The notes under the pieces: model-generated
What the model was told of the DNA's origin: nothing
Databases searched by the model: none
Seen by the model: the letters and a program-made list of their open reading frames with translations, nothing else
Made by a program: the position numbers and the translations under genes
NCBI GenBank assembly: GCA_019636335.1
Contig: JAHBXR010000015.1
Coordinates: 62,001-126,000, forward strand
From: Pirellulales bacterium
GTDB taxonomy: Bacteria; Planctomycetota; Planctomycetia; Pirellulales; JAEUIK01
Direction of reading: 5' to 3'
Length of the DNA stretch: 64,000 bases
In this document: in pieces, positions 1 through 64,000 of the stretch
How the letters are laid out: the number at the start of each line of letters is the position of its first letter
How positions within the stretch are numbered: the first letter of the stretch is position 1

Positions 1-2
1 AG

Positions 3-3000
3 TTTCCCACGGTCGAGGCCCTGGCGGCGCATCTCGCCGCGGGACTCGACCCCAAGGTGGCGGCCTCGCTGCTCGGCGCGGAACCAGAAATCTCGACCTC
101 GGCTCCCGCGCCAGTCGAGCCACCAGCCGCCGCGCTGTCGATGACTCCGAACCCCGTCGCGGCGCCCCGCGATACGGTTGCCCTGGCCGCGCTCCCGCAG
201 TCTCCCACTGTCGCGGCAACGGTGAAACAGCCCGTGTTGGCCGAGACGCCAGCGTCCGCGACTGCTACCGCGTCATCGTCATCGCGACACGACGTGGCCA
301 TCATCGGCTACGCCTTCCGCTTCCCCGAGGCCTCGAACGCCGAAGAATTCTGGCAGTTGTTGGCCACGGGTCGCGATGTCGTCGGGCCGGTGCCTGCCGA
401 GCGGGTTCGACTGGCCGCCATCGATCCGGCGGCCGTGGCCGGTGCGGAAGGAGGATTCCTCCAGGGGGTCGATCAGTTCGATCCCCTCTTCTTCCGGCTC
501 TCGCCGGCGGAAGCCGAACAGATGGATCCACGCCAGCGCATGTTCCTCGAGATCGGTTACGAGGCGCTCGAACACGCCGGCTACGGCGGCGGCAAGCTGA
601 GCCAGACCCGCACGGGAATCTTTGTGGGAGTCAGTTCGGCCGACTACCAGTCGCCTCTGACGGCGTTACCCAACGAGTTCGCGGCAACCGGCGGCTCGGC
701 GTCGATTCTAGCGAGTCGGCTGGCGTACTTCCTCGATCTCAAGGGGCCTGCCCTGCCGGTCGACACGGCCTGCTCGTCGTCGCTGGTGGCGCTGCATCTG
801 GCGGTGCAGAGCATTCGACACGGCGAGTGCGACTTCGCACTCGCCGGGGGCGCGCACCTGAATCTGCGCCTGCGCAATTTTGCCATGTTCCGCCGCATGG
901 GCGCGCTCGCTGGTTCGGGGCGTTGCCGTGCGTTCAGCGATCGAGCCGATGGCTTCGTCCCCTCCGAGGGGGTCGCCGTCTTGCTGCTGCGCCCCCTCGA
1001 AGCCGCACTCCGTGACGGCGACCAGATCTACGGTGTCATTCGCGGCACGGCCATCAACAACGACGGTCGCTCGAACGGCATCACCGCCCCTAATCCGCAG
1101 GCCCAGCGCGATTGCGTGCTCGAGGCCTGGTCCGATGCTGGAATCTCGCCCGAGACGATCGGCTATATCGAAGCGCACGGCACCGGCACGGCGCTCGGCG
1201 ATCCAATCGAGGTCGACGCCTTGCGGCAGGCCTTCGGCAAGTTCACCGCGCAGCGCCAGTTCTGCCGCATCGGCTCGGTCAAGAGCAACATCGGCCACTG
1301 CGAGGCCACGGCCGGCCTGGCGAGCGTCATCAAAACGCTCCTCTGTCTCGACCAGAAGCAGATTCCGCCGAGTGTCCATTTTCAGATGCCGAATCGCTTC
1401 ATCACGTTCGAGGATTCTCCCCTCGCGGTGTCCGATCGGTTGCAGGACTGGGACTCGGCAAACAGTCCCCGCCGCGCCGGTGTCAGCTCGTTCGGCTTCA
1501 GTGGTACGAACTGTCACGTCATCATCGAAGAGCCGCCCGCTCGCCCCGCGCCGCTAACGCAGCCGGGCAACGAGCCGCGCGTCCTCACGCTCTCGGCCCG
1601 CACGCCAGCGGCGCTGCGGCAATTGACCGGCAAGTACGCCGAGGTCCTGGCCACGCACCCCGATTGGCCGCTCGACGACCTTTGCGCCACGGTTGCCACG
1701 GGTCGGGCACACCTTGCCGAGCGACTGGCCGTGGTCGGAAGATCGATCGACGAGTTGCAGTCAAAGCTCGCCTCGCACCTGGCCGAACGACGCACCGAGT
1801 CACTTTTCACGGGCCAGGTTCGCGCACGCCGCGCGCCGCGCGTGGCGCTGCTCTTCAGCGGGCAGGGGGCCCAATATCTCGGCATGGGACGCGATCTCTA
1901 CGCCACGCAGCCGGTTTTTCGCGCGGCGATCGACCGCGCGGCGAAATTGCTCGATCGCGAATTGTCGCGCCCGCTGCTCGACATCCTCGGGTATCTCTCG
2001 ACGTCGAGCACGCCCTTGCGCGAAACGGCCGACGTACAACCGGCGCTCTTTGTGCTCGAGTATGCCCTCTGGGAACTGTGGAATTCGTGGGGCCTCTTCT
2101 GCGAGGCTGTCGCCGGGCACAGTTTGGGCGAATATGTCGCCGCGTGCGTCGCGGGTGTTTTCTCCTTCGAAGATGCACTCCGCCTCGTCGCGCGACGGGG
2201 CCAGCTCATGCAGCGCCTGCCCCGCGGCGGCGCAATGGCGGCCTGCTTTACCCCTGAAGCGAACGTGCTCGATCTCGTGGAGGCGTACCGAGATCGACTC
2301 GCGATTGCCGCAGTAAATAGCGATCAGAACACCGTCCTCTCGGGGGATGCGGCGGCGCTCGACCAGGTGCTGGCCGAACTGGAACGCCGAGGCGTCACCA
2401 CGCATCGGCTCGAAGTGTCGCATGCGTTCCACTCGCCACTGCTCGAGCCCATGCTCGACGAGTTCCAGCGCTTTGCCGAATCGATCCCGCACGGCGCACC
2501 GCAGATCGACTTGATCTCGAATCTCACGGGCGGGCGCTTCGCGGTGGGCGAAGCGCCCCAGGCCGCCTACTGGCGACAACACGCGCGTTCGACCGTCCGC
2601 TTTGCCGACGACGTACGTGCGCTGGCCGCCGCCGGCATCGATACGCTGGTCGAGCTTGGCCCCGGAACAACGCTCACGAATCTCGCCCGGCAGGTCGCAC
2701 CGCAGTCCGCAGCCTATGCGAGCCTTGCCCGGGGCATGGATGAGCGCGCCTCGCTCGCGGCCTGCACGGCGCAACTCTACGTGCATGGCGTGTCGCTCGC
2801 TTGGGAAGCGATCTTCGCTGGGCCGCATCGACGGATGGCCTTGCCGACCTATCCGTTCGAGCATCGCTCGTATTGGCTCGACGAACCGGCGCAAGCAGCG
2901 ACCGTGGCAGCCGTACCGTCCCCCGTGTCACCAGACCGTCCGGCGACGAAGGCGCCATCGGCACCTCCCACTCCGCCCGCCAAACGCACGGACGACGCCG

Positions 3001-6000
3001 CGCTGTATCGGCTTGCCTGGCAACCGCTGCCGGCGGCAACTCTCCAGCGCGAGCTGCCCGAGGGGGTCTGGATCGTCTTCGACGACCAGCAAGGGCTCGC
3101 CGAACGAGTGCGCGCGCGCCTGGCGCAACAAGGGCACTCGGCCATCGCCGTGACGCTGGGACCAGGCTTCTCCCGGCTCTCCGAGCGACGATATTCGGTC
3201 GATCCCACGCAGCCCGATGACTTGCGGCAACTGATTGACGCGGCGATCGCCGAGTTCGGCGCCATCGCCGGCGTGTTGCATCTCGCGCACTATGGTGAAG
3301 CCGCGGCCTTGCAGGCGAGTCAGCTCGATGTCGAGCACGCGGTCATGTCTCCGGCCGAGGGCTTGATGCATCTGGCCCAGGCGCTCGCGCGCCGACCGGA
3401 GTTGTTCCGCCGCCCGGCGGGAGTTTCCCTGCTGGTGGCCACCTCGGGCGCACAGCCGCTCGACGGCGCGCGTTTGCCTTCGTTCCAATCCGCTGCCCTG
3501 CTTGGTCTCGCGCTCGTCTTGCCGCGCGAGCAGCGCGGGTTATGGCGCCGATCGGTCGATCTCGATCCGGCGCTTGACGTCGAACAAGCGGCCGAACAGA
3601 TCTGGTTGGAACTAACCGATAACGGCGATCAGGCCGAAGTGGCCTATCGTGCCGGCGCACGCCTGGGCCGCGCGATCGAACGCGACGACAGCCCGGTTCC
3701 CTCGTCGATCGTCTGGCAGCGTGGCGGCGTCTATCTCCTCACGGGCGGATTGGGGGGCATCGGACGTTGTCTGGCCACACGGCTAGCGCAGGATTTTGAC
3801 GCTCATCTCATCCTCACCGGGCGGCAAGAACTGCCCCCGGCCACGGTGTGGCAGAATCAGTCAACCCTGGCGGCACTGCCCGAGGCCGTGAGCGAGCGCG
3901 TCCGCTTCCTGCTACAGTTGCGCGCGTTGGGCGCGGCCAGCGTGGAATACATCGCGGGCGATAGCGCCGATCCGGCGCACGTCGAGCAAGTCTTCCGCCA
4001 CGTGCAAGAACGACATGGCCGGCTCGATGGCGTGCTGCACCTGGCGGGCATCGTCGATTATGAACGTCTCGCCTTGCGGACGAAGACCCGCGAGTCGCTC
4101 CACGCGGTCTGCGTCCCGAAGGTCGCCGGAAGCTGGCTGATGGCCGAGCATGCCCGGCGTGCCGGTTGTCAGTCGATCGTGTTCTTCTCCTCCATTGCGA
4201 CGCTCTCTGGCCCCCTGGGGGCAGCCGAAAGCGACTATGCCGCCGCCTGCCGTTTCCAGAACGTCTTTGCCGAATACCTGGTGCGGCAGGGTATGCCGGG
4301 CGCCCGCTCGGTTCTGCTCTCGGAGTGGGGCTCTGTCGGTTTGTTGGCCCGCTTCCGCGTGGGGCCGGTCGTGCGACAGCTTGGACTGTTGCCCATGTCC
4401 GAGCAACAGGCGCTCGAGCGGTTGGAGCGCAGTCTGGCCAGCCCCGGCGCTTGTTCGATTTTGCTGCTCCCCGATCGTTCGCGCTTCGACGCGGCGCTCA
4501 TGCTGCGCGATTCGATCGAAGACGAGGCTGACGACTCCGGTCAAGAATCGCCTTCGTCATCCGCCGACGACCTGGCGAAGAACGCGGCGTCGCTCGTGCC
4601 CGCATCGCTCGCGCCGCGCGTGCAGGTGCTGGCGGACGAAATGATCGCCGACCTGGAGGGGCTGGTGGGCATCGACACGATGCTCGATCTGCTGCCAGGC
4701 CTGGGCGCCGCCGCGGCCTTTGCCTCCGTGGGGCTCTTCCCCCACCCCCTGGCGCGGCATTCCGAAAGCGAGATCATCGGCCGGCTCTCGCTCGCGCCGC
4801 GCTATCATCGTCTCTTGCAGCGCATGCTGCGCATGCTCGAGGCATCGAAGCGTCTGGCACGCGACGGCGACGATTGGGTTTCTTTATTGGCCTTTTCGCC
4901 CACCGTGTCCGAGACCCTGTGGCAAGAGGCGATCCGCCGCTTCCCCCATGCTCAGGCCATCTTCGACATGCTGCGTCGCGGCATCGAAGCACTGCCCGAG
5001 GTGCTGGCCGGGCGCAAAGATCCGATCGAGGTGCTCTTTCCCAAGGGCTCGATGGACAATGCGCACGCGATCTATCGCGAGTCGGCCCTCACGGCCTTCT
5101 ACAATCGCGTGGCCGCCGAACTGGTGTTGGCCAAGGTACGCGAGAAGGGAGCAGGACAGACGTCGTCGATCATCGAGATCGGCGCCGGCACCGGTGGAAC
5201 CACGTCGCGCATCCTGCCGTTGTTGCCGCGCGATCGGGTCGACTATCTGTTCACCGATCTCTCGGCCGGTTTCCTCAATCAGGCCGAGGCGCAGTTCCAC
5301 GGCTTCACCTTCCTGCGTTATGGGGTGCTCGATATCGAGCGTCCTCCCGTCTCGCAGCGCGTGCCGGAAGCACAGTTCGACATCGCCATCGCGGCGAATG
5401 TCTTGCACGCGACCAGGCGGCTCGACGAGACGGTGGCCCACGTTCGCCGGCTCTTGCGGCCGGGGGGGATGCTCGTCCTGCTCGAGTCGACGCATGCCGC
5501 CTGGTGGGTCGATCTGACGTTCGGGCTCACCGAAGGCTGGTGGCGCTTCGAAGACACTCACCTGCGCCAGGAGCATCCCTTGCTCTCGATCGAGGCCTGG
5601 CAGGATCTGCTCGCTCGGCATGGCTTCGAGCGGGTCGAGGCCGTGCGTGCCGAGTCGTTCGGTGTCGAACGCGCGAACGATCACTTGATCCTGGCCCGCG
5701 CCGATCAATCGGTCGTCACCTCGCCAGATGCACAACCGAGTGTGCCCCCTGCCACGACGTCTGCACGGACCCCCGCGACCAGGCCGACCGTAACGGCGGA
5801 ATTCTCTGTCGAGGATGCCGCTGGTTTGATCGCGCAGTATCTCACCGAGTTGTTCGGTCGCATGTTGCGCTTGCCGGTCGAAGAGCTTGGCCCCGACGCC
5901 AACTTCATGGACCTGGGATTCGACTCGATCGGTGCGCTGCAGATTCGCAATGAGCTGGCGAAACAGTTCGGTCTGGATCTGGGGGCGACATTGCTCTTCC

Positions 6001-9000
6001 GCTATCCGTCGATTCGCGAGTTGACCGACTTCCTCGCCCGGCACGACGAGTACGGACCTCGTATTACGGCGAGCCTGCGTGCCGATACCGAAGAGAGCAC
6101 TCCGTCGGTGGTCGAGGCGTCATCGCCGCAGGCGGCTACCTCGATTGCCCCCCCTGCCGAATCGATGGCCGTCCCCGTGGAAGTCACTCGACCCGACGAG
6201 TTGATTCCTGTGACGATGGTGCCAGTTGTGAACGAACCGGCCCCCCCCCAGGTGAACGGGGCCAAGAGCGGCATCGCTCGTGCGATCGACGACGTCTCGG
6301 CCAGCGATATCGCCGTCGTGTCGTTGTCGTGCCGCTTCCCGGGTGCGAATTCCCCCGAGGAGTTCTGGCGCAACTTGCGCGGCGGAGTCCATCAAAAAGG
6401 CGAATGTCCACGCGAGCGCTGGGCTTGGTGGGGGTTGCCCGAAGGAGGAAGAGGTTCGGAGCGAATTCGATACGTGGGAGCGTTTCTCGACAATCTCACG
6501 GACTTCGACCCCTACTTCTTCCACATTTCTCCCCCCGAAGCCCGCACGATGGATCCGCAGCAGCGGCTCATGCTCGAGTTGGCGTGGGAGGCTTTCGAAC
6601 GAGCGGGCTATCGCGCCGGAGATGAACGCATTCGCCGTTGCGGCGTCTATCTGGGACTGGTGAGCTACGATTACGCTGCGCTGCTTTGCGCCGCGATGCG
6701 CGATCCAGGCGCCCATGCTCTGACCGGCTCGGCCGTGCCACTGATTGCAAACCGCATTTCGTACAACCTCGATCTGCGTGGCCCGAGCCTGACGATCAAC
6801 ACCGCCTGTAGCTCGTCGCTCGTAGCCGTCGGCATGGCGTGCCAGAGCTTGCTGTCGGGGACCATCGACGTGGCGCTCGCGGGGGGGATAAATGCTCTGC
6901 TGAATCCCGAGGCCAGCGCCGTCGTCTCGGAATACGGCATGCTGGCCGAGGACTTCATCTGCAAGGCCTTCGATGACCATGGCGACGGATTCGTCCGCGG
7001 CGAAGGGGGCGCGATCGTGCTCCTCAAGCGTCTGAGTGACGCGCTGCGCGACGGCGATCAGATTCTGGCCGTCATCAAGGCAGCGGCCACGAACAACGAC
7101 GGCCGCAACAAGGCCAGCATCTCGGCTCCCAGCCCCCGAGCACAAGAAGAGGTATTGTGCGATTCATGGCGAGCCTGTGCCGTTGATCCGGGCGAGTTGG
7201 GCTACTGGGAGGCCCACGGCACGGGCACGGCCCTGGGCGATCCGATCGAAGTCGACGGCGCGACCACGGCGTTGCGCCACTGGACTGCGAAACGCAGCTA
7301 CTGCGCCCTCGGCTCGGTGAAGTCGAACTTCGGGCATCTGGAGGGGGCAGCGGGGATCGCGGGCTTGGTGAAGACGATCCTGGCCGTCTCGCAGGGCGAG
7401 ATTCCCCCGACGCTGCACGTCACCAGCCCGAACCGCCAGATCGCATTCGAGAACAGCCCCTTCTACATCAACGACCGCCTGCGCCCCTGGCGGAGCGAAA
7501 CGCCGCGCTTGGCCGCCGTCAGTTCCTTCGGTCTCGGCGGCACCAATGCACATGTCATCGTGCAGCAAGCACCGGCGCACGCCGCTCGACCAGAGGGAGA
7601 GCGCCTGCGGCAGCCGCAACTGTTGATGATCTCGGCGCGCAGCCAGGGGGCACTGGGCCGTTTGGTGGCCGCGTATCACGCGCGGCTTTCGACCGGAGCC
7701 CCTTGGGAACTCGCCGACGTCTGCTTCACGGCAGCGTGCGGCCGCAATCATTTCGATCACCGCGTGGCGATTGTCGCGCACGATGCCGAGCAACTGCTCG
7801 ACCGCTTGCAACTGACCAAGTTGAGCGGCACGGCCGCGGGGCTCGACAGTTCAGGCATCTTCGTCGGTGGCCCCGATGGATTGCCGCGCGACGAAGAACG
7901 CACGATTCTACGCAAGCTCGAACAGTTGCCCGCGCACGCACGCAAGCTGTTGGCCAGTTGGTGCCTGGGGGGCGTGCCCGAAGGTATTGCCGAGATGCTT
8001 CCTCCCGCCGAGCGCCCGTTGGAGCCGGACGAGCGGCAGCCCAACTTGTCGCACGCGGCCTGGGACAACCTGCTCGCCGTGCTGGGATGGCTCTATGTAC
8101 AGGGCGTCCGTGTCGATACCGCGGCCATCTATGTAGGGCTCGAGCATCGCCGAGTGCTGTTGCCCACCTATCCTTTCGAACGCCAGCGGTGCTGGGTCGA
8201 TTTGCCTCCGGTCTCTGTCGCGAGCGATCTGCCGGACGCCGTGTCGCGAGGCGTGCCCGATGGCTCGCGGCCGGCGCCTCGCTCGCCCGAGCAACGTCCG
8301 GCGCCCCCCGCAGGTCAAGCAGCCGCGATTTATGCCCCGACGTGGAAGCCGTGGACGCCCCCCCTCGAGGCCCTACCGGCGGAAACCGCGACCTGGCTCG
8401 TCTTCAGCGATGGCGGCGCGCTCAGCGAACGCGTGCTCGAAGCCTTGCGCGAACGCGCCGAGCAGGTGGTCGAAGTGCGCCGCGGCCGAGAGTTTGCCAC
8501 GATCTCGGATCGGTTGTTCGAGATCGATGCCGATCATGCCGCCGACTACAGCCAGGTGCTCGAACGAATCGTTGCCACCAGGCTCCACGTAGTTCATCTC
8601 TGGTGCAGTGGGGCGGGCAAACAGGCGGCGGGGTCCCTCAATGAGTTGGACGAGCAGATGGGTCTCGGCACGCGCAGCCTCTACTACCTGGTGCGCGCCT
8701 GGTCGAAGCAGGAGATTGCCGGCCGCTTGTCGATTCGCGCGGTCACGCGTGGCGCATCTCCGTTTGAGTCTGACGGGCAGGCCATCGTGCCCGAGCAGGC
8801 GGCCGCGGCAGGGCTACTGACGTCGCTCGCGCTCGAAGACCCCGCCATCGCCACGCAGGCGATCGATCTACCACCAGCCAATGCCGAAGGGCAAGTCCAC
8901 CTGCTGATCGAAGAGCTGCTGCGCATGCCCACCGAGCCCGAGCTCGTGCTGCGTGACGAACGTTGGTTGGTGCCACGCCTGGAACCGCTCGATCAATTGG

Positions 9001-10115
9001 CGACGGGACGCCGGCAGCTTGCGATTCGACATGGGGGCGTCTACCTGGTGACGGGTGGGCTGGGCGGACTGGGACGCGAGCTTTGCCGCTGGCTGGCCGG
9101 CAAGTACGCCGCGCGGTTGATTATCACCGGACGCAGCGCCTTGCCCGCCGAGGCCGACTGGGCGAATTGGCTCGCCACTCACGATGCCGACAATGCGACT
9201 TCCCTCCGTCTGCGGGCGATGGAAGAACTGCGCGCCGTCGGGGCCAAGGTGACCTACGCCGCGGTCGATGTGGCCGACCTGCCGGCGATGAACGGCCTGC
9301 TACGCGACGTGCGACGCGAATATGGCGAGCTCAACGGGGTCTTCCACGCCGCGGGGACACTGCACGACGGATTGCTCGCGCGGAAGAAACGCCAGCATCT
9401 CGACGACGTGTTGCGTCCCAAGCTGCTCGGCGCCTGGGTACTCGATCATGTGACGCGCGGCGAAGGGCTCGACTTCATGGTGCTGTTCGGCTCGGTCGCT
9501 ACCTGGACCGGCAGCCCGGGCCAGTGCGAATACGTGGCGGCGAATCGTTATCTGGCGGCATACGCCCATTGGCGCCAATCGCAAGGACGTCCCACTTTGG
9601 CCATCGACTGGGGGCTGTGGGGCGAAGCCGGCATGGGGGCCCATCTCGTCGAGCGCGCGCGCGTAGAGGGTGTTTTAATGCCCATGGCCAGCGCGGCTGC
9701 CTTGCGGCAATTGGAGCGGGCAATGCTGCTCGATACCCCTCAGTTGGCGATCGCTGAGTTCGGGCCAGCCTGGCCGCCTGGACGAACGCATCAAACACCC
9801 GTGGTTTCGTCCAGCGTTGGCGAACCATCGCACTCAGATGCGACGGGGGGCACGAATGATGTCGAAACCTACCTGCTGGGCGTTCTCTCGCGCCTACTCG
9901 AGACCCCCCTCGAGCGACTACAAAGTACCGCCAGTTTCGCCGATTTGGGGTTCGATTCCGTCCTGATGCTGCGCTTCAACCGTGAGCTGGAGGCCCGTTT
10001 CGGCCAAAGTGTCGGGTTTGAGCTGTTGCGGCGTTTTCCCACGCCGAAGGAACTGGCCGCGCACCTGCAAGCCGAATCGGAAGGGAACCCGGCAGGCCAA
10101 ATGAGCGCGGTTTAG
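3..10115 (+). CDS. Type I modular polyketide synthase, 5'-partial (…ACP / KS-AT-KR-MT-ACP / KS-(no AT)-KR-ACP)
   Basis: The frame is open from the left edge. The first codons read FPTVEALAAHLA, the C-terminal end of an ACP like the FPTPKELAAHL at the protein's own end, so the GTG at 57 is not the real start and the gene begins outside the window. Domains by nucleotide: KS1 about 290-1560 (DTACSSS, Cys codon 771; EAHGTGT; NIGH); AT about 1840-2790 (GHSLG, Ser codon 2121; HAFH, the malonyl-CoA signature); KR1 about 3000-4480 (TGGLGGIG; Tyr in SDYAAACRFQN); C-methyltransferase about 4600-5690 (EIGAGTGG); ACP about 5810-6050 (GFDS, Ser codon 5925); KS2 about 6300-7570 (NTACSSS, Cys codon 6807); an AT-less linker about 7600-8210 ending PTYPFERQRCW; KR2 about 8330-9640 (TGGLGGLG); ACP about 9850-10070 (Ser codon 9957). 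No DH, ER or thioesterase is visible. Module 2 must receive its extender unit in trans. The product is unknown. Confidence 0.95.
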   Translation, partial: FPTVEALAAHLAAGLDPKVAASLLGAEPEISTSAPAPVEPPAAALSMTPNPVAAPRDTVALAALPQSPTVAATVKQPVLAETPASATATASSSSRHDVAIIGYAFRFPEASNAEEFWQLLATGRDVVGPVPAERVRLAAIDPAAVAGAEGGFLQGVDQFDPLFFRLSPAEAEQMDPRQRMFLEIGYEALEHAGYGGGKLSQTRTGIFVGVSSADYQSPLTALPNEFAATGGSASILASRLAYFLDLKGPALPVDTACSSSLVALHLAVQSIRHGECDFALAGGAHLNLRLRNFAMFRRMGALAGSGRCRAFSDRADGFVPSEGVAVLLLRPLEAALRDGDQIYGVIRGTAINNDGRSNGITAPNPQAQRDCVLEAWSDAGISPETIGYIEAHGTGTALGDPIEVDALRQAFGKFTAQRQFCRIGSVKSNIGHCEATAGLASVIKTLLCLDQKQIPPSVHFQMPNRFITFEDSPLAVSDRLQDWDSANSPRRAGVSSFGFSGTNCHVIIEEPPARPAPLTQPGNEPRVLTLSARTPAALRQLTGKYAEVLATHPDWPLDDLCATVATGRAHLAERLAVVGRSIDELQSKLASHLAERRTESLFTGQVRARRAPRVALLFSGQGAQYLGMGRDLYATQPVFRAAIDRAAKLLDRELSRPLLDILGYLSTSSTPLRETADVQPALFVLEYALWELWNSWGLFCEAVAGHSLGEYVAACVAGVFSFEDALRLVARRGQLMQRLPRGGAMAACFTPEANVLDLVEAYRDRLAIAAVNSDQNTVLSGDAAALDQVLAELERRGVTTHRLEVSHAFHSPLLEPMLDEFQRFAESIPHGAPQIDLISNLTGGRFAVGEAPQAAYWRQHARSTVRFADDVRALAAAGIDTLVELGPGTTLTNLARQVAPQSAAYASLARGMDERASLAACTAQLYVHGVSLAWEAIFAGPHRRMALPTYPFEHRSYWLDEPAQAATVAAVPSPVSPDRPATKAPSAPPTPPAKRTDDAALYRLAWQPLPAATLQRELPEGVWIVFDDQQGLAERVRARLAQQGHSAIAVTLGPGFSRLSERRYSVDPTQPDDLRQLIDAAIAEFGAIAGVLHLAHYGEAAALQASQLDVEHAVMSPAEGLMHLAQALARRPELFRRPAGVSLLVATSGAQPLDGARLPSFQSAALLGLALVLPREQRGLWRRSVDLDPALDVEQAAEQIWLELTDNGDQAEVAYRAGARLGRAIERDDSPVPSSIVWQRGGVYLLTGGLGGIGRCLATRLAQDFDAHLILTGRQELPPATVWQNQSTLAALPEAVSERVRFLLQLRALGAASVEYIAGDSADPAHVEQVFRHVQERHGRLDGVLHLAGIVDYERLALRTKTRESLHAVCVPKVAGSWLMAEHARRAGCQSIVFFSSIATLSGPLGAAESDYAAACRFQNVFAEYLVRQGMPGARSVLLSEWGSVGLLARFRVGPVVRQLGLLPMSEQQALERLERSLASPGACSILLLPDRSRFDAALMLRDSIEDEADDSGQESPSSSADDLAKNAASLVPASLAPRVQVLADEMIADLEGLVGIDTMLDLLPGLGAAAAFASVGLFPHPLARHSESEIIGRLSLAPRYHRLLQRMLRMLEASKRLARDGDDWVSLLAFSPTVSETLWQEAIRRFPHAQAIFDMLRRGIEALPEVLAGRKDPIEVLFPKGSMDNAHAIYRESALTAFYNRVAAELVLAKVREKGAGQTSSIIEIGAGTGGTTSRILPLLPRDRVDYLFTDLSAGFLNQAEAQFHGFTFLRYGVLDIERPPVSQRVPEAQFDIAIAANVLHATRRLDETVAHVRRLLRPGGMLVLLESTHAAWWVDLTFGLTEGWWRFEDTHLRQEHPLLSIEAWQDLLARHGFERVEAVRAESFGVERANDHLILARADQSVVTSPDAQPSVPPATTSARTPATRPTVTAEFSVEDAAGLIAQYLTELFGRMLRLPVEELGPDANFMDLGFDSIGALQIRNELAKQFGLDLGATLLFRYPSIRELTDFLARHDEYGPRITASLRADTEESTPSVVEASSPQAATSIAPPAESMAVPVEVTRPDELIPVTMVPVVNEPAPPQVNGAKSGIARAIDDVSASDIAVVSLSCRFPGANSPEEFWRNLRGGVHQKGECPRERWAWWGLPEGGRGSERIRYVGAFLDNLTDFDPYFFHISPPEARTMDPQQRLMLELAWEAFERAGYRAGDERIRRCGVYLGLVSYDYAALLCAAMRDPGAHALTGSAVPLIANRISYNLDLRGPSLTINTACSSSLVAVGMACQSLLSGTIDVALAGGINALLNPEASAVVSEYGMLAEDFICKAFDDHGDGFVRGEGGAIVLLKRLSDALRDGDQILAVIKAAATNNDGRNKASISAPSPRAQEEVLCDSWRACAVDPGELGYWEAHGTGTALGDPIEVDGATTALRHWTAKRSYCALGSVKSNFGHLEGAAGIAGLVKTILAVSQGEIPPTLHVTSPNRQIAFENSPFYINDRLRPWRSETPRLAAVSSFGLGGTNAHVIVQQAPAHAARPEGERLRQPQLLMISARSQGALGRLVAAYHARLSTGAPWELADVCFTAACGRNHFDHRVAIVAHDAEQLLDRLQLTKLSGTAAGLDSSGIFVGGPDGLPRDEERTILRKLEQLPAHARKLLASWCLGGVPEGIAEMLPPAERPLEPDERQPNLSHAAWDNLLAVLGWLYVQGVRVDTAAIYVGLEHRRVLLPTYPFERQRCWVDLPPVSVASDLPDAVSRGVPDGSRPAPRSPEQRPAPPAGQAAAIYAPTWKPWTPPLEALPAETATWLVFSDGGALSERVLEALRERAEQVVEVRRGREFATISDRLFEIDADHAADYSQVLERIVATRLHVVHLWCSGAGKQAAGSLNELDEQMGLGTRSLYYLVRAWSKQEIAGRLSIRAVTRGASPFESDGQAIVPEQAAAAGLLTSLALEDPAIATQAIDLPPANAEGQVHLLIEELLRMPTEPELVLRDERWLVPRLEPLDQLATGRRQLAIRHGGVYLVTGGLGGLGRELCRWLAGKYAARLIITGRSALPAEADWANWLATHDADNATSLRLRAMEELRAVGAKVTYAAVDVADLPAMNGLLRDVRREYGELNGVFHAAGTLHDGLLARKKRQHLDDVLRPKLLGAWVLDHVTRGEGLDFMVLFGSVATWTGSPGQCEYVAANRYLAAYAHWRQSQGRPTLAIDWGLWGEAGMGAHLVERARVEGVLMPMASAAALRQLERAMLLDTPQLAIAEFGPAWPPGRTHQTPVVSSSVGEPSHSDATGGTNDVETYLLGVLSRLLETPLERLQSTASFADLGFDSVLMLRFNRELEARFGQSVGFELLRRFPTPKELAAHLQAESEGNPAGQMSAV

Positions 10116-10489
10116 TTCCCGGCCATCACCCCCCCGATAGGTATGCGATCACCCTGATTTCCCTGCCACGGGGGAATTTAAATCCAAAATATTTTTCTGG
10201 AATTCTGAAACCCACGCGATAGGATGAGTCCCGTTGGATATAAACGCTGTCTAGTGCGTGAGATCCAACGGGGGGAAGTCCAATGCGATTTGTGGCCAAC
10301 GCCCTGTGCATCACTTGGGATGGGGGCCATCTTCTTCTGGCTCGAGGCGTGTTCGTTTGCCCAACGGCGCACGCGCTTGTGACCGCATGCAGGGAAGTTG
10401 TGCGGGCCGCAGGTTCCTCGGGTTCCGTTCACCGCATTGGTCTTCGTGGCAGTAGTGGTGCAAGTCGTTCCGCATCCAGGTGAGGCACC
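10116..10489. other. Intergenic region between PKS and radical SAM gene
   Basis: This 374-base stretch has no recognisable gene. It contains an AT-rich patch (about 10175-10250) that stands out against the GC-rich surroundings and could hold a promoter for the downstream radical SAM gene, but no convincing -35/-10 pair was found. A 66-codon ORF at 10283-10483 has no recognisable motif and runs up to the ribosome-binding site of the next gene. The sequence AGGTGAGGCACC directly before the ATG at 10490 is a strong Shine-Dalgarno site. Confidence 0.5.
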
Positions 10490-12115
10490 ATGAATCCTCT
10501 GACCGTGTTGCAAGACCTTGCGCCGTCGACGAAATCCGTGCCCATCGGCGACCCGCACGTAACCTTCGTCAGGCTTCCCACGGTCAGTCATTACCTGGCG
10601 TTCTCGCGGCAAGCGGTTCCGCCGATTGGGTTGGCCTATCTGGCCGCGTGTCTCGAAGAGCAAGGCACCAAGGTATCGATCGTCGACGCCGTGGTCGAAG
10701 GGTTGTCGCAGATCACGCCCGACGGCGAGTTTCGCCTGCACGGCATCACCACGGCGGAATTGGTCGAGCATATCCCTAGCGACACGCATGTGATTGGTTT
10801 TTCCTGCATGTTCTCGCAGGAGTGGCCCTGGCATCGCGACGCCATCATGGCGGTGCGCGAGCGTTTTCCGCAGGCGATCATCGTGGCCGGCGGCGAGCAC
10901 ATCTCGGCCCTGGCTGAATTCTGCCTGCACGATTGCCCGGCCATCGACATCTGCGTGATCGGCGAAGGGGAGGAGACGATCGTCGAATTGACCAACGCGA
11001 TCAAGCAGGGGGAGGACTGGAGCGCGATCAAGGGGCTCGGCTTCCTGCGCGATGGTGAATATGTCGCCACGTGCCGGCGCCCACGCATACGGCAGATCGA
11101 TTCGATCCCGCGACCGGCCTGGCACCTGTTTCCGATGGAGCGCTATCTCGAGAACCCGAACATCCACGGCGTTTACTCGGGCGAACGTACCATGCCGATG
11201 CTCGCCACGCGCGGTTGCCCCTACAAGTGTACGTTCTGCACGAACCCCTCCATGTATGGCGTGCTGTACATGACGCGGAAGCCGTCGGACGTGCTCGACG
11301 AGATCGAAGAGTACATGCGCGTCTATCGTGCCACGACCTTTCTCTTCTACGATCTGACGTTCGTGTTGAAGAAGAGCTGGGTCCTGGAGTTCTGCCGGGG
11401 AATCGAGGAGCGCGGGCTCAAATTCCACTGGCAATTGCCAACCGGCACGCGGAGCGAGGTGATCGACGACGAGGTGGCGAGCGCTCTCTCTCGCACGGGC
11501 TGCCCCGTGATGAATTACGCTCCCGAGAGTGGCTCGCTCGATACGCTGAAGATCATCAAGAAGCAAGTCAATCTGGAAAACCTGCTCGAGTCGGTCCGCG
11601 CAAGCCGACGATTCGGCATCAACATCAAGTGCATGTTGATCATTGGCTTCCCACACGAGAACTGGCGCCACTTCTGGGACACGCTGAAGTACTCCGTGCG
11701 GCTGGCGATTGCCGGCGCCCACGATCAACCGGTGTTTATCTACACCGCGCACCCGGGGGGCGAACTGTTCGACGAACTCCGTGCCGACGGCAGCATCCCG
11801 GCCGTCGATGACAGCTTCTTCAAGTCGCTGACGGTCTATACCAACCCGTTCAGCTCGAAGCACTACTGCAAGGGCGCCACGTCGCGCGAACTCGTCGTCT
11901 GGCGCTTTGCGATCATCCTGCTGTTCTACCTCGTGCAATTCAGCCTGCGACCGTGGCGCTTTATCAGCTTCTTCCGTTCGGCCTATCAGAACCGCTACAC
12001 GACCTACACCGAGCAGCGTTTCGGCCAGTCGTTGCGTCGTCTCTTGGGCAAGAACGTGAATGCGCCGACTCGCGTGCCGGCCGGACAGGCGGCCACGATC
12101 GGTAGCGCTATGTGA
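10490..12115 (+). CDS. Cobalamin-binding radical SAM protein (paralog 1)
   Basis: This 541-residue protein has an N-terminal B12-binding-like Rossmann domain (about residues 20-185; VPPIGLAYLAACLEEQG, then VAGGEH and IGEGEET) and a radical SAM TIM barrel with the cluster motif CPYKCTFC (Cys243, Cys247, Cys250). A basic, partly hydrophobic C-terminus (SLRPWRF…NRYTTYTEQR) may lie against a membrane. Family members typically methylate unactivated carbons or rearrange lipids and natural products using SAM, a 4Fe-4S cluster and cobalamin. The classical DXHXXG cobalamin motif is not evident. The start is fixed by AGGTGAGG five bases upstream. The gene follows the PKS in the same direction, so tailoring of its product is a reasonable inference. 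A close paralog lies at 21157-22764. Confidence 0.9.
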   Translation: MNPLTVLQDLAPSTKSVPIGDPHVTFVRLPTVSHYLAFSRQAVPPIGLAYLAACLEEQGTKVSIVDAVVEGLSQITPDGEFRLHGITTAELVEHIPSDTHVIGFSCMFSQEWPWHRDAIMAVRERFPQAIIVAGGEHISALAEFCLHDCPAIDICVIGEGEETIVELTNAIKQGEDWSAIKGLGFLRDGEYVATCRRPRIRQIDSIPRPAWHLFPMERYLENPNIHGVYSGERTMPMLATRGCPYKCTFCTNPSMYGVLYMTRKPSDVLDEIEEYMRVYRATTFLFYDLTFVLKKSWVLEFCRGIEERGLKFHWQLPTGTRSEVIDDEVASALSRTGCPVMNYAPESGSLDTLKIIKKQVNLENLLESVRASRRFGINIKCMLIIGFPHENWRHFWDTLKYSVRLAIAGAHDQPVFIYTAHPGGELFDELRADGSIPAVDDSFFKSLTVYTNPFSSKHYCKGATSRELVVWRFAIILLFYLVQFSLRPWRFISFFRSAYQNRYTTYTEQRFGQSLRRLLGKNVNAPTRVPAGQAATIGSAM

Positions 12116-12130
12116 GCCGCACGCTCGTCG

Positions 12131-12156
12131 CGGAAGGAACCTCGACTCACCTTCCG
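12131..12156. terminator. Possible hairpin between convergent genes
   Basis: A 7-bp perfect stem (CGGAAGG / CCTTCCG) with a 12-base loop lies in the 87-base gap between two convergently transcribed genes. There is no U tract on either strand, so termination is only suggested by position. Confidence 0.25.
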
Positions 12157-12202
12157 GGGGCGAGCCCTGTTGGGTGGGCAGGTCCGCTGCCTGACCGGCG
12201 CG

Positions 12203-14182
12203 TCAGCGAGATCGCTTGCCCGGTCGCGCGCGGTGTTGTTCCTTCGGCGCCGGCGCCGCTGCTTGCTGCTTGACCACGGAGACGGTGCTGTAGATCGACC
12301 ACAGCACGCCCGCCCCCACGCCGGCGCCGATCAGCCAGAGGAGCCACGAACTGCCTGCCTCGGTCGCCGCCGCTACGGCGATAGGCCCGGTAGCTGGGTG
12401 GAACGGGGCGCCGCGCCGCGTCGCGCGATTTTTGGCCGCCATTTCAAAGTAGCCAATCATCATCTCGTCGTGCGTCTGATAGCCGAAACGCACCGGCACG
12501 TTGGGATTGGGGTTGTTCGGATTCTCGGCCGAATTGTCGTAGTGCGCCACGCAATGCACGTCGGTGCCGGCGGGCAGGTCGAGCGGTTCGCTCAAGCGAT
12601 AGGTCGTTTGCCAGTTGAAATCGTAGTTGGGCACGTCGAGCAGCGGTTGCACGCGCCCGTCCGGAAAGCGAGCCTCGAACGTGAACTTCTTGCCGCGCAG
12701 ATGCATGTGCGGAGTCAACGTCAGTAGCTCGGCATCTTCGGTCACGCGGTAGTTGGCCTCGACGAGGTGATCGCGTGCCCCGGCCGGTACCTCGAATTCG
12801 AGATTGATCGCCGTTCCGTTCAACACCGGTCGCTCGACCTTGTCCTCGTCGGTGAACTCGAGCCCCATGTAGCTGCGGTCGAGTTGCTTCGTCCCGTTGG
12901 GCGTGTAGTGCATCTGAAAGACAAATTTCGAGCCGGGCGGCACATACTTGGCCGTGCCGTCGGGCCAGATCCAGGGATGCGCTCCCGGAGCAAAGCCTGC
13001 GAACAAGTCACGTAGCTCGTCCGGCTTTTCTTCGCCAGGCCATAAGAGAAAGACATCCATGTGATGGACGACGCCGGGATTACCGGGATAACACTCGACG
13101 CCGCGGATCCATTTGCCTTCCTTGAAGCCGGGATCGACGGTAAAGAGCTGATATTCGAGCAACCCCTCGGCCGGTACCTCGAACGGCTCCGGACGCATGT
13201 ACAACACCACGTCGGGGATAATCTCGCGCCAGCCGACCGGTGCGAATTCACGCGGCGGTGGCGCCTCGCTCGGGTCCCCCTCGGGCGTGCCTTGGCTGAC
13301 CCAGCGCTTGATGAGGGCAACCTCCTCCTCGTTCAAGCGATTCTCGTTCGAGAAATGCCCCACGCGCGGATCGGCATGCCAGGGGGGCATTCGGCGCTCC
13401 TCGACGACTTCGGCGATCGTTGGTCCCCAGCCGAGAACGTCTTCGTACGTCAACAGCGACAGGGGCGATAATTGCCCCGGTCGGTGACATTCCTGGCAAT
13501 GTTCCTGGATGATCGGAGCGATTTGCTTCGACCAGGTGACGTCCGCGTCGGCGGCCGGGGCGATTTCTCGCCCGATGATGCAGCCGACGGGCGTGGTCTC
13601 TGCCACGGAAACCGGCTCGTTCCGCAGGAGTTGCTCGAGTGCCTGCGCCAAGTCGTGCCGCTGTGCCGCGGTCCGGCGTGTGGTCACTTCGTACCGATCG
13701 TCGATGCGCCCGCGATAGCGCACGTTGCCCTCGGCGTCGAGGACGACTACCTCAGGCGTACGCGTCACCTGCAAACGGTCGGCGAGCACATTGCCGGGGT
13801 CCTTCAATACCGGAAATGGCGTCGCATGCTCGGCGGCGAGCCTCGCGATTTCTTCCAGCGTGTCTTGCCGGTTCGAATCGATCCCCCAGAAGGCCACCCC
13901 CTGCGAGGCGTACTTGTCGTGCAACTCGGCCAGTCGGGGCAGATAGAGCTTCACCAGCGGGCATTCAACGCCGACGAAGGCCAGCACGACCAGGCGCGAT
14001 GATGCCAACTCGGCCAGCGAGCGAGGCTGGCCATGCGTGTCGCGCAATTCCAACTCGTGGGTCGCCCCGCTCGACGCATCCGGCTTTGGTTCGGCCGCCT
14101 GCAATCGGACGTTCACGCTGACGGCAGGCATCATCAGTGCCGTCGTCACAACCAGAAAGATCGGAAGTCGCCGAGCAGTCAT
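12203..14182 (-). CDS. Secreted redoxin / cytochrome c / PHM-like copper monooxygenase fusion, paralog A
   Basis: The protein has 659 residues. After a signal peptide (TARRLPIFLVVTTALM…) come a redoxin domain with a single active-site-like Cys (GVECPLVK, about residue 76), a conserved Cys at the domain junction (VGCIIGRE), a haem-c site (CQECH, about residue 226) with MPPWH downstream, and a copper type II ascorbate-dependent monooxygenase-like region with VVHHM, HYTP, HMHLRG and DEMM. These match the His/His/His and His-X-His/Met copper ligands of the PHM/DBH family. One C-terminal membrane helix (about residues 611-632) and a basic tail suggest anchoring with the domains outside the cytoplasm. 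I chose the ATG at 14182 because the upstream ATG at 14215 lies inside a good -10 element. The substrate is unknown. Paralogs lie at 14406 and 22991. Confidence 0.8.
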   Translation of the reverse strand: MTARRLPIFLVVTTALMMPAVSVNVRLQAAEPKPDASSGATHELELRDTHGQPRSLAELASSRLVVLAFVGVECPLVKLYLPRLAELHDKYASQGVAFWGIDSNRQDTLEEIARLAAEHATPFPVLKDPGNVLADRLQVTRTPEVVVLDAEGNVRYRGRIDDRYEVTTRRTAAQRHDLAQALEQLLRNEPVSVAETTPVGCIIGREIAPAADADVTWSKQIAPIIQEHCQECHRPGQLSPLSLLTYEDVLGWGPTIAEVVEERRMPPWHADPRVGHFSNENRLNEEEVALIKRWVSQGTPEGDPSEAPPPREFAPVGWREIIPDVVLYMRPEPFEVPAEGLLEYQLFTVDPGFKEGKWIRGVECYPGNPGVVHHMDVFLLWPGEEKPDELRDLFAGFAPGAHPWIWPDGTAKYVPPGSKFVFQMHYTPNGTKQLDRSYMGLEFTDEDKVERPVLNGTAINLEFEVPAGARDHLVEANYRVTEDAELLTLTPHMHLRGKKFTFEARFPDGRVQPLLDVPNYDFNWQTTYRLSEPLDLPAGTDVHCVAHYDNSAENPNNPNPNVPVRFGYQTHDEMMIGYFEMAAKNRATRRGAPFHPATGPIAVAAATEAGSSWLLWLIGAGVGAGVLWSIYSTVSVVKQQAAAPAPKEQHRARPGKRSR

Positions 14183-14213
14183 AGCGTTCCAAAGATGAGA
14201 GCAGATCAAGTGC

Positions 14214-14242
14214 ATGGTAGTTGTGTTTTTGCGATCCGTCAA
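14214..14242 (-). promoter_or_regulatory. Putative sigma70-type promoter for paralog A
   Basis: On the minus strand TTGACG (14237-14242) and TACCAT (14214-14219) are separated by exactly 17 bases. The -10 element overlaps the ATG at 14215, which argues for translation starting at 14182. Confidence 0.5.
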
Positions 14243-14272
14243 AAACGAGCCAGTTCCCGTTCGACCAGCTTT

Positions 14273-14301
14273 TTGACCCCCTGCCAGACGCCGGTTACGA
14301 T
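14273..14301 (+). promoter_or_regulatory. Putative sigma70-type promoter for paralog B
   Basis: TTGACC (14273-14278) and TACGAT (14296-14301) are separated by 17 bases. The predicted transcript would have a leader of about 100 bases before the ATG at 14406. It lies back to back with the divergent promoter at 14214-14242; the two -35 boxes are 30 bases apart. Confidence 0.5.
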
Positions 14302-14405
14302 GGAAGGCTGTGAGGGAAATCACCTTCTTTGGCGGCGGGGGCTGCGTACGCGCAAGGGACAAATCTGGCCGGCGCCTCGGCGCTCGTACCACACACAATT
14401 CCGCC

Positions 14406-17400
14406 ATGCTTCGAGTGCCTGACGCACGCCTGAAATCGGTGCTGGCATCACTGCTTTTTGCTGTGTGCGCCTGTTCGTGCCCGTCGGGTGCCGTGGCGGC
14501 CGACGAATTTCTCGGACGCAAGATCGAAAGCTTCGAGTTGGAAGATGCCGAACGGCGCCCCGTCCGCTACAGCGACTACGTGCGCGATGCCAAGGCCACG
14601 GTGGTCGCCTTTCTGGGCATCGAGTGCCCCCTGGCGAAGGCTTACGCCACGCGCCTGGCCGATCTCGAACGCAGCTACGCCGAACGCGGCGTGAAGGTCG
14701 TCGCCATCGACTCGAACGAACAAGACTCGCTCAGCGAGTTGATGCAGTTTTCCCGAGCGAACCAGTTCGGCTTTCCCCTCCTCAAAGACCCCGGGCAGAA
14801 AATCGCGGATCGATTCGGCGCCCAGCGCACGCCCGAGTTTTTTCTGCTCGATGCCGACCAGGTCATCCGCTATCACGGCCGGTTCGACGATCAATATGGC
14901 GTGGGCTACCAGCGGCCCGAGGTGAATCGCCGCGATCTGGCAACCGCGCTCAACGAACTGCTGGCCGGCCAACCGATCTCCGTGCCCAGCACCGACGCCC
15001 CTGGCTGCCTGATCGGGCGCCGCCGCGAGGCCAAGGCCGATGCCCCCGTGACGTGGTCGAAGCAGATCGTCCGCATCATGCAAGAGCGCTGCCAGGAGTG
15101 CCACCGGCCGAATGAAATCGGGCCGTTCTCGCTGATCGATTACGACGAGGTCGTCGGCTGGGCCGGCATGATCCAAGAGGTCGTCGAGCAGGGACGCATG
15201 CCCCCCTGGCATGCCAGCCCCGAGCATGGCGAGTTTGCCAACGACGCCCGGCTGAGCGAGGAGGAGAAGCGACTCATCTCGCAATGGGTCGACGACGGGG
15301 CGCCTGAGGGTGATCCGGCCGACCTGCCCCCACCTCGAGAATTCGATTCCGCGTGGGCGATCGGCGAACCCGATCTGGTGCTCTACAACACCGACGATCC
15401 TCAAGAGATACCGGCTACCGGGGTGGTCGACTATCGCTACTTCGTCATCGATCCCGGGTTTCGCGAGAATAAATGGGTACACGCGGCGCAACTCCGTCCC
15501 AGTGCGCCGGCCGTGGTACACCACATTTCCGTGTACGTGCAGTCCCCCACCGATACCTGGACCGATTCGTTCCGGCATCTCTTTGCGGGCTTTCAGCCGG
15601 GCGCCACGGTGCAGAAGTTGTCGAGCGACATCGCGCATTGCGTGCCCGCGGGATCGAAGTTCGTCTTTCAGGTCCATTACACCCCTTGCGGTACGCCGCA
15701 AACCGATCGCATTGCCCTGGGGCTGAAGTTCGCCGATCCCGCCGAGGTCAAGCGGCGGTTCGTGATGTTGCTGGTGAAGAACCAGGCGTTCCGCATTCCG
15801 CCCGGCGCGACGGATTATCCCGTCGAGGCGAGCATGCAATTGCTGGGCGATATCGAACTATTGGGTTTCGTGCCGCACATGCACCTCCGCGGCAAGATGT
15901 TCCGTTACAGCGCCGCCTATCCCGACGGCACGGAAGAAACGCTGCTCGAGGTGCCACAGTTCGATTTCAACTGGCAGCACGCCTATCTATTAAAAGACTT
16001 GAAGCCCATTCCCTCGGGCACCACGATCAAGTGCCTGGCGACCTACGACAATTCGAGCGACAACGCGACGAATCCCGATCCCACGGTAACCGTCGAGTTC
16101 GGCCATCAGATTTGGGACGAGATGATGGACGGGTACGTTGCCGTGACGATTCCCGTCACGCCCGACATGTTCGTCACGAAGCCTCCCCCTGCCCCCAAGA
16201 CCAAGAAAACCGCCCAGCCAGACGGACCGGCCTTGCCCCTTAGCAGAATGCGCTGGCCGTGGTTCACCTTGGGAGGACTGGCAATCGCGGGCGGCGCACT
16301 ATCGGCACGCGAATGGCAACGTCGCCGCCAGAAACGGACCGCGAGCGAGGTTGCCGCCTCTCAAGAACCGGCCGCGGCCGAAATACCACCGGCTGTGCAG
16401 TCAACGCCGCTGCCCTCGGCCGCGACACGTCCTGGGGCGAAGGTCGGGGCACGCCTGGGAATGATCGCCTGGTTGATCTTTGTCGTGTGTCTGGCGGTTT
16501 GGCCCCTCGGAGTGCTTTACGACACGGAGCAGGCCTTGGCCAGCGGCTGGCGGCCCGAGTCGAGCAGGCTCTATTCCCTGGTCGTCAGTGGCGCCTGGCT
16601 GATTGTGCTGCTGGCGGCGGCGCTCGTCTTGATACCCCCCCTGCGGCGCGCGGGGCCACGCTATGGAATCACGCTTCTGATCATGCTCGTCCTGGCCGTG
16701 ATTGCCGTGGCTGCTTACGAACGTTCGACCTCGTCAGCGTGGGAAGCGAGTGCCTTCCATCTTCGCGAACCGAATCGCGACGTGCGGATGAACTTTGGTG
16801 ACGCGGCCTTCTTCAACGGGAACAAGACCGGCCACGCGAGCTACAACTCCTTGGGGGTGCGCGCCGCTGAAATGCCGCCTCGCGATAGCTCGCGAAGAAT
16901 CCTGACTCTCGGCGGCAGCTCGACAGAATGTCTCTATCTCGAGAACGAACAAACTTGGCCGCAATTGCTCGAGCGGCAACTGAATGGGAGCGAATCGGGG
17001 GACTACTGGGTCGGCAATGTCGGCAAGAGCGACTGTACGACTGCCGACGATCTCGCCTTTCTCGAGAAGTCCGTGTTGGCCGCCTCGGTCGATACCGTGC
17101 TGTTGATGGTGGGCATGGACGATCTATGGCACACCTTGACCGAACGGCCCATCGAGTCGCCGCAACCGCCTGACTGGTACCGCAGCCCCACGGTGGCCCT
17201 CTTCGAGGAGTCGCCGTCGACCGAAGATTCGGCGGAGTCGAGCGAAGCGGAACGTGCCCGCGATGACTACTTTTGGGCACGCCGGCGCGACTCGACCTTC
17301 CCCCCTCCGCCAGCGACGAAGCCAGACTTCGTGGCCGCGGTCGAGGCCTTCCGCCAGCGCGTCGAGAAGATCGCCGCGTGGGGCAAAAGTCACGGCGTGC

Positions 17401-17831
17401 AGGTCGTCTTCGTGACGCAGCCGGTCTTGTGGGATAAGGACATCTCGCAAGCGGCCCGCAAGCATCTTACGCTGGCGCAGGTGAATCCCGTGGGCAAGGA
17501 GTGGACCTTCTTGACGGCCGACAATCTGCGCCCCTTGATCGATCGCTACAACGACGTGCTGCGCGCCGTGAGCCAGGAGACGGGCACGAAGTGCATCGAT
17601 CTGGCGGCCGAGATGACCGGCCACGAGTTCTTCTTCGAAGACGACTTTCACTTCAATGCCGAAGGCTGCCAGCGGGCCGCACGGTTGCTGGCCGAACAAC
17701 TATTGCTTGTCGAGAGGTTGTTCACGTCGGTACGGCGGCCAGCTTTCATGACATCGACATCGCCCAGGCAGACCACTGGCGCGCAGCACTCAAGGCGCCG
17801 CGCCTTGCGCCCCGCGAGGCGCCAATGTTGA
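14406..17831 (+). CDS. Redoxin / cytochrome c / copper monooxygenase-like protein with C-terminal membrane and SGNH-hydrolase module, paralog B
   Basis: The protein has 1141 residues. A signal peptide ([17 protein letters not shown]) precedes a redoxin domain (GIECPLAK, Cys74), a junction Cys (PGCLIGRR), a haem-c site (CQECH, Cys229), and the copper-ligand motifs VVHH (from 372), HYTP (424), HMHLRG (491) and DEMM. About four hydrophobic segments follow (about residues 615-775). The last 300 residues look like an SGNH/GDSL hydrolase: a GGSSTE block near residue 836 with the Ser, a GMDD block in the GxND position, and DDFHFN near 1080 with the Asp-X-His pair. SGNH domains of this kind remove or transfer acyl groups on envelope glycans. 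I chose the ATG at 14406 because the upstream ORF extension is not signal-like. The 3' end overlaps the next gene by 7 bases. Confidence 0.82.
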
Positions 17832-18943
17832 TGCATTCGGAGAACGACCCCGCTCGCTCTGCGGAAACGCCGGCCGTCGGTCCCACGTCCGAGCGTCGCT
17901 TGTCTCCCGAGACGCGGGTCTCGATCGTCATTCCCTGCTTCCATGAAGAAGCCGTGCTGCCGTTGCTCTTCGAGCGGCTCTCGCGCGAGGCCGATCGCTG
18001 GAACCTCGACTACGAGGTGCTGGTGGTCGACGATGGCTCCCGCGATCGCACTTGGGAATTGCTCGTCGCCCAGCACGCGCGCGATCCCCGCTGGAAGCTG
18101 ATCCGCTTTGCGCGAAACTTCGGCCAGCAGATCGCGCTCCGCGCCGGCCTGCAGGCCACGACGGGAGACCTCGTCGTCATGCTCGATGCCGACCTGCAGG
18201 ATCCGCCCGAGGTGCTCCCGCAATTATTCGAAAGCTGGGCCAGCGGCTACGACGTCGTCGTCGGCGTGCGCCGCAAGCGGAAAGAAGGCCTCCCGCTGCG
18301 CTCGGCCTACTTCCTGTTCTATCGCCTGCTGGCCTTGTTGTCCCCCGACGAGACGCCGCTCGACGGGGGCGATTTCTGCGTCATGGATCGCAAGATCGTC
18401 GACATCATCTGCCGCATGCCCGAGCGCAGACCGTTCATCCGCGGACTGCGTTCCTGGGTCGGCTTTCGCCAGCAATTGATCACCTACGACCGGCATCATC
18501 GCGCCGCGGGCAAGCCCAAGTACACGCTCTTCCGCTTGTTTGGCCTGGCGCTCGACGGTTTTCTCAGCTCGTCGGTGCTCCCCTTGCGATTGGCCACGCT
18601 CTGTGGCGCCGTCGTCGCCTTCCTGGCGCTGTTGGGGTCGATCTTCGCCTTGCTGGTGGGCATGTTCCCCGCTCAAGCGTCCGAATACTTCGGCCTGCAC
18701 GCCATTCCCGGTTCGGCCACGATCGTGATCTCGATTCTCTTCCTGGGGGCCGTGCAGTTGATCTGCCTGGGCATCTCCGGCGAGTACCTGGGCCGCATTT
18801 ACGAGAACGTCAAGGGACGACCCTTCTGGACGATTCGCGAAACGCTCGGCGTGCGCGAAGAGGCCGTCGCCACCGAGCGGCGTCGGCCGCTGGTTGCCGA
18901 GCGCCACAACTCGCACGACCCTGGCGATCGGACCGATCGGTAG
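17825..18943 (+). CDS. GT2 glycosyltransferase, polyprenyl-phosphate sugar transferase type (GtrB/DPM-like)
   Basis: The 372-residue protein has a classical GT-A fold start (VSIVIPCFHEE), the VVDDGS and DADLQDPPE nucleotide/metal motifs, and the QQIALRAGLQATTGD block typical of dolichol- or undecaprenyl-phosphate sugar transferases. Two C-terminal membrane helices (LCGAVVAFLALLGSIFALLV and TIVISILFLGAVQLICLGI) and the GEYLGRIYENVKGRP ending fit GtrB/ArnC-like proteins. It probably loads a sugar onto a lipid carrier at the cytoplasmic face. The ATG at 17825 overlaps the stop codon of the SGNH fusion gene (ATGTTGATG), so the two are likely translationally coupled. No GtrA-like flippase is adjacent. 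Confidence 0.9.
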   Translation: MLMHSENDPARSAETPAVGPTSERRLSPETRVSIVIPCFHEEAVLPLLFERLSREADRWNLDYEVLVVDDGSRDRTWELLVAQHARDPRWKLIRFARNFGQQIALRAGLQATTGDLVVMLDADLQDPPEVLPQLFESWASGYDVVVGVRRKRKEGLPLRSAYFLFYRLLALLSPDETPLDGGDFCVMDRKIVDIICRMPERRPFIRGLRSWVGFRQQLITYDRHHRAAGKPKYTLFRLFGLALDGFLSSSVLPLRLATLCGAVVAFLALLGSIFALLVGMFPAQASEYFGLHAIPGSATIVISILFLGAVQLICLGISGEYLGRIYENVKGRPFWTIRETLGVREEAVATERRRPLVAERHNSHDPGDRTDR

Positions 18944-19107
18944 GACGCCTGCTGGGAACAGCCCGCTTCTTTGCAAAGCGGTCCCGGCCATTCACAATGG
19001 AGCTTGCCAGCCTTCGACGCTCGATCTTTCCCTCGGGTTGGCCCCCTTCGACAGCAAGTTTCGTGGCGCTGACGAGCCGCACCCGCCATGTTCCCCGCAT
19101 GTAGCCT

Positions 19108-21150
19108 ATGAAGACCCTGGTCGCATCAACCAGCTCGACCGAGCCGCTTGCCGGTACGGCCAGCGCGCGCTTTCGCCGGCCTTGGCTGGCGGCCTTGTTG
19201 CTGGCCGTGCTGACGGCGCTCGTCTACGCGCGCACCTTTCACGCGCAGTTCGTTGCCGTCGACGATCAGGCCAACATCACGACCAACAAACACATCAACC
19301 CTCCCTCGTGGTCCGGCCTCAAGAAGACCTGGACCATGTTCTATTTCCAGTATTGCCCGCTGTCGTACATGGTCTGGGCGGCCGACTCCTGGCTGGCGAT
19401 ACGCACGCTCGAACCGGGCACGCAAAAGCACGACGACCTGATCTTCTACGCCGACGATCCACTGCTCGACCCACGTGTCTTTCATGCCACGAACATCGCG
19501 CTGCATGCCACCTGCGTGATGCTGGTCTTTGCCGCGCTCCGGCAGTTGGTCGGCAACGATCGGGCCGCTTTTCTGGGGGCGCTTCTCTTCGCCTGGCACC
19601 CGGTTCAAGTCCAGTCCGTGGCCTGGATCTCGGAATTGCGCAGCCCCTTGGCCGGCACGTTTTCGTTCGCGGCGATCTACTTCTACCTGCGGTTTCGCCA
19701 TGCCGACGACGGCGGGGCGCTCGTCGAGCTGTGGGGGCAAGACGTCGATCCCCCCGGCTCGAGAGCACTCTCCCTCGCTGGGCGCCGCGCGATGTACGCC
19801 TTGGCGTCGATCTGCTTTCTGCTGGCCTTGCTGTCAAAGGCGGCCGCGGCCTCGGTACCGCTCATCGTGATGACGCTCGAGGTGATCTTCTACCGGCGAA
19901 CCCTCTCACGGACGCTGCTGTTGTTCGGCTGGTGGTGCCTGCCGGTGATCGTCCTGGGGGTCGCCATGGGGGGCTCCCAGTCGGAATTCGTCGCGGCGCA
20001 CTCCGGCATGATGCCCGCCTGGTGGCAGCGGCCTCTCGTGGCCCTGTACGCGATCGCGTTCTATCTGCTGAAGCTGTTTCTGCCGCTCGGTCTCACGCTC
20101 GATTATGGCCTGCCGATCCAGCACGTCTTGCAGAGTGGGTGGTTGTACGTGGCCTGGATCTTGCCGGTTTCGCTCCTGGCGCTCGCGGCCTGGCTGCCCG
20201 GCCGGCGCGCCTGGGTGAGTGCCTGCTTTATCTTCGCGGCGGTCGCACTCCCCACAGCAGGGCTTATTTCGCGCGCCGTCGAGAGCATCACGATCGTGGC
20301 CGATCATTACATTTACCTGGGTGTGTTTGCCGCCGGGCTGGTGCTCGCCTGGCTGCTCGCGCATACGCGGCTGCGGGGCTTCTCTCGCGAGGCGGCCCTG
20401 CTCATCTGCCTGCTGGGTCTGCTCACCTTCATGCAGACGGGCTATTGGTACAACACCCGCACGCTGGCCGAGCACATGCTCGACGTCTATCCCGGCAGCG
20501 CGCAAGCCCGCATTCTGCTCGCGCGACTTTACGTCAGCGAGGACAACCCTCCCGCGGCCGAACGCATGTATCGCGAAGCCTATGCCCTGAATCCCGACCA
20601 GATTGGCATCACGGGCCGCGGCAATGTGCGCACCAACCTCGGCTGGTTTCTGATCGATAATGATCGACCCGACGAGGGGGCCCCGCTACTGGTCGATCAA
20701 GTCCTGGCCGATGACGAGGACGACTTGAAGCGGCGACTCTGGCTGCTCGATTACTACTTTGCCCAACGCGATTTCTACAAGGTGATGGAAGAAGCACACG
20801 AGCTGATCGAGCTGGCGCCGACGATCGCCATTCGCGGCCAGCTCGAGATCGACGGCACGCAGCGCGCCTTAACCGTCGGCCATCTGCGCCTGGCCGGCGC
20901 GCTCTACAATTTTGGCCGCTTCCAAGAGGCCTTGGAGCACTGCGAGCAATCGTTGCTCGCCGATTCGCAAAATACCGAGGCACACGCCGTGCGCGCCGAG
21001 GTGCTCGTCCGGCTCGAACGCTACCAGGCGGCGCTCGATGCTTATGAAATCGTGCTGAAGCGCCAACCCGAGAATACACACGCCCAAGCGCAGATCGCCG
21101 CCCTGCGCCAACTGTTGGGCACGCCCCCGCCCACTACCGAGCCCCCCTGA
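19108..21150 (+). CDS. TMTC-like GT-C membrane protein with C-terminal TPRs
   Basis: This 680-residue protein has an N-terminal helix, then a long extracytoplasmic loop with the acidic FVAVDDQANI motif that sits at the catalytic position of GT-C enzymes. About ten further hydrophobic helices reach residue 460, followed by several TPRs (for example ALYNFGRFQEALEHCEQSL and ALDAYEIVLKRQPENTHAQA). The layout resembles TMTC-type O-mannosyltransferases and many planctomycete TPR membrane proteins. It probably uses a lipid-linked sugar, which would pair naturally with the GtrB-like protein upstream. There is no clear Shine-Dalgarno site. It ends 6 bases from the convergent radical SAM gene. Confidence 0.78.
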   Translation: MKTLVASTSSTEPLAGTASARFRRPWLAALLLAVLTALVYARTFHAQFVAVDDQANITTNKHINPPSWSGLKKTWTMFYFQYCPLSYMVWAADSWLAIRTLEPGTQKHDDLIFYADDPLLDPRVFHATNIALHATCVMLVFAALRQLVGNDRAAFLGALLFAWHPVQVQSVAWISELRSPLAGTFSFAAIYFYLRFRHADDGGALVELWGQDVDPPGSRALSLAGRRAMYALASICFLLALLSKAAAASVPLIVMTLEVIFYRRTLSRTLLLFGWWCLPVIVLGVAMGGSQSEFVAAHSGMMPAWWQRPLVALYAIAFYLLKLFLPLGLTLDYGLPIQHVLQSGWLYVAWILPVSLLALAAWLPGRRAWVSACFIFAAVALPTAGLISRAVESITIVADHYIYLGVFAAGLVLAWLLAHTRLRGFSREAALLICLLGLLTFMQTGYWYNTRTLAEHMLDVYPGSAQARILLARLYVSEDNPPAAERMYREAYALNPDQIGITGRGNVRTNLGWFLIDNDRPDEGAPLLVDQVLADDEDDLKRRLWLLDYYFAQRDFYKVMEEAHELIELAPTIAIRGQLEIDGTQRALTVGHLRLAGALYNFGRFQEALEHCEQSLLADSQNTEAHAVRAEVLVRLERYQAALDAYEIVLKRQPENTHAQAQIAALRQLLGTPPPTTEPP

Positions 21151-21156
21151 GCGCCC

Positions 21157-22764
21157 TCAGGTAGAGTTGCTCATCGAAGGCGTGACGGCCAGCGGCGCCG
21201 CGGCGGCACGCCGGGCCTTCTGCCGGCGGAAGAGCACGGCCACACGCTGCTCGGTGGCGGTCTCGTAGCGATTGCGCGCCACGTTGCGAATCAACCGCAA
21301 GAACCGCCAGGGGCGCATCGCGTACGAAATGCTGTAGAACGACAGCAGCCCGAAGTTGCGCCAGAATTGCAGCTCTCGCGCCGAGATCGCCTTGCAGTAC
21401 CCCGACGTAGCAAAGGGATTCAAAAACGCCATCAGCGAGCGGAAATAACGATCGTCCAGCTCGCGGATCACCCCCTCGTCGCGCAGCTCTTGAAACAGCG
21501 CGCTGCCGGGATAGGGCGAGAAGAAAAAGATCGGCATGTCGTAAACGCCCGCCCGGGCCAGACGCCACACGAATCGAATCGTCTGCCAGACATCGGTCCG
21601 CGTCTCGTCCGGAAAGCCGATGATCGCCGTACATTTCACCTGGATGCCCTCGCGGACACTCTGCCGGATCGAAGCGACCATGCGGTCGGGATCGATCTGC
21701 TTCTTGATCCGCTTGAGCGTGCGGAGCGAGCCACTCTCGGGCGCGTAGGTCAGATTGCGGCAACCCGTGCGGTATAACGCGGCGCTCACCTCGGCATCGA
21801 TCACTTCGCTGCGCGTGCCCGAGGGCAACTGCCAGGTGAATTTCAACCCCCGCTTCTCGATCTCGGCGCAGAATTCCAGGATCCAACTGCGCCGCAGCAC
21901 GAACGTCAGGTCGTAGAAGTCGATATTCTCGACGTTGTACTGGCGAATGTGGTCTTCGATCTCGTCGAGCACGTGCGATGGCGTGCGCGCCATCCACAGA
22001 TTGCCGTACATCACCGGATTCGAGCAGAACGTACACTTGTAGGGGCAACCCCGCGTCGCCAGCACGGGCATGCTCCGGCCGCGATACACCCCGTGGCCAT
22101 TGCGATTGTCGAGATAGGCCTCGACCGGAAACAGATCCCACGCCGGGCGGGGCACGTCGTCGACCGCTCGAATGCGCTTTCGCGCGGGGGTCGCCACGTA
22201 CTCGTCGTTGGCATCGAGAAACGCCAGCCCCGTGACTTGCGCCGGATCGCCTTCGGCCGAGAGCACGTCGACGAGCTCGGCCATCGTCTCTTCCCCTTCG
22301 CCCAGCACGCAAAAGCTGAGTGCCCGACAGTCGCGCAGATTGAACTCGGGCAGTGCCGTCAGGTGCTCTCCCCCCGCCACGATCGGCACCGTGGGAAACG
22401 CCTCGCGCAGGGCGTTGATCAATTGCCGCGACCAGGGCCATTCGATCGAGAACATGCAGGAGAGCGCAATCACCTCGACCCGTGGATCGATCCGTCGCAC
22501 GATCTCGTCGATCGGCAGTCCCTGGTAACGATAGCCATCGGTCAGCAGGGCGTGGTCGAGCCCCTCGGCCGCGGCGTCGATCACGCTGACCTTGTGGCCA
22601 TGCTCGCGCACCACGGCGGCGACGTACGCCATGCCCAGCGGCGGCGCGAACGGGGCCGCCCAGGCGCTGGCCGCCGAGATCACCGCCGGCCGAACAAAGC
22701 AGACCCGCATCGGGCGGACCGCCTCGCGGCGTTCGGCCTCGACGATCGGTAGCAATTGAGACAT
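21157..22764 (-). CDS. Cobalamin-binding radical SAM protein (paralog 2)
   Basis: The 535-residue protein is closely similar along its length to the product of 10490-12115: B12-binding-like N-terminus (APPLGMAYVAAVVREHG, VAGGEH, LGEGEET), cluster motif CPYKCTFC (Cys240, Cys244, Cys247), a YAPESGSLRTLKRIKKQ block, and a basic C-terminus (MRPWRFL…NRYETATEQR). I chose the ATG at 22764 instead of the longer ORF start because a GGAG site lies about 10 bases upstream, a TATATT box lies further upstream, and the extra N-terminal residues have no counterpart in the paralog. It is divergent from the third redoxin/cytochrome/copper gene, so both radical SAM genes neighbour members of that family. Confidence 0.9.
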   Translation of the reverse strand: MSQLLPIVEAERREAVRPMRVCFVRPAVISAASAWAAPFAPPLGMAYVAAVVREHGHKVSVIDAAAEGLDHALLTDGYRYQGLPIDEIVRRIDPRVEVIALSCMFSIEWPWSRQLINALREAFPTVPIVAGGEHLTALPEFNLRDCRALSFCVLGEGEETMAELVDVLSAEGDPAQVTGLAFLDANDEYVATPARKRIRAVDDVPRPAWDLFPVEAYLDNRNGHGVYRGRSMPVLATRGCPYKCTFCSNPVMYGNLWMARTPSHVLDEIEDHIRQYNVENIDFYDLTFVLRRSWILEFCAEIEKRGLKFTWQLPSGTRSEVIDAEVSAALYRTGCRNLTYAPESGSLRTLKRIKKQIDPDRMVASIRQSVREGIQVKCTAIIGFPDETRTDVWQTIRFVWRLARAGVYDMPIFFFSPYPGSALFQELRDEGVIRELDDRYFRSLMAFLNPFATSGYCKAISARELQFWRNFGLLSFYSISYAMRPWRFLRLIRNVARNRYETATEQRVAVLFRRQKARRAAAAPLAVTPSMSNST

Positions 22765-22815
22765 GCGTGCGCGACTCCAGACCGAGAATTCGGCAGGCGG
22801 AAAAAGGTCTCCCCA

Positions 22816-22845
22816 AATATAGTTGAATGCCGGGGATCGAGCGAA
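22816..22845 (-). promoter_or_regulatory. Putative promoter for radical SAM paralog 2
   Basis: On the minus strand a TATATT box (22816-22821) lies 18 bases downstream of a weak TTCGCT -35 box (22840-22845). A start near 22809 would give a leader of about 45 bases carrying the GGAG site before the ATG at 22764. Confidence 0.35.
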
Positions 22846-22990
22846 TTTCCCCGCCCATTTTTTCCGGCCAGCAAACGGGCCGCGGCGCATGGTCTACTTC
22901 GCCGTACTCCCCTGACGTCGCAGGTTGCTGGCGTCCTTACGGGGCAGTAAGGTGGATCGAAAGCCGCCCATTTCGCTAGGGAGCCTTGCC

Positions 22991-25900
22991 TTGAAAGCCG
23001 GTCGATCTCGAATCCTCTTCGCCCTGCTCGTCGTCGGTCTCGGCCTGACCGGCGTGGGAGTGTTGCTCGCCTGGTTCCAATCCAACCAGCCGGCCGAACA
23101 GACAGCGGCCCAACCCATCGCCGTGCCACCGGCCGCCGCCGAGCTCGCCTCGCACCGCGCCGACATGACCTCGGTGCGCGACTTGCAAGGCAATCAACGC
23201 AGTCTCGAATCGCTGGCCGGACCGAACGGCACCGTGTTCGCCTTCTTGGGCGTCGAGTGCCCCTTGGCCAATCTCTACGTCCCCCGGCTGCTCGAGATCG
23301 AACAGCAATATCGCGCTCGTGGCATCCACTTCGTGGCCGTCTATGCCCACGAGAACGAGCCCCTCACGGAATCGGCCGCCCATGCCCTCGAGCGCGACAT
23401 CCCTTTCACGGTCGTGAAGGACTTCGGACAGCGGCTGGCCGATAGCCTGGAGGTCACACGTACACCCACGGTCTGCCTGTTCGACGCTCAAGGGGGGCTC
23501 CAGTACCGCGGCCGCGTGAGCGATCAGTTCGGCGTCAACTATCGGCGCGAAAAGGCCGATCGCGAGGATCTGCAACTCGCCCTCGACGAGCTTCTCGCGG
23601 GCCAGGCGATCGCCCAGGCCACGACCCATGCCGACGGCTGTCTGCTCGATCGCCGCCGCGACACGCCCGTGGCCACTCCGTCGACCTACGCCGACGTCGC
23701 GCCGATCCTCGCCGCCAGGTGTGCCGCGTGCCATCGCGCGGGGCAGTCCGCTCCGTTTGCCCTTGCCACCTACGACGATGCCGTGCAGTGGTCGAAGATG
23801 ATTCGCGAGGTGGTGCTCGAGCGACGCATGCCCCCCTGGCACGCGGACGAACGCTACGGCCACTTCGCCAACGATCGCCGTCTCTCGCAGAACGAGATCG
23901 ACCAGCTCGTCGCCTGGATCGACGGCGGGCTCGTGCCGGGCGACGCGGACGTCGAAGCCGGCAAGTTGGCCTCCGTCCCCGCCTGGGAAATCGGCTCTCC
24001 CGAGGCGGTGATTCAAATCGCCGAACCCTTTCAGGTGCCGGCCTCGGGCGTCCTCTCCTACGACTACCTGAGCTTGAGCCCGGACGTGACCGCGCAGGTC
24101 TTCGATCGCGATCGCTGGATCGAGGCCGCGCAGCTCAAGCCATCGAACGCCGCGGTCGTGCATCACATGACGCTGGCGGTGGTCCCCCCCGGGGCGAGAT
24201 CCAATCCCGACGACGCCACCCCCCTGCCGATGCTGGCCGCCTGGGCGCCGGGAGATCCCGTCTTTCGTTATCCCCCGGGCACGGCCCTGCGCATCCCCAA
24301 AGATTCAACCTTAATGTTCGAGGTTCATCACGTACCCAACGGCACGGCGACCCAGAACCAGCCCTCGGTCGCCTTTTCGTTCAGCGACACCCCTCCCGAG
24401 CGCGAAGTACGCCTCGCCACGCACGACCACCTGAGCCTCAATATCCCCCCCGGCGAGCAAGACTATCACGCCGAAACGCACAGCACCTTCGCCGTCGACT
24501 CCCTCATTCTCGGGCTTTATCCGCACGCGCACTTTCGCGGCAAGTCGTTCAGCTTCGAGGTCACTTATCCCGACGGCCAGCGCGAGACGCTGCTCAGCGT
24601 GCCGCGCTTCGACTTCAACTGGCAGACGTTCTACTGGTTGCAAGAGCCGAAACGCATTCCCGCGGGCGCCAAGCTCAAGTGCGTGGCGCACTACGACAAT
24701 TCACGTTACAACTTGAACAATCCCGACCCCACGGCCAACGTACACACCGGCTCGCAATCGACCGACGAGATGATGGTCGGTTGGGTCTTCTTCGTGGCCG
24801 AGAATCCCGCCGAGGACGCCGATGCGAACGAACTGCTCGTCGCCGATCGCACCTCGCAGGTCGAGTTGCTCGAAGGAGATCTGCGCCAGACGGTGGCCGG
24901 CAATTCCGACGACATCGCGGCTCGCTTGAAGCTGGCGCATGCCCTCTATGCGCAAGAGAAATGGGACGCCGCGCAGGCCGAGCTGGAGGCGATCCTCAAG
25001 CTCGATCCCAAGTTCGCTCCGGCGCTCCACTCGCTGGGGCGGATCGCCGAGAAACGTGGCGACGACGAGACGGCGGCGAACTACTTCCGCCAGGCCCTGG
25101 CGATCGTGCCGAATCAAGCCAACTGGTTGAACGACTATGGACTGGCGCTCGTGCGCCTCGAACGCTACGACGAGGCCATCAAGGGCTATACGCTGGGGCT
25201 CAAGGTTGCCCCCGACAGCGCCAAGCTGATGAGCAACCTGGCGTTCGCCTATCTGAAACGAGGTCAGGCCGCGACCGCCGCGAACCATGCCCGCAATGCG
25301 ATCGCCATCGAGCCCGACCTGGCAGCCGCCCACGCCAACCTGGGCCTGGCCCTGGCCGAGCAAGACCAGTTCGACGAAGCCGCCCAAGCGCTACGACGCT
25401 CGCTCGAATTGAACCCCGGCAGCCTCGATATTCAACGCGCCCTGGGCAAGTGCCTCACCTCGGCCAACCGCCCGCAAGAGGCGATCGAGGCCTATCGCGC
25501 CGCGCTCGAGCTCGATCCGCGCGATGCCCTCTCCCTCAGTGGTCGGGCCCTGGCGCTGGCCCAACTCGGCAAGCTGCAAGAAGCCATGCGGGACTTCCGC
25601 GCCGCCCTCGAGCAAAACGACACGCTCGTCGATGCGCACTTCTTCCTGGGGCAATGCCTCGTGGCGACGGGCCAGCCGGCCGCCGGGGCCGCGGAGTATC
25701 GCCGGGCACTCGAACTGAATCCCCACAGCGCGGCCATCGCCAACAATCTCGCCTGGCTGCTGGCGACCCACCCCGACGACTCGCTGCGCGACGGGGCAGA
25801 AGCGGTCCGCCTGGCCGAACTCGCCCAGCAGCGCTCGACGCAAGACGATCCCGGCGTGCTCGATACGCTGGCGGCCGCCTATGCCGAGGCCGGCCGCTTC

Positions 25901-26029
25901 GACGACGCCGTACGCACGATGCAGCGCGTCATCGAGATAGCCGGACAGCGCGTCGACCAGGCGACCCGCGCCGGCATGGAACAGCGATTGAAGCTGTATC
26001 AGTCGCAGCGGCCCTATCGGGATGGGTAG
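22991..26029 (+). CDS. Redoxin / cytochrome c / copper monooxygenase-like protein with C-terminal TPR array, paralog C
   Basis: The protein has about 1012 residues. A membrane or signal anchor (SRILFALLVVGLGLTGVGVL) precedes a redoxin domain (GVECPLAN), a junction Cys (DGCLLDRR), a haem-c site (CAACH) with MPPWH downstream, and the copper-domain motifs VVHHM, VHHVPNG, PHAHFRGK and DEMM. The ligand His and Met residues are kept, although HMH has become HAH and HYTP has become HHVP. From about residue 630 onward there are roughly ten TPRs. I chose TTG at 22991 because AGGGAG lies 8 bases upstream and the product then begins directly with a good anchor; TTG at 22925 and GTG at 22952 are alternatives. 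The TPRs suggest it scaffolds partners. Confidence 0.8.
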   Translation: MKAGRSRILFALLVVGLGLTGVGVLLAWFQSNQPAEQTAAQPIAVPPAAAELASHRADMTSVRDLQGNQRSLESLAGPNGTVFAFLGVECPLANLYVPRLLEIEQQYRARGIHFVAVYAHENEPLTESAAHALERDIPFTVVKDFGQRLADSLEVTRTPTVCLFDAQGGLQYRGRVSDQFGVNYRREKADREDLQLALDELLAGQAIAQATTHADGCLLDRRRDTPVATPSTYADVAPILAARCAACHRAGQSAPFALATYDDAVQWSKMIREVVLERRMPPWHADERYGHFANDRRLSQNEIDQLVAWIDGGLVPGDADVEAGKLASVPAWEIGSPEAVIQIAEPFQVPASGVLSYDYLSLSPDVTAQVFDRDRWIEAAQLKPSNAAVVHHMTLAVVPPGARSNPDDATPLPMLAAWAPGDPVFRYPPGTALRIPKDSTLMFEVHHVPNGTATQNQPSVAFSFSDTPPEREVRLATHDHLSLNIPPGEQDYHAETHSTFAVDSLILGLYPHAHFRGKSFSFEVTYPDGQRETLLSVPRFDFNWQTFYWLQEPKRIPAGAKLKCVAHYDNSRYNLNNPDPTANVHTGSQSTDEMMVGWVFFVAENPAEDADANELLVADRTSQVELLEGDLRQTVAGNSDDIAARLKLAHALYAQEKWDAAQAELEAILKLDPKFAPALHSLGRIAEKRGDDETAANYFRQALAIVPNQANWLNDYGLALVRLERYDEAIKGYTLGLKVAPDSAKLMSNLAFAYLKRGQAATAANHARNAIAIEPDLAAAHANLGLALAEQDQFDEAAQALRRSLELNPGSLDIQRALGKCLTSANRPQEAIEAYRAALELDPRDALSLSGRALALAQLGKLQEAMRDFRAALEQNDTLVDAHFFLGQCLVATGQPAAGAAEYRRALELNPHSAAIANNLAWLLATHPDDSLRDGAEAVRLAELAQQRSTQDDPGVLDTLAAAYAEAGRFDDAVRTMQRVIEIAGQRVDQATRAGMEQRLKLYQSQRPYRDG

Positions 26030-26154
26030 GGAGCAGGGGGGCGTGGGCAGTGCTGTGTCAAACCTCGATGTTCGAGTGCAGTCGAATTTCGACAACTCGC
26101 CCGACAAGAAGTCGAAAGCCAGCCAGCCAACAAGTAATCCCGGCGGCTGGGTGG

Positions 26155-26219
26155 CACCGATCATTTTGCGGACAATGCCCGGCGACGATTGGCGACCATA
26201 AGTCGCAAAATGATCGGTG
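26155..26219. repeat. Long perfect inverted repeat between convergent genes
   Basis: Perfect 16-bp arms (26155-26170 and 26204-26219, CACCGATCATTTTGCG and its complement) flank a 33-base centre. The element sits between the convergent TPR-fusion and RraA-like genes. No U tract follows either arm, so it is not a classical terminator; a miniature mobile element or a protein-binding palindrome is equally possible. Confidence 0.6.
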
Positions 26220-26273
26220 TTGCGAAGCAGCAAGAGGATGGGTGTGGCGATGGCACCTGTTCTACAGAACTTG

Positions 26274-27005
26274 CTAGCGCGACTCCTTTGCGCGGCGGGT
26301 CAAATCGGCCACGACGGCGCTGAACGCCTTGCGGGCCTCGCCCAGCCCTTGCGGTGTCTTCGGGCCGCTCCCCTTTACGTAATCGAGCACGATCTTCTCG
26401 GCGGCGACGAACTCGTCGCCGATCTGTGCGATGGCCGCCGCGATCGAAAGCGGAATATCGGTCACCCCGTTCGCGTCGCCGTGCAAAAGATCTCCCTGGT
26501 TCACCATCATTCCGCCCACGCGCACGGGCAACCCGACGTGCAGAATATGGCAATACGCGTGGGCACAAATCGTCGAACCCGTGAACACGGGATACCGTAG
26601 CGCCCGCACCTGGTCGAGATCGCGTCCGCCGCCGGACGTGATGAGCCCGACCGAACCGAAGGCCTGATAGGTCGAGCACATCACCTCGCCGAAGGTGGCG
26701 GCCACGGGGGGATCGTCGAGATCCTCGAACACGACGATGGCCGGGCCGGGTAATTCGGCGAAGCCCGCCACTTGCTGCTCGAGACTGCCGTACGCATCGC
26801 CGCCACGGGGGGGCGCATCGCTGCGAAACGCGGCGGTCGAGGCAAAGCCCACCATGGGGGGCAACTCGGGAAAGCCCGCTCGAATGCGGCCATCCAGATA
26901 GCCCCGGTTGCGCGGCCGCACGTCGAACAGCTCGATGATGTTGCAGATCGTGGGCGTATCAAAACGAGCGAGCTGCGCGAGCGTGTCGCGTGAAATTTGC
27001 GTCAT
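26274..27005 (-). CDS. RraA-like / HMG aldolase superfamily protein
   Basis: The 243-residue protein has the RraA fold signature: TPTICNIIE near the N-terminus, a GEVMCSTYQAFGSVGLITSG block, and RYPVFTGSTICAHAY, followed by VGGMMVNQGDLLHGDANG, which supplies the Asp and metal-site region of 4-hydroxy-4-methyl-2-oxoglutarate aldolases. The superfamily also includes the ribonuclease E inhibitor RraA and proteins mislabelled as demethylmenaquinone methyltransferases, so the substrate cannot be assigned. I chose the ATG at 27005 because the longer ORF runs upstream through the glnA terminator and has no plausible coding character there. Confidence 0.8.
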   Translation of the reverse strand: MTQISRDTLAQLARFDTPTICNIIELFDVRPRNRGYLDGRIRAGFPELPPMVGFASTAAFRSDAPPRGGDAYGSLEQQVAGFAELPGPAIVVFEDLDDPPVAATFGEVMCSTYQAFGSVGLITSGGGRDLDQVRALRYPVFTGSTICAHAYCHILHVGLPVRVGGMMVNQGDLLHGDANGVTDIPLSIAAAIAQIGDEFVAAEKIVLDYVKGSGPKTPQGLGEARKAFSAVVADLTRRAKESR

Positions 27006-27049
27006 GGAAGCGGGTCGCCTATCGATGGAGCAGCAACTCCGGCGCAAAC

Positions 27050-27088
27050 AAAAAAAAGCCGGACTGGCAGCCAAGCTACCAGTCCGGC
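27050..27088 (-). terminator. Rho-independent terminator of the glutamine synthetase gene
   Basis: A perfect 10-bp stem (GCCGGACTGG / CCAGTCCGGC, 27058-27088) with an 11-base loop is followed on the minus strand by eight T residues. It lies 64 bases beyond the glnA stop codon and just upstream of the RraA-like gene's start, so it separates the two transcripts. Confidence 0.9.
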
Positions 27089-27152
27089 GATGAGAGTCAA
27101 GCGACGAAGTCGCTCGTCCGCGTGACGTGGCGAGCAACCGTTTCACACGCGA

Positions 27153-28565
27153 TTAAATGTCATAGTACAGGCAGAACTCGTAAGGATGCGGCCGCAGACG
27201 CAGGGCATCGACCTCGTTCTTCTGCTTGTACCAGATCCAGGTCGAGATCACGTCCTCGGTGAAGACGTCGCCCCGGAGCAGGAACTCGTGATCGTTCTTG
27301 AGCGCGGTGAGCGCGTCGTCGAGCGAGCCCGGCGTCTTGGGCACCTTGGCCAGTTCTTCCGGCTCCAGATCGTAGATGTCCTTGTCGAGCGGTTCGCCCG
27401 GATGAATCTTGTTCTGGATGCCGTCGATCACCGCCATCAAGACGGCCGAGAAGGCCAAGTAAGGGTTGCAACTTGGATCGGGGCAGCGGAACTCGAGCCG
27501 CTTCGCCTTGGGGCTCGGGCTGTACATCGGAATGCGCACCGAAGCCGAGCGATTGCGCTGCGAGTAGGCCAGGTTTACCGGGGCCTCGAAGCCGGGGACG
27601 AGTCGCTTGTAGCTGTTCGTCGTGGGGTTGGTAAAGCCGAGGATCGCCGGCGCGTGCTTGAGCAGCCCGCCGATGCCATACATCGCGGTGTCGCTCAGCC
27701 CGGCGTAGCCCCCCCCGGCAAAGAGGGGCTTGTCTCCCTTCCACAACGAAATGTGGGTATGCATGCCCGAGCCATTGTCGCCGAAGAGGGGCTTGGGCAT
27801 GAAGGTCACGGTCTTGCCGTGCCGCAGGGCGACATTCTTGATGATGTACTTGTACATCAGCATGTAGTCGGCCATGCGGACCAGGTTCTGGAAGCGGAGA
27901 TCGATCTCGCACTGACCGCCCGTGGCGACCTCGTGGTGCTGCGCCTCGACGTCGAGCCCGCAGTCGATCATCGTCTGCATCATCTCGTTGCGGATATCCA
28001 TCAACGAGTCGGCCGGCGGCACGGGGAAATAACCTTCCTTGTGGCGGAGCTTGTAACCCAGGTTGGGGTGCTCCTCGCGGCCGCGATTCCATTCGGCCTC
28101 GATGCTATCGAGATGGTAGTAACCCTCGTGCGCGCGCTGGTCGAAGCGCACGTCGTCGAAGATGAAGAATTCGGCCTCGGGGCCGATGTAGCAGGTGTCG
28201 GCGATGCCCGTGCTCTTCAGGTAGTTGACCGCCTTGCGTGCCACGTTGCGCGGATCGCGCGTGTAGTCCTCGCGCGTGATGGGGTCCTGGATATTGCAGA
28301 TCATCACGAGCGTGGGGAGCTCGGTGAAGGGATCGAGGAAAGCCGTGTCGGGCTGCGGCACGATGAGCATGTCGCTCTCGTTGATCGCCTGCCAACCACG
28401 AATGCTCGAGCCATCGAAGCCGAGGCCATCCTCGAAGACATCGCCGTCGAGCTTGTTGACCGGAATCGTGAAATGTTGCCACAGCCCCGGAAAGTCCATG
28501 AACCGCAGATCCACGGCCTTGACGTCTTTCTCACGACACAGCGCTAGAACCTCTTGTGGAGTCAC
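27153..28565 (-). CDS. glnA: Glutamine synthetase type I
   Basis: The 470-residue length is normal for GSI. Visible landmarks are the beta-grasp FDGSSIRGW, the catalytic [20 protein letters not shown], the ATP-binding [10 protein letters not shown] region, the NRSASVRIP arginine loop, and [17 protein letters not shown]. The adenylylation-loop Tyr is present as DIYDLEPEE, so control by GlnE-type adenylylation is possible. The enzyme makes glutamine from glutamate, ammonia and ATP. I chose GTG at 28565 because GGAAAGGGGAG lies five bases upstream; the extra residues of the longer ORF would cover that site. A strong terminator follows at 27050-27088. Confidence 0.97.
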
Positions 28566-28873
28566 GTTCGCTCCCCTTTCCAACAGATGTCCAAAAGATC
28601 CACGATATATCTGCTGCTCGGTGCTGCGTGTTGCGCCGCAAGCCCGTCGAAAACCGCCTGCAAGAAATCACCGCGCGCTGCCGCACGCTGGACAGACACC
28701 GTACCGTTCCAGGCCCACCGAACGAAAATCATAGCGCATCTGGCAAGGCATGCAATCTGCCGGCGCCAATTTTGGATGATTTTCGCCACAGGCACGCTGG
28801 CACCTCACCCGCGCGAAGCCTGCACGTGCAGACACCAGCGCAGCGCCGACAGGTGCGATGCGCGGCGAGGTGA
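28566..28873. other. Intergenic region upstream of glnA
   Basis: This 308-base stretch carries the glnA ribosome-binding site (28571-28581) and lies downstream of the MMPL gene on the same strand. I see no gene, no -24/-12 sigma54 promoter with correct spacing, and no clear terminator in it. Confidence 0.5.
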
Positions 28874-31300
28874 TTAGCGCCCCGCGCGCTCGGCCAGTTC
28901 GCCCGGTGCTTCCAGGGGCAGGCCGATCGGAGAATCGCCGTGCGACCGCCGGCCATGCTCGGACGGCCGCCGGCGTTCTTCGCGACGCGCCACGATTGCC
29001 AGAAACGCCGGCACGATCACCGGGCGCACGAAGAACGTATCGAGCAGAATGCCCAACGACAGGGCGAAGCCGAGCTCGAGCATGCCACGCAACGAACCGG
29101 TCATCATCGAGATGAACGAACCCGCCATGATCAGCCCACAACTACTGATAATGCCCCCCGTCTTTACCACGGCCAGGCGCAAGCCCTCGAGCGGGCCGTG
29201 CTCGGCCTGCTCTTCGAGCACGCGCGTCACCAGGTAGATGTTGTAGTCCTCGCCGATGGCCACGAGGATGACGAACAGGAAGATGGGCACTTTCCAGTCG
29301 AGGCCCTCGTACGTGCCGCTATAAAGGGTGGCGAAGACGGCCTCGGTAATGCCGATGGTAACCAGGTAGCTCACGATCACCGAGACGATCAGGTAGAGAC
29401 AGATCAGCGGTCGCCGCAAAATCAGCAAGAGCACGCCCAACACGGCGATGGTCACCAACTGCTGAATCACCCATTGGTCGCTGGTGGTGACCGCCTTCAG
29501 GTCGCGTTTGCCCGCCGTCGTGCCGGTAAAGTCGAACTCCGTGCCGAACCAGGGGGATCCCGCGGTCTGGCTCAGGTTCTGCAGCTTCGCATCGACGACG
29601 TTCAGCAATTCCTCGGCCTCGGGCGAGAAGGGATCCTTCTCGAAGATCAGATCGAAGCGCGTGATCTGCCCCTGCAACTCGGGCACCTGGGTGAGAAAGG
29701 TGCTGAGCGTGCGGTTGTGTTTCTTGGCCGCGACCTTGCGTTGCCCGCGCCGACTGAAGATGTTCGCATAGCCGGGCTTGTCTCCCAGCGGCTCGCTCAA
29801 GCTGCGCACGGCCACGACGCCGGGGACGTCCCACAACTGCTTCGTGAGCTCGGCGATGTGGATCTCGCCTTCGCGCGTGTCGAACTTGCCCTGCTGGTTG
29901 TAGGCGACCACGGTTACTGGCCCGACATCCCCCGCCGGGAAATGACGCCGGACGAGGTTCGTTCCCACGACGCTCGGGCGGTCCTGCTGCAATTCGTTCA
30001 GCAGGTTGTAGGTGATGTCGACGGAGAGTCCGCGCCAGGCGGGGTAGAGCATCAGCAAGATCGAGGCCGCCAGAATGACCCCCGGCCAGCGGATGATGAA
30101 ATGGCTGGCCCAATTCCAGAAACGATCCAACAAGCCGCTCAGGTGCAAGCCCTGGCGATTCTGCTGGCGTGCCGGAGCGAAGCCGAAGGGCCAGAACACC
30201 GCGGTGCCGCAGGCCCGCAGCATGGCCGGCGCGAAGGTCAAGCAGGCGATCAAGGTGATCAGCAGGCACAAGCCGATCACGGGCCCGCTGTAGCGGAATT
30301 TTCCGAAATCGGCGAAGTACATCATGCTCAGGCCGAGAATCGTCGTCAGCGCACTTCCGACCAGTGCTTCGCCCACGCTTCCCAGGGCCCGCTCGATCGC
30401 CTGCGACTTTTCGTAGCCGTGCTCGAGTTCCTCGCGATAGCGCGAAATCAGGAACAGCGAGAAGTCGGTGCCGCTGCCATAGAGAATCACCACCACGAAA
30501 ATCTTCGTCGTCTTGAAGATCTTGAAGTGTAGCCAGTCGCTGTGCGCGCTATAGTCGGCCAGCCAGGCGACGACATCGGTCGCCACGGAGACCGAGAGCA
30601 CGATGGCCGTCAGCGGAATAATCACCAAGAGGGGGGCCCGGTAGACGAACAGCAGGATCAAGAAGACGAGCACGATGGCCGTGATCTCGGTGCTTTCGAT
30701 GCTCTCCTTGGCCGAGCCGAGCATGTCGCCGCCGATGGCAGCCGAACCGCTAATGCCGAGATTCAGCCCGGCCGGAAAATGCGGATCCTGCCGAACGTCG
30801 TCGAGCGCGATCTGAAATTCATCGAGGAGGCGAATGTTGTCGGTCGCCATGAACTCGTTCGTCAACGAGAGGATGACGAGCGTCGCCTGCCCTCGATCGG
30901 AGACGGGACTCGTAAGCTTGCTGCCCAGCACCTCGGTGTTGTGGCTCCACACGGCCGCGATGGGAAGTGGAGTCTGTTCCTCGGCGGCCTCCTCGATCAG
31001 CTTCTCGAACTTCGAAGCCAGCTTGTCGGCGATGTAGTAATCGGCCGGAGTCAGTTCGCCGTCGGGACGCTCGACCACGAGCACTGCCTGGCTGCGCACC
31101 TTCGTGTCGGGGAACGCCTGCGCGAGCAGCGCTTCGCCGCGCACGCTCGTCATGCGGGGTGGCAGATAGGCGAGATCGCCGTCGTGCGTGACATCGTCCC
31201 AGCGGGGCGCCCACAGCTTGAGCCCCGCCGCCAGCACGATCCAGAACAGGATCACGACCTTCCAGTGCCGGGCGATGAAGGAGCCAAGACGGAAATACAT
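28874..31300 (-). CDS. MMPL-family RND transporter
   Basis: The 808-residue protein shows the duplicated RND layout: an N-terminal helix (HWKVVILFWIVLAAGLKLW), a large extracytoplasmic domain, five to six helices, a second large extracytoplasmic domain and a second helix bundle. The MmpL-type intramembrane motifs YGSGTDFSLFLISRYREEL and AIGEDYNIYLVTRVLEEQ provide the Asp residues used for proton coupling. MMPL proteins export lipids or lipid-like molecules. I chose the ATG at 31300 because it starts 10 residues before the first helix; the longer ORF adds about 59 residues of low-quality sequence. No ideal Shine-Dalgarno site is seen. The substrate cannot be told from context. Confidence 0.88.
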   Translation of the reverse strand: MYFRLGSFIARHWKVVILFWIVLAAGLKLWAPRWDDVTHDGDLAYLPPRMTSVRGEALLAQAFPDTKVRSQAVLVVERPDGELTPADYYIADKLASKFEKLIEEAAEEQTPLPIAAVWSHNTEVLGSKLTSPVSDRGQATLVILSLTNEFMATDNIRLLDEFQIALDDVRQDPHFPAGLNLGISGSAAIGGDMLGSAKESIESTEITAIVLVFLILLFVYRAPLLVIIPLTAIVLSVSVATDVVAWLADYSAHSDWLHFKIFKTTKIFVVVILYGSGTDFSLFLISRYREELEHGYEKSQAIERALGSVGEALVGSALTTILGLSMMYFADFGKFRYSGPVIGLCLLITLIACLTFAPAMLRACGTAVFWPFGFAPARQQNRQGLHLSGLLDRFWNWASHFIIRWPGVILAASILLMLYPAWRGLSVDITYNLLNELQQDRPSVVGTNLVRRHFPAGDVGPVTVVAYNQQGKFDTREGEIHIAELTKQLWDVPGVVAVRSLSEPLGDKPGYANIFSRRGQRKVAAKKHNRTLSTFLTQVPELQGQITRFDLIFEKDPFSPEAEELLNVVDAKLQNLSQTAGSPWFGTEFDFTGTTAGKRDLKAVTTSDQWVIQQLVTIAVLGVLLLILRRPLICLYLIVSVIVSYLVTIGITEAVFATLYSGTYEGLDWKVPIFLFVILVAIGEDYNIYLVTRVLEEQAEHGPLEGLRLAVVKTGGIISSCGLIMAGSFISMMTGSLRGMLELGFALSLGILLDTFFVRPVIVPAFLAIVARREERRRPSEHGRRSHGDSPIGLPLEAPGELAERAGR

Positions 31301-31818
31301 TGGGGGCTGCTCGACGTGATCTGCCGGTACTCTCGCCCCACCAGACCGCCTTCCCACGAGAGGCTGGCGCAGGCCAGATAAAGAAACACTGATCGTAACT
31401 TGATCGGCGGCCTCCTCCAAGCAGGGGCGCGCCGCAAACCAGGGGCAAACGGCCCGAAAACGGGGCCTTTCGTCCAAGCCTCGCTGCTTACGAAATCGTT
31501 AGAATACGCGCCAGCCGCACGACGACTTCCCGAATCGGCCTGCTCACATCGTGAACTCTCGATCCTCGGGAATTCAACTCCTCACAGACGCGAAGCGTGA
31601 CAACATCGTTCAACTGCCAGCGAGGGAGAGGTGGCACAGGCCGCCGGCCTGTGTTTCCGGGCTCGTTTCCCCACACACAGTCTGGCTGCCTGTGCCACTT
31701 GCCAGATTGCAGGAAGGCCGAGTCGCGGGTCTGGCGTGTGGGGATCGGTCTCGCGGCGTGGTAGCATGAATGGCTCCGCTGTCCCTGCCCTCGCCCCCCA
31801 GCCTTGCACGAGGTTCCC
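31301..31818. other. Divergent intergenic region with repeat copy
   Basis: The 518 bases between the MMPL gene and the PI-PLC-like gene hold one copy of the twin-palindrome repeat (31631-31698). Apart from that, I find no gene, RNA or convincing promoter. Confidence 0.5.
31631..31698 (-). repeat. Twin-palindrome intergenic repeat, copy 1 (inverted)
   Basis: Two short palindromes of the type CACAGGC…GCCTGTG sit inside 11-bp terminal arms (GTGGCACAGGC / GCCTGTGCCAC). Its reverse complement aligns with copies 2 and 3, with the CCGGCGG-centred half on the right. The spacer also shares GGAAAYGAG with copy 2, which confirms the orientation. Confidence 0.8.
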
Positions 31819-32757
31819 TTGCCGCAACTCACCTTACCCCGTTGGAATCGTTCGCTTCGAGCCCGCTTGGCTGTGATGGTCTTGTCGCTCGCCGTGGCGA
31901 GTCTCGCCGCCGAGCGTGCCGCGGCAGCCGACCACTCGGCGACGAATCCCTTTGCCGCGCACAATGCGTATCCCTACCGCCTGCTCCCCGACAAGCAAAA
32001 GTTCTCCCGGGCGCTCGACGCGGGGCTGAAATACGTCGAGGTCGACGTGACCTACGATCCGAACCGCAAGGCGATCGTGGCCACGCACGATAGCACGGCA
32101 CACGGCAATGAACCGGAACTGGGCGAGCTCATCGCGCCCCTCTGGGAACGCTGGGCCAAGACGCCTCCCGAAGACCACTACACGCTCGTCATCGACTTCA
32201 AGTCGGTCAGCCCCGAAATCGTCGAGGCCTTCAAGCAGGTCATCGAACCGCACGCGGAGTTGCTCTCGCGCCTGCCCAAGTCGGAGGGCGGAACGTTCGA
32301 GCCGCGACACATTACCGTTTGCCTCACGGGCGATACCGCGGCGCACCGCCTCTACGCCGATTCGATTCCCGCCGACGGCGAATACCTGGCCTTCGGCGAT
32401 CATGGCTCCGGAGCGTGGAAGGCGAACATTGCCGATTACGTGCCCAGCGCGCCGGCCGGCTTCGTCCGCTTTCTCACCTACGAGAAGCAAACCTTCATGG
32501 ATGCCGCCGACGCCAAAGGGAACGAGCACATCTCGGCGGAGCGGATGAAAGAGGCCGTGCGTCTGGCGAACGAGCGGGGTTATCGCATCCGCGTCTACAC
32601 GGTGAACCCGCCGCGGCGCGGGGGCGTGCTCGACGATGCCTACTGGTCGGCTTGCGTCGACAGCGGAGTCCACATGATCGCCACCGACGCCTATGAAATT
32701 GCCCGCGACTGGTGGAACGAGCGGGCGGAGAAGACCACGCCGGCCGCCCAGCCGTAA
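31819..32757 (+). CDS. Exported PI-PLC/GDPD-like phosphodiesterase domain protein
   Basis: The roughly 312-residue protein has a signal peptide (LRARLAVMVLSLAVASLAAERAAAA read in two parts) and a TIM-barrel phosphodiesterase-like core. Putative active-site pieces are AHNAYPY near the mature N-terminus, KYVEVDVTYD and ATHDST, followed by TLVIDFKS and a late RIRVYTVNPP strand. Family members cleave phosphodiester bonds in glycerophospho- or inositol lipids. I chose TTG at 31819, which has GAGG five bases upstream; TTG at 31804 is the alternative. The gene is bracketed by inverted copies of the twin-palindrome repeat. The exact substrate is unknown. Confidence 0.65.
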   Translation: MPQLTLPRWNRSLRARLAVMVLSLAVASLAAERAAAADHSATNPFAAHNAYPYRLLPDKQKFSRALDAGLKYVEVDVTYDPNRKAIVATHDSTAHGNEPELGELIAPLWERWAKTPPEDHYTLVIDFKSVSPEIVEAFKQVIEPHAELLSRLPKSEGGTFEPRHITVCLTGDTAAHRLYADSIPADGEYLAFGDHGSGAWKANIADYVPSAPAGFVRFLTYEKQTFMDAADAKGNEHISAERMKEAVRLANERGYRIRVYTVNPPRRGGVLDDAYWSACVDSGVHMIATDAYEIARDWWNERAEKTTPAAQP

Positions 32758-32795
32758 GGTATGCTTGGTGGAAGCAACCTTTTCATCTGGAAAAA

Positions 32796-32872
32796 GTGGC
32801 ACAGGCTGGCAGCCTGTGCGGAAATGAGAACCAAGCCAGAGTCAATCAACACAGGCCGGCGGCCTGTGCCAC
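32796..32872 (+). repeat. Twin-palindrome intergenic repeat, copy 2
   Basis: The left half GTGGCACAGGCTGGCAGCC and right half CACAGGCCGGCGGCCTGTG are separated by about 31 bases and bounded by GTGGCAC/GTGCCAC. The copy ends five bases before the chosen ATG of the BON-domain gene, so it replaces the normal Shine-Dalgarno region. Confidence 0.85.
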
Positions 32873-32877
32873 TTTCC

Positions 32878-33660
32878 ATGCCAGCACCACGCATTAGGCT
32901 GCGATCCTCGGTCGTATTTGCTGTCATCTCTGCCGCGCTTTCTCTGGTAGCCTTGCCAGCCCAGGCGCAGCTCTTTGGCGATCGCCCGCTGGGGAGCACG
33001 CTGAGTCGACGGCCCCAGCCCGGTTCGGCCGGACAACTGGAGGCCGCGGCGGCCGCCTCGCAGGGAGAGAGCATGGGGCTCGCCGGGCGGGTGGGCGCCT
33101 CGGTGGGAGAGTTGACGGGTATGGAGCGATTCGTACGCACCAACCGCACACGCAATGATTTCGTCGGTAGCGATCTCGCGGACCGCGTCGGCTTCATCGG
33201 TTCGATCCAGGGAAACACACGCGGCGCGATCCGCTCGGCCATCACGAACTTGCGCCCGCTCGTGAACGAACAGATCAATCGCATTCCGCCCGAACCGCTC
33301 ACGCGGCAGGCGCGTCCCTATGCCCCGCGTTACCAGATCGGCTTCGACTACCCCCTGCCTCCTAGCGAGGAAGTTGAGGCATCGCTGGCGCGGCAGTTGC
33401 TACGGGTGCCTGGTATGGAACGCCTGGGCCCGGTCGAGGTGTCAGTGGTTGGCCAGACGGCGATCCTACGTGGCGCTGTCGCATCTGAGCACCAGCGGGA
33501 CGTGGCGGAACAACTGGTGCTCCTTGAGCCCGGAATTCGGGAAGTCCAGAATGAGCTGACGGTGGGGCCGCCGGTTGAGTCACCATCGGTACGTGAGCTG
33601 CCTGAGGCGCCGGCGGCATCATCGCTTGGTACGCCCGTGGTGCCGGGGCTGGTCCCCTAG
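32878..33660 (+). CDS. Exported BON-domain protein
   Basis: The 260-residue protein starts with a good signal peptide (IRLRSSVVFAVISAALSLVA, cleavage after AQA). A low-complexity region and a conserved-looking middle segment (NRTRNDFVGSDLADRVGFIG) follow. The C-terminus is a BON domain (VEVSVVGQTAILRGAVASE, then QRDVAEQLVLLEPGIREVQN), a fold thought to bind phospholipid and found in OsmY and secretins. The ATG at 32878 gives the clean signal peptide, although it sits right after repeat copy 2 and has no Shine-Dalgarno site; ATG at 32824 is in frame but would run through the repeat. Its last 299 bases overlap the convergent Pro-rich ORF. Confidence 0.8.
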   Translation: MPAPRIRLRSSVVFAVISAALSLVALPAQAQLFGDRPLGSTLSRRPQPGSAGQLEAAAAASQGESMGLAGRVGASVGELTGMERFVRTNRTRNDFVGSDLADRVGFIGSIQGNTRGAIRSAITNLRPLVNEQINRIPPEPLTRQARPYAPRYQIGFDYPLPPSEEVEASLARQLLRVPGMERLGPVEVSVVGQTAILRGAVASEHQRDVAEQLVLLEPGIREVQNELTVGPPVESPSVRELPEAPAASSLGTPVVPGLVP

Positions 33661-34678
33661 CGGGCTGCGTTGCCGCGGGTTGCGGTTGCCAACCCGGCGG
33701 CTGTTGATAACCGGGCTGTGGTTGCCAGCCGGGTGGCGGTTGATAACCGGGCTGTGGCTGCCAGGCATTCTGAGGTTGCCACGGAGCAGACGCCTGCCAG
33801 GGTGTCGGTGTTTGCCAGGGTTGTTGCGGCTGGCCCACCGCCGGTAACGGCGCGACGACCGACGATCCAGCGCTGGCTTGCATTTGCACTGACCGAGACG
33901 GCACCGCCGACATGATGCCCGGCGCTATGTCGATCGTCGACGTCGTCATACGCTGCCGATGATCTGGTGGCAGCGGCAATCCGGCCACCTGGGGAAACTG
34001 TCCCGCGGAGATCATGTGCGAAGCCGCCTGCACGCCCAACGGCGCTGGCGGAGCTTGTTCGACCACCGTTGGCGCGATGCCCGGCAGAATCTGCGTGTTG
34101 ATCTGCGACGTGACGACGTTGCCTTCCTTCGACTCGAAGCGTGCCACCAGGCTGATCTTGCGCTGGGGGCCGCCCACCTCATCCCACGGAATCCACACGC
34201 TGTACGAATGCCCGATCTTCGACTTGCTGTAATGCTCGGGCATCTGCTCTTCGGTGAAGACGTATTTGCGGTCGGGCGTGCAGTTCGTACCGTCGCGGTT
34301 CGTGTCGTCGAAGGTGAAGACCATCAACTCGCCGGCGACCTTGATCGGTTGATCCGAGCGGCGTTCGTAGTACATCAATCGCCCGCCGAACCCGCGCACC
34401 GCCGGCTTGCCGGGCCGATTCAATACCGTGTGCGTCCACACCGCCACCATCCGATCGGGTTCGCGTGGCTTGGCTTTTTCCGACCAGGGAATCGACTCGC
34501 GCAGGTCGAAACCGTCGGCCCGGGCAGCACGCATCGAGTCGTGCGTGCCGATGCCCGTTGCCAGCAGCACGAGAGTCGCGCCACTCAACAGGCGCAGGCA
34601 ACGTCGCGACAGGCCAACCCGAGGGCTGGTCCGCGAGGCGGCCTGCTGCTGGCACGGTTGTCGAGCGGATCGATTCAT
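33362..34678 (-). CDS. Exported Pro-rich protein of unknown function, last gene of secretion operon
   Basis: The 438-residue ORF has a signal peptide (CLRLLSGATLVLLATGIGTH), a conserved-looking globular part (about residues 60-200, VAGELMVFTFDDTNRDG to RKISLVARFESKEG), and a long Pro/Gln/Ala-rich tail. The tail contains 12-residue repeats such as QPGYQQPPGWQP. The ATG at 34678 has GAGGAAGAG upstream and lies 14 bases after the secretin stop, so it belongs to the type II secretion operon. The last 100 codons lie antisense to the BON-domain coding sequence; the tail composition remains Pro-rich there, so I keep the full ORF but the true end is less certain. I do not recognise the family. Confidence 0.7.
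   Translation of the reverse strand: MNRSARQPCQQQAASRTSPRVGLSRRCLRLLSGATLVLLATGIGTHDSMRAARADGFDLRESIPWSEKAKPREPDRMVAVWTHTVLNRPGKPAVRGFGGRLMYYERRSDQPIKVAGELMVFTFDDTNRDGTNCTPDRKYVFTEEQMPEHYSKSKIGHSYSVWIPWDEVGGPQRKISLVARFESKEGNVVTSQINTQILPGIAPTVVEQAPPAPLGVQAASHMISAGQFPQVAGLPLPPDHRQRMTTSTIDIAPGIMSAVPSRSVQMQASAGSSVVAPLPAVGQPQQPWQTPTPWQASAPWQPQNAWQPQPGYQPPPGWQPQPGYQQPPGWQPQPAATQPARGPAPAPRAYQAMMPPAPQAAHVPMVTQPAAPPSAHSGLPEFRAQGAPVVPPRPAGAQMRQRHVGSPSGQPLTPRPGPGVPYQAPVATAAPAMPQLPR
33685..33756. repeat. Two 36-bp tandem repeats
   Basis: Two adjacent 36-base units (33685-33720 and 33721-33756), differing at only a few positions, encode the 12-residue Pro/Gln/Gly/Trp repeat in the tail of the minus-strand Pro-rich protein. 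A degraded third unit follows. Confidence 0.85.
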
Positions 34679-34692
34679 TGCGTAGCTCTTCC

Positions 34693-37600
34693 TCAGTTGC
34701 CGTTCGGCGGTAGTACCCTGCGTGAAGTAGGACTCGCCACGACCGGCGCCGTCGCGGGCGCGACCAGGTTCACCGGCGCCGCGTGGGGCGGCCTGGCCTC
34801 TCCCATGGCGTCTGGCACCGGCAAGGGGCGCGAGCCCGGCGCCGGCAGCAGCTCTTCTCCGCCGATACGGGGACCTTCAGCCGGCGCCGCGTTTCCCTGG
34901 GGAGCAGGGAAGTAGGGCACGGCGGGCACATTCTCGGGCACGGCGTTCGGCGAATTCGCTCTGCCGGCGGGAATGCTCTCGGCCGGCACCGGGATGCCCT
35001 CGGCTCCCGGATCCTGATCCGGATAGATCACCTGAGTCGTCGACATGCAGTGCTCGCAATCGCCGCGACGGCAGATCTGGCACTCGCCGTGAATACGCTC
35101 GACATCGGCCAGGCACCAGCTCATGCGCGACGATTCGATCTGCTTCATCCGCTCGGCGTCCTCGCCGTTGCGAATGACGTGCGGCGTCAGAATGATCAGC
35201 AGCTCGGTGCGCTGGTTCTGCTCGAAATCGTAGCGAAACAAGTGCCCGAGGATGGGAATCGACGACAGGTAGGGGACGCGCCGCGTGGTCGTCACGTGAT
35301 TGCGGAAGATCAACCCGCCGAGCACGACGGTCTGCCCGTCGGCGGCACTGATCGTCGTTTGGGCGGTTTGCGTGCGAATGCGGGGCGAAAGGATCGGATC
35401 GCCATCGGTGTTCACCGCGATGGGAATGCCATCGGCGATGCGTCCCAACTCCGAGCGCTCGGCGTCGACCTCCATCACCACGTTGCCGTCCGGGCTGATG
35501 CGCGGCGTGACCCCCAGGATGAGCCCGACGTTGACCAGCTCGATGTTGTTTACCTGGCCGACCTGGTTGATCGTGGTGCCGGCGACGCGCGGCACGCGCT
35601 CGCCCACCTGAATGAACGAGGGCTGGTTGTCGAGCGTCATGATCTGCGGTCGGCTCAAGACCTCGACGCGCTGGCACTGCTTCAGGGCGCGAATCAGAAT
35701 GTTGATGCTCTCGTTGCTGGCACTGAGCACGAGCCCGCCGAAGCCAAGCTCGGCGTTGGTGCGACCGACCGAGAAGCTCGACAAGGCCTGTCCGGCGAGG
35801 TTCTCGCGCGTCGACATCGACTGCGCGCTGCCGCTATTGCCCAGGTTCTGATTGTTGAAATTGAACCCGGGAATCAGCGTGGTCGAGGTCTGATTGGCCG
35901 TTGTGCCAATGTCCACACCTGGATTGCGGGTATCGGTGGTGCCCGTCGAGCCTGTGGTGGCTAGGTTGCCGACGATGCCACGATCGAAGAGCAACGAGTC
36001 TTGCAGGCCCAACTCCACACCGAACTCGTCGATGTTGTCGAGCCGCACCTCGGCGATCAGCACCTGGATCAGCACCTGCGGCGGCTGCGCGTCGAGCTGC
36101 TCGACCAGCGTGCGAATATCGTCGAAGTAGCGCGGCGTCGCGCTGATAATCAGGCTATTGCTGACCGGCTCGGGCACGACCACCACTTCACGTTCGATCT
36201 GCTCGAAGGGACTCGGCGTGCCGGGCACGGCAATCTGAACCATGCGTTCGCTGCGGAGGAACTCATTCACGGCCAGCGCCACGTCGATGGCCGGTGAATT
36301 CTTCAGCCGGAAAACCTGGCTCTTGCGATCGCTGACGTCACTCTCGTCGAGCCGCAGCAGGATCGCCTCGACCACCTGCAACAAGCCGGCCGAGCCGGTG
36401 GCGATGATCGAGTTCGTGCGCAGATCGACGCTGAATCGCAGCGGAGCGAGCGAACCTTCGTCGGTCGGCCCGGCCAGCTCGGGTCCCAGAGCTGTCGTCG
36501 CCTGCGGCCCCAGCAGGGTGCGCATCATCTCGACCAGGGCGGCGGCGTCGCCATTCACGATCTTGAAGACCTTGATCTGCGCCGTCGCGGCGGGCATGCC
36601 GTCGAGCTGTTCGATCAACGCGGCCAACAGTTCCATGCTGTCGGCGGGCGCCGATACGAGCAGCGTGTTCGTGTGCCCGTCGGGCGTGACGCGGACATCG
36701 GAGAGGACTCCCGACTCCAACATGCGCTGTCCTTGCGCATCGACCGTGAGGAATTGGAGGATGGACTGCTTTTGCTGTGCCGCCGGCGTGCCGGGGGCCG
36801 TGCCGCGCAGGGCGTTCTCGAGAATCGGGGCCATGTCGGTGGCCAGCGTGTTGCGCAGCTTGAAGACGCGCAGTTGGTTGACCACCCCGCTCTTGCCCGA
36901 GTCGAGCCGTTCGATCAACAGCTCCACCTCGGCCAGGTCGCGGGGCACCGCCTGCACGATCAGCGAGTTCGACGCGGCGTCTGCCACGATGACCACTTTC
37001 GCCCCCAGCCCCAGGCGGTTCGTGAAGAACTGCTGGATCGTCGTTTGCGTCGCCACCGCGGGGGCATACTTCAAACGAAAGACGCGCAACTGCGTTTCGG
37101 CATCGACGGGCTGATCGAGCTTCTCGACCAACTCGCGCATCACTCGCAAGGCCTCGCCCCAGCCGACCAGGAGAATGGCATTCGGCTTGACCAGCGAGAT
37201 CGACGTCACGCGGCCTTGTCGACCGGCGAGCAGATCGGTCTGCACCTGGGTCAGCACCGTGGCGATGCCCGCCGCGGGGGCATGGCGCAAGTGATAGACT
37301 TCGATCTCCGGCTCGGTCTCGGCACTGATGCGTTCGATTTCTTGAATGATCCGCACGAGCTCGTCGACCTCGCGCTCGTCGCCGCTGAGGATCAACACGT
37401 CGAGATCAGGAAGGACCTCGATGTCCACATTGCCGCCGAGCTGTCGCAGGCGATCCTGCTGGGCGGCGGCCTCGGCATCGCCCGTGGGAGCATCCGGCGG
37501 AGGAGACGCCTCGGCCGGCGCGGGAGACGCACCGGGCTGCAGTAGCAAGTTGGCAAAGGCCACCGCGCCCGAAGGATCGGCGGTCGTCGTCGAGGCTGCC

Positions 37601-38424
37601 CGGGCTGGATTCCTCTCGCGCGACGCGCCATCCGAGGGCGCCGGCAGCAGCCGCTCGCGATCGAGCTTTCCCTCGTAGGCATCGGTGGCACGCCGAACCT
37701 TGGTGAGATCCGCCTTGTCGAGCGGTATCACTCGCACCGACTTGCCCAACGGTTGGCGCGGGCTGTCGAGCACGGTGATGAGGCGCACCATGCGTTCGGC
37801 GACGGGAGCCGAGCCGCGCACCATGAGCTGATCGTGCGCGCGGTTCAAACCGAGTTCGATGCGCTCGCCGGTGCTCAAGATAATCATGTAACCCGGCAGC
37901 CCGGCAGCGACCTGCGCCATGGGCTGGATACGCCCCCGGAACATGTCGACCAGGATCGGCTCGAGCTGCGAGGCGCGCGCGCTGTGCAGTTGAACGAAGC
38001 GCACCGTCGGGTCGCCGGCCACGTCGACACGCGGTGGCACGTGAATCGCCGGCGCGTCCGTATCGGGCGGAGGGGGCGAAAGAGTGGCTGTCGGCAGGGA
38101 CGCCGCTGGAGCCGTCTTCGGCTGATCGAGCGCGGTGACCAGCCCGGCCACGATCTGGTGGGCTTCGGCCGGTCCGCGCACGAGGAGTTGATTCGAGGCC
38201 GTGTCGACGGCGATTTCGGCGCCGGCCAGTCCCGCCACCAGCTTGCGTGCCAGGGGCTCGACGTCGGCGACCGAGGCGGCCCGCAGCCGGTAGGCCTTCA
38301 TTTCGCCATCGGCGGCGTGCGCGCGGCCGGCCTGACAGCATGCCAGCAACATCGCCAGCGCCGCTACCGCCAGCGTGCGCGTGGGCCGTCGAATTGCGTA
38401 TTCGTCTAAAGCTTTGAAAGACAC
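34693..38424 (-). CDS. gspD: Type II secretion secretin GspD with extended N-domain array
   Basis: The protein has about 1243 residues, nearly twice the usual GspD length. After a signal peptide (TRTLAVAALAMLLACCQAG) there are about seven or eight N1/NolW-like modules (repeated D-ASN-L-V-G / LIEQLD patterns). The secretin core follows (VLSRPQIMTLDNQPSFIQVG, GQTVVLGGLI, VPYLSSIPILGHLFR, LLIILTPHVI; the last near residue 1046). A Cys cluster near residues 1100-1125 contains GECQICRRGDCEHC. It forms the outer-membrane channel. GTG at 38424 gives a clean signal peptide; TTG at 38565 would place the start 22 bases after the upstream gene but adds 47 implausible residues, so the start is uncertain. 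Confidence 0.92.
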   Translation of the reverse strand: MSFKALDEYAIRRPTRTLAVAALAMLLACCQAGRAHAADGEMKAYRLRAASVADVEPLARKLVAGLAGAEIAVDTASNQLLVRGPAEAHQIVAGLVTALDQPKTAPAASLPTATLSPPPPDTDAPAIHVPPRVDVAGDPTVRFVQLHSARASQLEPILVDMFRGRIQPMAQVAAGLPGYMIILSTGERIELGLNRAHDQLMVRGSAPVAERMVRLITVLDSPRQPLGKSVRVIPLDKADLTKVRRATDAYEGKLDRERLLPAPSDGASRERNPARAASTTTADPSGAVAFANLLLQPGASPAPAEASPPPDAPTGDAEAAAQQDRLRQLGGNVDIEVLPDLDVLILSGDEREVDELVRIIQEIERISAETEPEIEVYHLRHAPAAGIATVLTQVQTDLLAGRQGRVTSISLVKPNAILLVGWGEALRVMRELVEKLDQPVDAETQLRVFRLKYAPAVATQTTIQQFFTNRLGLGAKVVIVADAASNSLIVQAVPRDLAEVELLIERLDSGKSGVVNQLRVFKLRNTLATDMAPILENALRGTAPGTPAAQQKQSILQFLTVDAQGQRMLESGVLSDVRVTPDGHTNTLLVSAPADSMELLAALIEQLDGMPAATAQIKVFKIVNGDAAALVEMMRTLLGPQATTALGPELAGPTDEGSLAPLRFSVDLRTNSIIATGSAGLLQVVEAILLRLDESDVSDRKSQVFRLKNSPAIDVALAVNEFLRSERMVQIAVPGTPSPFEQIEREVVVVPEPVSNSLIISATPRYFDDIRTLVEQLDAQPPQVLIQVLIAEVRLDNIDEFGVELGLQDSLLFDRGIVGNLATTGSTGTTDTRNPGVDIGTTANQTSTTLIPGFNFNNQNLGNSGSAQSMSTRENLAGQALSSFSVGRTNAELGFGGLVLSASNESINILIRALKQCQRVEVLSRPQIMTLDNQPSFIQVGERVPRVAGTTINQVGQVNNIELVNVGLILGVTPRISPDGNVVMEVDAERSELGRIADGIPIAVNTDGDPILSPRIRTQTAQTTISAADGQTVVLGGLIFRNHVTTTRRVPYLSSIPILGHLFRYDFEQNQRTELLIILTPHVIRNGEDAERMKQIESSRMSWCLADVERIHGECQICRRGDCEHCMSTTQVIYPDQDPGAEGIPVPAESIPAGRANSPNAVPENVPAVPYFPAPQGNAAPAEGPRIGGEELLPAPGSRPLPVPDAMGEARPPHAAPVNLVAPATAPVVASPTSRRVLPPNGN

Positions 38425-38587
38425 CGGTTCTGTCGCTTGGCAGTGTTCCCCCCTGCGGCGACTTGTTCGTAGGCGCACGCTGCGCGCTTCGGCGCATCGC
38501 TTGCCCGGCTCAAAGATCGGTTGTCCCGCCTGCCGGCTACAGCCTTTCTGAGGAGATTCCGCCAACTGGCGAAAAATACTGGGCCGT

Positions 38588-39475
38588 TTAGAGCTCGGGG
38601 GGCAAAGCCGTTGCCTGGCTAAGGTTTTCCCCCAACGTGATCAGCCAGCGTTCGTTGTCCGAATCGATCACGACGTCGAGCGCGTCGATCTCGGCCACGC
38701 GGCCCCGAAACTGCCCCACTTGAAAGGGCTGGCCGATCCCCAGCTTCAAGATCTCGCCCGTCGTGCGAATGGTGAACCACGCCTCGAGCTGTCCGCTCAC
38801 TTCGAGGATGGCCGTGAGGAAGGCGAAGTCCGATTCGTCGTAGGCCCGGGCGCCACCTTCGCCAAACAGGTTTCGCTCGACGATGGCGCGATACTCGACC
38901 AGGTTCTCCGCGGCCAGACGATTCGACGTGCGCCCGCTGAGACGATCCTTGCGTTCCCCCTCGGGCAGCACCAGGGCCTCGATCGACATCGAGAGCTCGA
39001 GCCGCTGCGAACGCGGAATGGGGGTGATCGAAAGTCGTTGCACCTGGTGCAAGTGGTCCGCGCGATAAAAGTTGTAGAGGAAGCTGGTAAGCTGCTCGAG
39101 CGAGCCACGGCCGCGGACGGTGAAGGGGAGCTTTTGGTAAACGTCCTTCTTGCCGACCGTCTCGCCCGAGTCCACGTTGGGCTGCTCGAAGCCCGCGACA
39201 CGCACGAGCTCGAGCAACCAGTTCTGATAGAGCGAACGAGCCAACTCCAGATCGGTCGGCAACGACTGCTGCTGCCAGGCCGTCAACTGCTTGCCGGCGG
39301 CTCGGGCCAGGCGCAGTTGCCCTTCTTTCTTCTCGATATCTTTACGCAATCGCTCGGCACGGGCACGGCGCTCGTCGAGCGGGCCTTGCAACATGGCCTG
39401 GAACAGCCAGTTTCCCAGGTAGGCCACGAGCATGCCGCCGACGATGATCGCTAGGATGCGTTCGCGCTTTTTCAT
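38588..39475 (-). CDS. GspM/PilO-like inner-membrane protein with GspC-like tail
   Basis: The 295-residue protein has one N-terminal helix (LAIIVGGMLVAYLGNWLFQA) and a coiled coil (ERRARAERLRKDIEKKEGQ). A PilO-type ferredoxin-like domain follows (LPFTVRGRGSLEQLTSFLYN). The tail, from about residue 195, begins with VERNLFGEG and continues with a small beta domain that resembles the GspC homology region. No separate gspC is present, so a fused M/C function is possible. It would link the cytoplasmic-membrane platform to the secretin. The start ATG overlaps the stop of the preceding gene (ATGA). Confidence 0.75.
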   Translation of the reverse strand: MKKRERILAIIVGGMLVAYLGNWLFQAMLQGPLDERRARAERLRKDIEKKEGQLRLARAAGKQLTAWQQQSLPTDLELARSLYQNWLLELVRVAGFEQPNVDSGETVGKKDVYQKLPFTVRGRGSLEQLTSFLYNFYRADHLHQVQRLSITPIPRSQRLELSMSIEALVLPEGERKDRLSGRTSNRLAAENLVEYRAIVERNLFGEGGARAYDESDFAFLTAILEVSGQLEAWFTIRTTGEILKLGIGQPFQVGQFRGRVAEIDALDVVIDSDNERWLITLGENLSQATALPPEL

Positions 39476-41130
39476 GGCCGGCCCCCCGTCGACGTGTTGG
39501 TCGAAGTGGCCGTTTCCGCCGCGGCGTTCTGCGTCGCCGCGGAAGATGCCCCGGCGATGCTGGCTGCCGAGGTGGAATCACTGGCCGGAGCGGCTGGTTC
39601 GGTCGTCGTCGCCGGGGCGGGCACGGTGGGACCGGCCACCGGGGCCGGCGCCGTGCGGTATTCCTCGCGATCGCGCCGTGCCACGGCCAGCGACGATTCG
39701 AATTGCCAGGTGTAGGTGCGCTCTTGAATGGTCGCCTGCACGCGTTTGCTGCGCACCTCGTGGTGCTTGTCGCGGAGATTGCTTTCCATGCGGCCGACGA
39801 TCGAAGGATCGCGCACGAGCCCCTGCATCTCGACGGTGCCCCCCTTGCTCGAGGCCCGGGCCATCGTGAGTCGCAGCAGCACGGCGTCGCGGGCACTGGG
39901 GAATCGCAACGACAGATCGCGCAACTCGTCGAGCCAGACGATATCGTTATCGGCCCAAAGCTTGATTTCCTCGACGGCGGCCCGCTTCGCATCGGCGCGA
40001 CGCACCAACTCATCGAGCTTCTTGGACTCGGCGGCCAGCTTGTCGTTCAGCTCGTCCGCGGCCGAGAACTTGCCCCAGGCCACATAGCCCCCGGCGAAGA
40101 CGATCGCCGCGATGACGCTGGCCGCCAGGCCGACGAGCAAGCGCCGATCGAGCGGCTGCGGCATCTTGCGAGGATCGAGCAAGTCGATGGCCGGCTTGTT
40201 GCCATGCGCCTCGTCGAGCAGCATGCCCACGAGCGCCCCCAGACGACCCGTGCTCGCGGGCGCGTGCCTGGCCAGTTCGCCCGTCGTGGGGAGCTCGGCC
40301 AGCGGATCGAACGCCTGCACGGGCAGCTTGAGTTCGTGCTCCATGCGCTGCATCGTCTCGACGTGCTCGTGCGGCCGGCCGCAGAGATAGATCGCCTCGA
40401 CGGGGCTTCCGCCCGGTTGATTGGCCACGGCGACCAGCGTGCGACGGATTTCGGCCAGCAGGCCGGTGACGTCTCCGTGCTCACCTTGTGGCAGCCGCAC
40501 CGAACGAGAGACCAGCACGCGCGTGCCGACCAGCACGAGCAGTTCGGCCGTGGTCGGCGCCAGCTCGGCGATCAGCACCACTTGCTCGGCCGAGGGCATC
40601 AAGCGACGGAAGCCCGAGGCCAGGGCGTAGGGACGCACGAGCATGCGTTCGGGGGTCCAGCCGGCCGCGGAGCAGGCCTCTTGCAACTCGTGCATTTGAT
40701 CGGCCGACAAGGCCACGGCATCGACCTGTCGGGGCACGGTCGGGTCGTCGGACAGCGGCACGAAGTCGAGCACGCTGTCTTCGCCGACAAAGCCCGCCTC
40801 GCGCATCGCCTGCAATCGCACCAGCTCGGGCAGATCGGCATCGGGCACGGGGGGCACGACGAGCTGTCGCAGCTCGACTCGATTGCGGCCAACCCCCAAC
40901 AGCAGCTTGGGGCGGGCCATGCGCTGCCGGCCCAGGGTCTCGCGCCACTGCGCCGCGAGGATCTCTCGCGACGGATGCTTCAAGGAAATCTCGCCACTCT
41001 CCGTGGGAACCGCCTCGGGGGCCAGCGGGAAGGAGCCGGCTTGCTCGAGCGCGACGCGGCGACCGCGCACCTGCGCCAAGATATAGCGCGCTTCGGCGAT
41101 GTCCCATTCGATGGCCAGCAGACGCGGCAT
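39472..41130 (-). CDS. GspL-like protein (PilM actin-like ATPase fold fused to PilN)
   Basis: The 552-residue protein begins MPRLLAIEWD and has an actin-like PilM fold to about residue 320 (VLIAELAPTTAELLVL, EAIYLCGRPHEHVE). One membrane helix (LVGLAASVIAAIVFAGGYVAW) precedes a PilN-like coiled coil and ferredoxin-like domain, and then an Ala/Thr/Pro-rich tail. This is the GspL architecture, which recruits the GspE ATPase to the membrane platform. It is 112 bases downstream of gspK and overlaps the GspM-like gene by four bases. Confidence 0.85.
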   Translation of the reverse strand: MPRLLAIEWDIAEARYILAQVRGRRVALEQAGSFPLAPEAVPTESGEISLKHPSREILAAQWRETLGRQRMARPKLLLGVGRNRVELRQLVVPPVPDADLPELVRLQAMREAGFVGEDSVLDFVPLSDDPTVPRQVDAVALSADQMHELQEACSAAGWTPERMLVRPYALASGFRRLMPSAEQVVLIAELAPTTAELLVLVGTRVLVSRSVRLPQGEHGDVTGLLAEIRRTLVAVANQPGGSPVEAIYLCGRPHEHVETMQRMEHELKLPVQAFDPLAELPTTGELARHAPASTGRLGALVGMLLDEAHGNKPAIDLLDPRKMPQPLDRRLLVGLAASVIAAIVFAGGYVAWGKFSAADELNDKLAAESKKLDELVRRADAKRAAVEEIKLWADNDIVWLDELRDLSLRFPSARDAVLLRLTMARASSKGGTVEMQGLVRDPSIVGRMESNLRDKHHEVRSKRVQATIQERTYTWQFESSLAVARRDREEYRTAPAPVAGPTVPAPATTTEPAAPASDSTSAASIAGASSAATQNAAAETATSTNTSTGGRP

Positions 41131-41242
41131 CGGAGTCTCTCGCAGTGCGGCCGGGTGGAGGGCAGGGGGGGCAGGCGTGCGGGGCGGAACCAGTCGCGAG
41201 ACGGTCCATCGCCTTCGTGGCCGGGCGTATCGTTCGGGCGGG

Positions 41243-42826
41243 CTATCGCGAGGCTACCGGCGCCGTGCCGGCGGACGTAGGCTGGACACTGGGCGCGGCT
41301 CCCAATTCGGCCAGCGTATAGCCGCGCCCCAGGTGCTTCAGACCCTTCCAGCATAACAGCCGGCTCGGGGCGCTGGTAGCATCGATTACGAACTCGGCTC
41401 GGCTCGAAGCGCTAAATTCGTCGAAAAAACCGACCACCTGGCCTCGAAAGACGTCGCCGCCACCGGTAATCATCGGTTCGAGGGTCTTCAACCGGTCGAG
41501 CGTCACCAGCCCTTCGAGGAACAGCCACGCCGCGTGTCGCTGGTCGCCCGGCGAAGTGGGATCGTAGAGCGAGGCACGCTTCGACACGATCTCGTCGGCC
41601 AGCATGTCGTCGATGCCAGGGACGCCCAGCAGCACTTCGCGCGGGGCCAGGTTGATATTCACCCGCCCCACGATGCGCGGTTCAGTCCGCGTCGTCACCA
41701 CATCGAGCAGCCGGGGCAACTCGGTGGCCAGCTTCGACGAATCGGCCGCGAGCGGACTGTCGACGGGCGTGGGCGATACCCGGCCTGGCTCGGCGAGCGC
41801 GGTTCTCGCGCCGATCAAGTCGTACACCGAGGCGATCGTATGCAGCGCCGGCCGAGAGAAATCGAGTTGCACGCCCGCCTGCCTGCGTGCGGCGCCGCCG
41901 CCTGGCGCCGGTCCGAACTGCCGCATGGCCACGATGAAGGTGGCCCAATCTTCATCGAGCGCGGCCGAAAGCCGGCTGTGCAGATCGACCAGATTCGGAT
42001 CGTTCAGGTTGATGCGCGGCTGTCGCTCGGGCGTAAGATTCCCCTCGGCGCTGTCGAGCGTGAGATACTCCGACCAGCCGCGTACCGTCACCGCCGGCGA
42101 AAGCGCGCCTGCCGCGGCGCTGGACATGCGCGACATCTCGAACGGCTCGAGCCGGCCATTGCAGTTCAAGTCGAGCCCGAAGAGCAGCTCCTGGCTGACG
42201 TCGCGCACGGCGAGCAGTTCCTCGAGGGACGAAGGCACCCGATTGGCCGCCATGCGGGCCGGCTCTTGCTGCGCATAAAACTCCGACTCGGCCCCCAGTT
42301 CGCGAGGCGTGTCGTCGGCGTCGACATAATCGAGCAGCGCGTCGGCCAGTTCGGGCGTCATGCCCGGCAGCCGCGCCAACGTCGCCTGGGCATGACCGGG
42401 ATGACTGCGATCCCATTCCAGCAACTTGTGCAGGTTGAGACGGGCCGATTCGTTCTCGACGCCAAAGCGAATCCGGCCCGACTCCGAGTCGTCTGCCTCG
42501 TACGTGACGATGCTGAACCGGCCGTGCGCCGATTGCGTTTCGTCCGGCGCCAGCACGGCGACGGCCGCCAACTCTTCGGGATTGTCGTACACGCCGCCGA
42601 GCTCCGAGCGCGCCTCGCTCGAAAGATCGAGCATGGCGGCCACGCACAGCGCACCCGACTCGGACAACTGGCGGGCTTGCAGGTCTCGTCCGCCCAGTCG
42701 TGCCGCTTTGTTCTCGGTGAACATGATCTCGGCAAAGGTAAAACCGGCCAGGCTGAGCATGGCGATGACGATCAGCACCACGACGATCACCATCCCGCGG
42801 CGTCGGTTGGCTGGGGACAGTTTCAT
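41243..42826 (-). CDS. gspK: Pseudopilin GspK
   Basis: The 527-residue protein has the GspK-type N-terminus RRGMVIVVVLIVIAMLSLAG, lacking the usual Glu at +5. It also has a PGMTPELADALLDYVDADD helix-hairpin-helix segment and a second one near VNINLAPREVLLGVPGI. GspK caps the tip of the pseudopilus. It is longer than usual because of an insertion around residues 200-330. Its ATG overlaps the gspJ stop codon (ATGA). Confidence 0.9.
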   Translation of the reverse strand: MKLSPANRRRGMVIVVVLIVIAMLSLAGFTFAEIMFTENKAARLGGRDLQARQLSESGALCVAAMLDLSSEARSELGGVYDNPEELAAVAVLAPDETQSAHGRFSIVTYEADDSESGRIRFGVENESARLNLHKLLEWDRSHPGHAQATLARLPGMTPELADALLDYVDADDTPRELGAESEFYAQQEPARMAANRVPSSLEELLAVRDVSQELLFGLDLNCNGRLEPFEMSRMSSAAAGALSPAVTVRGWSEYLTLDSAEGNLTPERQPRINLNDPNLVDLHSRLSAALDEDWATFIVAMRQFGPAPGGGAARRQAGVQLDFSRPALHTIASVYDLIGARTALAEPGRVSPTPVDSPLAADSSKLATELPRLLDVVTTRTEPRIVGRVNINLAPREVLLGVPGIDDMLADEIVSKRASLYDPTSPGDQRHAAWLFLEGLVTLDRLKTLEPMITGGGDVFRGQVVGFFDEFSASSRAEFVIDATSAPSRLLCWKGLKHLGRGYTLAELGAAPSVQPTSAGTAPVASR

Positions 42827-44226
42827 CGCGCACCTCCCGGAGCCGGTGCGTTCGGACGGAAGAACGACGGAATCGAATTCCGCCGCGTCGGCGCGGGAGG
42901 CGTCGGAGGCGCCATCGTCGAAGGCAGGGGAGACGCTGGGGCCGCCGGCAGCGGCGCGTTGAGCTCGTCGGGACTGCTCAGCTCTGGATAGGGATTTTCC
43001 TCGCGACGCGGACTCGCCAGCGGCAGATAGACCACCAATCGATAGTCGGGCAAGTCTTCTGCCGACGTGCCATTAGCGGCGTTGCCACCCGCGAATGCAC
43101 CGGCAGTTTCTGGCTCCCGCGAGCTCGAGCGATCGGCCGCTGTTTGCCGCGTCGCCGACGTGTCGGCAGGGTCGGCGCGCCGTTGGCCCGCGCGGCGCGG
43201 GCGTCGTGCCTCGTCGGCCGGCTCGGCGAGCCAGAAGGCAATGTCGACGGCCATCGGGAGACCGCCGTCGGACGCGCTATCCCACGAACTGTACCAGGTG
43301 CTGCCATCGAAGTATCGAAACGCGACGCGCTCCACCTCGGGGGTCAGCGTTTCTGCGAGATCTTCCCACGCAACGTCACTGGGTGGACGGTACTCGTTCG
43401 CGCGCGCTGCAGAAGAAGTTGTCATGGGAGATGACGCCGAGAGGCCGGCAGCGGGCGTACCGTAGTCGCTCGTCGACTCGGGTTCGGCTGCTGTCGCCGC
43501 GTTGGAACGGAGCGGCTCTTCGCCCGACGATTCGTGCAGCCAGGGCTGTTCGCGGCGCACGAGCCCGGTCTGTGCGATCCCGGCTTCGGCATTCACCGTG
43601 GCTGGCGAGAATTCGTTTTGCTGCGCGAGCATCCGATCGGGGTTAGTCGAGTCGTAGCAGAAGTAGCTCACCTTTCGCAGGGCGCCTGCCGAGTCACTGT
43701 TGGAAGCCCCCGTGACGAAGGCACTCGACTCGGCCGAGGGGGCCTCGCTGCCGATCACCAAGGCCGCCAGCGACTCTTGCCCCCCCCCGGCGCGGACGCA
43801 AACATCGAGCCGATCGCTCGTGCCCGCCAGTCGCAGGGTGCGAGCCACAGGGGTCTCGGTCGAATCTCGCAACGGGGAGAGCACGGTCGTGCGATACAGC
43901 TCGGCCGGGGAGAGTGGATCGGCGGCCGACTCGGCGGAGGGAAGAAAATCGCTCGGCAGCGCGAGCGGTTGGTCTCCTCCGGCGGATCTGGCCGCGGACT
44001 CGACGACCGCTCGCCGCAGATCGCGCGAGATCTGCCGCAGCAACGAACGTGCGAGCTGCGCCTCTTCGACGTGCGTGCGGCCCGAATCGAACGACCGCAT
44101 GAAAAGCGACAGCGCACTAAACAGACCGGCCAGCAGCGCCGTCGAGAGGGCCAGCGCCAGCAACACCTCGAGGATCGAGAAACCCGAGCGGCAGCGCGCG
44201 CCAGGGATAAGAGTCGGGCCCGTCAT
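42823..44226 (-). CDS. Pseudopilin GspJ-like protein, enlarged
   Basis: The 467-residue protein begins with a prepilin leader and the motif GFSILEVLLALALSTALLAG, with Gly at -1 and Glu at +5. A LRQISRDLRRAV helix and RVAFRYFDGSTWYSSWDSAS region fit GspJ. It is more than twice the usual GspJ length because of Ser/Ala/Pro-rich insertions and a Pro-rich C-terminus. It starts three bases after the gspI stop and overlaps gspK by four bases, so it is inside the operon. Confidence 0.82.
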   Translation of the reverse strand: MTGPTLIPGARCRSGFSILEVLLALALSTALLAGLFSALSLFMRSFDSGRTHVEEAQLARSLLRQISRDLRRAVVESAARSAGGDQPLALPSDFLPSAESAADPLSPAELYRTTVLSPLRDSTETPVARTLRLAGTSDRLDVCVRAGGGQESLAALVIGSEAPSAESSAFVTGASNSDSAGALRKVSYFCYDSTNPDRMLAQQNEFSPATVNAEAGIAQTGLVRREQPWLHESSGEEPLRSNAATAAEPESTSDYGTPAAGLSASSPMTTSSAARANEYRPPSDVAWEDLAETLTPEVERVAFRYFDGSTWYSSWDSASDGGLPMAVDIAFWLAEPADEARRPRRAGQRRADPADTSATRQTAADRSSSREPETAGAFAGGNAANGTSAEDLPDYRLVVYLPLASPRREENPYPELSSPDELNAPLPAAPASPLPSTMAPPTPPAPTRRNSIPSFFRPNAPAPGGAR

Positions 44227-44229
44227 CGT

Positions 44230-44691
44230 TCATTCTCCCAGGGGCAGCGACGACGAGAGAGACGCCGCGCCGGACGCCGGCGACCTGGGCGATTCGAGCC
44301 CCGGGGCGTTCGGCGCACCGCTGCTCGCATCGCGCATCCACCGCACGAGCGCGAAACGCACGGGACGTTTCGCCTCGGGCAGATCCTGTGCCACGGTCAC
44401 GCGCAGCGAGGAGAGTCCTGGCTGCTCGAGCGGCTCGCGATCGACGCGCCACAGCCAGCCCGGCGCGTCTTCGAGCGGTTGGTCGCCGTGCGATTCGCTC
44501 GACGCGGCGCCGGCGAGAATCTCGGCCAACTTCGATTCGCACAGCAACTGGGCCTGGGTTTGATCGCGCGCGGCCAGGGCGTTGAGGCGCCCCAGCCGCG
44601 CGAGCTCGCCCAGCACGGCGACCGCACCGAGCAAAATGCCGGTCGCCAGCAGCACCTCGAGGAGCGAGAATGCCGCGCGGCGACGTCTCAT
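44230..44691 (-). CDS. Pseudopilin GspI-like protein
   Basis: The 153-residue protein starts with a short basic leader and AAFSLLEVLLATGILLGAVA. The residue before the cleavage site is Ala in place of the usual Gly. A CESKLAEILAG helix matches the GspI/PilV type. The ATG at 44691 overlaps the stop codon of gspH (ATGA), which decides the start over the longer ORF. It is predicted to form part of the pseudopilus tip. Confidence 0.82.
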   Translation of the reverse strand: MRRRRAAFSLLEVLLATGILLGAVAVLGELARLGRLNALAARDQTQAQLLCESKLAEILAGAASSESHGDQPLEDAPGWLWRVDREPLEQPGLSSLRVTVAQDLPEAKRPVRFALVRWMRDASSGAPNAPGLESPRSPASGAASLSSSLPLGE

Positions 44692-45377
44692 CGGACCAGC
44701 CTCTGCGCGGCGGGGGCCTGGTCGGCCATCTGCGACACGCCGGTCAGGCCGCGCAACGAGACGACGACTTCGTCGCCGCGCTCGTTGCGGAGCACAAACT
44801 CGGTCGTCGACGTCGTTCCGTCCGGATAAAACACGATCGGCGTCGACCAGCTCACCACGTCGGCCGTTTCGCTGGCGAACGTCCCCACCGCTTCGGTCGC
44901 GGCGGTCTCGCCGACAAACATCGGGTCGGCAAAGACCACTCCGGACGGTAGGGCGAACTCGGTCCAGCCGATGTTCGCCCCCTGGTCGCCGTTCGGATTG
45001 TCTCCCGCCGACGTGTAGTCGACGGTGGCGCACTCCTCGTTCTCGGCCGGGTTCAAGTCGAGCATGCGGCGCACGCGAAACTGTCCCGACTCGACCGCGT
45101 ACTGCAGCTCGTACACGGCGTCCGACTCCATGGCCGCCAGCCGCGTGCGCGACATTTCAACCCGCACCTGCTTGGCCGCCTCGTGCAAACGCGCGCCGCC
45201 GAGCGGTCCGCGCAGCGAGGGCCAGGCGATGCCAACCATCGCCACGATCAACCCCAGCACGAGCAACAGCTCGAGCAGGGTGAAGGCGCGGCGAGACCGT
45301 CTCGATCCCCTACGCGACACGACTGGGCCAGCCCGCCGTGTCGCACCGTGGTCAACTCTCGGATGTCTCTCTCGCAT
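44688..45377 (-). CDS. Pseudopilin GspH-like protein
   Basis: The 229-residue protein has a long basic leader and then RRAFTLLELLLVLGLIVAMV, again with Ala instead of Gly before the cleavage site. The following HEAAKQVRVEMSRTRLAAME helix and FYPDGTTSTTEFVLRNERG strand pair are typical GspH features. AAGGGGAA lies just upstream of the ATG. The gene starts nine bases after gspG and overlaps gspI by four bases. Confidence 0.87.
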   Translation of the reverse strand: MRERHPRVDHGATRRAGPVVSRRGSRRSRRAFTLLELLLVLGLIVAMVGIAWPSLRGPLGGARLHEAAKQVRVEMSRTRLAAMESDAVYELQYAVESGQFRVRRMLDLNPAENEECATVDYTSAGDNPNGDQGANIGWTEFALPSGVVFADPMFVGETAATEAVGTFASETADVVSWSTPIVFYPDGTTSTTEFVLRNERGDEVVVSLRGLTGVSQMADQAPAAQRLVR

Positions 45378-45386
45378 GCGTTCCCC

Positions 45387-45860
45387 TTAACGACTGGCCG
45401 TTTGCGTACCATTTGCCTCGGGATTCCAGTTGCCGATGTCGTCTTCGGTGCCATCTTCACCGTCGGGACCCATCGACCAGATGTCGGGGAAATCGCTGGT
45501 GTTGTGCGTGGGGGGATAGGCGTACTGATAGTCGTGCCCCCAGGGATCCTGCGGAATGCTGGAGTCGAGGTAAGGACCTTTCCACTGCTCGGGATTCTCC
45601 ATCTCGGCCGGTTCCTCGTGCAGCGCGACGAGGCCCTGCTCGGTCGTCGGATAACCGTTCATGTCGAGCGCGAACATCTCGAGCGGCGATTTGAACAAAC
45701 CGATCTGGCTCTTGGCGGCGTTGATGTTCGCCTTCTTCTGCGTCCCCATGAAACGCGGCGCCACCAGGCCCAGCAGGATCACGAGGATCGCCATGACCAG
45801 GAGCAGTTCCATCAACGTAAAACCTTGACGCGCCACCGGGCGGCGAGTTCTGCGTGACAT
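45387..45860 (-). CDS. gspG: Major pseudopilin GspG
   Basis: The 157-residue protein has the canonical leader and cleavage motif QGFTLMELLLVMAILVILLG (Gly at -1, Glu at +5). The GspG-specific block GYPTTEQGLVALHEEP and the PWGHDYQYAYPP loop follow, and the C-terminus PDGEDGTEDDIGNW is the calcium-binding end of GspG. I chose the ATG at 45860 because GGGAGAAGAAG is directly upstream; the longer ORF is not coding there. Confidence 0.95.
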   Translation of the reverse strand: MSRRTRRPVARQGFTLMELLLVMAILVILLGLVAPRFMGTQKKANINAAKSQIGLFKSPLEMFALDMNGYPTTEQGLVALHEEPAEMENPEQWKGPYLDSSIPQDPWGHDYQYAYPPTHNTSDFPDIWSMGPDGEDGTEDDIGNWNPEANGTQTASR

Positions 45861-45943
45861 GTTCTTCTTCTCCCTAATACAGGTTGCAGGATGTTGGGAA
45901 AGACGCGACGGTCTCTCCGCGGGGATGACTCGAATGGTTGCGT

Positions 45944-47155
45944 TTAACCGATCGTGGCACTCATCTGAAACACGGGCAGCAGCAGTGCAATCACGACGCA
46001 CAAAATGACACTGGCCATCACGAGCAGCATCGCCGGCTCGATCAGGCGCACCATGAGATCGAGCTGGCGGCTCGTCCGGCGGTCCAACCCGTCGGCGATG
46101 TTCACCAGCACGTTCTCGAGATTGTTCGACTCCTCGGCGACGCTGATCATCTCGACCACCGTCTGGGGAAACAGCCCGCACGAGGCCAACGGCCCCGCCA
46201 GCGTCTGTCCCGAGGAAATGTTCTCGCCCGCTTGTTGGATGGCCTGGGCCATGACGCGATTGCCGGTCGAATCGCTGCTGATCTCGAGCGACTTGAGGAT
46301 CGGCACGCCATTGTGCAGCAGCGTGCCCAGCACGCGGCAGAAGCGCGACACCGCCAGGTTCAAGAAGATCGGCCCGGCCACGGGGACCTTGATCTTCAAG
46401 CGATCGCGCACGAGGCGCCCCTTCTCGGTCTTGAGCTGCTGGCGGATCCAAAGGACCACGCCGATGGCCAGGGCGACGAGCAAGAGCCCGTAGCGACCGA
46501 TGAAATCGCTCGTGCCCAGGAGGGCGGTCGTCATGAAGGGCAACTCGCCGCGTTCTTCCAAGCGGGCGAACAATTCGGCGAACTTCGGCACGAAGAAGAC
46601 GATCAGCACCGTTACCGCGGACGATCCGGCAATCGCTAACAGCGCGGGATACGTGAGCGCGCCGACGACGCGGCTCTTGAGTTCTTCCTGCTGTTCGATG
46701 AAGTCGGCCGTGCGCTGCAGCACGTCTTCGAGAAAGCCCCCTTCGCCGCCGGCGCGGACCATGCTCACGGTCAACTCGTTGAAGACCTGCGGATGCCGCG
46801 CAAAGGCCGCATCGAGCGTCGAGCCTTCGGAGACCTGCGTCCGCACGTCCCCCATCACTTCGGTCAGCAGCGGGTTCGACGACTGCCTGGCCAGAATCTC
46901 GAGCGACCGCATCAGGGGCACGCCGCTCTTCATCAAGTCGGCCATCTGCGCGAGCGTCGCCGCGAGGGCCTGTTGCTTGACCTTCTTCGGTTTCTGCAAC
47001 GCCGCCAAGCGCGAGGTCTTCTCCTGCACGAGCCGCAACGGGAACAGCGCGCGATCGCCCAGCAGCACGAGCGCCTCGCGCTGCGTGGCAGCGGAGATCG
47101 TGCCGGCCACTTCCTGGCCTTGGGCGTTGCGGGCGGTGTAAGCGAAGTCGGGCAT
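45944..47155 (-). CDS. gspF: Type II secretion inner-membrane platform protein GspF
   Basis: The 403-residue protein starts MPDFAYTARNAQGQEVAG and has the duplicated GspF domain: QMADLMKSGVPLMRSLEILA in the first half and RVLGTLLHNGVPILKSLEIS in the second. Three hydrophobic segments are present, including VTVLIVFFVPKFAELF and the C-terminal PAMLLVMASVILCVVIALLL. It is the multispanning platform protein that contacts GspE. The ATG at 47155 matches the usual family start. Confidence 0.95.
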   Translation of the reverse strand: MPDFAYTARNAQGQEVAGTISAATQREALVLLGDRALFPLRLVQEKTSRLAALQKPKKVKQQALAATLAQMADLMKSGVPLMRSLEILARQSSNPLLTEVMGDVRTQVSEGSTLDAAFARHPQVFNELTVSMVRAGGEGGFLEDVLQRTADFIEQQEELKSRVVGALTYPALLAIAGSSAVTVLIVFFVPKFAELFARLEERGELPFMTTALLGTSDFIGRYGLLLVALAIGVVLWIRQQLKTEKGRLVRDRLKIKVPVAGPIFLNLAVSRFCRVLGTLLHNGVPILKSLEISSDSTGNRVMAQAIQQAGENISSGQTLAGPLASCGLFPQTVVEMISVAEESNNLENVLVNIADGLDRRTSRQLDLMVRLIEPAMLLVMASVILCVVIALLLPVFQMSATIG

Positions 47156-47220
47156 CGGCAGCAGAAACAAGGGTGGTGTCTGAAGAAAGATTCCGTCGAA
47201 TCAGGCTTCCATCAAGTTCA

Positions 47221-47294
47221 GTGGCACAGGCTACCAGCCTGTGAAATTTTCTTTATCCCTGCTCATTCATGCACAGGCCGGCGGCCTGTGCCAC
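47221..47294 (+). repeat. Twin-palindrome intergenic repeat, copy 3
   Basis: It has GTGGCACAGGCTACCAGCC at the left and CACAGGCCGGCGGCCTGTG plus CCAC at the right, with a 28-base spacer. It lies in the 182-base gap between gspE and gspF, the largest gap in the operon, where it could affect mRNA stability or expression ratio. Confidence 0.85.
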
Positions 47295-47337
47295 TTTTCT
47301 TCCAGGTTGTTTGAAGGTCTCTTTTCTTGGACTGAAA

Positions 47338-49035
47338 TCAGTCGGCCTTCGACACGCGCATGACCTCTTCCACGGTCGTCCGGCCCCACAGCACTTTGCG
47401 CCAGCCATCCTGACGCAGGGTCCGCATGCCGGCGGCCATGGCGGCCTGCTTGACGCGGAACGAGCTGGCACGCTCGGTCGCCAGGTTGCGAATTTCTTCG
47501 TTGGCGACGAGCAATTCGTACAGGCCGGCGCGCCCGCGATACCCCGTGCCGCGGCATTCGCGGCACCCCGCGGCACGATAGATCGGCGCGTCGGACGCGA
47601 GACACTCCTCGAGCGGAAAATCGGCCGGCACGTCGTCCTCCGTCGGCGAGAACGCTTCGCGGCAAGCCGGGCACAAGGTTCGCACCAGGCGCTGCGCCAT
47701 CACGCCCTCGACCGTGCTGGCCACGAGGAACGGTTCGACGCCGATATCGCACAAGCGCATGAACGCGCCGGCGGCATCGTTCGTGTGCAACGTGCTGAAG
47801 ACCATGTGACCGGTGAGAGACGCCTGCACGGCGATCTCCGCCGTCTCGACGTCGCGAATTTCGCCCACCAGCACCACATCGGGATCGTGACGCAAGATGC
47901 TCCGCAGCGCCGCGGCAAAGGTCAGCCCGATCTTGGCGTGTACCTGAATCTGGCTGATGCCGGGCAATTGGTACTCGACCGGGTCCTCGGTCGTGATGAT
48001 CTTCGTGTCTTCGCTCTTGATCTCGTTGAGCGCGCTGTAGAGCGTGGTCGTCTTACCGGAGCCGGTCGGACCGGTCACCAGCAGAATGCCGTGCGGCAAG
48101 GTGATCAGACGCTGGAAATCGGCGTAGATATCCTCGTCCATGCCGATGCCGCGCAGGTCGAACTTCATCTTGTCCTTGTCCAGGACACGCATGACGATCC
48201 CTTCGCCATGCAGCATGGGGATGATCGACACGCGGACATCGACCTCGCGTCCCGCCACCTTCAGCTTGATGCGGCCATCCTGCGGCAAGCGTTTCTCGGC
48301 GATGTTCATGTGGGCCATGATCTTCAGACGGCTGACGATCGCGGCCTGGAACTGGTTGATCTCCGGGGGGGTCGGTTGCGGCTGCAGCACGCCGTCGATG
48401 CGGTAGCGAATCTTCATGCCAGTGGCATGCGCCTCGATGTGAATATCGCTCGTCCGCGATTCGATCGCCTCGACGAGAATCTCATTCACCAGGCGCACGA
48501 CCGAGGCCTCTTGCGCCATCTCGGCCGCTTCGGAGCCGTCGAGCTCGAGCTCGTCGAGCACCTCGACCGTGCTCGACTGGTCCTGCCGCTGCGCGATCAG
48601 ATTGTCGATCGTCTCCGAACCGACGCCGAAGTTCGCCTTGATCAGCTTGCCGATCTCGTCGCTGACGGAGAGCACCGGCGTGACGCTCAAACCGGTGGCC
48701 GCCGCCACGGCGTCCAGCGCGTAGAGATCGAAGGGATCGCTGGTGGCCACGACGAGCGAGCCGTTCGTCTGGCTGAGGGGAAACACCGCGTGGCGGTGGA
48801 TGAGCTTGGCCGGCAGGCTGGCCAGCAGCGTGCGATCGACCTCGAAATTGCTCAGATCGATGAACTCGAGCCCCAGTCCGTCCGCCAGCACCCGGAGCAC
48901 TTCTTCCTCGCGAGCAAACCCCATCTGCACGGCCAACTGGTCGAGGCGCGCGCCATCGCCGGCGTGCGAGCGCGCCACTTCGAGCTGTTGGGCGTCGAGA
49001 AGGCCCTTCTCGACGAGCAGTTGGCCGGCATCCAT
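47338..49035 (-). CDS. gspE: Type II secretion ATPase GspE
   Basis: The 565-residue protein has the N1/N2 docking domain, the [20 protein letters not shown] block, Walker [11 protein letters not shown] (about residue 320), the Asp box [13 protein letters not shown], Walker [10 protein letters not shown], the STLHTND His box, and a C-terminal zinc-binding tetracysteine (CPAC near 455 and CREC near 490). It powers pseudopilus assembly and is the first gene of the operon. The ATG at 49035 opens a normal family N-terminus. Confidence 0.96.
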
Positions 49036-49499
49036 GGCGTCGCCTCAAGGTGTTCTGGCCACTCGGAAAGTGGATCCCGAGCGTCGGCAATTCCAGCGGC
49101 AGGAGTCGTGCGACATCCGTTTCGCGACTTGCCACTAGTGGTTCAGTCCACTACGCGCCGGCCCGATCTCGTCCGGCGATTCGCGTCTGGCACTCTGTCG
49201 AGGCACGCAGGCTGGGGTGGAGCGTGCCGCATCTCCGGGGGTGGGACGACTGTGGGTCGTCTCGTTGGGGTGGGGTCAGCAGGCGAATAACCGCCCGTCG
49301 ACATCGCATGCAGCCTAGTTGATCCGTTCCGGCCGAGTCAAGCCAGAACTTGATGAAAAGGGCGTTTGCCGGCCACCCGCCCGGGCCCGCCGGCATCGAC
49401 TTATATCTTTAGCTCGTAAATGTTTCGGCGCCGTGCTGGCAACATTTGATGGCGAGAAGTTCGCCACCCCTCGTCCTGGCTGGGTATAATCTCGGTACT
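49036..49499. other. Divergent intergenic region upstream of gspE
   Basis: The 464 bases between gspE and the EF-hand gene must contain the promoter of the secretion operon, but I could not identify a convincing -35/-10 pair on the minus strand. I see no gene or RNA here. A -10 box for the rightward EF-hand gene is listed separately. Confidence 0.5.
49485..49490 (+). promoter_or_regulatory. Consensus -10 box of EF-hand gene
   Basis: A perfect TATAAT ends nine bases before the ATG at 49500. Transcription would start at or within a few bases of the start codon, so the mRNA may be leaderless. The -35 region is weak. Confidence 0.45.
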
Positions 49500-50354
49500 A
49501 TGCCAAAACCGACTCGATTCTCGCCTCTGCAATTCTGGTTCCCGGCCGTCTCGGTGGGCGCCCTGACGATTGTTCTGTGGGGTGCTGCCGAGGGCGCCGC
49601 GCAAGAGCCGGGCCAGCCCACGCGCGGCAGCGCCGCGACGCGTGGCGCCGGGCGAGCGCCGCAGGTTTCGGACGGCATCTCGGGCAAGGTGCTCCGCTAT
49701 GCGAGCAAGCTCGTCGCCAAGCATGACGCCGATCTCGACGGCAGACTGCAAGAGCCCGAGTGGCGGCGCATGTCGGGCACGCCGCGGCTGGCCGATCTCG
49801 ACGGCGATGGGATCATCACCGTCCATGAACTGGCCCAGCGGGTCGCCAGCTACAGCCGCCAACGCACGTTGCGCCTGATGCCGGCCCGCGAGGCCGAAGA
49901 ACTCCCCGTGGCCAGCGCCGAGGAACCTGCCGCCGAAGACAACGAGGCCACGGTCGCCCTGGAAGGTCCGATGGCGAACCCTGCTCCCGAGGCCGCCGCA
50001 GCCGGCAATCCCGCGCCGGGCGGCAATGCCGACAACACCGACCAGAACCCCGATCGTCGTCGGACGAAGAAGTCGAAGCAGTTTTTCGTCCCTACCTCGC
50101 GACTGCCGAAGGGGGTCGCCAAGTGGTTCAGCGAACGCGACGCCAATGGCGACGGACAGGTGAGCATGGTCGAGTATTCGTCGAAGTGGTCGCAAGCCGA
50201 GGCACTCGAATTCGCCCGCTACGACAAGAACGGCGACGGCATTATCACGCCCGACGAAGCAACGACGGGCACGCCCAAGCGGACCAAGAACGAGCCCGCC
50301 CCCACGGCCTCGGCCGATGCGGGGAATCTACCCGCGGGCGCCACCGCGCCATAG
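49500..50354 (+). CDS. Exported protein with four EF-hand loops
   Basis: The 284-residue protein has a signal or anchor segment (FWFPAVSVGALTIVLWGAAE) and two EF-hand pairs. The loops DADLDGRLQEPE and DLDGDGIITVHE come first; after an Ala/Pro/Asn-rich linker come DANGDGQVSMVE and DKNGDGIITPDE. Three of the four have full acidic ligand spacing. Exported calcium-binding proteins of this kind are common in planctomycetes. It lies between the secretion operon and the giant N-domain repeat protein and is transcribed towards the latter. Its specific role is unknown. Confidence 0.85.
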   Translation: MPKPTRFSPLQFWFPAVSVGALTIVLWGAAEGAAQEPGQPTRGSAATRGAGRAPQVSDGISGKVLRYASKLVAKHDADLDGRLQEPEWRRMSGTPRLADLDGDGIITVHELAQRVASYSRQRTLRLMPAREAEELPVASAEEPAAEDNEATVALEGPMANPAPEAAAAGNPAPGGNADNTDQNPDRRRTKKSKQFFVPTSRLPKGVAKWFSERDANGDGQVSMVEYSSKWSQAEALEFARYDKNGDGIITPDEATTGTPKRTKNEPAPTASADAGNLPAGATAP

Positions 50355-50405
50355 GGGGGGGATTGAGCGCGTGGCGACCGTTCAGCTTGAGCGCACCGCG
50401 GGAGC

Positions 50406-53400
50406 CTATCTTGAAGAGCGCGGCACGCGTCGCGGCACGCGTCGCGGACGCGGCCGGCTGCCTCCCCCGCCGCCAAAGCCACTTTGGCCGCTGAGCCGGC
50501 CGATCGCCTCTTCCACGGCCAGGATATTCGTCTTCTTCAGCGGCACCACGCGCACCGTGCGGGCCGGATCGGCCGCCGCCTCGTCGAGCGAGTGTACCAA
50601 TTGCTCGACCTCGACCAGCAGCGGGCCGGGCGCCAGCACGATGATCGAATTGGTCAGTTGATCCACGGCCAAGGTCATCAGCGGGCCCGAGCTCGAAGCC
50701 CCCAGTTGCTGCAACACGCTCGCCAGCTCGCGCGGCACGCCGCTAGGAATCGGCAGCTTCGCCCCGCCCGACGTGAGCTGCGTCTGGTAGACATCGCGCA
50801 GCACGTCTTCGATCTCTTCGGCCCGGGCGTTGTGGATCTGGATCTGCTTGGGCTTCGTGGCCACGAGCGTATCGGGCACGTCGGCCGAATCGAGTACCTC
50901 GAGCAGCGCCTCGATCGCGCGGAGATCGGCCTGTCCGGCCTGCACGATCAGGGCGTTGAGCCGCGTGTCGGGCACGATCGTGACGATGCCGCTGCCCCGT
51001 CCGCCGAAAAATCCGCCGCGGAAGAGCTTTTGCAACGTGTCGGCCATGTCGGCGGCGTTGGCGCTCTTCAGGTTGAAGACGGTGAACTCGCGTCCCGGGC
51101 GCCCTCCACCACTTTGCGCCAGGTTGCGCAACAGCGCCTCGAATTGATCGAGCGCCTCGAGATCGTCGGAGCTGATCGTAATGCGGTCGTTGCTCGGGGC
51201 GACAATAATCGGCGGGGGCGTCGGTTCAACCAGTTCGCTCGGCGGCTGGATCGATTCTGCTTCTTCCTCGTCCGCCGCAGGCTCGGCGGCCACTTCGCTG
51301 GTCGCGGGATCGGCCTCGGCAAGCTGGCAGACCCCATCGAGCGGTTCACCATCGATCCCCGACGTGTCCGGCGAATCGGGGGCGGGTGCTGGCGGAGCGG
51401 GGGGCTGCGTTTCGCGGCTTTCACGCAGCGTGGGGGCCACGGCCGACGGGGTAACCACGCGGATCGGATTCTTGCGCAACTGCGGCCACACGCGCGACAA
51501 CTCGGCCATCGCCGAGTCGATCTCTTGTCGTCCCATGCGAATGACGCGTAGCTTGCCCCCCCCCGAGCTGCCGGCGGGAATCTCGACGAGCAGGGGTTCG
51601 CCCATCTTGGCCAACAGGCTGCGAATCTCTTTCAATTGCGCGGCGCTGCCGCGGACCACGAGCTGCCCCGTGGCGGCGTCCGAATCGATCTTGGGCGGAT
51701 CTTCGCCTCCAAATCGATTGCCGTCGTCGTCGAACAAACGCTCGATCGCCATCTGTGCCGTAAAGGGATCGACCACCGTCAGCGGAAAGACTTCGAGCTC
51801 CTGCGGGGCGGTCTGCATTTGCTCGATGGTCTGGCGAATGATGCGTTGCTGGTCGGGACGCGCCAGCGCTACCAGGTGCTTGCTCCGCCGCGATGCGCTC
51901 AGCTTCACCTCGGGCGACTTCACGAACAGCGGCGTCAGGGCTTCGAGCACCGTATACGATTCGGCCGTGCCCAAGGGATGCACTTCGAGCTGCACGGTAG
52001 CCTCGGGCGTGCCGGTGCCTTCGATCTCTTCGATCACCGAGCGGATCTTTTCCTGCTGCGACGGCGGCGCCCAGGCAATCAGCTTCTGCGTGGTGGGGTC
52101 GAGCGAGAAGCGAATCTCGGGACGCGTGGCGTAAAGCGTCGTGAGCGTGCTGTAGACGTTCGTGGCCAGCGAGATCTGCAAGGGATAGACCTTCACCTCG
52201 GGCACTTCTCCCGCGGCGGCCGGATGATCCATTTCGGCCACGGCCGCGGCGAGTCGTTCGTGCTCGGCGGGGAGCGCCGTGGCGACGATCCCCCCCTGCC
52301 GCGTATCGATGGCGATCCGCGCCGTCGGCACGAGCGCCTGCATCGTCGAGAGTGCCGCCGTCGGATCGGCCGCTTCGAGTCGGTAGACCTTGGCGATCGG
52401 CTTCTGGTCTTCCGTATTGCCGGCGTTCAATTGTTCGATCGCTTCGCGAATCGCGGCGTGCTCGTCGGCGGTCCCCCAGGCCAGCACGCTGTGCGACCTG
52501 GCATCGCTCAAGACGCGGGCGTCTTTGACCACGCTCTGCAGCATGACCACCAGCGAGCTCGGATCGGCGTCGCCAATGGGATAGACCGAAAGCGTACGCT
52601 GCAACTCGGCGCTCGGCTGCTCTTCCATCTGGGCGATGGCCCGCTCGAGCGCCGCATGGTCCTCGGGCGTGCCCCAGGCCACCACGCTGCCCGTGTTCGC
52701 GTCGATCGCCACGCGCGCCGTCGGCACGAGCGTTTGCAGCACGTAGAGCGACGTGGCTCCGTTGGCGCGGCGCAGCGGATAGACCACCACGGTGGGCGTT
52801 TTCTCGGGAGGCAGCTTACTGTCCATCTGCTCGACGGCGGCCCGGATCGTCTCGTGATCGGCGGGGGTCGCCCACGCCGCCAGGCTCTGATTCGTGCGAT
52901 CGGCCGAGAGCCGCGCATTCGGCACCACGGCCTGCAGCATCGTGGCCAGTGGCACGGGATCCGCCTTTTGAACCGGGTAGACGACGATCCGCGGCCGTTC
53001 GCCTTCAGCCGGCAGATCGGCATCCATCGATTCGATCGTCGCCCGCGCTGTGGCCTGATCGCGCGGCTTGGCGACCACGATAATCTGTCGAGTCTCCGGC
53101 TCGACGATGACCTGTGCCTCGGGCAACAAGGTTCGCAGAACGGGCAGCGCCGACTGAGGATTGAAACGCTCGAGTCGGTAGGTGGTCATCACCGCCTGCT
53201 CCTCGGGGGGGAGCTCGCGGTCGAGTTGCGAGATGATCGTGGCGATCGTGGCGTGCTGGTCGGGCTGGGCCCAGATCGCGATCTCGCCCGTCGTCGCGTC
53301 GGGAATCACGCGAATGCCCGGCAATTGCTCGCCGAGCGTCGACAGGGCCGTCGTCACCTTGCGGTGATTCGCCAGCGACACCTTGTGAGTCTGCAGTTCA

Positions 53401-55172
53401 TCCTCGGTCTCTTTCGGCGTGGCCTTTTCGACCTGCTCGACGGTCGCGCGGACCGTTTCCTGATCGGCGGGCGTGGCGATCACGCTCAGACGCTTGGCCT
53501 TCTGATCGAACGTGGCTTGCGCTTTCGGGACTACTTTCGCCAGCAACGTCGTTAGCTCGGCCACGTCGTCGAACGTCAGTTGATAGACCTGCAACTGCGG
53601 CACCTGCTCGGCCGGCACATCGACGTCGAGCCGGGCGATCAGCTCTTTGATCCGCTCGTGATCGGTGGGCGTCGCAAAGGCCACCACGCGCCCCGCACTG
53701 CCACCAGCCGAAATGCGCGCCTCGGGCACGAGCGCCGCGAGCGCCGCCACCATCGTCGCCGGTTCGGCCTTGTGCAGGGTGTACACCTCGAGCGTGCGGT
53801 CGCGGTCGGCCGAGTCCGTATCCAACTGGCTCACGGCGCCCGCGATCAACTCCTGATCTCCCGGCGTGGCCCACGCGGCCAGGCTTCCCGTCTTCGGATC
53901 GATCGCCAGGCGCGCACTCGGCGTGACCTGCATGAGAAAATCGAGGATGCTGCGCGCATTGCCCGCCCGCAGCGGATAGACCTTGAGCTCCGGCTTCTTG
54001 TCGGCCGGGGCCTCCTTGCGCATCTCGTCCATCGCCAGTTGAATGCCCGCGTGCTGCGTGGGCGTGGCAAACACGGCGATCTGTCCCAGTCGCTGGTCGA
54101 GGGCGGCCTTGGCGTCGGGCATGAGCGCCTTGATCATCTCGAGCGCCACGGCGGCGTCGATCGCGTCGAGCGGATATGCCACGAGCACCGACTTCTCGGG
54201 CTCGCCTGGCTTGGCCGAAGGCACCGCACTCGAGGGGAGAGGCATCGATTCAATCACCGCCGCGATCGAGCGCATCTTGCCGGCCGTATCGGTCACCAGG
54301 ATCTGCCGCGTTGCCGTTAATGGGGTCGCTTTGCCTTGCGGCCCCAGCAGCGGCGTGATTTCGGCCGTCACCTGCGCGGGATCGCGCGTCTCGACCGGAA
54401 ACAGCACGCTCACGATCTCGAACTTGCCACGGTCGGTCAGTTCTTCGAGCGTGACTCGCGGCACGAGATCGCCCGGCACCCCCTCGGTCACGTTGAGCAA
54501 CATGAGCATGTTGTCGCGGCGAATGAGCGTGTACCCCTTGGTCAGCAGCACGCCGTTGAGCAGGTCGATGGCGTCGGCCACCGTGTACTCGCGCGAGTCG
54601 GTGTAGTTGAACGAACCGGGGGGAGGCGCATCGAGCACCAGCGATAGCCCCGCCTGATCGGCAAACCAGCTCAGCACGTCGGTCCAGGGCTGAAAGCGGA
54701 AGCTGAAGCGCAGCTTCTTTTCTGTCGGCGCTTCGACAGCGGGGCGCAATTTGCCCGCCGCGATCATGCGCTGCCAGGCGGCCCGCTGGTCCTCGGTCAG
54801 GACGGCGGCCAGTTGAGTTTCGACGGCCGCGATAATCTCGGGACGCTTCGACTCCGGCGCGTCGCGCAGCGATTCGGCACGTTCGGCCACGAGCTTGCGA
54901 ATCTTGGTCGACTGCGCCTCACTCAGGCCGAGTTGCTGCGCAATCGCGGGGTCGATCAGTGCCACGTAGCTGGGACCTTCGGCCGTGGGGGCCGGCGCTG
55001 CCGGAGTGGCTGCCGGCGCAGGCGCCGTAGGGGGCGTGGGCTCAGTGGCCGCTGGTGTCGAGGGCTCCTGCGCGCGCAGCACGACCGGGTTGCCAGCGAC
55101 GAGCAGACAGAGCAGCAAACCCAGCAGCGCGATCAGAGATCCCGTGCGAAACGGGAAGGCAAGGCATGACAC
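50406..55172 (-). CDS. Giant exported protein of tandem secretin-N (NolW-like) repeats, no secretin channel
   Basis: The roughly 1588-residue protein has a signal peptide (GSLIALLGLLLCLLVAG), a Pro/Ala linker, a helical segment, and an STN/N0-like domain (FQPWTDVLSWFADQAGLSLV). About fourteen tandem repeats of 65-70 residues then follow the pattern VYPL…A…L..LVP.A…D…..AWATP.DH..I…..QLD. After an acidic Pro-rich linker come two longer N-type domains (FTVFNLKSANAADMADTLQK; IVTIVPDTRLNALIVQAG) and a Gly/Arg-rich end. Secretin core motifs are absent. I chose GTG at 55172, with GGGAG nine bases upstream; ATG at 55250 is the alternative. It may form a periplasmic scaffold around the secretin encoded nearby, but that is inference. 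Confidence 0.8.
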   Translation of the reverse strand: MSCLAFPFRTGSLIALLGLLLCLLVAGNPVVLRAQEPSTPAATEPTPPTAPAPAATPAAPAPTAEGPSYVALIDPAIAQQLGLSEAQSTKIRKLVAERAESLRDAPESKRPEIIAAVETQLAAVLTEDQRAAWQRMIAAGKLRPAVEAPTEKKLRFSFRFQPWTDVLSWFADQAGLSLVLDAPPPGSFNYTDSREYTVADAIDLLNGVLLTKGYTLIRRDNMLMLLNVTEGVPGDLVPRVTLEELTDRGKFEIVSVLFPVETRDPAQVTAEITPLLGPQGKATPLTATRQILVTDTAGKMRSIAAVIESMPLPSSAVPSAKPGEPEKSVLVAYPLDAIDAAVALEMIKALMPDAKAALDQRLGQIAVFATPTQHAGIQLAMDEMRKEAPADKKPELKVYPLRAGNARSILDFLMQVTPSARLAIDPKTGSLAAWATPGDQELIAGAVSQLDTDSADRDRTLEVYTLHKAEPATMVAALAALVPEARISAGGSAGRVVAFATPTDHERIKELIARLDVDVPAEQVPQLQVYQLTFDDVAELTTLLAKVVPKAQATFDQKAKRLSVIATPADQETVRATVEQVEKATPKETEDELQTHKVSLANHRKVTTALSTLGEQLPGIRVIPDATTGEIAIWAQPDQHATIATIISQLDRELPPEEQAVMTTYRLERFNPQSALPVLRTLLPEAQVIVEPETRQIIVVAKPRDQATARATIESMDADLPAEGERPRIVVYPVQKADPVPLATMLQAVVPNARLSADRTNQSLAAWATPADHETIRAAVEQMDSKLPPEKTPTVVVYPLRRANGATSLYVLQTLVPTARVAIDANTGSVVAWGTPEDHAALERAIAQMEEQPSAELQRTLSVYPIGDADPSSLVVMLQSVVKDARVLSDARSHSVLAWGTADEHAAIREAIEQLNAGNTEDQKPIAKVYRLEAADPTAALSTMQALVPTARIAIDTRQGGIVATALPAEHERLAAAVAEMDHPAAAGEVPEVKVYPLQISLATNVYSTLTTLYATRPEIRFSLDPTTQKLIAWAPPSQQEKIRSVIEEIEGTGTPEATVQLEVHPLGTAESYTVLEALTPLFVKSPEVKLSASRRSKHLVALARPDQQRIIRQTIEQMQTAPQELEVFPLTVVDPFTAQMAIERLFDDDGNRFGGEDPPKIDSDAATGQLVVRGSAAQLKEIRSLLAKMGEPLLVEIPAGSSGGGKLRVIRMGRQEIDSAMAELSRVWPQLRKNPIRVVTPSAVAPTLRESRETQPPAPPAPAPDSPDTSGIDGEPLDGVCQLAEADPATSEVAAEPAADEEEAESIQPPSELVEPTPPPIIVAPSNDRITISSDDLEALDQFEALLRNLAQSGGGRPGREFTVFNLKSANAADMADTLQKLFRGGFFGGRGSGIVTIVPDTRLNALIVQAGQADLRAIEALLEVLDSADVPDTLVATKPKQIQIHNARAEEIEDVLRDVYQTQLTSGGAKLPIPSGVPRELASVLQQLGASSSGPLMTLAVDQLTNSIIVLAPGPLLVEVEQLVHSLDEAAADPARTVRVVPLKKTNILAVEEAIGRLSGQSGFGGGGGSRPRPRRVPRRVPRSSR

Positions 55173-55408
55173 GATCCAGGCTCCCAGGGGGTGGGATGTC
55201 GGCAGGCGGGCGTAGCGAGTACGGGCACCACCAGGGGTACCACCCCTCATGGTAGTCGCCGGGCACGCCCCATGCCAGCGCGAAGTGGTACGAAAAGCCC
55301 CTGGTTTCAGGCTCTTTCTAGCTCTCGAGTTAATCTTGCCAGCAGCATTGCGGTAATCAAAGAGAGGGATTTGCCGAAGTCCACCTGAACGGTACCCGGA
55401 GATTCGCG

Positions 55409-56350
55409 ATGAAGAGCCCCGGTCGTGTCGTGGTCGCCGGAGGCAGCGGCTTTCTCGGCGTCTCGCTGGCGAAGCACCTGGCCGATCTCGGCTGGTCGGT
55501 CGTCGTACTCTCGCGTCATCGGCCGAACATCACCGGACCGTGGCGACATGTAAGCTGGGACGCCCGCCACCTGGGCGATTGGGTGCAGCAACTGGAGGGC
55601 GCAAGCGGTCTGGTGAATCTCGTCGGCCGAAGTGTCGATTGCATCAAGACCCCCGATCACCAGGATGAGATTCTCCGCTCACGTGTCGAGGCGACCCACG
55701 TGCTCGGACGTGCCGTCCGCGCAATCGAAAACGCTCCACCGGTTTGGGTCCAGATGAGCACGGCGCACCTTTACGGCGATCCGCCACAGATGACGTGTAG
55801 CGAGGATTCGCCGTTCGGCTATGGCTTTGCCCCCACGATCGGGCAAGCCTGGGAGACCACGTTTGCCGAAAGCGTGCTGCCCACCCAGCGTGCTGTGATT
55901 CTGCGTACGAGTTTCGTGATCGGTCGCGATCGAGGAGCCGGCGGCGGTGCCTTATCTCGCCTGCTGACGCTGGTCCGTTGCGGCCTGGGGGGCAAGGTCG
56001 GATCGGGCACGCAAGGAATGAGTTGGATCCACGAGACCGACTTGAACCGCTTATTCGAACGTGCCCTGACCGATCGCAGCATGCGGGGACCCTACATCGC
56101 GTCGTCGCCGCATCCGGTCTCGCAAAGAGACTTCATGCGCGCATTGCGTCGCGCAGTCGGCATGCCGCTTGGATTGCCTGCTTATGCGTGGATGGTGAGA
56201 CTGGGTGCGCCGTTGTTCATGCGCACCGATCCGGAGCTGGCACTCTACGGCCGATACGTCGTCTCGACACGTTTGCCAGAGGAAGGCTTTGCCTTTCGAT
56301 TCCCCGATCTAAAAGCAGCGCTGGCCGACCTGCTCGAACGCTCTCGGTAG
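55409..56350 (+). CDS. TIGR01777-type NAD(P)-dependent epimerase (YfcH/SDR39U1-like)
   Basis: The 313-residue protein has the extended-SDR nucleotide-binding motif GGSGFLG at residues 11-17, the [10 protein letters not shown] block characteristic of the YfcH family, [10 protein letters not shown] with the Ser, [20 protein letters not shown], and [17 protein letters not shown]. The end of the protein ([14 protein letters not shown]) matches the family C-terminus. The substrate of these proteins is unknown. GGAG lies ahead of the ATG at 55409. Confidence 0.88.
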
Positions 56351-56435
56351 CCGGGATGACTTCGAATACGTCGGCAGTACAGAATGCGGAATGGACCGGC
56401 GGGGGGAACCGAGTCAGAACTTGACTCCCAGCATG

Positions 56436-56507
56436 TTAGACGTGTCGTTCTTGATCGCGGGCACCATGAATCACAGCCACGATGCGAACGCCGTCAGCGA
56501 GAATCAT
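56436..56507 (-). pseudogene. ParE-like toxin remnant (last 23 codons)
   Basis: Immediately after the ParD-like gene, starting from an ATG inside its last codons, a 23-codon frame reads MILADGVRIVAVIHGARDQE plus RHV. RIVxVxHGARDxE is the typical C-terminal end of ParE/RelE toxins. Some 75 upstream residues of a normal ParE are missing, so the toxin appears to have been deleted in frame with the antitoxin's end. Confidence 0.6.
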
Positions 56508-56769
56508 TCTCGGCGGCAGTCTCGCGAGCCATTTGCCGCAATGCGTCCCAGAATTCCGGTGTGACGGGCTTCAGCCGACCCGCGTGCGCCGATTCAATCC
56601 CACGCTCTACTGTCTCCAGGTGATCGTCTGGTACAAAATGGCTCGGTTCGGTCTTTTCGGGCAGGGCCTCGACGGCAGCCTCCAGAGCCGCTTCCTTGGA
56701 CGGATACAGACCGCCGGCAACGATCTGGTCCAGGTACTGCTCAGATTGTGGTGAAAGTTCATGATGCAT
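56494..56769 (-). CDS. ParD-like antitoxin, apparently orphan
   Basis: The 91-residue protein begins with a ParD/CopG-type ribbon-helix-helix region (LSPQSEQYLDQIVAGGLYPS, KEAALEAAVEAL) and has a longer charged C-terminus ending TAAENDSR. Such proteins bind DNA as dimers and neutralise a ParE toxin. Only a 23-codon toxin remnant follows, so the protein may be a leftover or a solitary regulator. The ATG at 56769 is the only reasonable start. Confidence 0.7.
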   Translation of the reverse strand: MHHELSPQSEQYLDQIVAGGLYPSKEAALEAAVEALPEKTEPSHFVPDDHLETVERGIESAHAGRLKPVTPEFWDALRQMARETAAENDSR

Positions 56770-56862
56770 AGTGTGTCACACTAGCACGAAACGTGGCCGC
56801 GAGACAATGAAAACGGCAACAATCGGGCCACCGGGCCACTGCCCTTGCAGTCCTCTGGGCAA

Positions 56863-57957
56863 CTACCCTGTCTCGAGCACCAAGCGCACGTCGTCGCGGC
56901 TGACGTTTCCCACCAGTTCCACGTGCCCCATGCGTGTGGGGAGCACGAAGCGGAGACGGCCGTGCTCGACCTTCTTGTCGTGCGACATGGAGGCCAGCAG
57001 CTCGTCGACGTCCACCTCGGGCACTTCGATGGGCAAGCCGAGCGCGGTGAGCAGTTTCATCTGCCGGCTCGTCATATCGGCGGGAATGCGTCCCAGCCGC
57101 TCCGCCAGACGCGAAGCGCACACCATGCCGATCGAGACCGCCTCACCGTGCAGGTATTGCCCATAGCCAGTCACCGCCTCGAAGGCGTGACAGAACGTGT
57201 GCCCGTAATTGAGCACGGCGCGGAGTCCCGTCTCCTCGCGCTCGTCCTGGCGCACGACGTCGGCCTTCAACTCGCAGCTCCGCGCGATGATGTGCCGCAG
57301 CACCGCTGGATCGCGCGCGAGGATGCCGCGCACGTTTGCTTCGAGATAAGCAAAGAAATCGGCATCGAGAATCACACCGTACTTCACCACTTCGGCCAGC
57401 CCGGCGAGATACTCTCGCTCGGGAAGCGAAGCGAGCACCTCGGTGTCGATCAGCACTAGCATCGGTTGCCAGAACGCGCCGACGATGTTCTTGGCCCCGG
57501 GCAGATTCACGCCCGTCTTGCCGCCGACCGAGCTATCGACCTGCGCCAGCAGCGTCGTCGGAACCTGCACGAACCCCAGTCCGCGGGCAAAGCCGGCCGC
57601 GGCGAAACCGGCCAGATCACCGATCACCCCGCCGCCGACAGCCACGACGACCGTCTTGCGATCGGCCTTCAGTTCCAGCAGCTTTTGCCACAGCTCGCAG
57701 ACGCTGTCGAGCGATTTGGTCTCTTCGCCCGGCTCCACGACGAGTACATCGACGGCGATGCCCCGCTGCGAAAGAGTTTCGGCCACGTCGAGCGCGAAAG
57801 GATCCTCGACGTGCTCGTCGGTGACAATCACTGCGTGCGAAACCGGACGCAGCGCTGTCAGCCGCTCGCCGAGTTGCGCCAGATTGCCCGAGCCCAGGCA
57901 GATATCGTATCCACGCTCGGCCAGCTCGACGCGGACGACCTGGTCAGAGTGGGACAC
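56863..57957 (-). CDS. aroB: 3-dehydroquinate synthase
   Basis: The 364-residue protein has the family landmarks VVAVGGGVIGDLAGFAAAGF, the QVPTTLLAQVDSSVGGKTGV block, LAEVVKYGVILD with the metal-site Glu, LNYGHTFCHAFE and LHGEAVSIGM. It converts DAHP to 3-dehydroquinate, the second step of the shikimate pathway, using NAD and a divalent metal. I chose GTG at 57957 (product starts SHSDQVVRVELAERGYDI) because the longer ORF reads through the small upstream gene in another frame. It lies 41 bases after that gene and is probably co-transcribed with it. Confidence 0.96.
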   Translation of the reverse strand: MSHSDQVVRVELAERGYDICLGSGNLAQLGERLTALRPVSHAVIVTDEHVEDPFALDVAETLSQRGIAVDVLVVEPGEETKSLDSVCELWQKLLELKADRKTVVVAVGGGVIGDLAGFAAAGFARGLGFVQVPTTLLAQVDSSVGGKTGVNLPGAKNIVGAFWQPMLVLIDTEVLASLPEREYLAGLAEVVKYGVILDADFFAYLEANVRGILARDPAVLRHIIARSCELKADVVRQDEREETGLRAVLNYGHTFCHAFEAVTGYGQYLHGEAVSIGMVCASRLAERLGRIPADMTSRQMKLLTALGLPIEVPEVDVDELLASMSHDKKVEHGRLRFVLPTRMGHVELVGNVSRDDVRLVLETG

Positions 57958-57998
57958 GCGCTGGGCTCCCGAAAATGAGCGGACACACCGAGGGGGGC

Positions 57999-58220
57999 CT
58001 AGCTGGTCCGCTCGACGTCGGCCGATGTGACCGTGATCTTGCGGGCAAAGCCGGTGTGCAGCCGGGCGTATTCGAGCTGGGCCGCCTGCTGCGGCTCGGA
58101 GTGCAGGCGAGACTCGACCTTCGCCTTGGTGGCCGCATCCACGTCGTCGAGCTCGTCGGGCCAGATGGTCTCGGTCTCGATGACGAGGGCTTCGCGGTAG
58201 GGATCGAACTCGTTGGCCAT
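57999..58220 (-). CDS. Small conserved-looking protein upstream of aroB
   Basis: The 73-residue acidic protein (MANEFDPYREALVIETETIW) contains a helix of the type AATKAKVESRLHSEPQQAAQ and ends in a short basic-polar tail. GAGAG precedes the ATG at 58220. I do not recognise a family. Its position 41 bases before aroB suggests it is the first gene of a two-gene operon. Confidence 0.65.
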   Translation of the reverse strand: MANEFDPYREALVIETETIWPDELDDVDAATKAKVESRLHSEPQQAAQLEYARLHTGFARKITVTSADVERTS

Positions 58221-58274
58221 CGTAACTCTCGTGGTTCGGCAACTGCGGCCGCTCGCCGAAGGCGGCCCGCTGCC

Positions 58275-58302
58275 AGTATACTGCGCGGCCTACGAGTGAA
58301 AA
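58275..58302 (-). promoter_or_regulatory. Possible promoter for the small gene/aroB operon
   Basis: On the minus strand TTTTCA (58297-58302) and TATACT (58275-58280) are separated by 16 bases and lie about 55 bases before the ATG at 58220. The -10 box is good, the -35 box moderate. Confidence 0.35.
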
Positions 58303-58502
58303 GTGCCGCCCTGCGCCGTACTCTTTGTGTGGCGGTCAAAGCAGTGGGGTAGCACGGATGGTTTACCGGATTCGTGTTGCCAGGGTGTGGTCGCCAAGTC
58401 GGAAAACCGTCCGTGTCGCGCAGCGACAAGCGGATGAGGGGCGACGGTCCATTTCTCTCCCTCGTTCTCCACCGTTTAGTTTTAGTTGACACGAGAGACG
58501 CG

Positions 58503-59723
58503 ATGCCCGAACCACGCTTGCCCCTGGCGGGTCTGAAGGTGCTGGATCTGTCGCGGATCCTGGCCGGACCGGTCTGTACGCAGTTGCTGGCCGATCTGGG
58601 GGCCGACGTGGTCAAGGTCGAACGGCCGGGGTTGGGAGACGACACGCGCCAGTGGGGGCCGCCGTTTCTCGGCGCCGAGGGGCCCAGCGCTTATTACCTC
58701 TCCTGCAATCGGAACAAGCGCTCGCTGGCGCTCGACCTCTCGCACGCCGACAGCAGACCGCTTCTGGCCGATCTCATCCGCCAGGCCGATGTGCTCCTCG
58801 AAAACTTTCTACCCGACACGCTCGACAAGCTCGGCCTGCGCCCCGAGCGTCTCCGCGAGCTCAACCCAGGCCTCGTCTCCTGCTCGATCTCGGGCTTTGG
58901 CCGCACGGGACCCCTGGCGGACGTGCCGGGCTATGACCTCGTGATCCAGGCCCGCTCCGGGCTCATGTCGATCACCGGCGAGCCGGACGGCATGCCCATG
59001 AAGGTCGGCGTCGCCATCACCGACGTCATCACGGGACTCTACGCCGCGGTGAGCATCCTGGCCGGGCTGCACGCGCGCGAGAGACCGGGCGATCCGGCCC
59101 GCGACGGGATGGCCTTCGACCTGGCGCTGGCCGATTGCACGCTGGCCAGCCTCGTCAACGTGGCGCAAAGCGCGCTCGTCACGGGCAAACGCCCGGTGCG
59201 CTACGGGAACGCTCATCCCAACATCGTGCCGTACGAGGCCTTCGCCACCGCCGATGGTCATCTCGTTTTGGCCGTGGGCAACGACCGGCAGTGGCAGCGA
59301 TTCTGCCAAGCCGCCGGGCGGGCCGATCTGGCGGGTGACGAGCGTTTTGCGACGAACCCTGCCCGAGTCGCCGCGCGCGAGGCGTTGATTCCCCTCGTGG
59401 CCGAAGAATTGGCGCGCCGCACGACGCGCCAGTGGGAACGGCTGCTCACCGGGGCTGACGTCCCGCATGCCCCGGTGCTGTCGCTCGATCAGACTCTCGC
59501 CGATCCGCAGTACGCCGCGCGCGAGATGATCGTCGACGTGGTCGACACGGCGGGCCGCAATTACAAACTACTCTCCACACCAGTGCATTGGCGCGACGAA
59601 CCCACCCGCGAGGTAAAGGCTCCCCCCGCGCTCGGCGCACACACTGACGAAGTGCTTGCCGAGTGGCTGGGGCGCTCGCGAGAAGAGATCCAAACGCTCC
59701 GCGCAGCGGGAGCCATCGCATGA
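58503..59723 (+). CDS. Class III (CaiB/BaiF) CoA-transferase
   Basis: The 406-residue protein has the family opening LAGLKVLDLSRILAGPVCTQ, LGADVVKVERP, the CNRNKRSLALDL block, GYDLVIQARSGLMSITGEPD, and the catalytic-Asp region DLALADCTLASLVN. These enzymes move CoA between carboxylic acids by way of an aspartyl-CoA thioester. The acids cannot be deduced here. I chose the ATG at 58503, which gives the normal family start; the longer ORF adds 43 Arg-rich residues. The last codons overlap the next gene by four bases. Confidence 0.93.
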   Translation: MPEPRLPLAGLKVLDLSRILAGPVCTQLLADLGADVVKVERPGLGDDTRQWGPPFLGAEGPSAYYLSCNRNKRSLALDLSHADSRPLLADLIRQADVLLENFLPDTLDKLGLRPERLRELNPGLVSCSISGFGRTGPLADVPGYDLVIQARSGLMSITGEPDGMPMKVGVAITDVITGLYAAVSILAGLHARERPGDPARDGMAFDLALADCTLASLVNVAQSALVTGKRPVRYGNAHPNIVPYEAFATADGHLVLAVGNDRQWQRFCQAAGRADLAGDERFATNPARVAAREALIPLVAEELARRTTRQWERLLTGADVPHAPVLSLDQTLADPQYAAREMIVDVVDTAGRNYKLLSTPVHWRDEPTREVKAPPALGAHTDEVLAEWLGRSREEIQTLRAAGAIA

Positions 59724-60397
59724 CACACGACCATCCCATGCTACCTGCCGAACACGACGCCACGACCGCCAGCAGTGCCCGCGGCCCGGTCGCCTCGGGC
59801 AAATACGCCATCGTGACGATCACCGTACTCGCCGTTGGTCTGGCGAGCGCCGCTTTGTATTACCAGTACTATTTGCAGCAGCGGCCACTCGAGTTTTGGG
59901 GGACGGAGATCGCTCAGCAATTGCTCTCGGCCCCTCAGGTCGAATTGCTACTGCTCGAGCCGGTCGGCGCGACTCCCGTGGCCGATGGCGAAACGTACAA
60001 GTCGGCTGGGCGCACCTGGCGCGTGCGCGAGCAGCGCGACGTCAGCCAAGCTCCCGGCTTCACCCACGTACGTCGCAGCCTGATCCTGACAGGCAGCTTT
60101 GATTGGGACGCCCCCCGACCCGAGGAGCCGATCGATTGGCGCTATGCTCTGGTTTATCGAAGTGCGGACCCGTGGTCGCCACAGACGGTGGTCCTCTTTT
60201 CGGCCGCGTGCGACGTCATCGAATTGAGCGAGCCCCTTCTTCCCGAGAAGGGAGATAACCGTAGTGCGAGCGTACTCCCCGTGGCAGATGGACTGCGCGC
60301 GTTCCTCGAAGAGCAGGTTTCGGGGGACCAGCCTGCGCCGGAAACGCCAGCGGCCGATGGAGAACCATCGGCCGCGGCAGAATCGTCCGTACCGTAG
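59720..60397 (+). CDS. Single-TM protein of unknown function
   Basis: The 225-residue protein has one membrane helix (YAIVTITVLAVGLASAALYY, about residues 29-48) and a soluble domain (about residues 55-200) containing WRVREQRDVSQAPGFTHVRR and VVLFSAACDVIELSEPLLPE, ending with an acidic Pro/Ala tail. The ATG overlaps the CoA-transferase stop (ATGA), so the two are translationally coupled. I do not recognise the family. The 3' end lies 18 bases from the convergent rpsT. Confidence 0.75.
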   Translation: MTHDHPMLPAEHDATTASSARGPVASGKYAIVTITVLAVGLASAALYYQYYLQQRPLEFWGTEIAQQLLSAPQVELLLLEPVGATPVADGETYKSAGRTWRVREQRDVSQAPGFTHVRRSLILTGSFDWDAPRPEEPIDWRYALVYRSADPWSPQTVVLFSAACDVIELSEPLLPEKGDNRSASVLPVADGLRAFLEEQVSGDQPAPETPAADGEPSAAAESSVP

Positions 60398-60415
60398 AGG
60401 GGCCTGGGGGGTGTG

Positions 60416-60691
60416 TCAGGCAGCCTTGCCCTTGAGGGCTTTGATCTTGGCGCTCAGGCGCGACTTGACCCGCGCCGCGGCATTCTTGTGAATGATCTTC
60501 TTGGCGGCCGTCTGGTCGAGCTTCTTCTGGGTGGCCACGAAGAGGGTCTCGGCGGTGGCCACGTCCTTGGCGGCGATCGCGGCCGACAGCTTCTTGATCT
60601 GTGCCCTCAGCGACGACTTGGCGGCACGATTACGCGCGCGGCGCACGACGTTCTGACGAAGACGCTTCTTGGCACTCTTGATATTGGGCAT
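60416..60691 (-). CDS. rpsT: 30S ribosomal protein S20
   Basis: The 91-residue basic protein begins MPNIKSAKKRLRQNVVRRAR and contains the S20 segments IKKLSAAIAAKD and KKIIHKNAAARVKSRLS. Size and charge are normal. It binds 16S rRNA in the body of the small subunit. It is followed convergently by the one-TM protein gene. Confidence 0.97.
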   Translation of the reverse strand: MPNIKSAKKRLRQNVVRRARNRAAKSSLRAQIKKLSAAIAAKDVATAETLFVATQKKLDQTAAKKIIHKNAAARVKSRLSAKIKALKGKAA

Positions 60692-60770
60692 GGTGGTTCG
60701 GGCAGATACTTTTTATGTTTCGGGCCAATGACTTACGACCGTGCCAGACCGCAGTCCGGCCTGTCGCGAA

Positions 60771-62186
60771 TCAGGGATTGTCGCGTAACTCGGCGATTTT
60801 GTCCAGTAGGGTTGAAACGTCCTTATAGGCGAAATCCATCCCCGCCAGGGTCGTCAAATACGACTCCGCTCGGTCCAGGTCCTTGAGGGCCAGGGCCAGG
60901 GCCCCGGTGCGGTAGAGGGCCAGCTTCTTGAGATCGGCGTCCATGTCTGAAATCGTATCGACCGCCGCCACGTAATTGTTCATGGCCAGCTTGGCCTGGG
61001 GGGGCTTGAGGGATTGGAAGCACTCGCCCAGCAGGAGCAGCACCTCCCCCTTGCGGCGAGAGTCCTTCTGGACGTCCTGCAGATAGGGGATCGCCTCACG
61101 CGGCTTGCCCACCTTCTTCAACCGCGTCCCCACCTCGTACTTGAAGCCCAGGTTCGTGGGGTAACGTTCGGCCCGGGCGGCATAGATCTCGAGCTCGCGC
61201 TGGAGCAGTTCTCCCCGGAACTTGCCGTAGAGGGTCTTCGCTTCCTCGGTCTTCTCGCTGCGGAAGCGTTTTTCGGCCACGCCGACGTTTTCGCGCAAGC
61301 GGCGAAGCTGCATGTCCTCGAGCCGCTCGCGGATGTTCACCTCTCCGCCCGAGGCCTCGAGCGCGCGGGCCAACGTCTGCTCCGCCTCTTCCAGGCGGTT
61401 CTGTCCGGCGTAATGCTCGGCCAGTTTGAGGTAATTGCTCGTGTCGGCCGGGTTTTTGGCGATCGCCTTTTCGAACTGTTTTTCTGGCGTTACCGTCGGG
61501 CCGGTCGCTTCGGCGTCCTGGGCATCGACGCGCACGTCTTGCGACGACTCAGCGGTTTCGTAGCGTCCTCGTTCAATCGTGGACAAGACGGCTAAATCTG
61601 CGAGTGCCTTCTTCGCTTCGATGTCGGCCGGCAACGATTTGAGGACGCGCGTAAAGCAGACGGTTGCGTCTTGGAACATCCCCTGGCGAGCCTTGGCGCG
61701 GCCAGCCAGCCGATTGATTTCGGCATCGCTGATGTCGACTTCGAGTGCCGCGTTCAGATAATCGAGCTGCGCCTTATCGAGTTCGAGCTGCTCGCAGGCC
61801 TCGGCGAGGGTCTTCAGTGTACTCGTATCCCAAGGATTCAACTGCAAAAGCTCGACGCCGTTCTCGATCATCGCGGCGTAGTTCTTCTGCATGCTCGCTT
61901 TCTTCAAGGCCCCCTTGGTGCCTGTCATCTTGACGGCGGCAAACTTGTCTCCCTTTTTGTTGTTGTTGTATTTGCGGCGCAAGTTGCCGAGATAGTTCTG
62001 CACGTAGATGCTGTTGCCCGGGTCCCCCTTCACGCAGGCCAGGAACATGTCGGTGGCATAGTCGAAATTGCCCTGCGCGGCGACCTTGCTGCCTTGTTCG
62101 AACTGCAACTGAAGTCGACGACGTACTGCGGGGTTCATCGGCTTCCGCTGCTTATCGTCGTCGGGAGTCGAAGCTGAGACAGCCAT
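60771..62186 (-). CDS. TPR protein of unknown function
   Basis: The 471-residue soluble protein begins AVSASTPDDDKQRKPMNPAV and contains several TPR-like helices, for example QFEQGSKVAAQGNFDYATDM, LKLAEHYAGQNRLEEAEQTL and ALYRTGALALALKDLDRAES. There is an acidic linker near residues 200-225. No signal peptide or membrane segment is seen. The ATG at 62186 is preferred because the longer ORF runs into the divergent methyltransferase/synthase gene; ATG at 62192 is an alternative. It probably mediates protein-protein contacts. Confidence 0.8.
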   Translation of the reverse strand: MAVSASTPDDDKQRKPMNPAVRRRLQLQFEQGSKVAAQGNFDYATDMFLACVKGDPGNSIYVQNYLGNLRRKYNNNKKGDKFAAVKMTGTKGALKKASMQKNYAAMIENGVELLQLNPWDTSTLKTLAEACEQLELDKAQLDYLNAALEVDISDAEINRLAGRAKARQGMFQDATVCFTRVLKSLPADIEAKKALADLAVLSTIERGRYETAESSQDVRVDAQDAEATGPTVTPEKQFEKAIAKNPADTSNYLKLAEHYAGQNRLEEAEQTLARALEASGGEVNIRERLEDMQLRRLRENVGVAEKRFRSEKTEEAKTLYGKFRGELLQRELEIYAARAERYPTNLGFKYEVGTRLKKVGKPREAIPYLQDVQKDSRRKGEVLLLLGECFQSLKPPQAKLAMNNYVAAVDTISDMDADLKKLALYRTGALALALKDLDRAESYLTTLAGMDFAYKDVSTLLDKIAELRDNP

Positions 62187-62219
62187 GGGCATGAAGAGAA
62201 ACGCTCGTCCGAAAGCGTT

Positions 62220-62247
62220 TTGCAGATAGGTGTTCGGTCGATAGACT
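62220..62247 (+). promoter_or_regulatory. Possible promoter for the cobA-hemD fusion gene
   Basis: TTGCAG (62220-62225) and TAGACT (62242-62247) are separated by 16 bases and lie about 40 bases before the ATG at 62289, in the gap to a divergent gene. Confidence 0.35.
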
Positions 62248-62288
62248 AGCCTGCGTTCCACTTTATCACACGCAGGCGCGAAAGCCAA

Positions 62289-63794
62289 ATGTCGTCGCAG
62301 CAGGGAATGGTCTATCTCGTGGGCGCAGGCCCCGGCGATCCAGGGCTCATCACGCTGCGCGGTGTCGAATGCCTGGGCCGTGCCGATGTCGTGCTCTACG
62401 ACTATCTGGTGAATCCGCGCGTGCTCGAGCACGTCGGTCCCGGTGCTGAACTGGTTTGCCTGGGTCGGCACGGGCACGGTCGCATCCTCTCGCAAAGCGA
62501 GATCAACGAGCGAGCCATCCGCGATGCGCAGACAGGCCGCGTCGTGGTGCGACTCAAGTCGGGCGATCCGACGATCTTTGCCCGAGCTGCCGAGGAGATC
62601 GGGGCCTTCTTGGCGGCGGGCGTGCCCTTCGAGATCGTGCCCGGCATTACGGCAGCGATGGCCACGGCCAGCTACGCCGGTATCCCGCTGACCGGCCGAG
62701 ACCAGGCCTCGGCCATCGCGCTGGTGACCGGTCAGGAAGGGGACGACAAGCAGGGCCTTCCGCTCGATCTTGCCGCACTAGGAAAGTTTCCCGGAACGCT
62801 CGTGTTCTACATGGGGGTGACGACCGCTCCGCACTGGTCGGCCGCCCTCATCGCAGCCGGCAAGAGCCCCGCAACGCCGGTGGCCGTCGTGCGGCGATGC
62901 TCGTGGCCCGATCAGTGGACCCTGCGCACCACGCTCGGTGAGCTTCCGCGGATGCTCACCGAGCACAAGGTGCGTCCCCCCGTGGTCGCCATCGTGGGCC
63001 AAGTCGCGGCGGCGCAGGGGACCACGGGCTGGTTTGCCCGGCGGCCCCTCTTCGGGCGCACCGTGCTCATCACTCGTCCGATCGATCAGATCGAGCCGCT
63101 GCGCACGAAGCTCGAAGAGCTGGGTGCGCGGACCCTCGTGCAGCCGGCCATCAAAATCGGCAAACCGGCCGATTGGCGGCGGGTCGACGATGCCATCGCC
63201 CGCATCGGCGAGTTCGATTGGCTGGTCTTTTCGAGTGCGAACGGCGTCCGTGCGTTCTTGGATCGCCTGCTGCAGACCGGCGACATGCGCCGCCTGGCGC
63301 GCGCGAAGCTCGCCGCCATCGGCCCTGCCACGGCGGCCGAACTGCGCCGCTACCACCTGCACTGCGACATCGAGCCCGAGCAGTATCGGGCCGAATCGCT
63401 CGTCGCCGCACTTGCCCCGCAGGCCAAGGGAATGCGATTTCTATTGGCCCGGGCCAGTCGCGGTCGCGAGGTGTTGCGCGAGGAACTCGAACGAGCCGGC
63501 GCCACGGTCGAGCAGGTGGTCGTCTACCGCAGCACGGATGTCGAGGCGGCGGATCCCGAAGTGCTGGCCGAACTGTCGGCCGGCCGCGTCGACTGGACCA
63601 CGGCGACGAGTTCGGCGATTGCGCGTTCCATGACAGCCCTGCTGGGGGACCATCTCCGTCAAACTCGCCTGATTAGTATCAGTCCGCTGACGTCCGAAAC
63701 GCTGCGGCAGGCCGGTTTCGAGCCGGCGGCCGAGGCCACCGTCTACACGACCGACGGCGTGATCGCGGCCCTGCTCCGGGCCGAAGCGACGTAG
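62289..63794 (+). CDS. Fused uroporphyrinogen-III C-methyltransferase / uroporphyrinogen-III synthase
   Basis: The 501-residue protein has an N-terminal SUMT domain to about residue 250 (VGAGPGDPGLITLRG, RLKSGDPTIFARA, PGITAAMATASYAGIPLT) and a C-terminal HemD domain (from RRPLFGRTVLITRP; VFSSANGVRAFLDRL; ATSSAIARSM). The HemD domain closes hydroxymethylbilane to uroporphyrinogen III, and the SUMT domain makes precorrin-2 using two SAM, feeding sirohaem or cobalamin. CobA-HemD fusions are known in several phyla. It would supply corrin precursors needed by the B12-dependent radical SAM proteins, although it is about 40 kb from them. Confidence 0.95.
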   Translation: MSSQQGMVYLVGAGPGDPGLITLRGVECLGRADVVLYDYLVNPRVLEHVGPGAELVCLGRHGHGRILSQSEINERAIRDAQTGRVVVRLKSGDPTIFARAAEEIGAFLAAGVPFEIVPGITAAMATASYAGIPLTGRDQASAIALVTGQEGDDKQGLPLDLAALGKFPGTLVFYMGVTTAPHWSAALIAAGKSPATPVAVVRRCSWPDQWTLRTTLGELPRMLTEHKVRPPVVAIVGQVAAAQGTTGWFARRPLFGRTVLITRPIDQIEPLRTKLEELGARTLVQPAIKIGKPADWRRVDDAIARIGEFDWLVFSSANGVRAFLDRLLQTGDMRRLARAKLAAIGPATAAELRRYHLHCDIEPEQYRAESLVAALAPQAKGMRFLLARASRGREVLREELERAGATVEQVVVYRSTDVEAADPEVLAELSAGRVDWTTATSSAIARSMTALLGDHLRQTRLISISPLTSETLRQAGFEPAAEATVYTTDGVIAALLRAEAT

Positions 63795-63972
63795 TTTCTC
63801 GACTTGCGCGGCGTGTCGTTTCCAGAATCCGGGCATGTGGCACGACCGAGAAATAGCCCCTGCTTTCCCAGCCCTCCCATCCGTTTCTTTTCATGGAGGG
63901 CGTCAACGGCCCGTGCCGACGAACGTTCATGCAGGCACGCATTATCCGAGCGATCCCCGAGGGCCACCTGTC

Positions 63973-64000
63973 ATGGCCGAAGAGACACTGGGGGCGACCC
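63973..64000 (+). CDS. Start of a gene cut by the window edge
   Basis: An ATG at 63973 with GAGGG about ten bases upstream opens a frame reading MAEETLGAT to the window end. Only nine codons are visible, so nothing can be said of its function. Confidence 0.35.

Follow-up and report, generated by a model that had tools for sequence, protein, structure and literature searches.

CACAGGC hairpin dimers of a Pirellulales bacterium, a GTGG-tagged repeat family of probable REP type

Three Hairpin Dimers between Genes

The window, a 64,000-nucleotide stretch of the genome of a Pirellulales bacterium, contains three short repeats exactly where the initial annotation had placed them: copy 1 at 31631-31698 (68 nt), copy 2 at 32796-32872 (77 nt), and copy 3 at 47221-47294 (74 nt). 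Between copies 1 and 2, and outside either element, is a gene for a GDPD/PI-PLC-like phosphodiesterase (31876..32757, plus strand; PF03009, E 3e-6). Copy 3 occupies a gap of 167 bp that is, as had been noted, the widest in a run of minus-strand genes; its neighbors are a GspE-like T2SSE gene upstream (47338..49035, minus strand; PF00437, E 9.9e-139) and a GspF-like T2SSF gene downstream (45944..47170, minus strand; PF00482, E 1e-57). The window yielded no RAYT gene, in agreement with the earlier reading, and no Y1 gene either.

Each copy is laid out as a putative REP–iREP dimer, in which a GTGG-CACAGGC-loop-GCCTGTG unit is followed by a linker of 22–31 nt and by a mirror unit with a CCAC end. 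In copy 1 the left unit (31631..31653, plus strand) has the loop CGCCG and is separated by a 22-nt linker (31654..31675) from the right unit (31676..31698, minus strand). The left units of copy 2 (32796..32818) and copy 3 (47221..47243), both on the plus strand, have the loops TGGCA and TACCA; their minus-strand partners, at 32850..32872 and 47272..47294, likewise finish in CCAC. The shared ends that had been described are present throughout, since all three copies start with GTGGCACAGGC and end with GTGCCAC. The description of twin CACAGGC…GCCTGTG palindromes holds for five of the six, which match CACAGGC-N5-GCCTGTG perfectly; the second palindrome of copy 1 has decayed to CACAGTC..GCCTGTG. 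With up to three mismatches allowed, the window contains 12 palindrome matches, a number that none of 100 shuffles attained, against 4.69 expected from shuffling, and the six matches with no or one mismatch all fall within copies 1–3. Folding of the single-stranded DNA gives z values of −4.0, −6.6, and −4.9 for copies 1, 2, and 3.

One claim of the initial annotation, that copies 1 and 2 form a special inverted pair bracketing the phosphodiesterase-like gene, was dropped. The two linkers do not resemble each other significantly in the direct or the inverted register (1.0 direct and 0.17 inverted, from 500 shuffles). The whole elements do score higher in the inverted register (35, against 20 in the other), an excess that is due to the arms. 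Because each element is nearly symmetric, an inverted bracket around the gene has no special meaning.

Copy Number, Placement, and Polarity in the Genome

The source genome, a 6.38-Mb draft in 60 contigs (99.13% complete), holds 67 perfect CACAGGC palindromes and 53 tagged sites; a reversed-pattern control gave 0. The family is thus numerous, and not confined to the few copies that would have spoken against the initial annotation. Strictly intergenic placement, which it had proposed to check, is largely but not wholly borne out. In the 1.1 Mb of the genome examined, 65 of 71 palindromes with at most one mismatch lie between genes and five lie inside predicted genes, so that occurrence in coding regions is infrequent. 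Placement between genes prevails although predicted genes make up 85.5% of the same 1.1 Mb. The 65 intergenic palindromes comprise 37 between co-directional genes, 19 in convergent gaps, 7 in divergent gaps, and 2 at contig or stretch edges. Many dispersed and mostly extragenic copies are characteristic of GT[AG]G REPs.

The arrangement of the units has a strong polarity. Among 21 close pairs, 17 read GTGG-hairpin…hairpin-CCAC, with GTGG outward, and none has the opposite arrangement; REPs opposed across a short linker are the pattern of BIMEs and REPINs. Seen from the tag, the loops are asymmetric between strands (TGCCA 14, CGCCG 9, and others similar), and most tagged ends have AA 5′ of the tag (51/61 and 54/61 at the two positions). 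In most copies GTGG stands directly 5′ of an 8-bp stem with a 3-nt loop, within the range of GT[AG]G REPs (7–20 bp stem, short loop); tag and hairpin agree with the REP rules in the portion of PMC6006769 consulted. Single tagged hairpins are numerous in addition to the dimers.

Linkers differ from dimer to dimer without kinship to one another. One dimer has nonetheless been used twice, since copy 1 and an element at G000:C14:28020-28079 have nearly the same linker. A comparison of inner with outer flanks (281 versus 4 pairs scoring ≥14) is inflated by an inner window that takes in the partner hairpin, and the C14/C15 pair alone was used from it.

RAYT Linkage in This and Other Genomes

A search of the source genome with NF047646 returned three RAYTs, of types other than that expected for the hairpin. 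None of the three (0/3) is flanked by the same REP, and no clear copy of the CACAGGC hairpin was found within 1.5 kb of them. The RAYT at C3:317329 has a frame open across the whole profile and REPs of its own, GTAG-GTCAGGTAC hairpins with a different stem; the C24 RAYT has no tagged hairpin nearby, and the C2 RAYT contains an in-frame TAG stop. The A1 profile at E≤1e-20 gave no RAYT match in this draft genome, where a gap is possible.

The linked RAYT sought since the initial annotation, although not found in the source genome, does occur elsewhere. In G245, a genome of the same order with 99 tagged sites, the RAYT at C9:184274-184663 has a CACAGGC hairpin on both sides; it is the only flanked one among the 12 RAYT matches of G245 whose flanks were examined, of 25 matches in all. 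RAYTs are bracketed by the same hairpin in L330 and L286 (Phycisphaerae and Elusimicrobia) and by GTAG-tagged versions of it in L386, L387, and L388. A RAYT flanked by the same REP, the mark of a REPtron, is seen in all six of these cases. PF01797 is weak on the cognate RAYT group (30.7 and 21.6 bits); flank checks of its matches alone gave no linkage, and NF047646 then exposed the G245 locus.

The tagged hairpin is patchy within the order (12 of 296 genomes), and of the six further genomes in the family just one has any tagged site at all; the hairpin occurs in many phyla. At 119 loci from a genome scan the outer bases of the loop pair in 140 of 147 tagged hairpins, 112 of which (of the 140) have a TCC or TCT triloop; neither feature was imposed by the hairpin search.

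The G245 C9 and L286 RAYTs carry WQ and a YIxNNP-like Y-x-x-NP motif, and that of L330 has YIYWNP. The HuH motif is SHHH in G245 and DHVH in L286 and L330, and in L286 a REP lies in frame between HuH and Y. A tree of 66 RAYT proteins (duplicates removed by hand list; matches below 26 bits or 90 readable residues dropped) places the CACAGGC-linked RAYTs in at least two branches, with many nodes poorly supported. The tree does not unite all of them in a single clade and thus does not show one stem, one lineage.

Among known systems, the closest parallels are the GTAG-superfamily REPs, especially GTAG-20 of O. terrae, in which the tag is mostly GTGG. The sections of PMC3733652 consulted describe a GT[AG]G tag at the hairpin foot, opposed dimers, intergenic placement, and RAYT linkage, all as here; the CACAGGC family differs in its stem, in a hairpin that spans many phyla, and in having no linked RAYT found in the source genome. 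The TnpAREP subclass 2.4 and 2.7 REPtrons, in the part of PMC6006769 consulted, share WQ, YIxNNP-like motifs, GT[AG]G REPs, scatter over phyla, a REP in frame between HuH and Y (as in L286), and double-foot hairpins, of which C18:18389 is an example here. Because the HuH motif varies between SHHH and DHVH and is not the NH[IFV]H of subclass 2.4, no subclass was assigned. E. coli REP/BIME elements are alike in architecture and presumed mechanism; they differ in stem sequence, with a GTAG tag and a bulged stem as given in the portion of PMC8266576 consulted. An open-access literature search with the hairpin sequence gave, among the titles listed, mostly work on humans, animals, plants, or viruses and nothing on bacterial repeats.

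Identity of the Family and RAYT Modules in Host Genes

The REP/BIME-like, RAYT-type reading first proposed agrees with the many copies, their location between genes, the GTGG tag, the orientation of the dimers, and the strand-asymmetric loops. With a probability of roughly 0.8, copies 1–3 are REP–iREP dimers of the BIME or REPIN type, likely stranded by a lost or absent RAYT. The family formula is GTGG-CACAGGC-X-(G/T)CY-X′-GCCTGTG, with two units facing across a short linker, and the family is apparently a hitherto undescribed member of the GT[AG]G REPs, orphaned in the source genome. A tyrosine HUH enzyme (RAYT/TnpAREP) would recognize one strand by its tag, stem, and loop and, by cleavage and joining, excise and insert the dimer as single-stranded DNA, moving it as a unit. 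The mobilizing RAYT would belong to the NF047646-type group in which the proteins start with RR-LPH. The copies in the source genome are probably the population left after loss or absence of this RAYT; they would sit between genes as mostly neutral hairpins, near-neutral at mRNA 3′ ends. Counted against the main reading were the lack of a cognate RAYT found here, the single flanked RAYT among those examined in G245, the patchiness in the order, and the five palindromes in genes.

The short length, inverted ends, and many copies would also suit a MITE of a classical (DDE) transposon, with the outer GTGGCACAGGC/GCCTGTGCCAC as terminal inverted repeats and a full-length transposon elsewhere. Each end is, however, a complete hairpin with its own strand-specific loop and tag; single tagged hairpins are abundant, no shared direct repeat flanks the three window copies as judged by eye, and RAYT genes are bracketed by the same hairpin, so that this origin is very improbable. 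Scarcely more probable are immobile hairpins under regulatory selection, as bidirectional terminators or mRNA-stabilizing 3′ structures. Most copies do follow the end of a gene, in gaps between co-directional or convergent neighbors, and hairpin-plus-T-run matches occur twice on copy 3 and once on copy 2. The counts are nevertheless close to those of shuffles (3 versus 1.5 and 2 versus 0.7), the matches on copy 3 are on the plus strand, opposite gspE/gspF, and neither the unrelated linkers nor the rarity of tagged sites in the family favors selected regulators. A terminator role is accordingly weak, and the hairpins may have a secondary role in mRNA.

It is conceivable, though unlikely, that the family is still active in the source genome, moved in trans by one of its own RAYTs or by one in an assembly gap. 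The near identity of copy 1 and its C14 counterpart and the open C3 frame with its own REPs would fit such activity; against it, the C3 hairpins have another stem, the C24 RAYT stands apart from tagged hairpins, and the C2 frame is interrupted. A stranded population of REP dimers is preferred.

Within the RAYT clade, relatives are sometimes integrated as complete modules, in frame, into housekeeping genes, namely alaS, fabZ, purH, carB, and methylase genes. One planctomycete family has a single fixed insertion site in alaS and another in fabZ, and the RAYTs of these two genes are intermixed in the tree. In some cases the RAYT-bearing alaS or purH is the sole such gene found in the genome. The open-access literature searched yielded no description of in-frame RAYT modules in host genes and nothing on a RAYT together with alanyl-tRNA synthetase; whole modules in host-gene frames go unmentioned in the portion of PMC6006769 consulted. 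Rickettsia palindromic elements are hairpin repeats that can likewise stand in frame inside genes, a parallel to the relatives and not to the window copies, and the relevant part of PMC3733652 makes no mention of a RAYT gene inside a host frame. The balance tips slightly toward an intein-like habit of the CACAGGC-hairpin RAYT clade, in which modules of transposase ORF and REP-derived linkers reside in essential or core genes, the host protein works as a single chain, and the transposase is an inserted loop domain. If so, a seat inside an indispensable gene would protect the transposase from deletion and tie it to steady expression, and stop-poor hairpins would make in-frame insertions survivable.

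The window repeats would thus be mobile-hairpin dimers and not regulators of the phosphodiesterase or secretion genes, and the source genome is a case of a REP population without a linked RAYT found. REPs are usually called species- or group-specific; here a tagged hairpin and its triloop turn up next to related RAYTs across many phyla. Should the in-frame modules prove to be functional fusions, they would offer a route for a bacterial transposase to persist in essential genes, which would bear on the long survival of single-copy RAYTs.

Anatomy and distribution of the CACAGGC repeats

The three repeats that the initial annotation recognized at 31631-31698, 32796-32872 and 47221-47294 of the window are borne out in existence and position by the sequence read-out. 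Each copy runs from GTGG through a CACAGGC-N5-GCCTGTG palindrome and a linker (22, 31 and 28 nt, respectively) to another palindrome and a closing CCAC. Of the six palindromes, one has decayed, and every palindrome match with zero or one mismatch within the window belongs to these copies. Folded as single-stranded DNA, the copies score far better than their shuffles (z = -4.0, -6.6 and -4.9). Comparison of the three linkers detected no relatedness among them. Copy 1 has a near-twin on contig C14 (28020-28079) that carries almost the same linker, which suggests that the two hairpins of a dimer move together.

The window covers positions 62001-126000 of contig C15 in the source genome, a 6.38-Mb draft (60 contigs, 99.13% complete). 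The family is spread through this genome: 67 CACAGGC palindromes and 26 + 27 occurrences of the tagged hairpin (GTGG plus the palindrome) were counted, against none for the reversed pattern. Placement relative to genes was assessed in 1,095,619 bases, chosen in part for containing copies; genes called with a simple codon model cover 85.5% of them. Of the 71 palindromes there with no more than one mismatch, 65 are intergenic (37 between co-directional genes, 19 convergent, 7 divergent and 2 bordering the end of a stretch or contig). One overlaps a predicted gene and five are internal to predicted genes; a single dimer, within a 950-aa frame that has no Pfam match, accounts for two of the five.

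Pairing was examined among 80 hairpins, after untagged two-mismatch hits and the CACTGGC family had been dropped. In 17 of the 21 neighboring pairs lying within 130 bp, the tag faces outward on both sides; the reverse arrangement does not occur, and the other four pairs have one member that is untagged or faces the same way. When they are read starting at the tag, the loops are not symmetrical (TGCCA 14, CGCCG 9), so that one strand is marked. The tag usually follows two A residues.

The genome also contains other hairpins. A third family, GGGTGCCACTGGC..GCCAGTGGCACCC, occurs at C5:129646, C12:2092, C14:27835 and elsewhere, with 7 hairpins in the part sampled; in another genome (G001:C37, L378) such a hairpin lies ~120 bp from a RAYT. 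Three composite repeats (C1:10365, C1:218687 and C12:2336) are alike in sequence within the CACAGGC hairpin and beyond it, and have GTCAGGTAC hairpins at a distance of ~75-95 bp. They are REPs nested in a larger repeat.

Candidate transposases

Profile searches of the source genome identified three REP-associated tyrosine transposase genes (NF047646) and four Y1 genes (PF01797). Within 1.5 kb of these genes there is no CACAGGC hairpin, only two-mismatch matches that are not clear copies. The RAYT at C3:317329 has REPs of its own, GTAG-GTCAGGTAC; the locus, C3:317018-317925, displays them in canonical form, and 19 perfect hairpins of this family occur in the 1.1 Mb sampled. An IS200-like Y1 gene at C35:28323-28770 is flanked by CCCAGGGC..GCCCTGGG hairpins, a pair of which, ~109 bp apart, is also found at C1:257807-257935.

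The initial annotation reported no RAYT in the window and raised the question of a linked one. No linked RAYT was found in the source genome, but linkage is found in others. The tagged hairpin is present in 12 of 296 genomes of the order; one of them, G245, contains 99. Its RAYT at C9:184274-184663 lies between copies of the same hairpin, downstream of a tandem array of 73-bp units, and is the one hairpin-flanked NF047646 match among the 12 of 25 whose flanks were examined. In the locus as read (L364), six tagged hairpins occupy the 73-bp array at 2437-2802, and behind it comes a second array, in the opposite direction and with a period of 40 bp. Two more RAYTs are bracketed by the hairpin, in Phycisphaerae (L330) and Elusimicrobia (L286). 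At position 1342 of the latter locus a REP lies in frame within the RAYT itself, between the HuH and Y motifs, like that described for subclass 2.4.

A three-row RAYT profile (A1) was searched in 294 genomes of the phylum; at E<=1e-20 it matches in 39 and has no match in the source genome. Among 30 matching loci read, three (L386, L387, L388) show, next to the RAYT, GTAG-tagged hairpins of the CACAGGC type, and kindred stems accompany kindred RAYTs (CACCGGC in L368 and L372, CACGGGC in L381).

A scan of 84,980 species genomes found the tagged hairpin in at least 119 stretches, in records titled Planctomycetota, Verrucomicrobia, Deltaproteobacteria, Cyanobacteria, Chloroflexi, Acidobacteria (Bryobacterales), Omnitrophota, Elusimicrobia, Peptococcaceae and haloarchaea; records titled by genus or order alone are given here under their phylum. 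Some single hits may be due to chance. Among the 119 loci listed, 38 have two or more hairpins, and the reversed control occurs once in their 817,881 bases. The outer loop bases pair in 140 of 147 tagged hairpins, and 112 of these 140 have a TCC or TCT triloop, which the search did not impose. The source genome has GCY instead.

Published work (PMC8266576, PMC6006769, PMC3733652) shows that TnpAREP enzymes recognize a hairpin together with its GT[AG]G tag on one DNA strand and cut next to it. The CACAGGC family would be read and cleaved in the same way, and the actor would be a RAYT of the NF047646-type group that starts with RR-LPH, lost or never kept by the source genome. A minor role of the hairpins at mRNA ends is possible. 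The REP/BIME identity first proposed is sound, and as far as seen the family is orphaned in this draft.

RAYT modules in frame within host genes

Whole RAYT modules lie in frame in host genes at L330, L433, L421, L430, L418, L425, L428, L432, L219, L395, L399 and L422, the hosts being purH, alaS, fabZ, carB, an oxidoreductase and methylases. In the purH case (L330), PurH sequence flanks the module within a single frame of 965 aa, and no other PF01808 gene was found in that genome; the carB frame (L219) is verrucomicrobial. Among the 66 A1 matches listed, a hand count gives 17 whose open frame also encodes a host Pfam domain: fabZ (8), alaS (2), Eco57I-type methylases (3), another N6/N4 methylase, a DUF1156/D12 methylase, an FAD/FMN oxidoreductase and a helicase. 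In several of them the host domain is recognized only on one side.

All 16 genomes of one family, that of G342, have alaS. Four carry a RAYT module at one site, between VRVL(S/T)MG and ELCGGTH: the frame is open in G342 and G363, a frameshift lies upstream in G415, and the module is broken in G539. The other 12 have a short linker there without a RAYT. G342 has one alaS, and G363 has one match.

In fabZ, a RAYT was read at one site in eight of the 16 (G342, G399, G415, G486, G507, G529, G539 and G565). G317 and G381 show the same split, in long frames; in G430 the site holds a short REP-like peptide, fabZ is uninterrupted in G557, G518 and G363, and no such match was found in G445 or G497. The interrupted fabZ is not unique, because a further, full-length FabA-like match is present in all 16 genomes. 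The seven fabZ frames that were read to the end keep NHVH and Y-T-x-x-NP, or close variants, intact. Across six genomes (G486 and G565 were dropped), dN/dS is 0.08-0.27 for the RAYT part in 10 of 15 pairs, those with computable dS; for the host part it is 0.06-0.21 in all 15. The ratios are rough because synonymous divergence is high.

Draft assemblies call for caution here, though the same site recurs across several genomes. Single copies, open frames and constraint suggest that the fused RAYT-host proteins would work. In-frame REPs have been described before, both in other genes and within RAYT genes (PMC3733652, PMC6006769); no description of whole RAYT modules in host genes was found in the literature searched. 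The in-frame modules of these relatives are the surprising part of the analysis.

Follow-up and report, generated by a model that had tools for sequence, protein, structure and literature searches.

Introduction

In the textbook picture a secretin is a channel made of one protein and has few N-rings; in the solved structures it is the N-domains that form these rings. Proteins with ring-building motifs and a related fold, such as SctJ, FliF and SpoIIIAG, form rings without an outer-membrane barrel; they have few such domains and are membrane-anchored. The secretin of the type II secretion system (T2SS), GspD (PulD, XcpQ, EpsD), has a barrel, an N0-N1 pair and three N-type modules. GspC binds the N0 domain in other type II systems (PMC3169554). 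With six N-rings and a length of 35 nm, the type IV pilus secretin PilQ of Thermus thermophilus reaches across most of a wide periplasm (PMC5745081), and the periplasm of planctomycetes can be greatly enlarged (PMC5394234).

Here we describe a gene in a 64,000-nucleotide stretch of DNA from a Pirellulales bacterium (GCA_019636335.1, contig JAHBXR010000015.1, positions 62,001 to 126,000; the window). Its product shares the N0-N1 pair, the N-type module fold and the gsp operon linkage with GspD; unlike GspD, it has no barrel and about 17 modules (up to 68 in relatives), and it is separate from the barrel subunit. The extra N-rings and wide periplasm of Thermus PilQ recall our proposal for this protein, whereas PilQ is a single polypeptide with a barrel and six rings and belongs to a pilus system. 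The protein may also be likened to SctJ, FliF and SpoIIIAG, from which it differs in its many domains and in not being of the membrane-anchored kind.

Results

A barrel-less protein built of secretin N-type modules

The open reading frame extends to an ATG at position 55250, which lengthens the product from the 1588 residues of the first-pass annotation, counted from an in-frame GTG, to 1614 residues (Table 1). The leader, LIALLGLLLCLLVAGNPVVLRAQ, is followed by a Pro/Ala-rich stretch, and the protein is predicted to be exported to the periplasm, as that annotation had held. A small helical region comes next, which had no match in the Pfam scan and occurs once or twice in the aligned relatives; we take it to resemble motifs of the LTxxQ/Spy type. 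The N0 domain stands ahead of the module array, where an N0-like domain had been noted before.

Table 1. Features of the barrel-less gene, the gsp genes of the window, and related loci. Residue numbers count from the ATG; positions without a locus prefix are those of the window.
Feature	Coordinates	Strand	Basis or remark
Barrel-less N-module protein, 1614 aa (1588 aa from GTG at 55172)	50406..55250	-	ORF list, Pfam
Signal-peptide-like leader, residues ~27-60	55071..55172	-	judged from sequence
Small helical region, residues ~93-165	54756..54974	-	alignment of relatives
N0 domain, GspD type, residues ~177-262	54465..54722	-	structure match to 4jtm; PF21305 sub-threshold
N1 domain, residues ~278-338	54237..54419	-	repeat HMM, AlphaFold2 model
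Twelve compact N-type modules, residues 355-1148, spacing ~66 aa	51807..54188	-	repeat HMM, model, PDB comparison
Longer N-type module, residues 1151-1219	51594..51800	-	repeat HMM, C-terminal model
N-type module interrupted by disordered Pro/Ala-rich linker, residues ~1234-1380	51111..51551	-	C-terminal model
Longer N-type module, residues 1388-1456, best Pfam Secretin_N stretch	50883..51089	-	Pfam, repeat HMM, model
Longer N-type module with insertion, residues ~1466-1560	50571..50855	-	repeat HMM, model
Terminal half-module (beta1-alpha1), residues ~1564-1592	50475..50561	-	kept in long and short relatives
EF-hand protein gene	49446..50354	+	Pfam; between barrel-less gene and gspE, position conserved
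GspE ATPase	47338..49035	-	Pfam
GspF	45944..47170	-	sequence, relatives' loci
GspG-type major pseudopilin	45387..45950	-	sequence, relatives' loci
GspJ-like minor pseudopilin	42823-44226	-	Pfam
GspK minor pseudopilin	41243-42826	-	Pfam
PilM/GspL-like platform protein	39472..41130	-	PF11104 E=0.0006, sub-threshold
Operon protein, possibly GspM/PilO-like, candidate N0 partner	38588..39475	-	T2SSM/PilO sub-threshold, one relative
Barrel-bearing GspD, 1290-aa ORF	34693..38565	-	Pfam and profile matches
Single-chain giant secretin, 5073 aa	L157:307-15528		frame includes some non-coding front
Single-chain giant secretin, 4999 aa	L159:2889-17888		
Single-chain giant secretin, 3564 aa	L160:1958-12652		
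Single-chain giant secretin, 4605 aa	L163:1718-15535		
DNA duplication span in a giant	L134:6940-8452		
DNA duplication span in a giant	L135:7489-9922		
DNA duplication span in a giant	L138:10134-12159		

An HMM built from the protein's own repeats detected 16 modules: N1 (residues 284-336, 2e-6) and 15 others scoring between 1e-16 and 2e-29. It places the twelve compact modules at residues 356-1148, and assigns three longer modules to residues 1151-1218, 1388-1456 and 1487-1558; the linker-split module and the terminal half-module are not among these 16 and were recognized from the C-terminal model and by comparison. The array of tandem repeats seen in the first-pass annotation is thus real, and its estimate of about 14 becomes about 17 complete N-type modules, to which N0 and the half-module are added, with short linkers between modules. 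A Gly/Arg-rich tail follows the half-module at the C-terminal end.

Secretin_N (PF03958) is the sole Pfam family in the protein, matching in 14 stretches (total E=1.1e-106) with a score of 349.5 bits, where the gathering threshold is 28.2, which places it in that family. The Pfam scan gave no match to the secretin barrel (PF00263), in keeping with the earlier reading that a channel domain is absent, and the GspD equivalog TIGR02517 reaches 228 bits, below its cut-off of 351, at N-domain positions only. Profile matches to TAL-effector and dynein were judged to be artefacts of repeats or composition.

An AlphaFold2 model of residues 170-549, computed from 38 sequences, has a pLDDT of 90.4 and an overall pTM of 0.57, and DSSP assigns a beta-alpha-beta-beta-alpha topology to each module; the model of the C-terminal part (pTM 0.34) was used for secondary structure only. 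The best Foldseek matches among solved structures are the T2SS secretins PulD, XcpQ and GspD, with PulD (6hcg) as the best overall chain (Z 13.3). The N0 domain superimposes on that of Escherichia coli GspD (4jtm) with Z 11.3 and an rmsd of 2.4 Å over 80 residues, and the modules superimpose on the Vibrio cholerae T2SS secretin (9k8v; Z 10.1, 1.6 Å, 59 residues) and on PilQ (6ve2; Z 9.5, 1.8 Å, 59 residues). The repeats therefore match the N-domain folds of GspD and PilQ, and not the different fold that the first-pass annotation had named as grounds for doubt. Support from sequence profiles is weaker than that from structure: N0-N1 aligns in register with N0-N1 of XcpQ at E 0.056, a longer profile of the protein reaches 2e-7 against XcpQ, and gspD_N0 (PF21305) stays sub-threshold, at 0.16 in this protein and 0.00038 in a relative. 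By the structure match and this weak profile match, the protein has an N0-N1 pair as in GspD; the pair has 39 invariant columns among 11 relatives, and the C-terminal end is conserved among relatives as well. Taken together, the Pfam matches, repeat HMM, structure model and PDB comparison establish that the repeats are secretin N-domains, as had been proposed.

The gene adjoins gsp genes and accompanies a long GspD

The genes from gspE to gspD (49035 down to 34693) lie downstream of the barrel-less gene on the same strand. An EF-hand gene on the opposite strand lies between it and gspE, so the two are probably not co-transcribed here. The order of barrel-less gene, EF-hand gene and gspE-F-G-H-I-J recurs at loci of other families (L029, L031, L032, L041 and L045), and in a further one (L043) the homologue and the EF-hand gene occur with gspE-F. 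A contiguous run from the homologue continues to GspD at L135/L136, while in another order of the same class (L155/L156) the homologue directly precedes gspE and the run ends with GspD. Within the operon, the family of the protein at 38588-39475 was considered as a source of the GspC HR domain, which would bind N0; PDB comparison and profile search did not find this domain there, the family having no PDB match and one relative falling below the T2SSM/PilO cut-off.

The proposition that the whole family adjoins gsp genes was rejected on account of distant paralogues lying away from them. These are barrel-less N0-N1 proteins of about 890 and 1055 residues (L166:7567-10239 and L167:7059-10226); the genome that holds them also carries a gsp-linked copy, and two such extra paralogues are found in some genomes.

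The loci of a scan of named genomes, 80 in all, are planctomycetal by title, one being titled only 'bacterium'; they include Aeoliella straminimaris as well as Blastopirellula marina DSM 3645, whose homologue (L090) has 1140 residues. Co-occurrence was scored in 157 genomes of the order with a completeness of 90% or more. Of these, the N0-N1 profile and the long GspD each match 100; both are present in 98, one alone in four and neither in 55, the genomes being related and so not independent observations. The N0-N1 protein stands alone in G015 and G143, and the copy in G143 adjoins gspE-F-G (L151); the long GspD stands alone in G128 and G159. Three families (f11, f12 and f13) each contain genomes with both proteins and genomes with neither. 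The source genome has one copy of the gene and one GspD of T2SS type, and other secretins are also present. Synteny in several families and the co-occurrence bear out the suggested association with the T2SS secretin: the gene adjoins gsp genes and occurs in only two of the 157 genomes without a long GspD, so it is not common apart from the operon.

Partner GspDs, fused forms and single-chain giants

The GspD of the window has seven or eight N-type modules and a secretin barrel, and a domain profile search found no N0 in it. Among the GspDs of the order that were examined at the N-terminus, nearly all likewise begin with N1-type modules soon after the leader and have no N0, the exceptions being the second GspD of G004 (L142) and L141. 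In the other order, the GspD of L155/L156 has its own N0 next to a barrel-less copy. A rule that GspD always lacks N0 was accordingly rejected on L155/L156 and L142, and the L155/L156 case means that a strict division of labour is not general.

The L141 protein (L141:4089-6764, genome G085) joins, within 891 residues, N0-N1 of the barrel-less family (145.7 bits), an N-module and a barrel, and is encoded in a gsp operon; an N0-N1 profile search of this genome found no separate barrel-less copy. In planctomycete genomes outside the class, single-chain secretins (L157, L159, L160 and L163) carry N0 followed by 31-40 detected modules, like the barrel-less family, and, unlike it, a C-terminal barrel on the same chain. 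Further genomes have frames of 3100-4900 residues that carry the N0-N1 match. Of all the evidence, the fused and single-chain forms speak most strongly for regarding the barrel-less protein as one half of a secretin.

Module number and its evolution

Between 3 and 68 modules (median 6) were detected in 76 complete barrel-less frames, with spacing quartiles of 64-68 residues; short homologues have from about 5, and expanded forms have 15-68, as against the 16 detected in the protein of the window. The largest have 68 modules in 5352 residues (L133), 50 in 4168 (L134) and 47 in 3749 (L135), with both ends as in the window's protein and no barrel. Head-to-tail DNA duplications of 804-822 bp, each of four modules and 79-91% identical, occur in the giants L134, L135 and L138, indicating that length is still changing. 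No DNA-level tandem repeats were found among the modules of the window's gene, as these have diverged. In a quick N0-N1 tree, whose rooting is unsure and in which six 'short' rows within the expanded group are contig-cut genes, the expanded forms cluster with a support of 94 and the single-chain giants fall outside. In alignment, the terminal half-module corresponds to the front half of the linker-split module of GspD, which suggests that the gene may derive from a complete secretin that was cut at this linker.

Discussion

We consider it probable (roughly 0.6) that the T2SS secretin is split and elongated here, and that this protein is its N-module, detached and without a barrel. Its N0-N1 end would most likely meet the inner-membrane platform, as N0 of an ordinary GspD does, and its N-type modules would stack as rings into a tube. 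The conserved C-terminal end may then dock beneath the first N-ring of the GspD that bears the barrel, a polarity in which the two proteins together would make one conduit from platform to outer membrane, presumably serving secretion. Module number, which tandem duplication alters, would set the length of this conduit, and that length may be fitted to the enlarged periplasm of planctomycetes. The first-pass annotation had proposed a spacer, ruler or adaptor. Its picture of a linear chain is conjectural, such domains forming rings in solved secretins. The idea of a spacer or adaptor was largely right; since nearly all partner GspDs of the order have no N0 and the same parts are fused elsewhere, a detached secretin half fits better than an accessory ruler.

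The main rival, which we regard as unlikely, is a flexible tether or scaffold: a T2SS-linked chain of N-domains that forms no rings and, outside the conduit, joins the secretin to the inner membrane or tolerates a variable periplasm width. Such a chain would explain the extreme and variable module number more easily than a split secretin does; the short linkers between modules also favour it, and the low pTM of the multi-domain model leaves module arrangement open. It does not explain the fusions to a barrel, however, and in the single-chain forms an array of this kind lies between N0 and barrel, the ring-forming place in solved secretins; the retention of N0-N1 as a GspD-like pair also argues against it. 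The GspDs of L155/L156 and L142 with their own N0, and the distant paralogues away from gsp genes, complicate the reading as a split secretin. The negative search for a GspC HR domain also counts against it; moreover, a stack of 68 rings would reach a great length, and envelope width offers no obvious reason for the large differences among close relatives.

Those same paralogues (L166, L167), and the other secretins of the source genome, could instead point to a separate secretin-derived envelope protein that works elsewhere than in the T2SS, for instance as a structural layer or together with a different secretin; we hold this to be quite improbable, given that the orthologues adjoin gsp genes and track the T2SS GspD in 153 of 157 genomes. 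Least credible of all is a truncated secretin paralogue, decaying or functionless, with repeats expanding by drift. Truncation would leave just such a half-module as aligns to GspD, and some giants carry recent tandem duplications, yet the very long frames are free of stops, N0-N1 and the C-terminal end are conserved, and the protein is absent together with GspD.

The domains themselves are of a known kind. As far as can be told, neither their separation from the barrel nor the extent of their expansion has been described: searches of the open-access literature turned up no account of a planctomycete secretin that is split or giant, subscription journals lying mostly outside the search, in line with the earlier remark that no protein with such a role was known. 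More tentatively, and at somewhat less than even odds, the reading as a split secretin may extend to a two-part planctomycete T2SS secretin with a tandem-repeat periplasmic tube of evolvable length, from tens to perhaps more than 150 nm, and adjusted to a periplasm that is wide or invaginated. A split secretin, N-modules numbering up to 68, or single chains of 5000 residues would extend the presumed reach of such channels; if true, a two-part secretin with a tube of tens to more than 150 nm would be the longest known secretin conduit.
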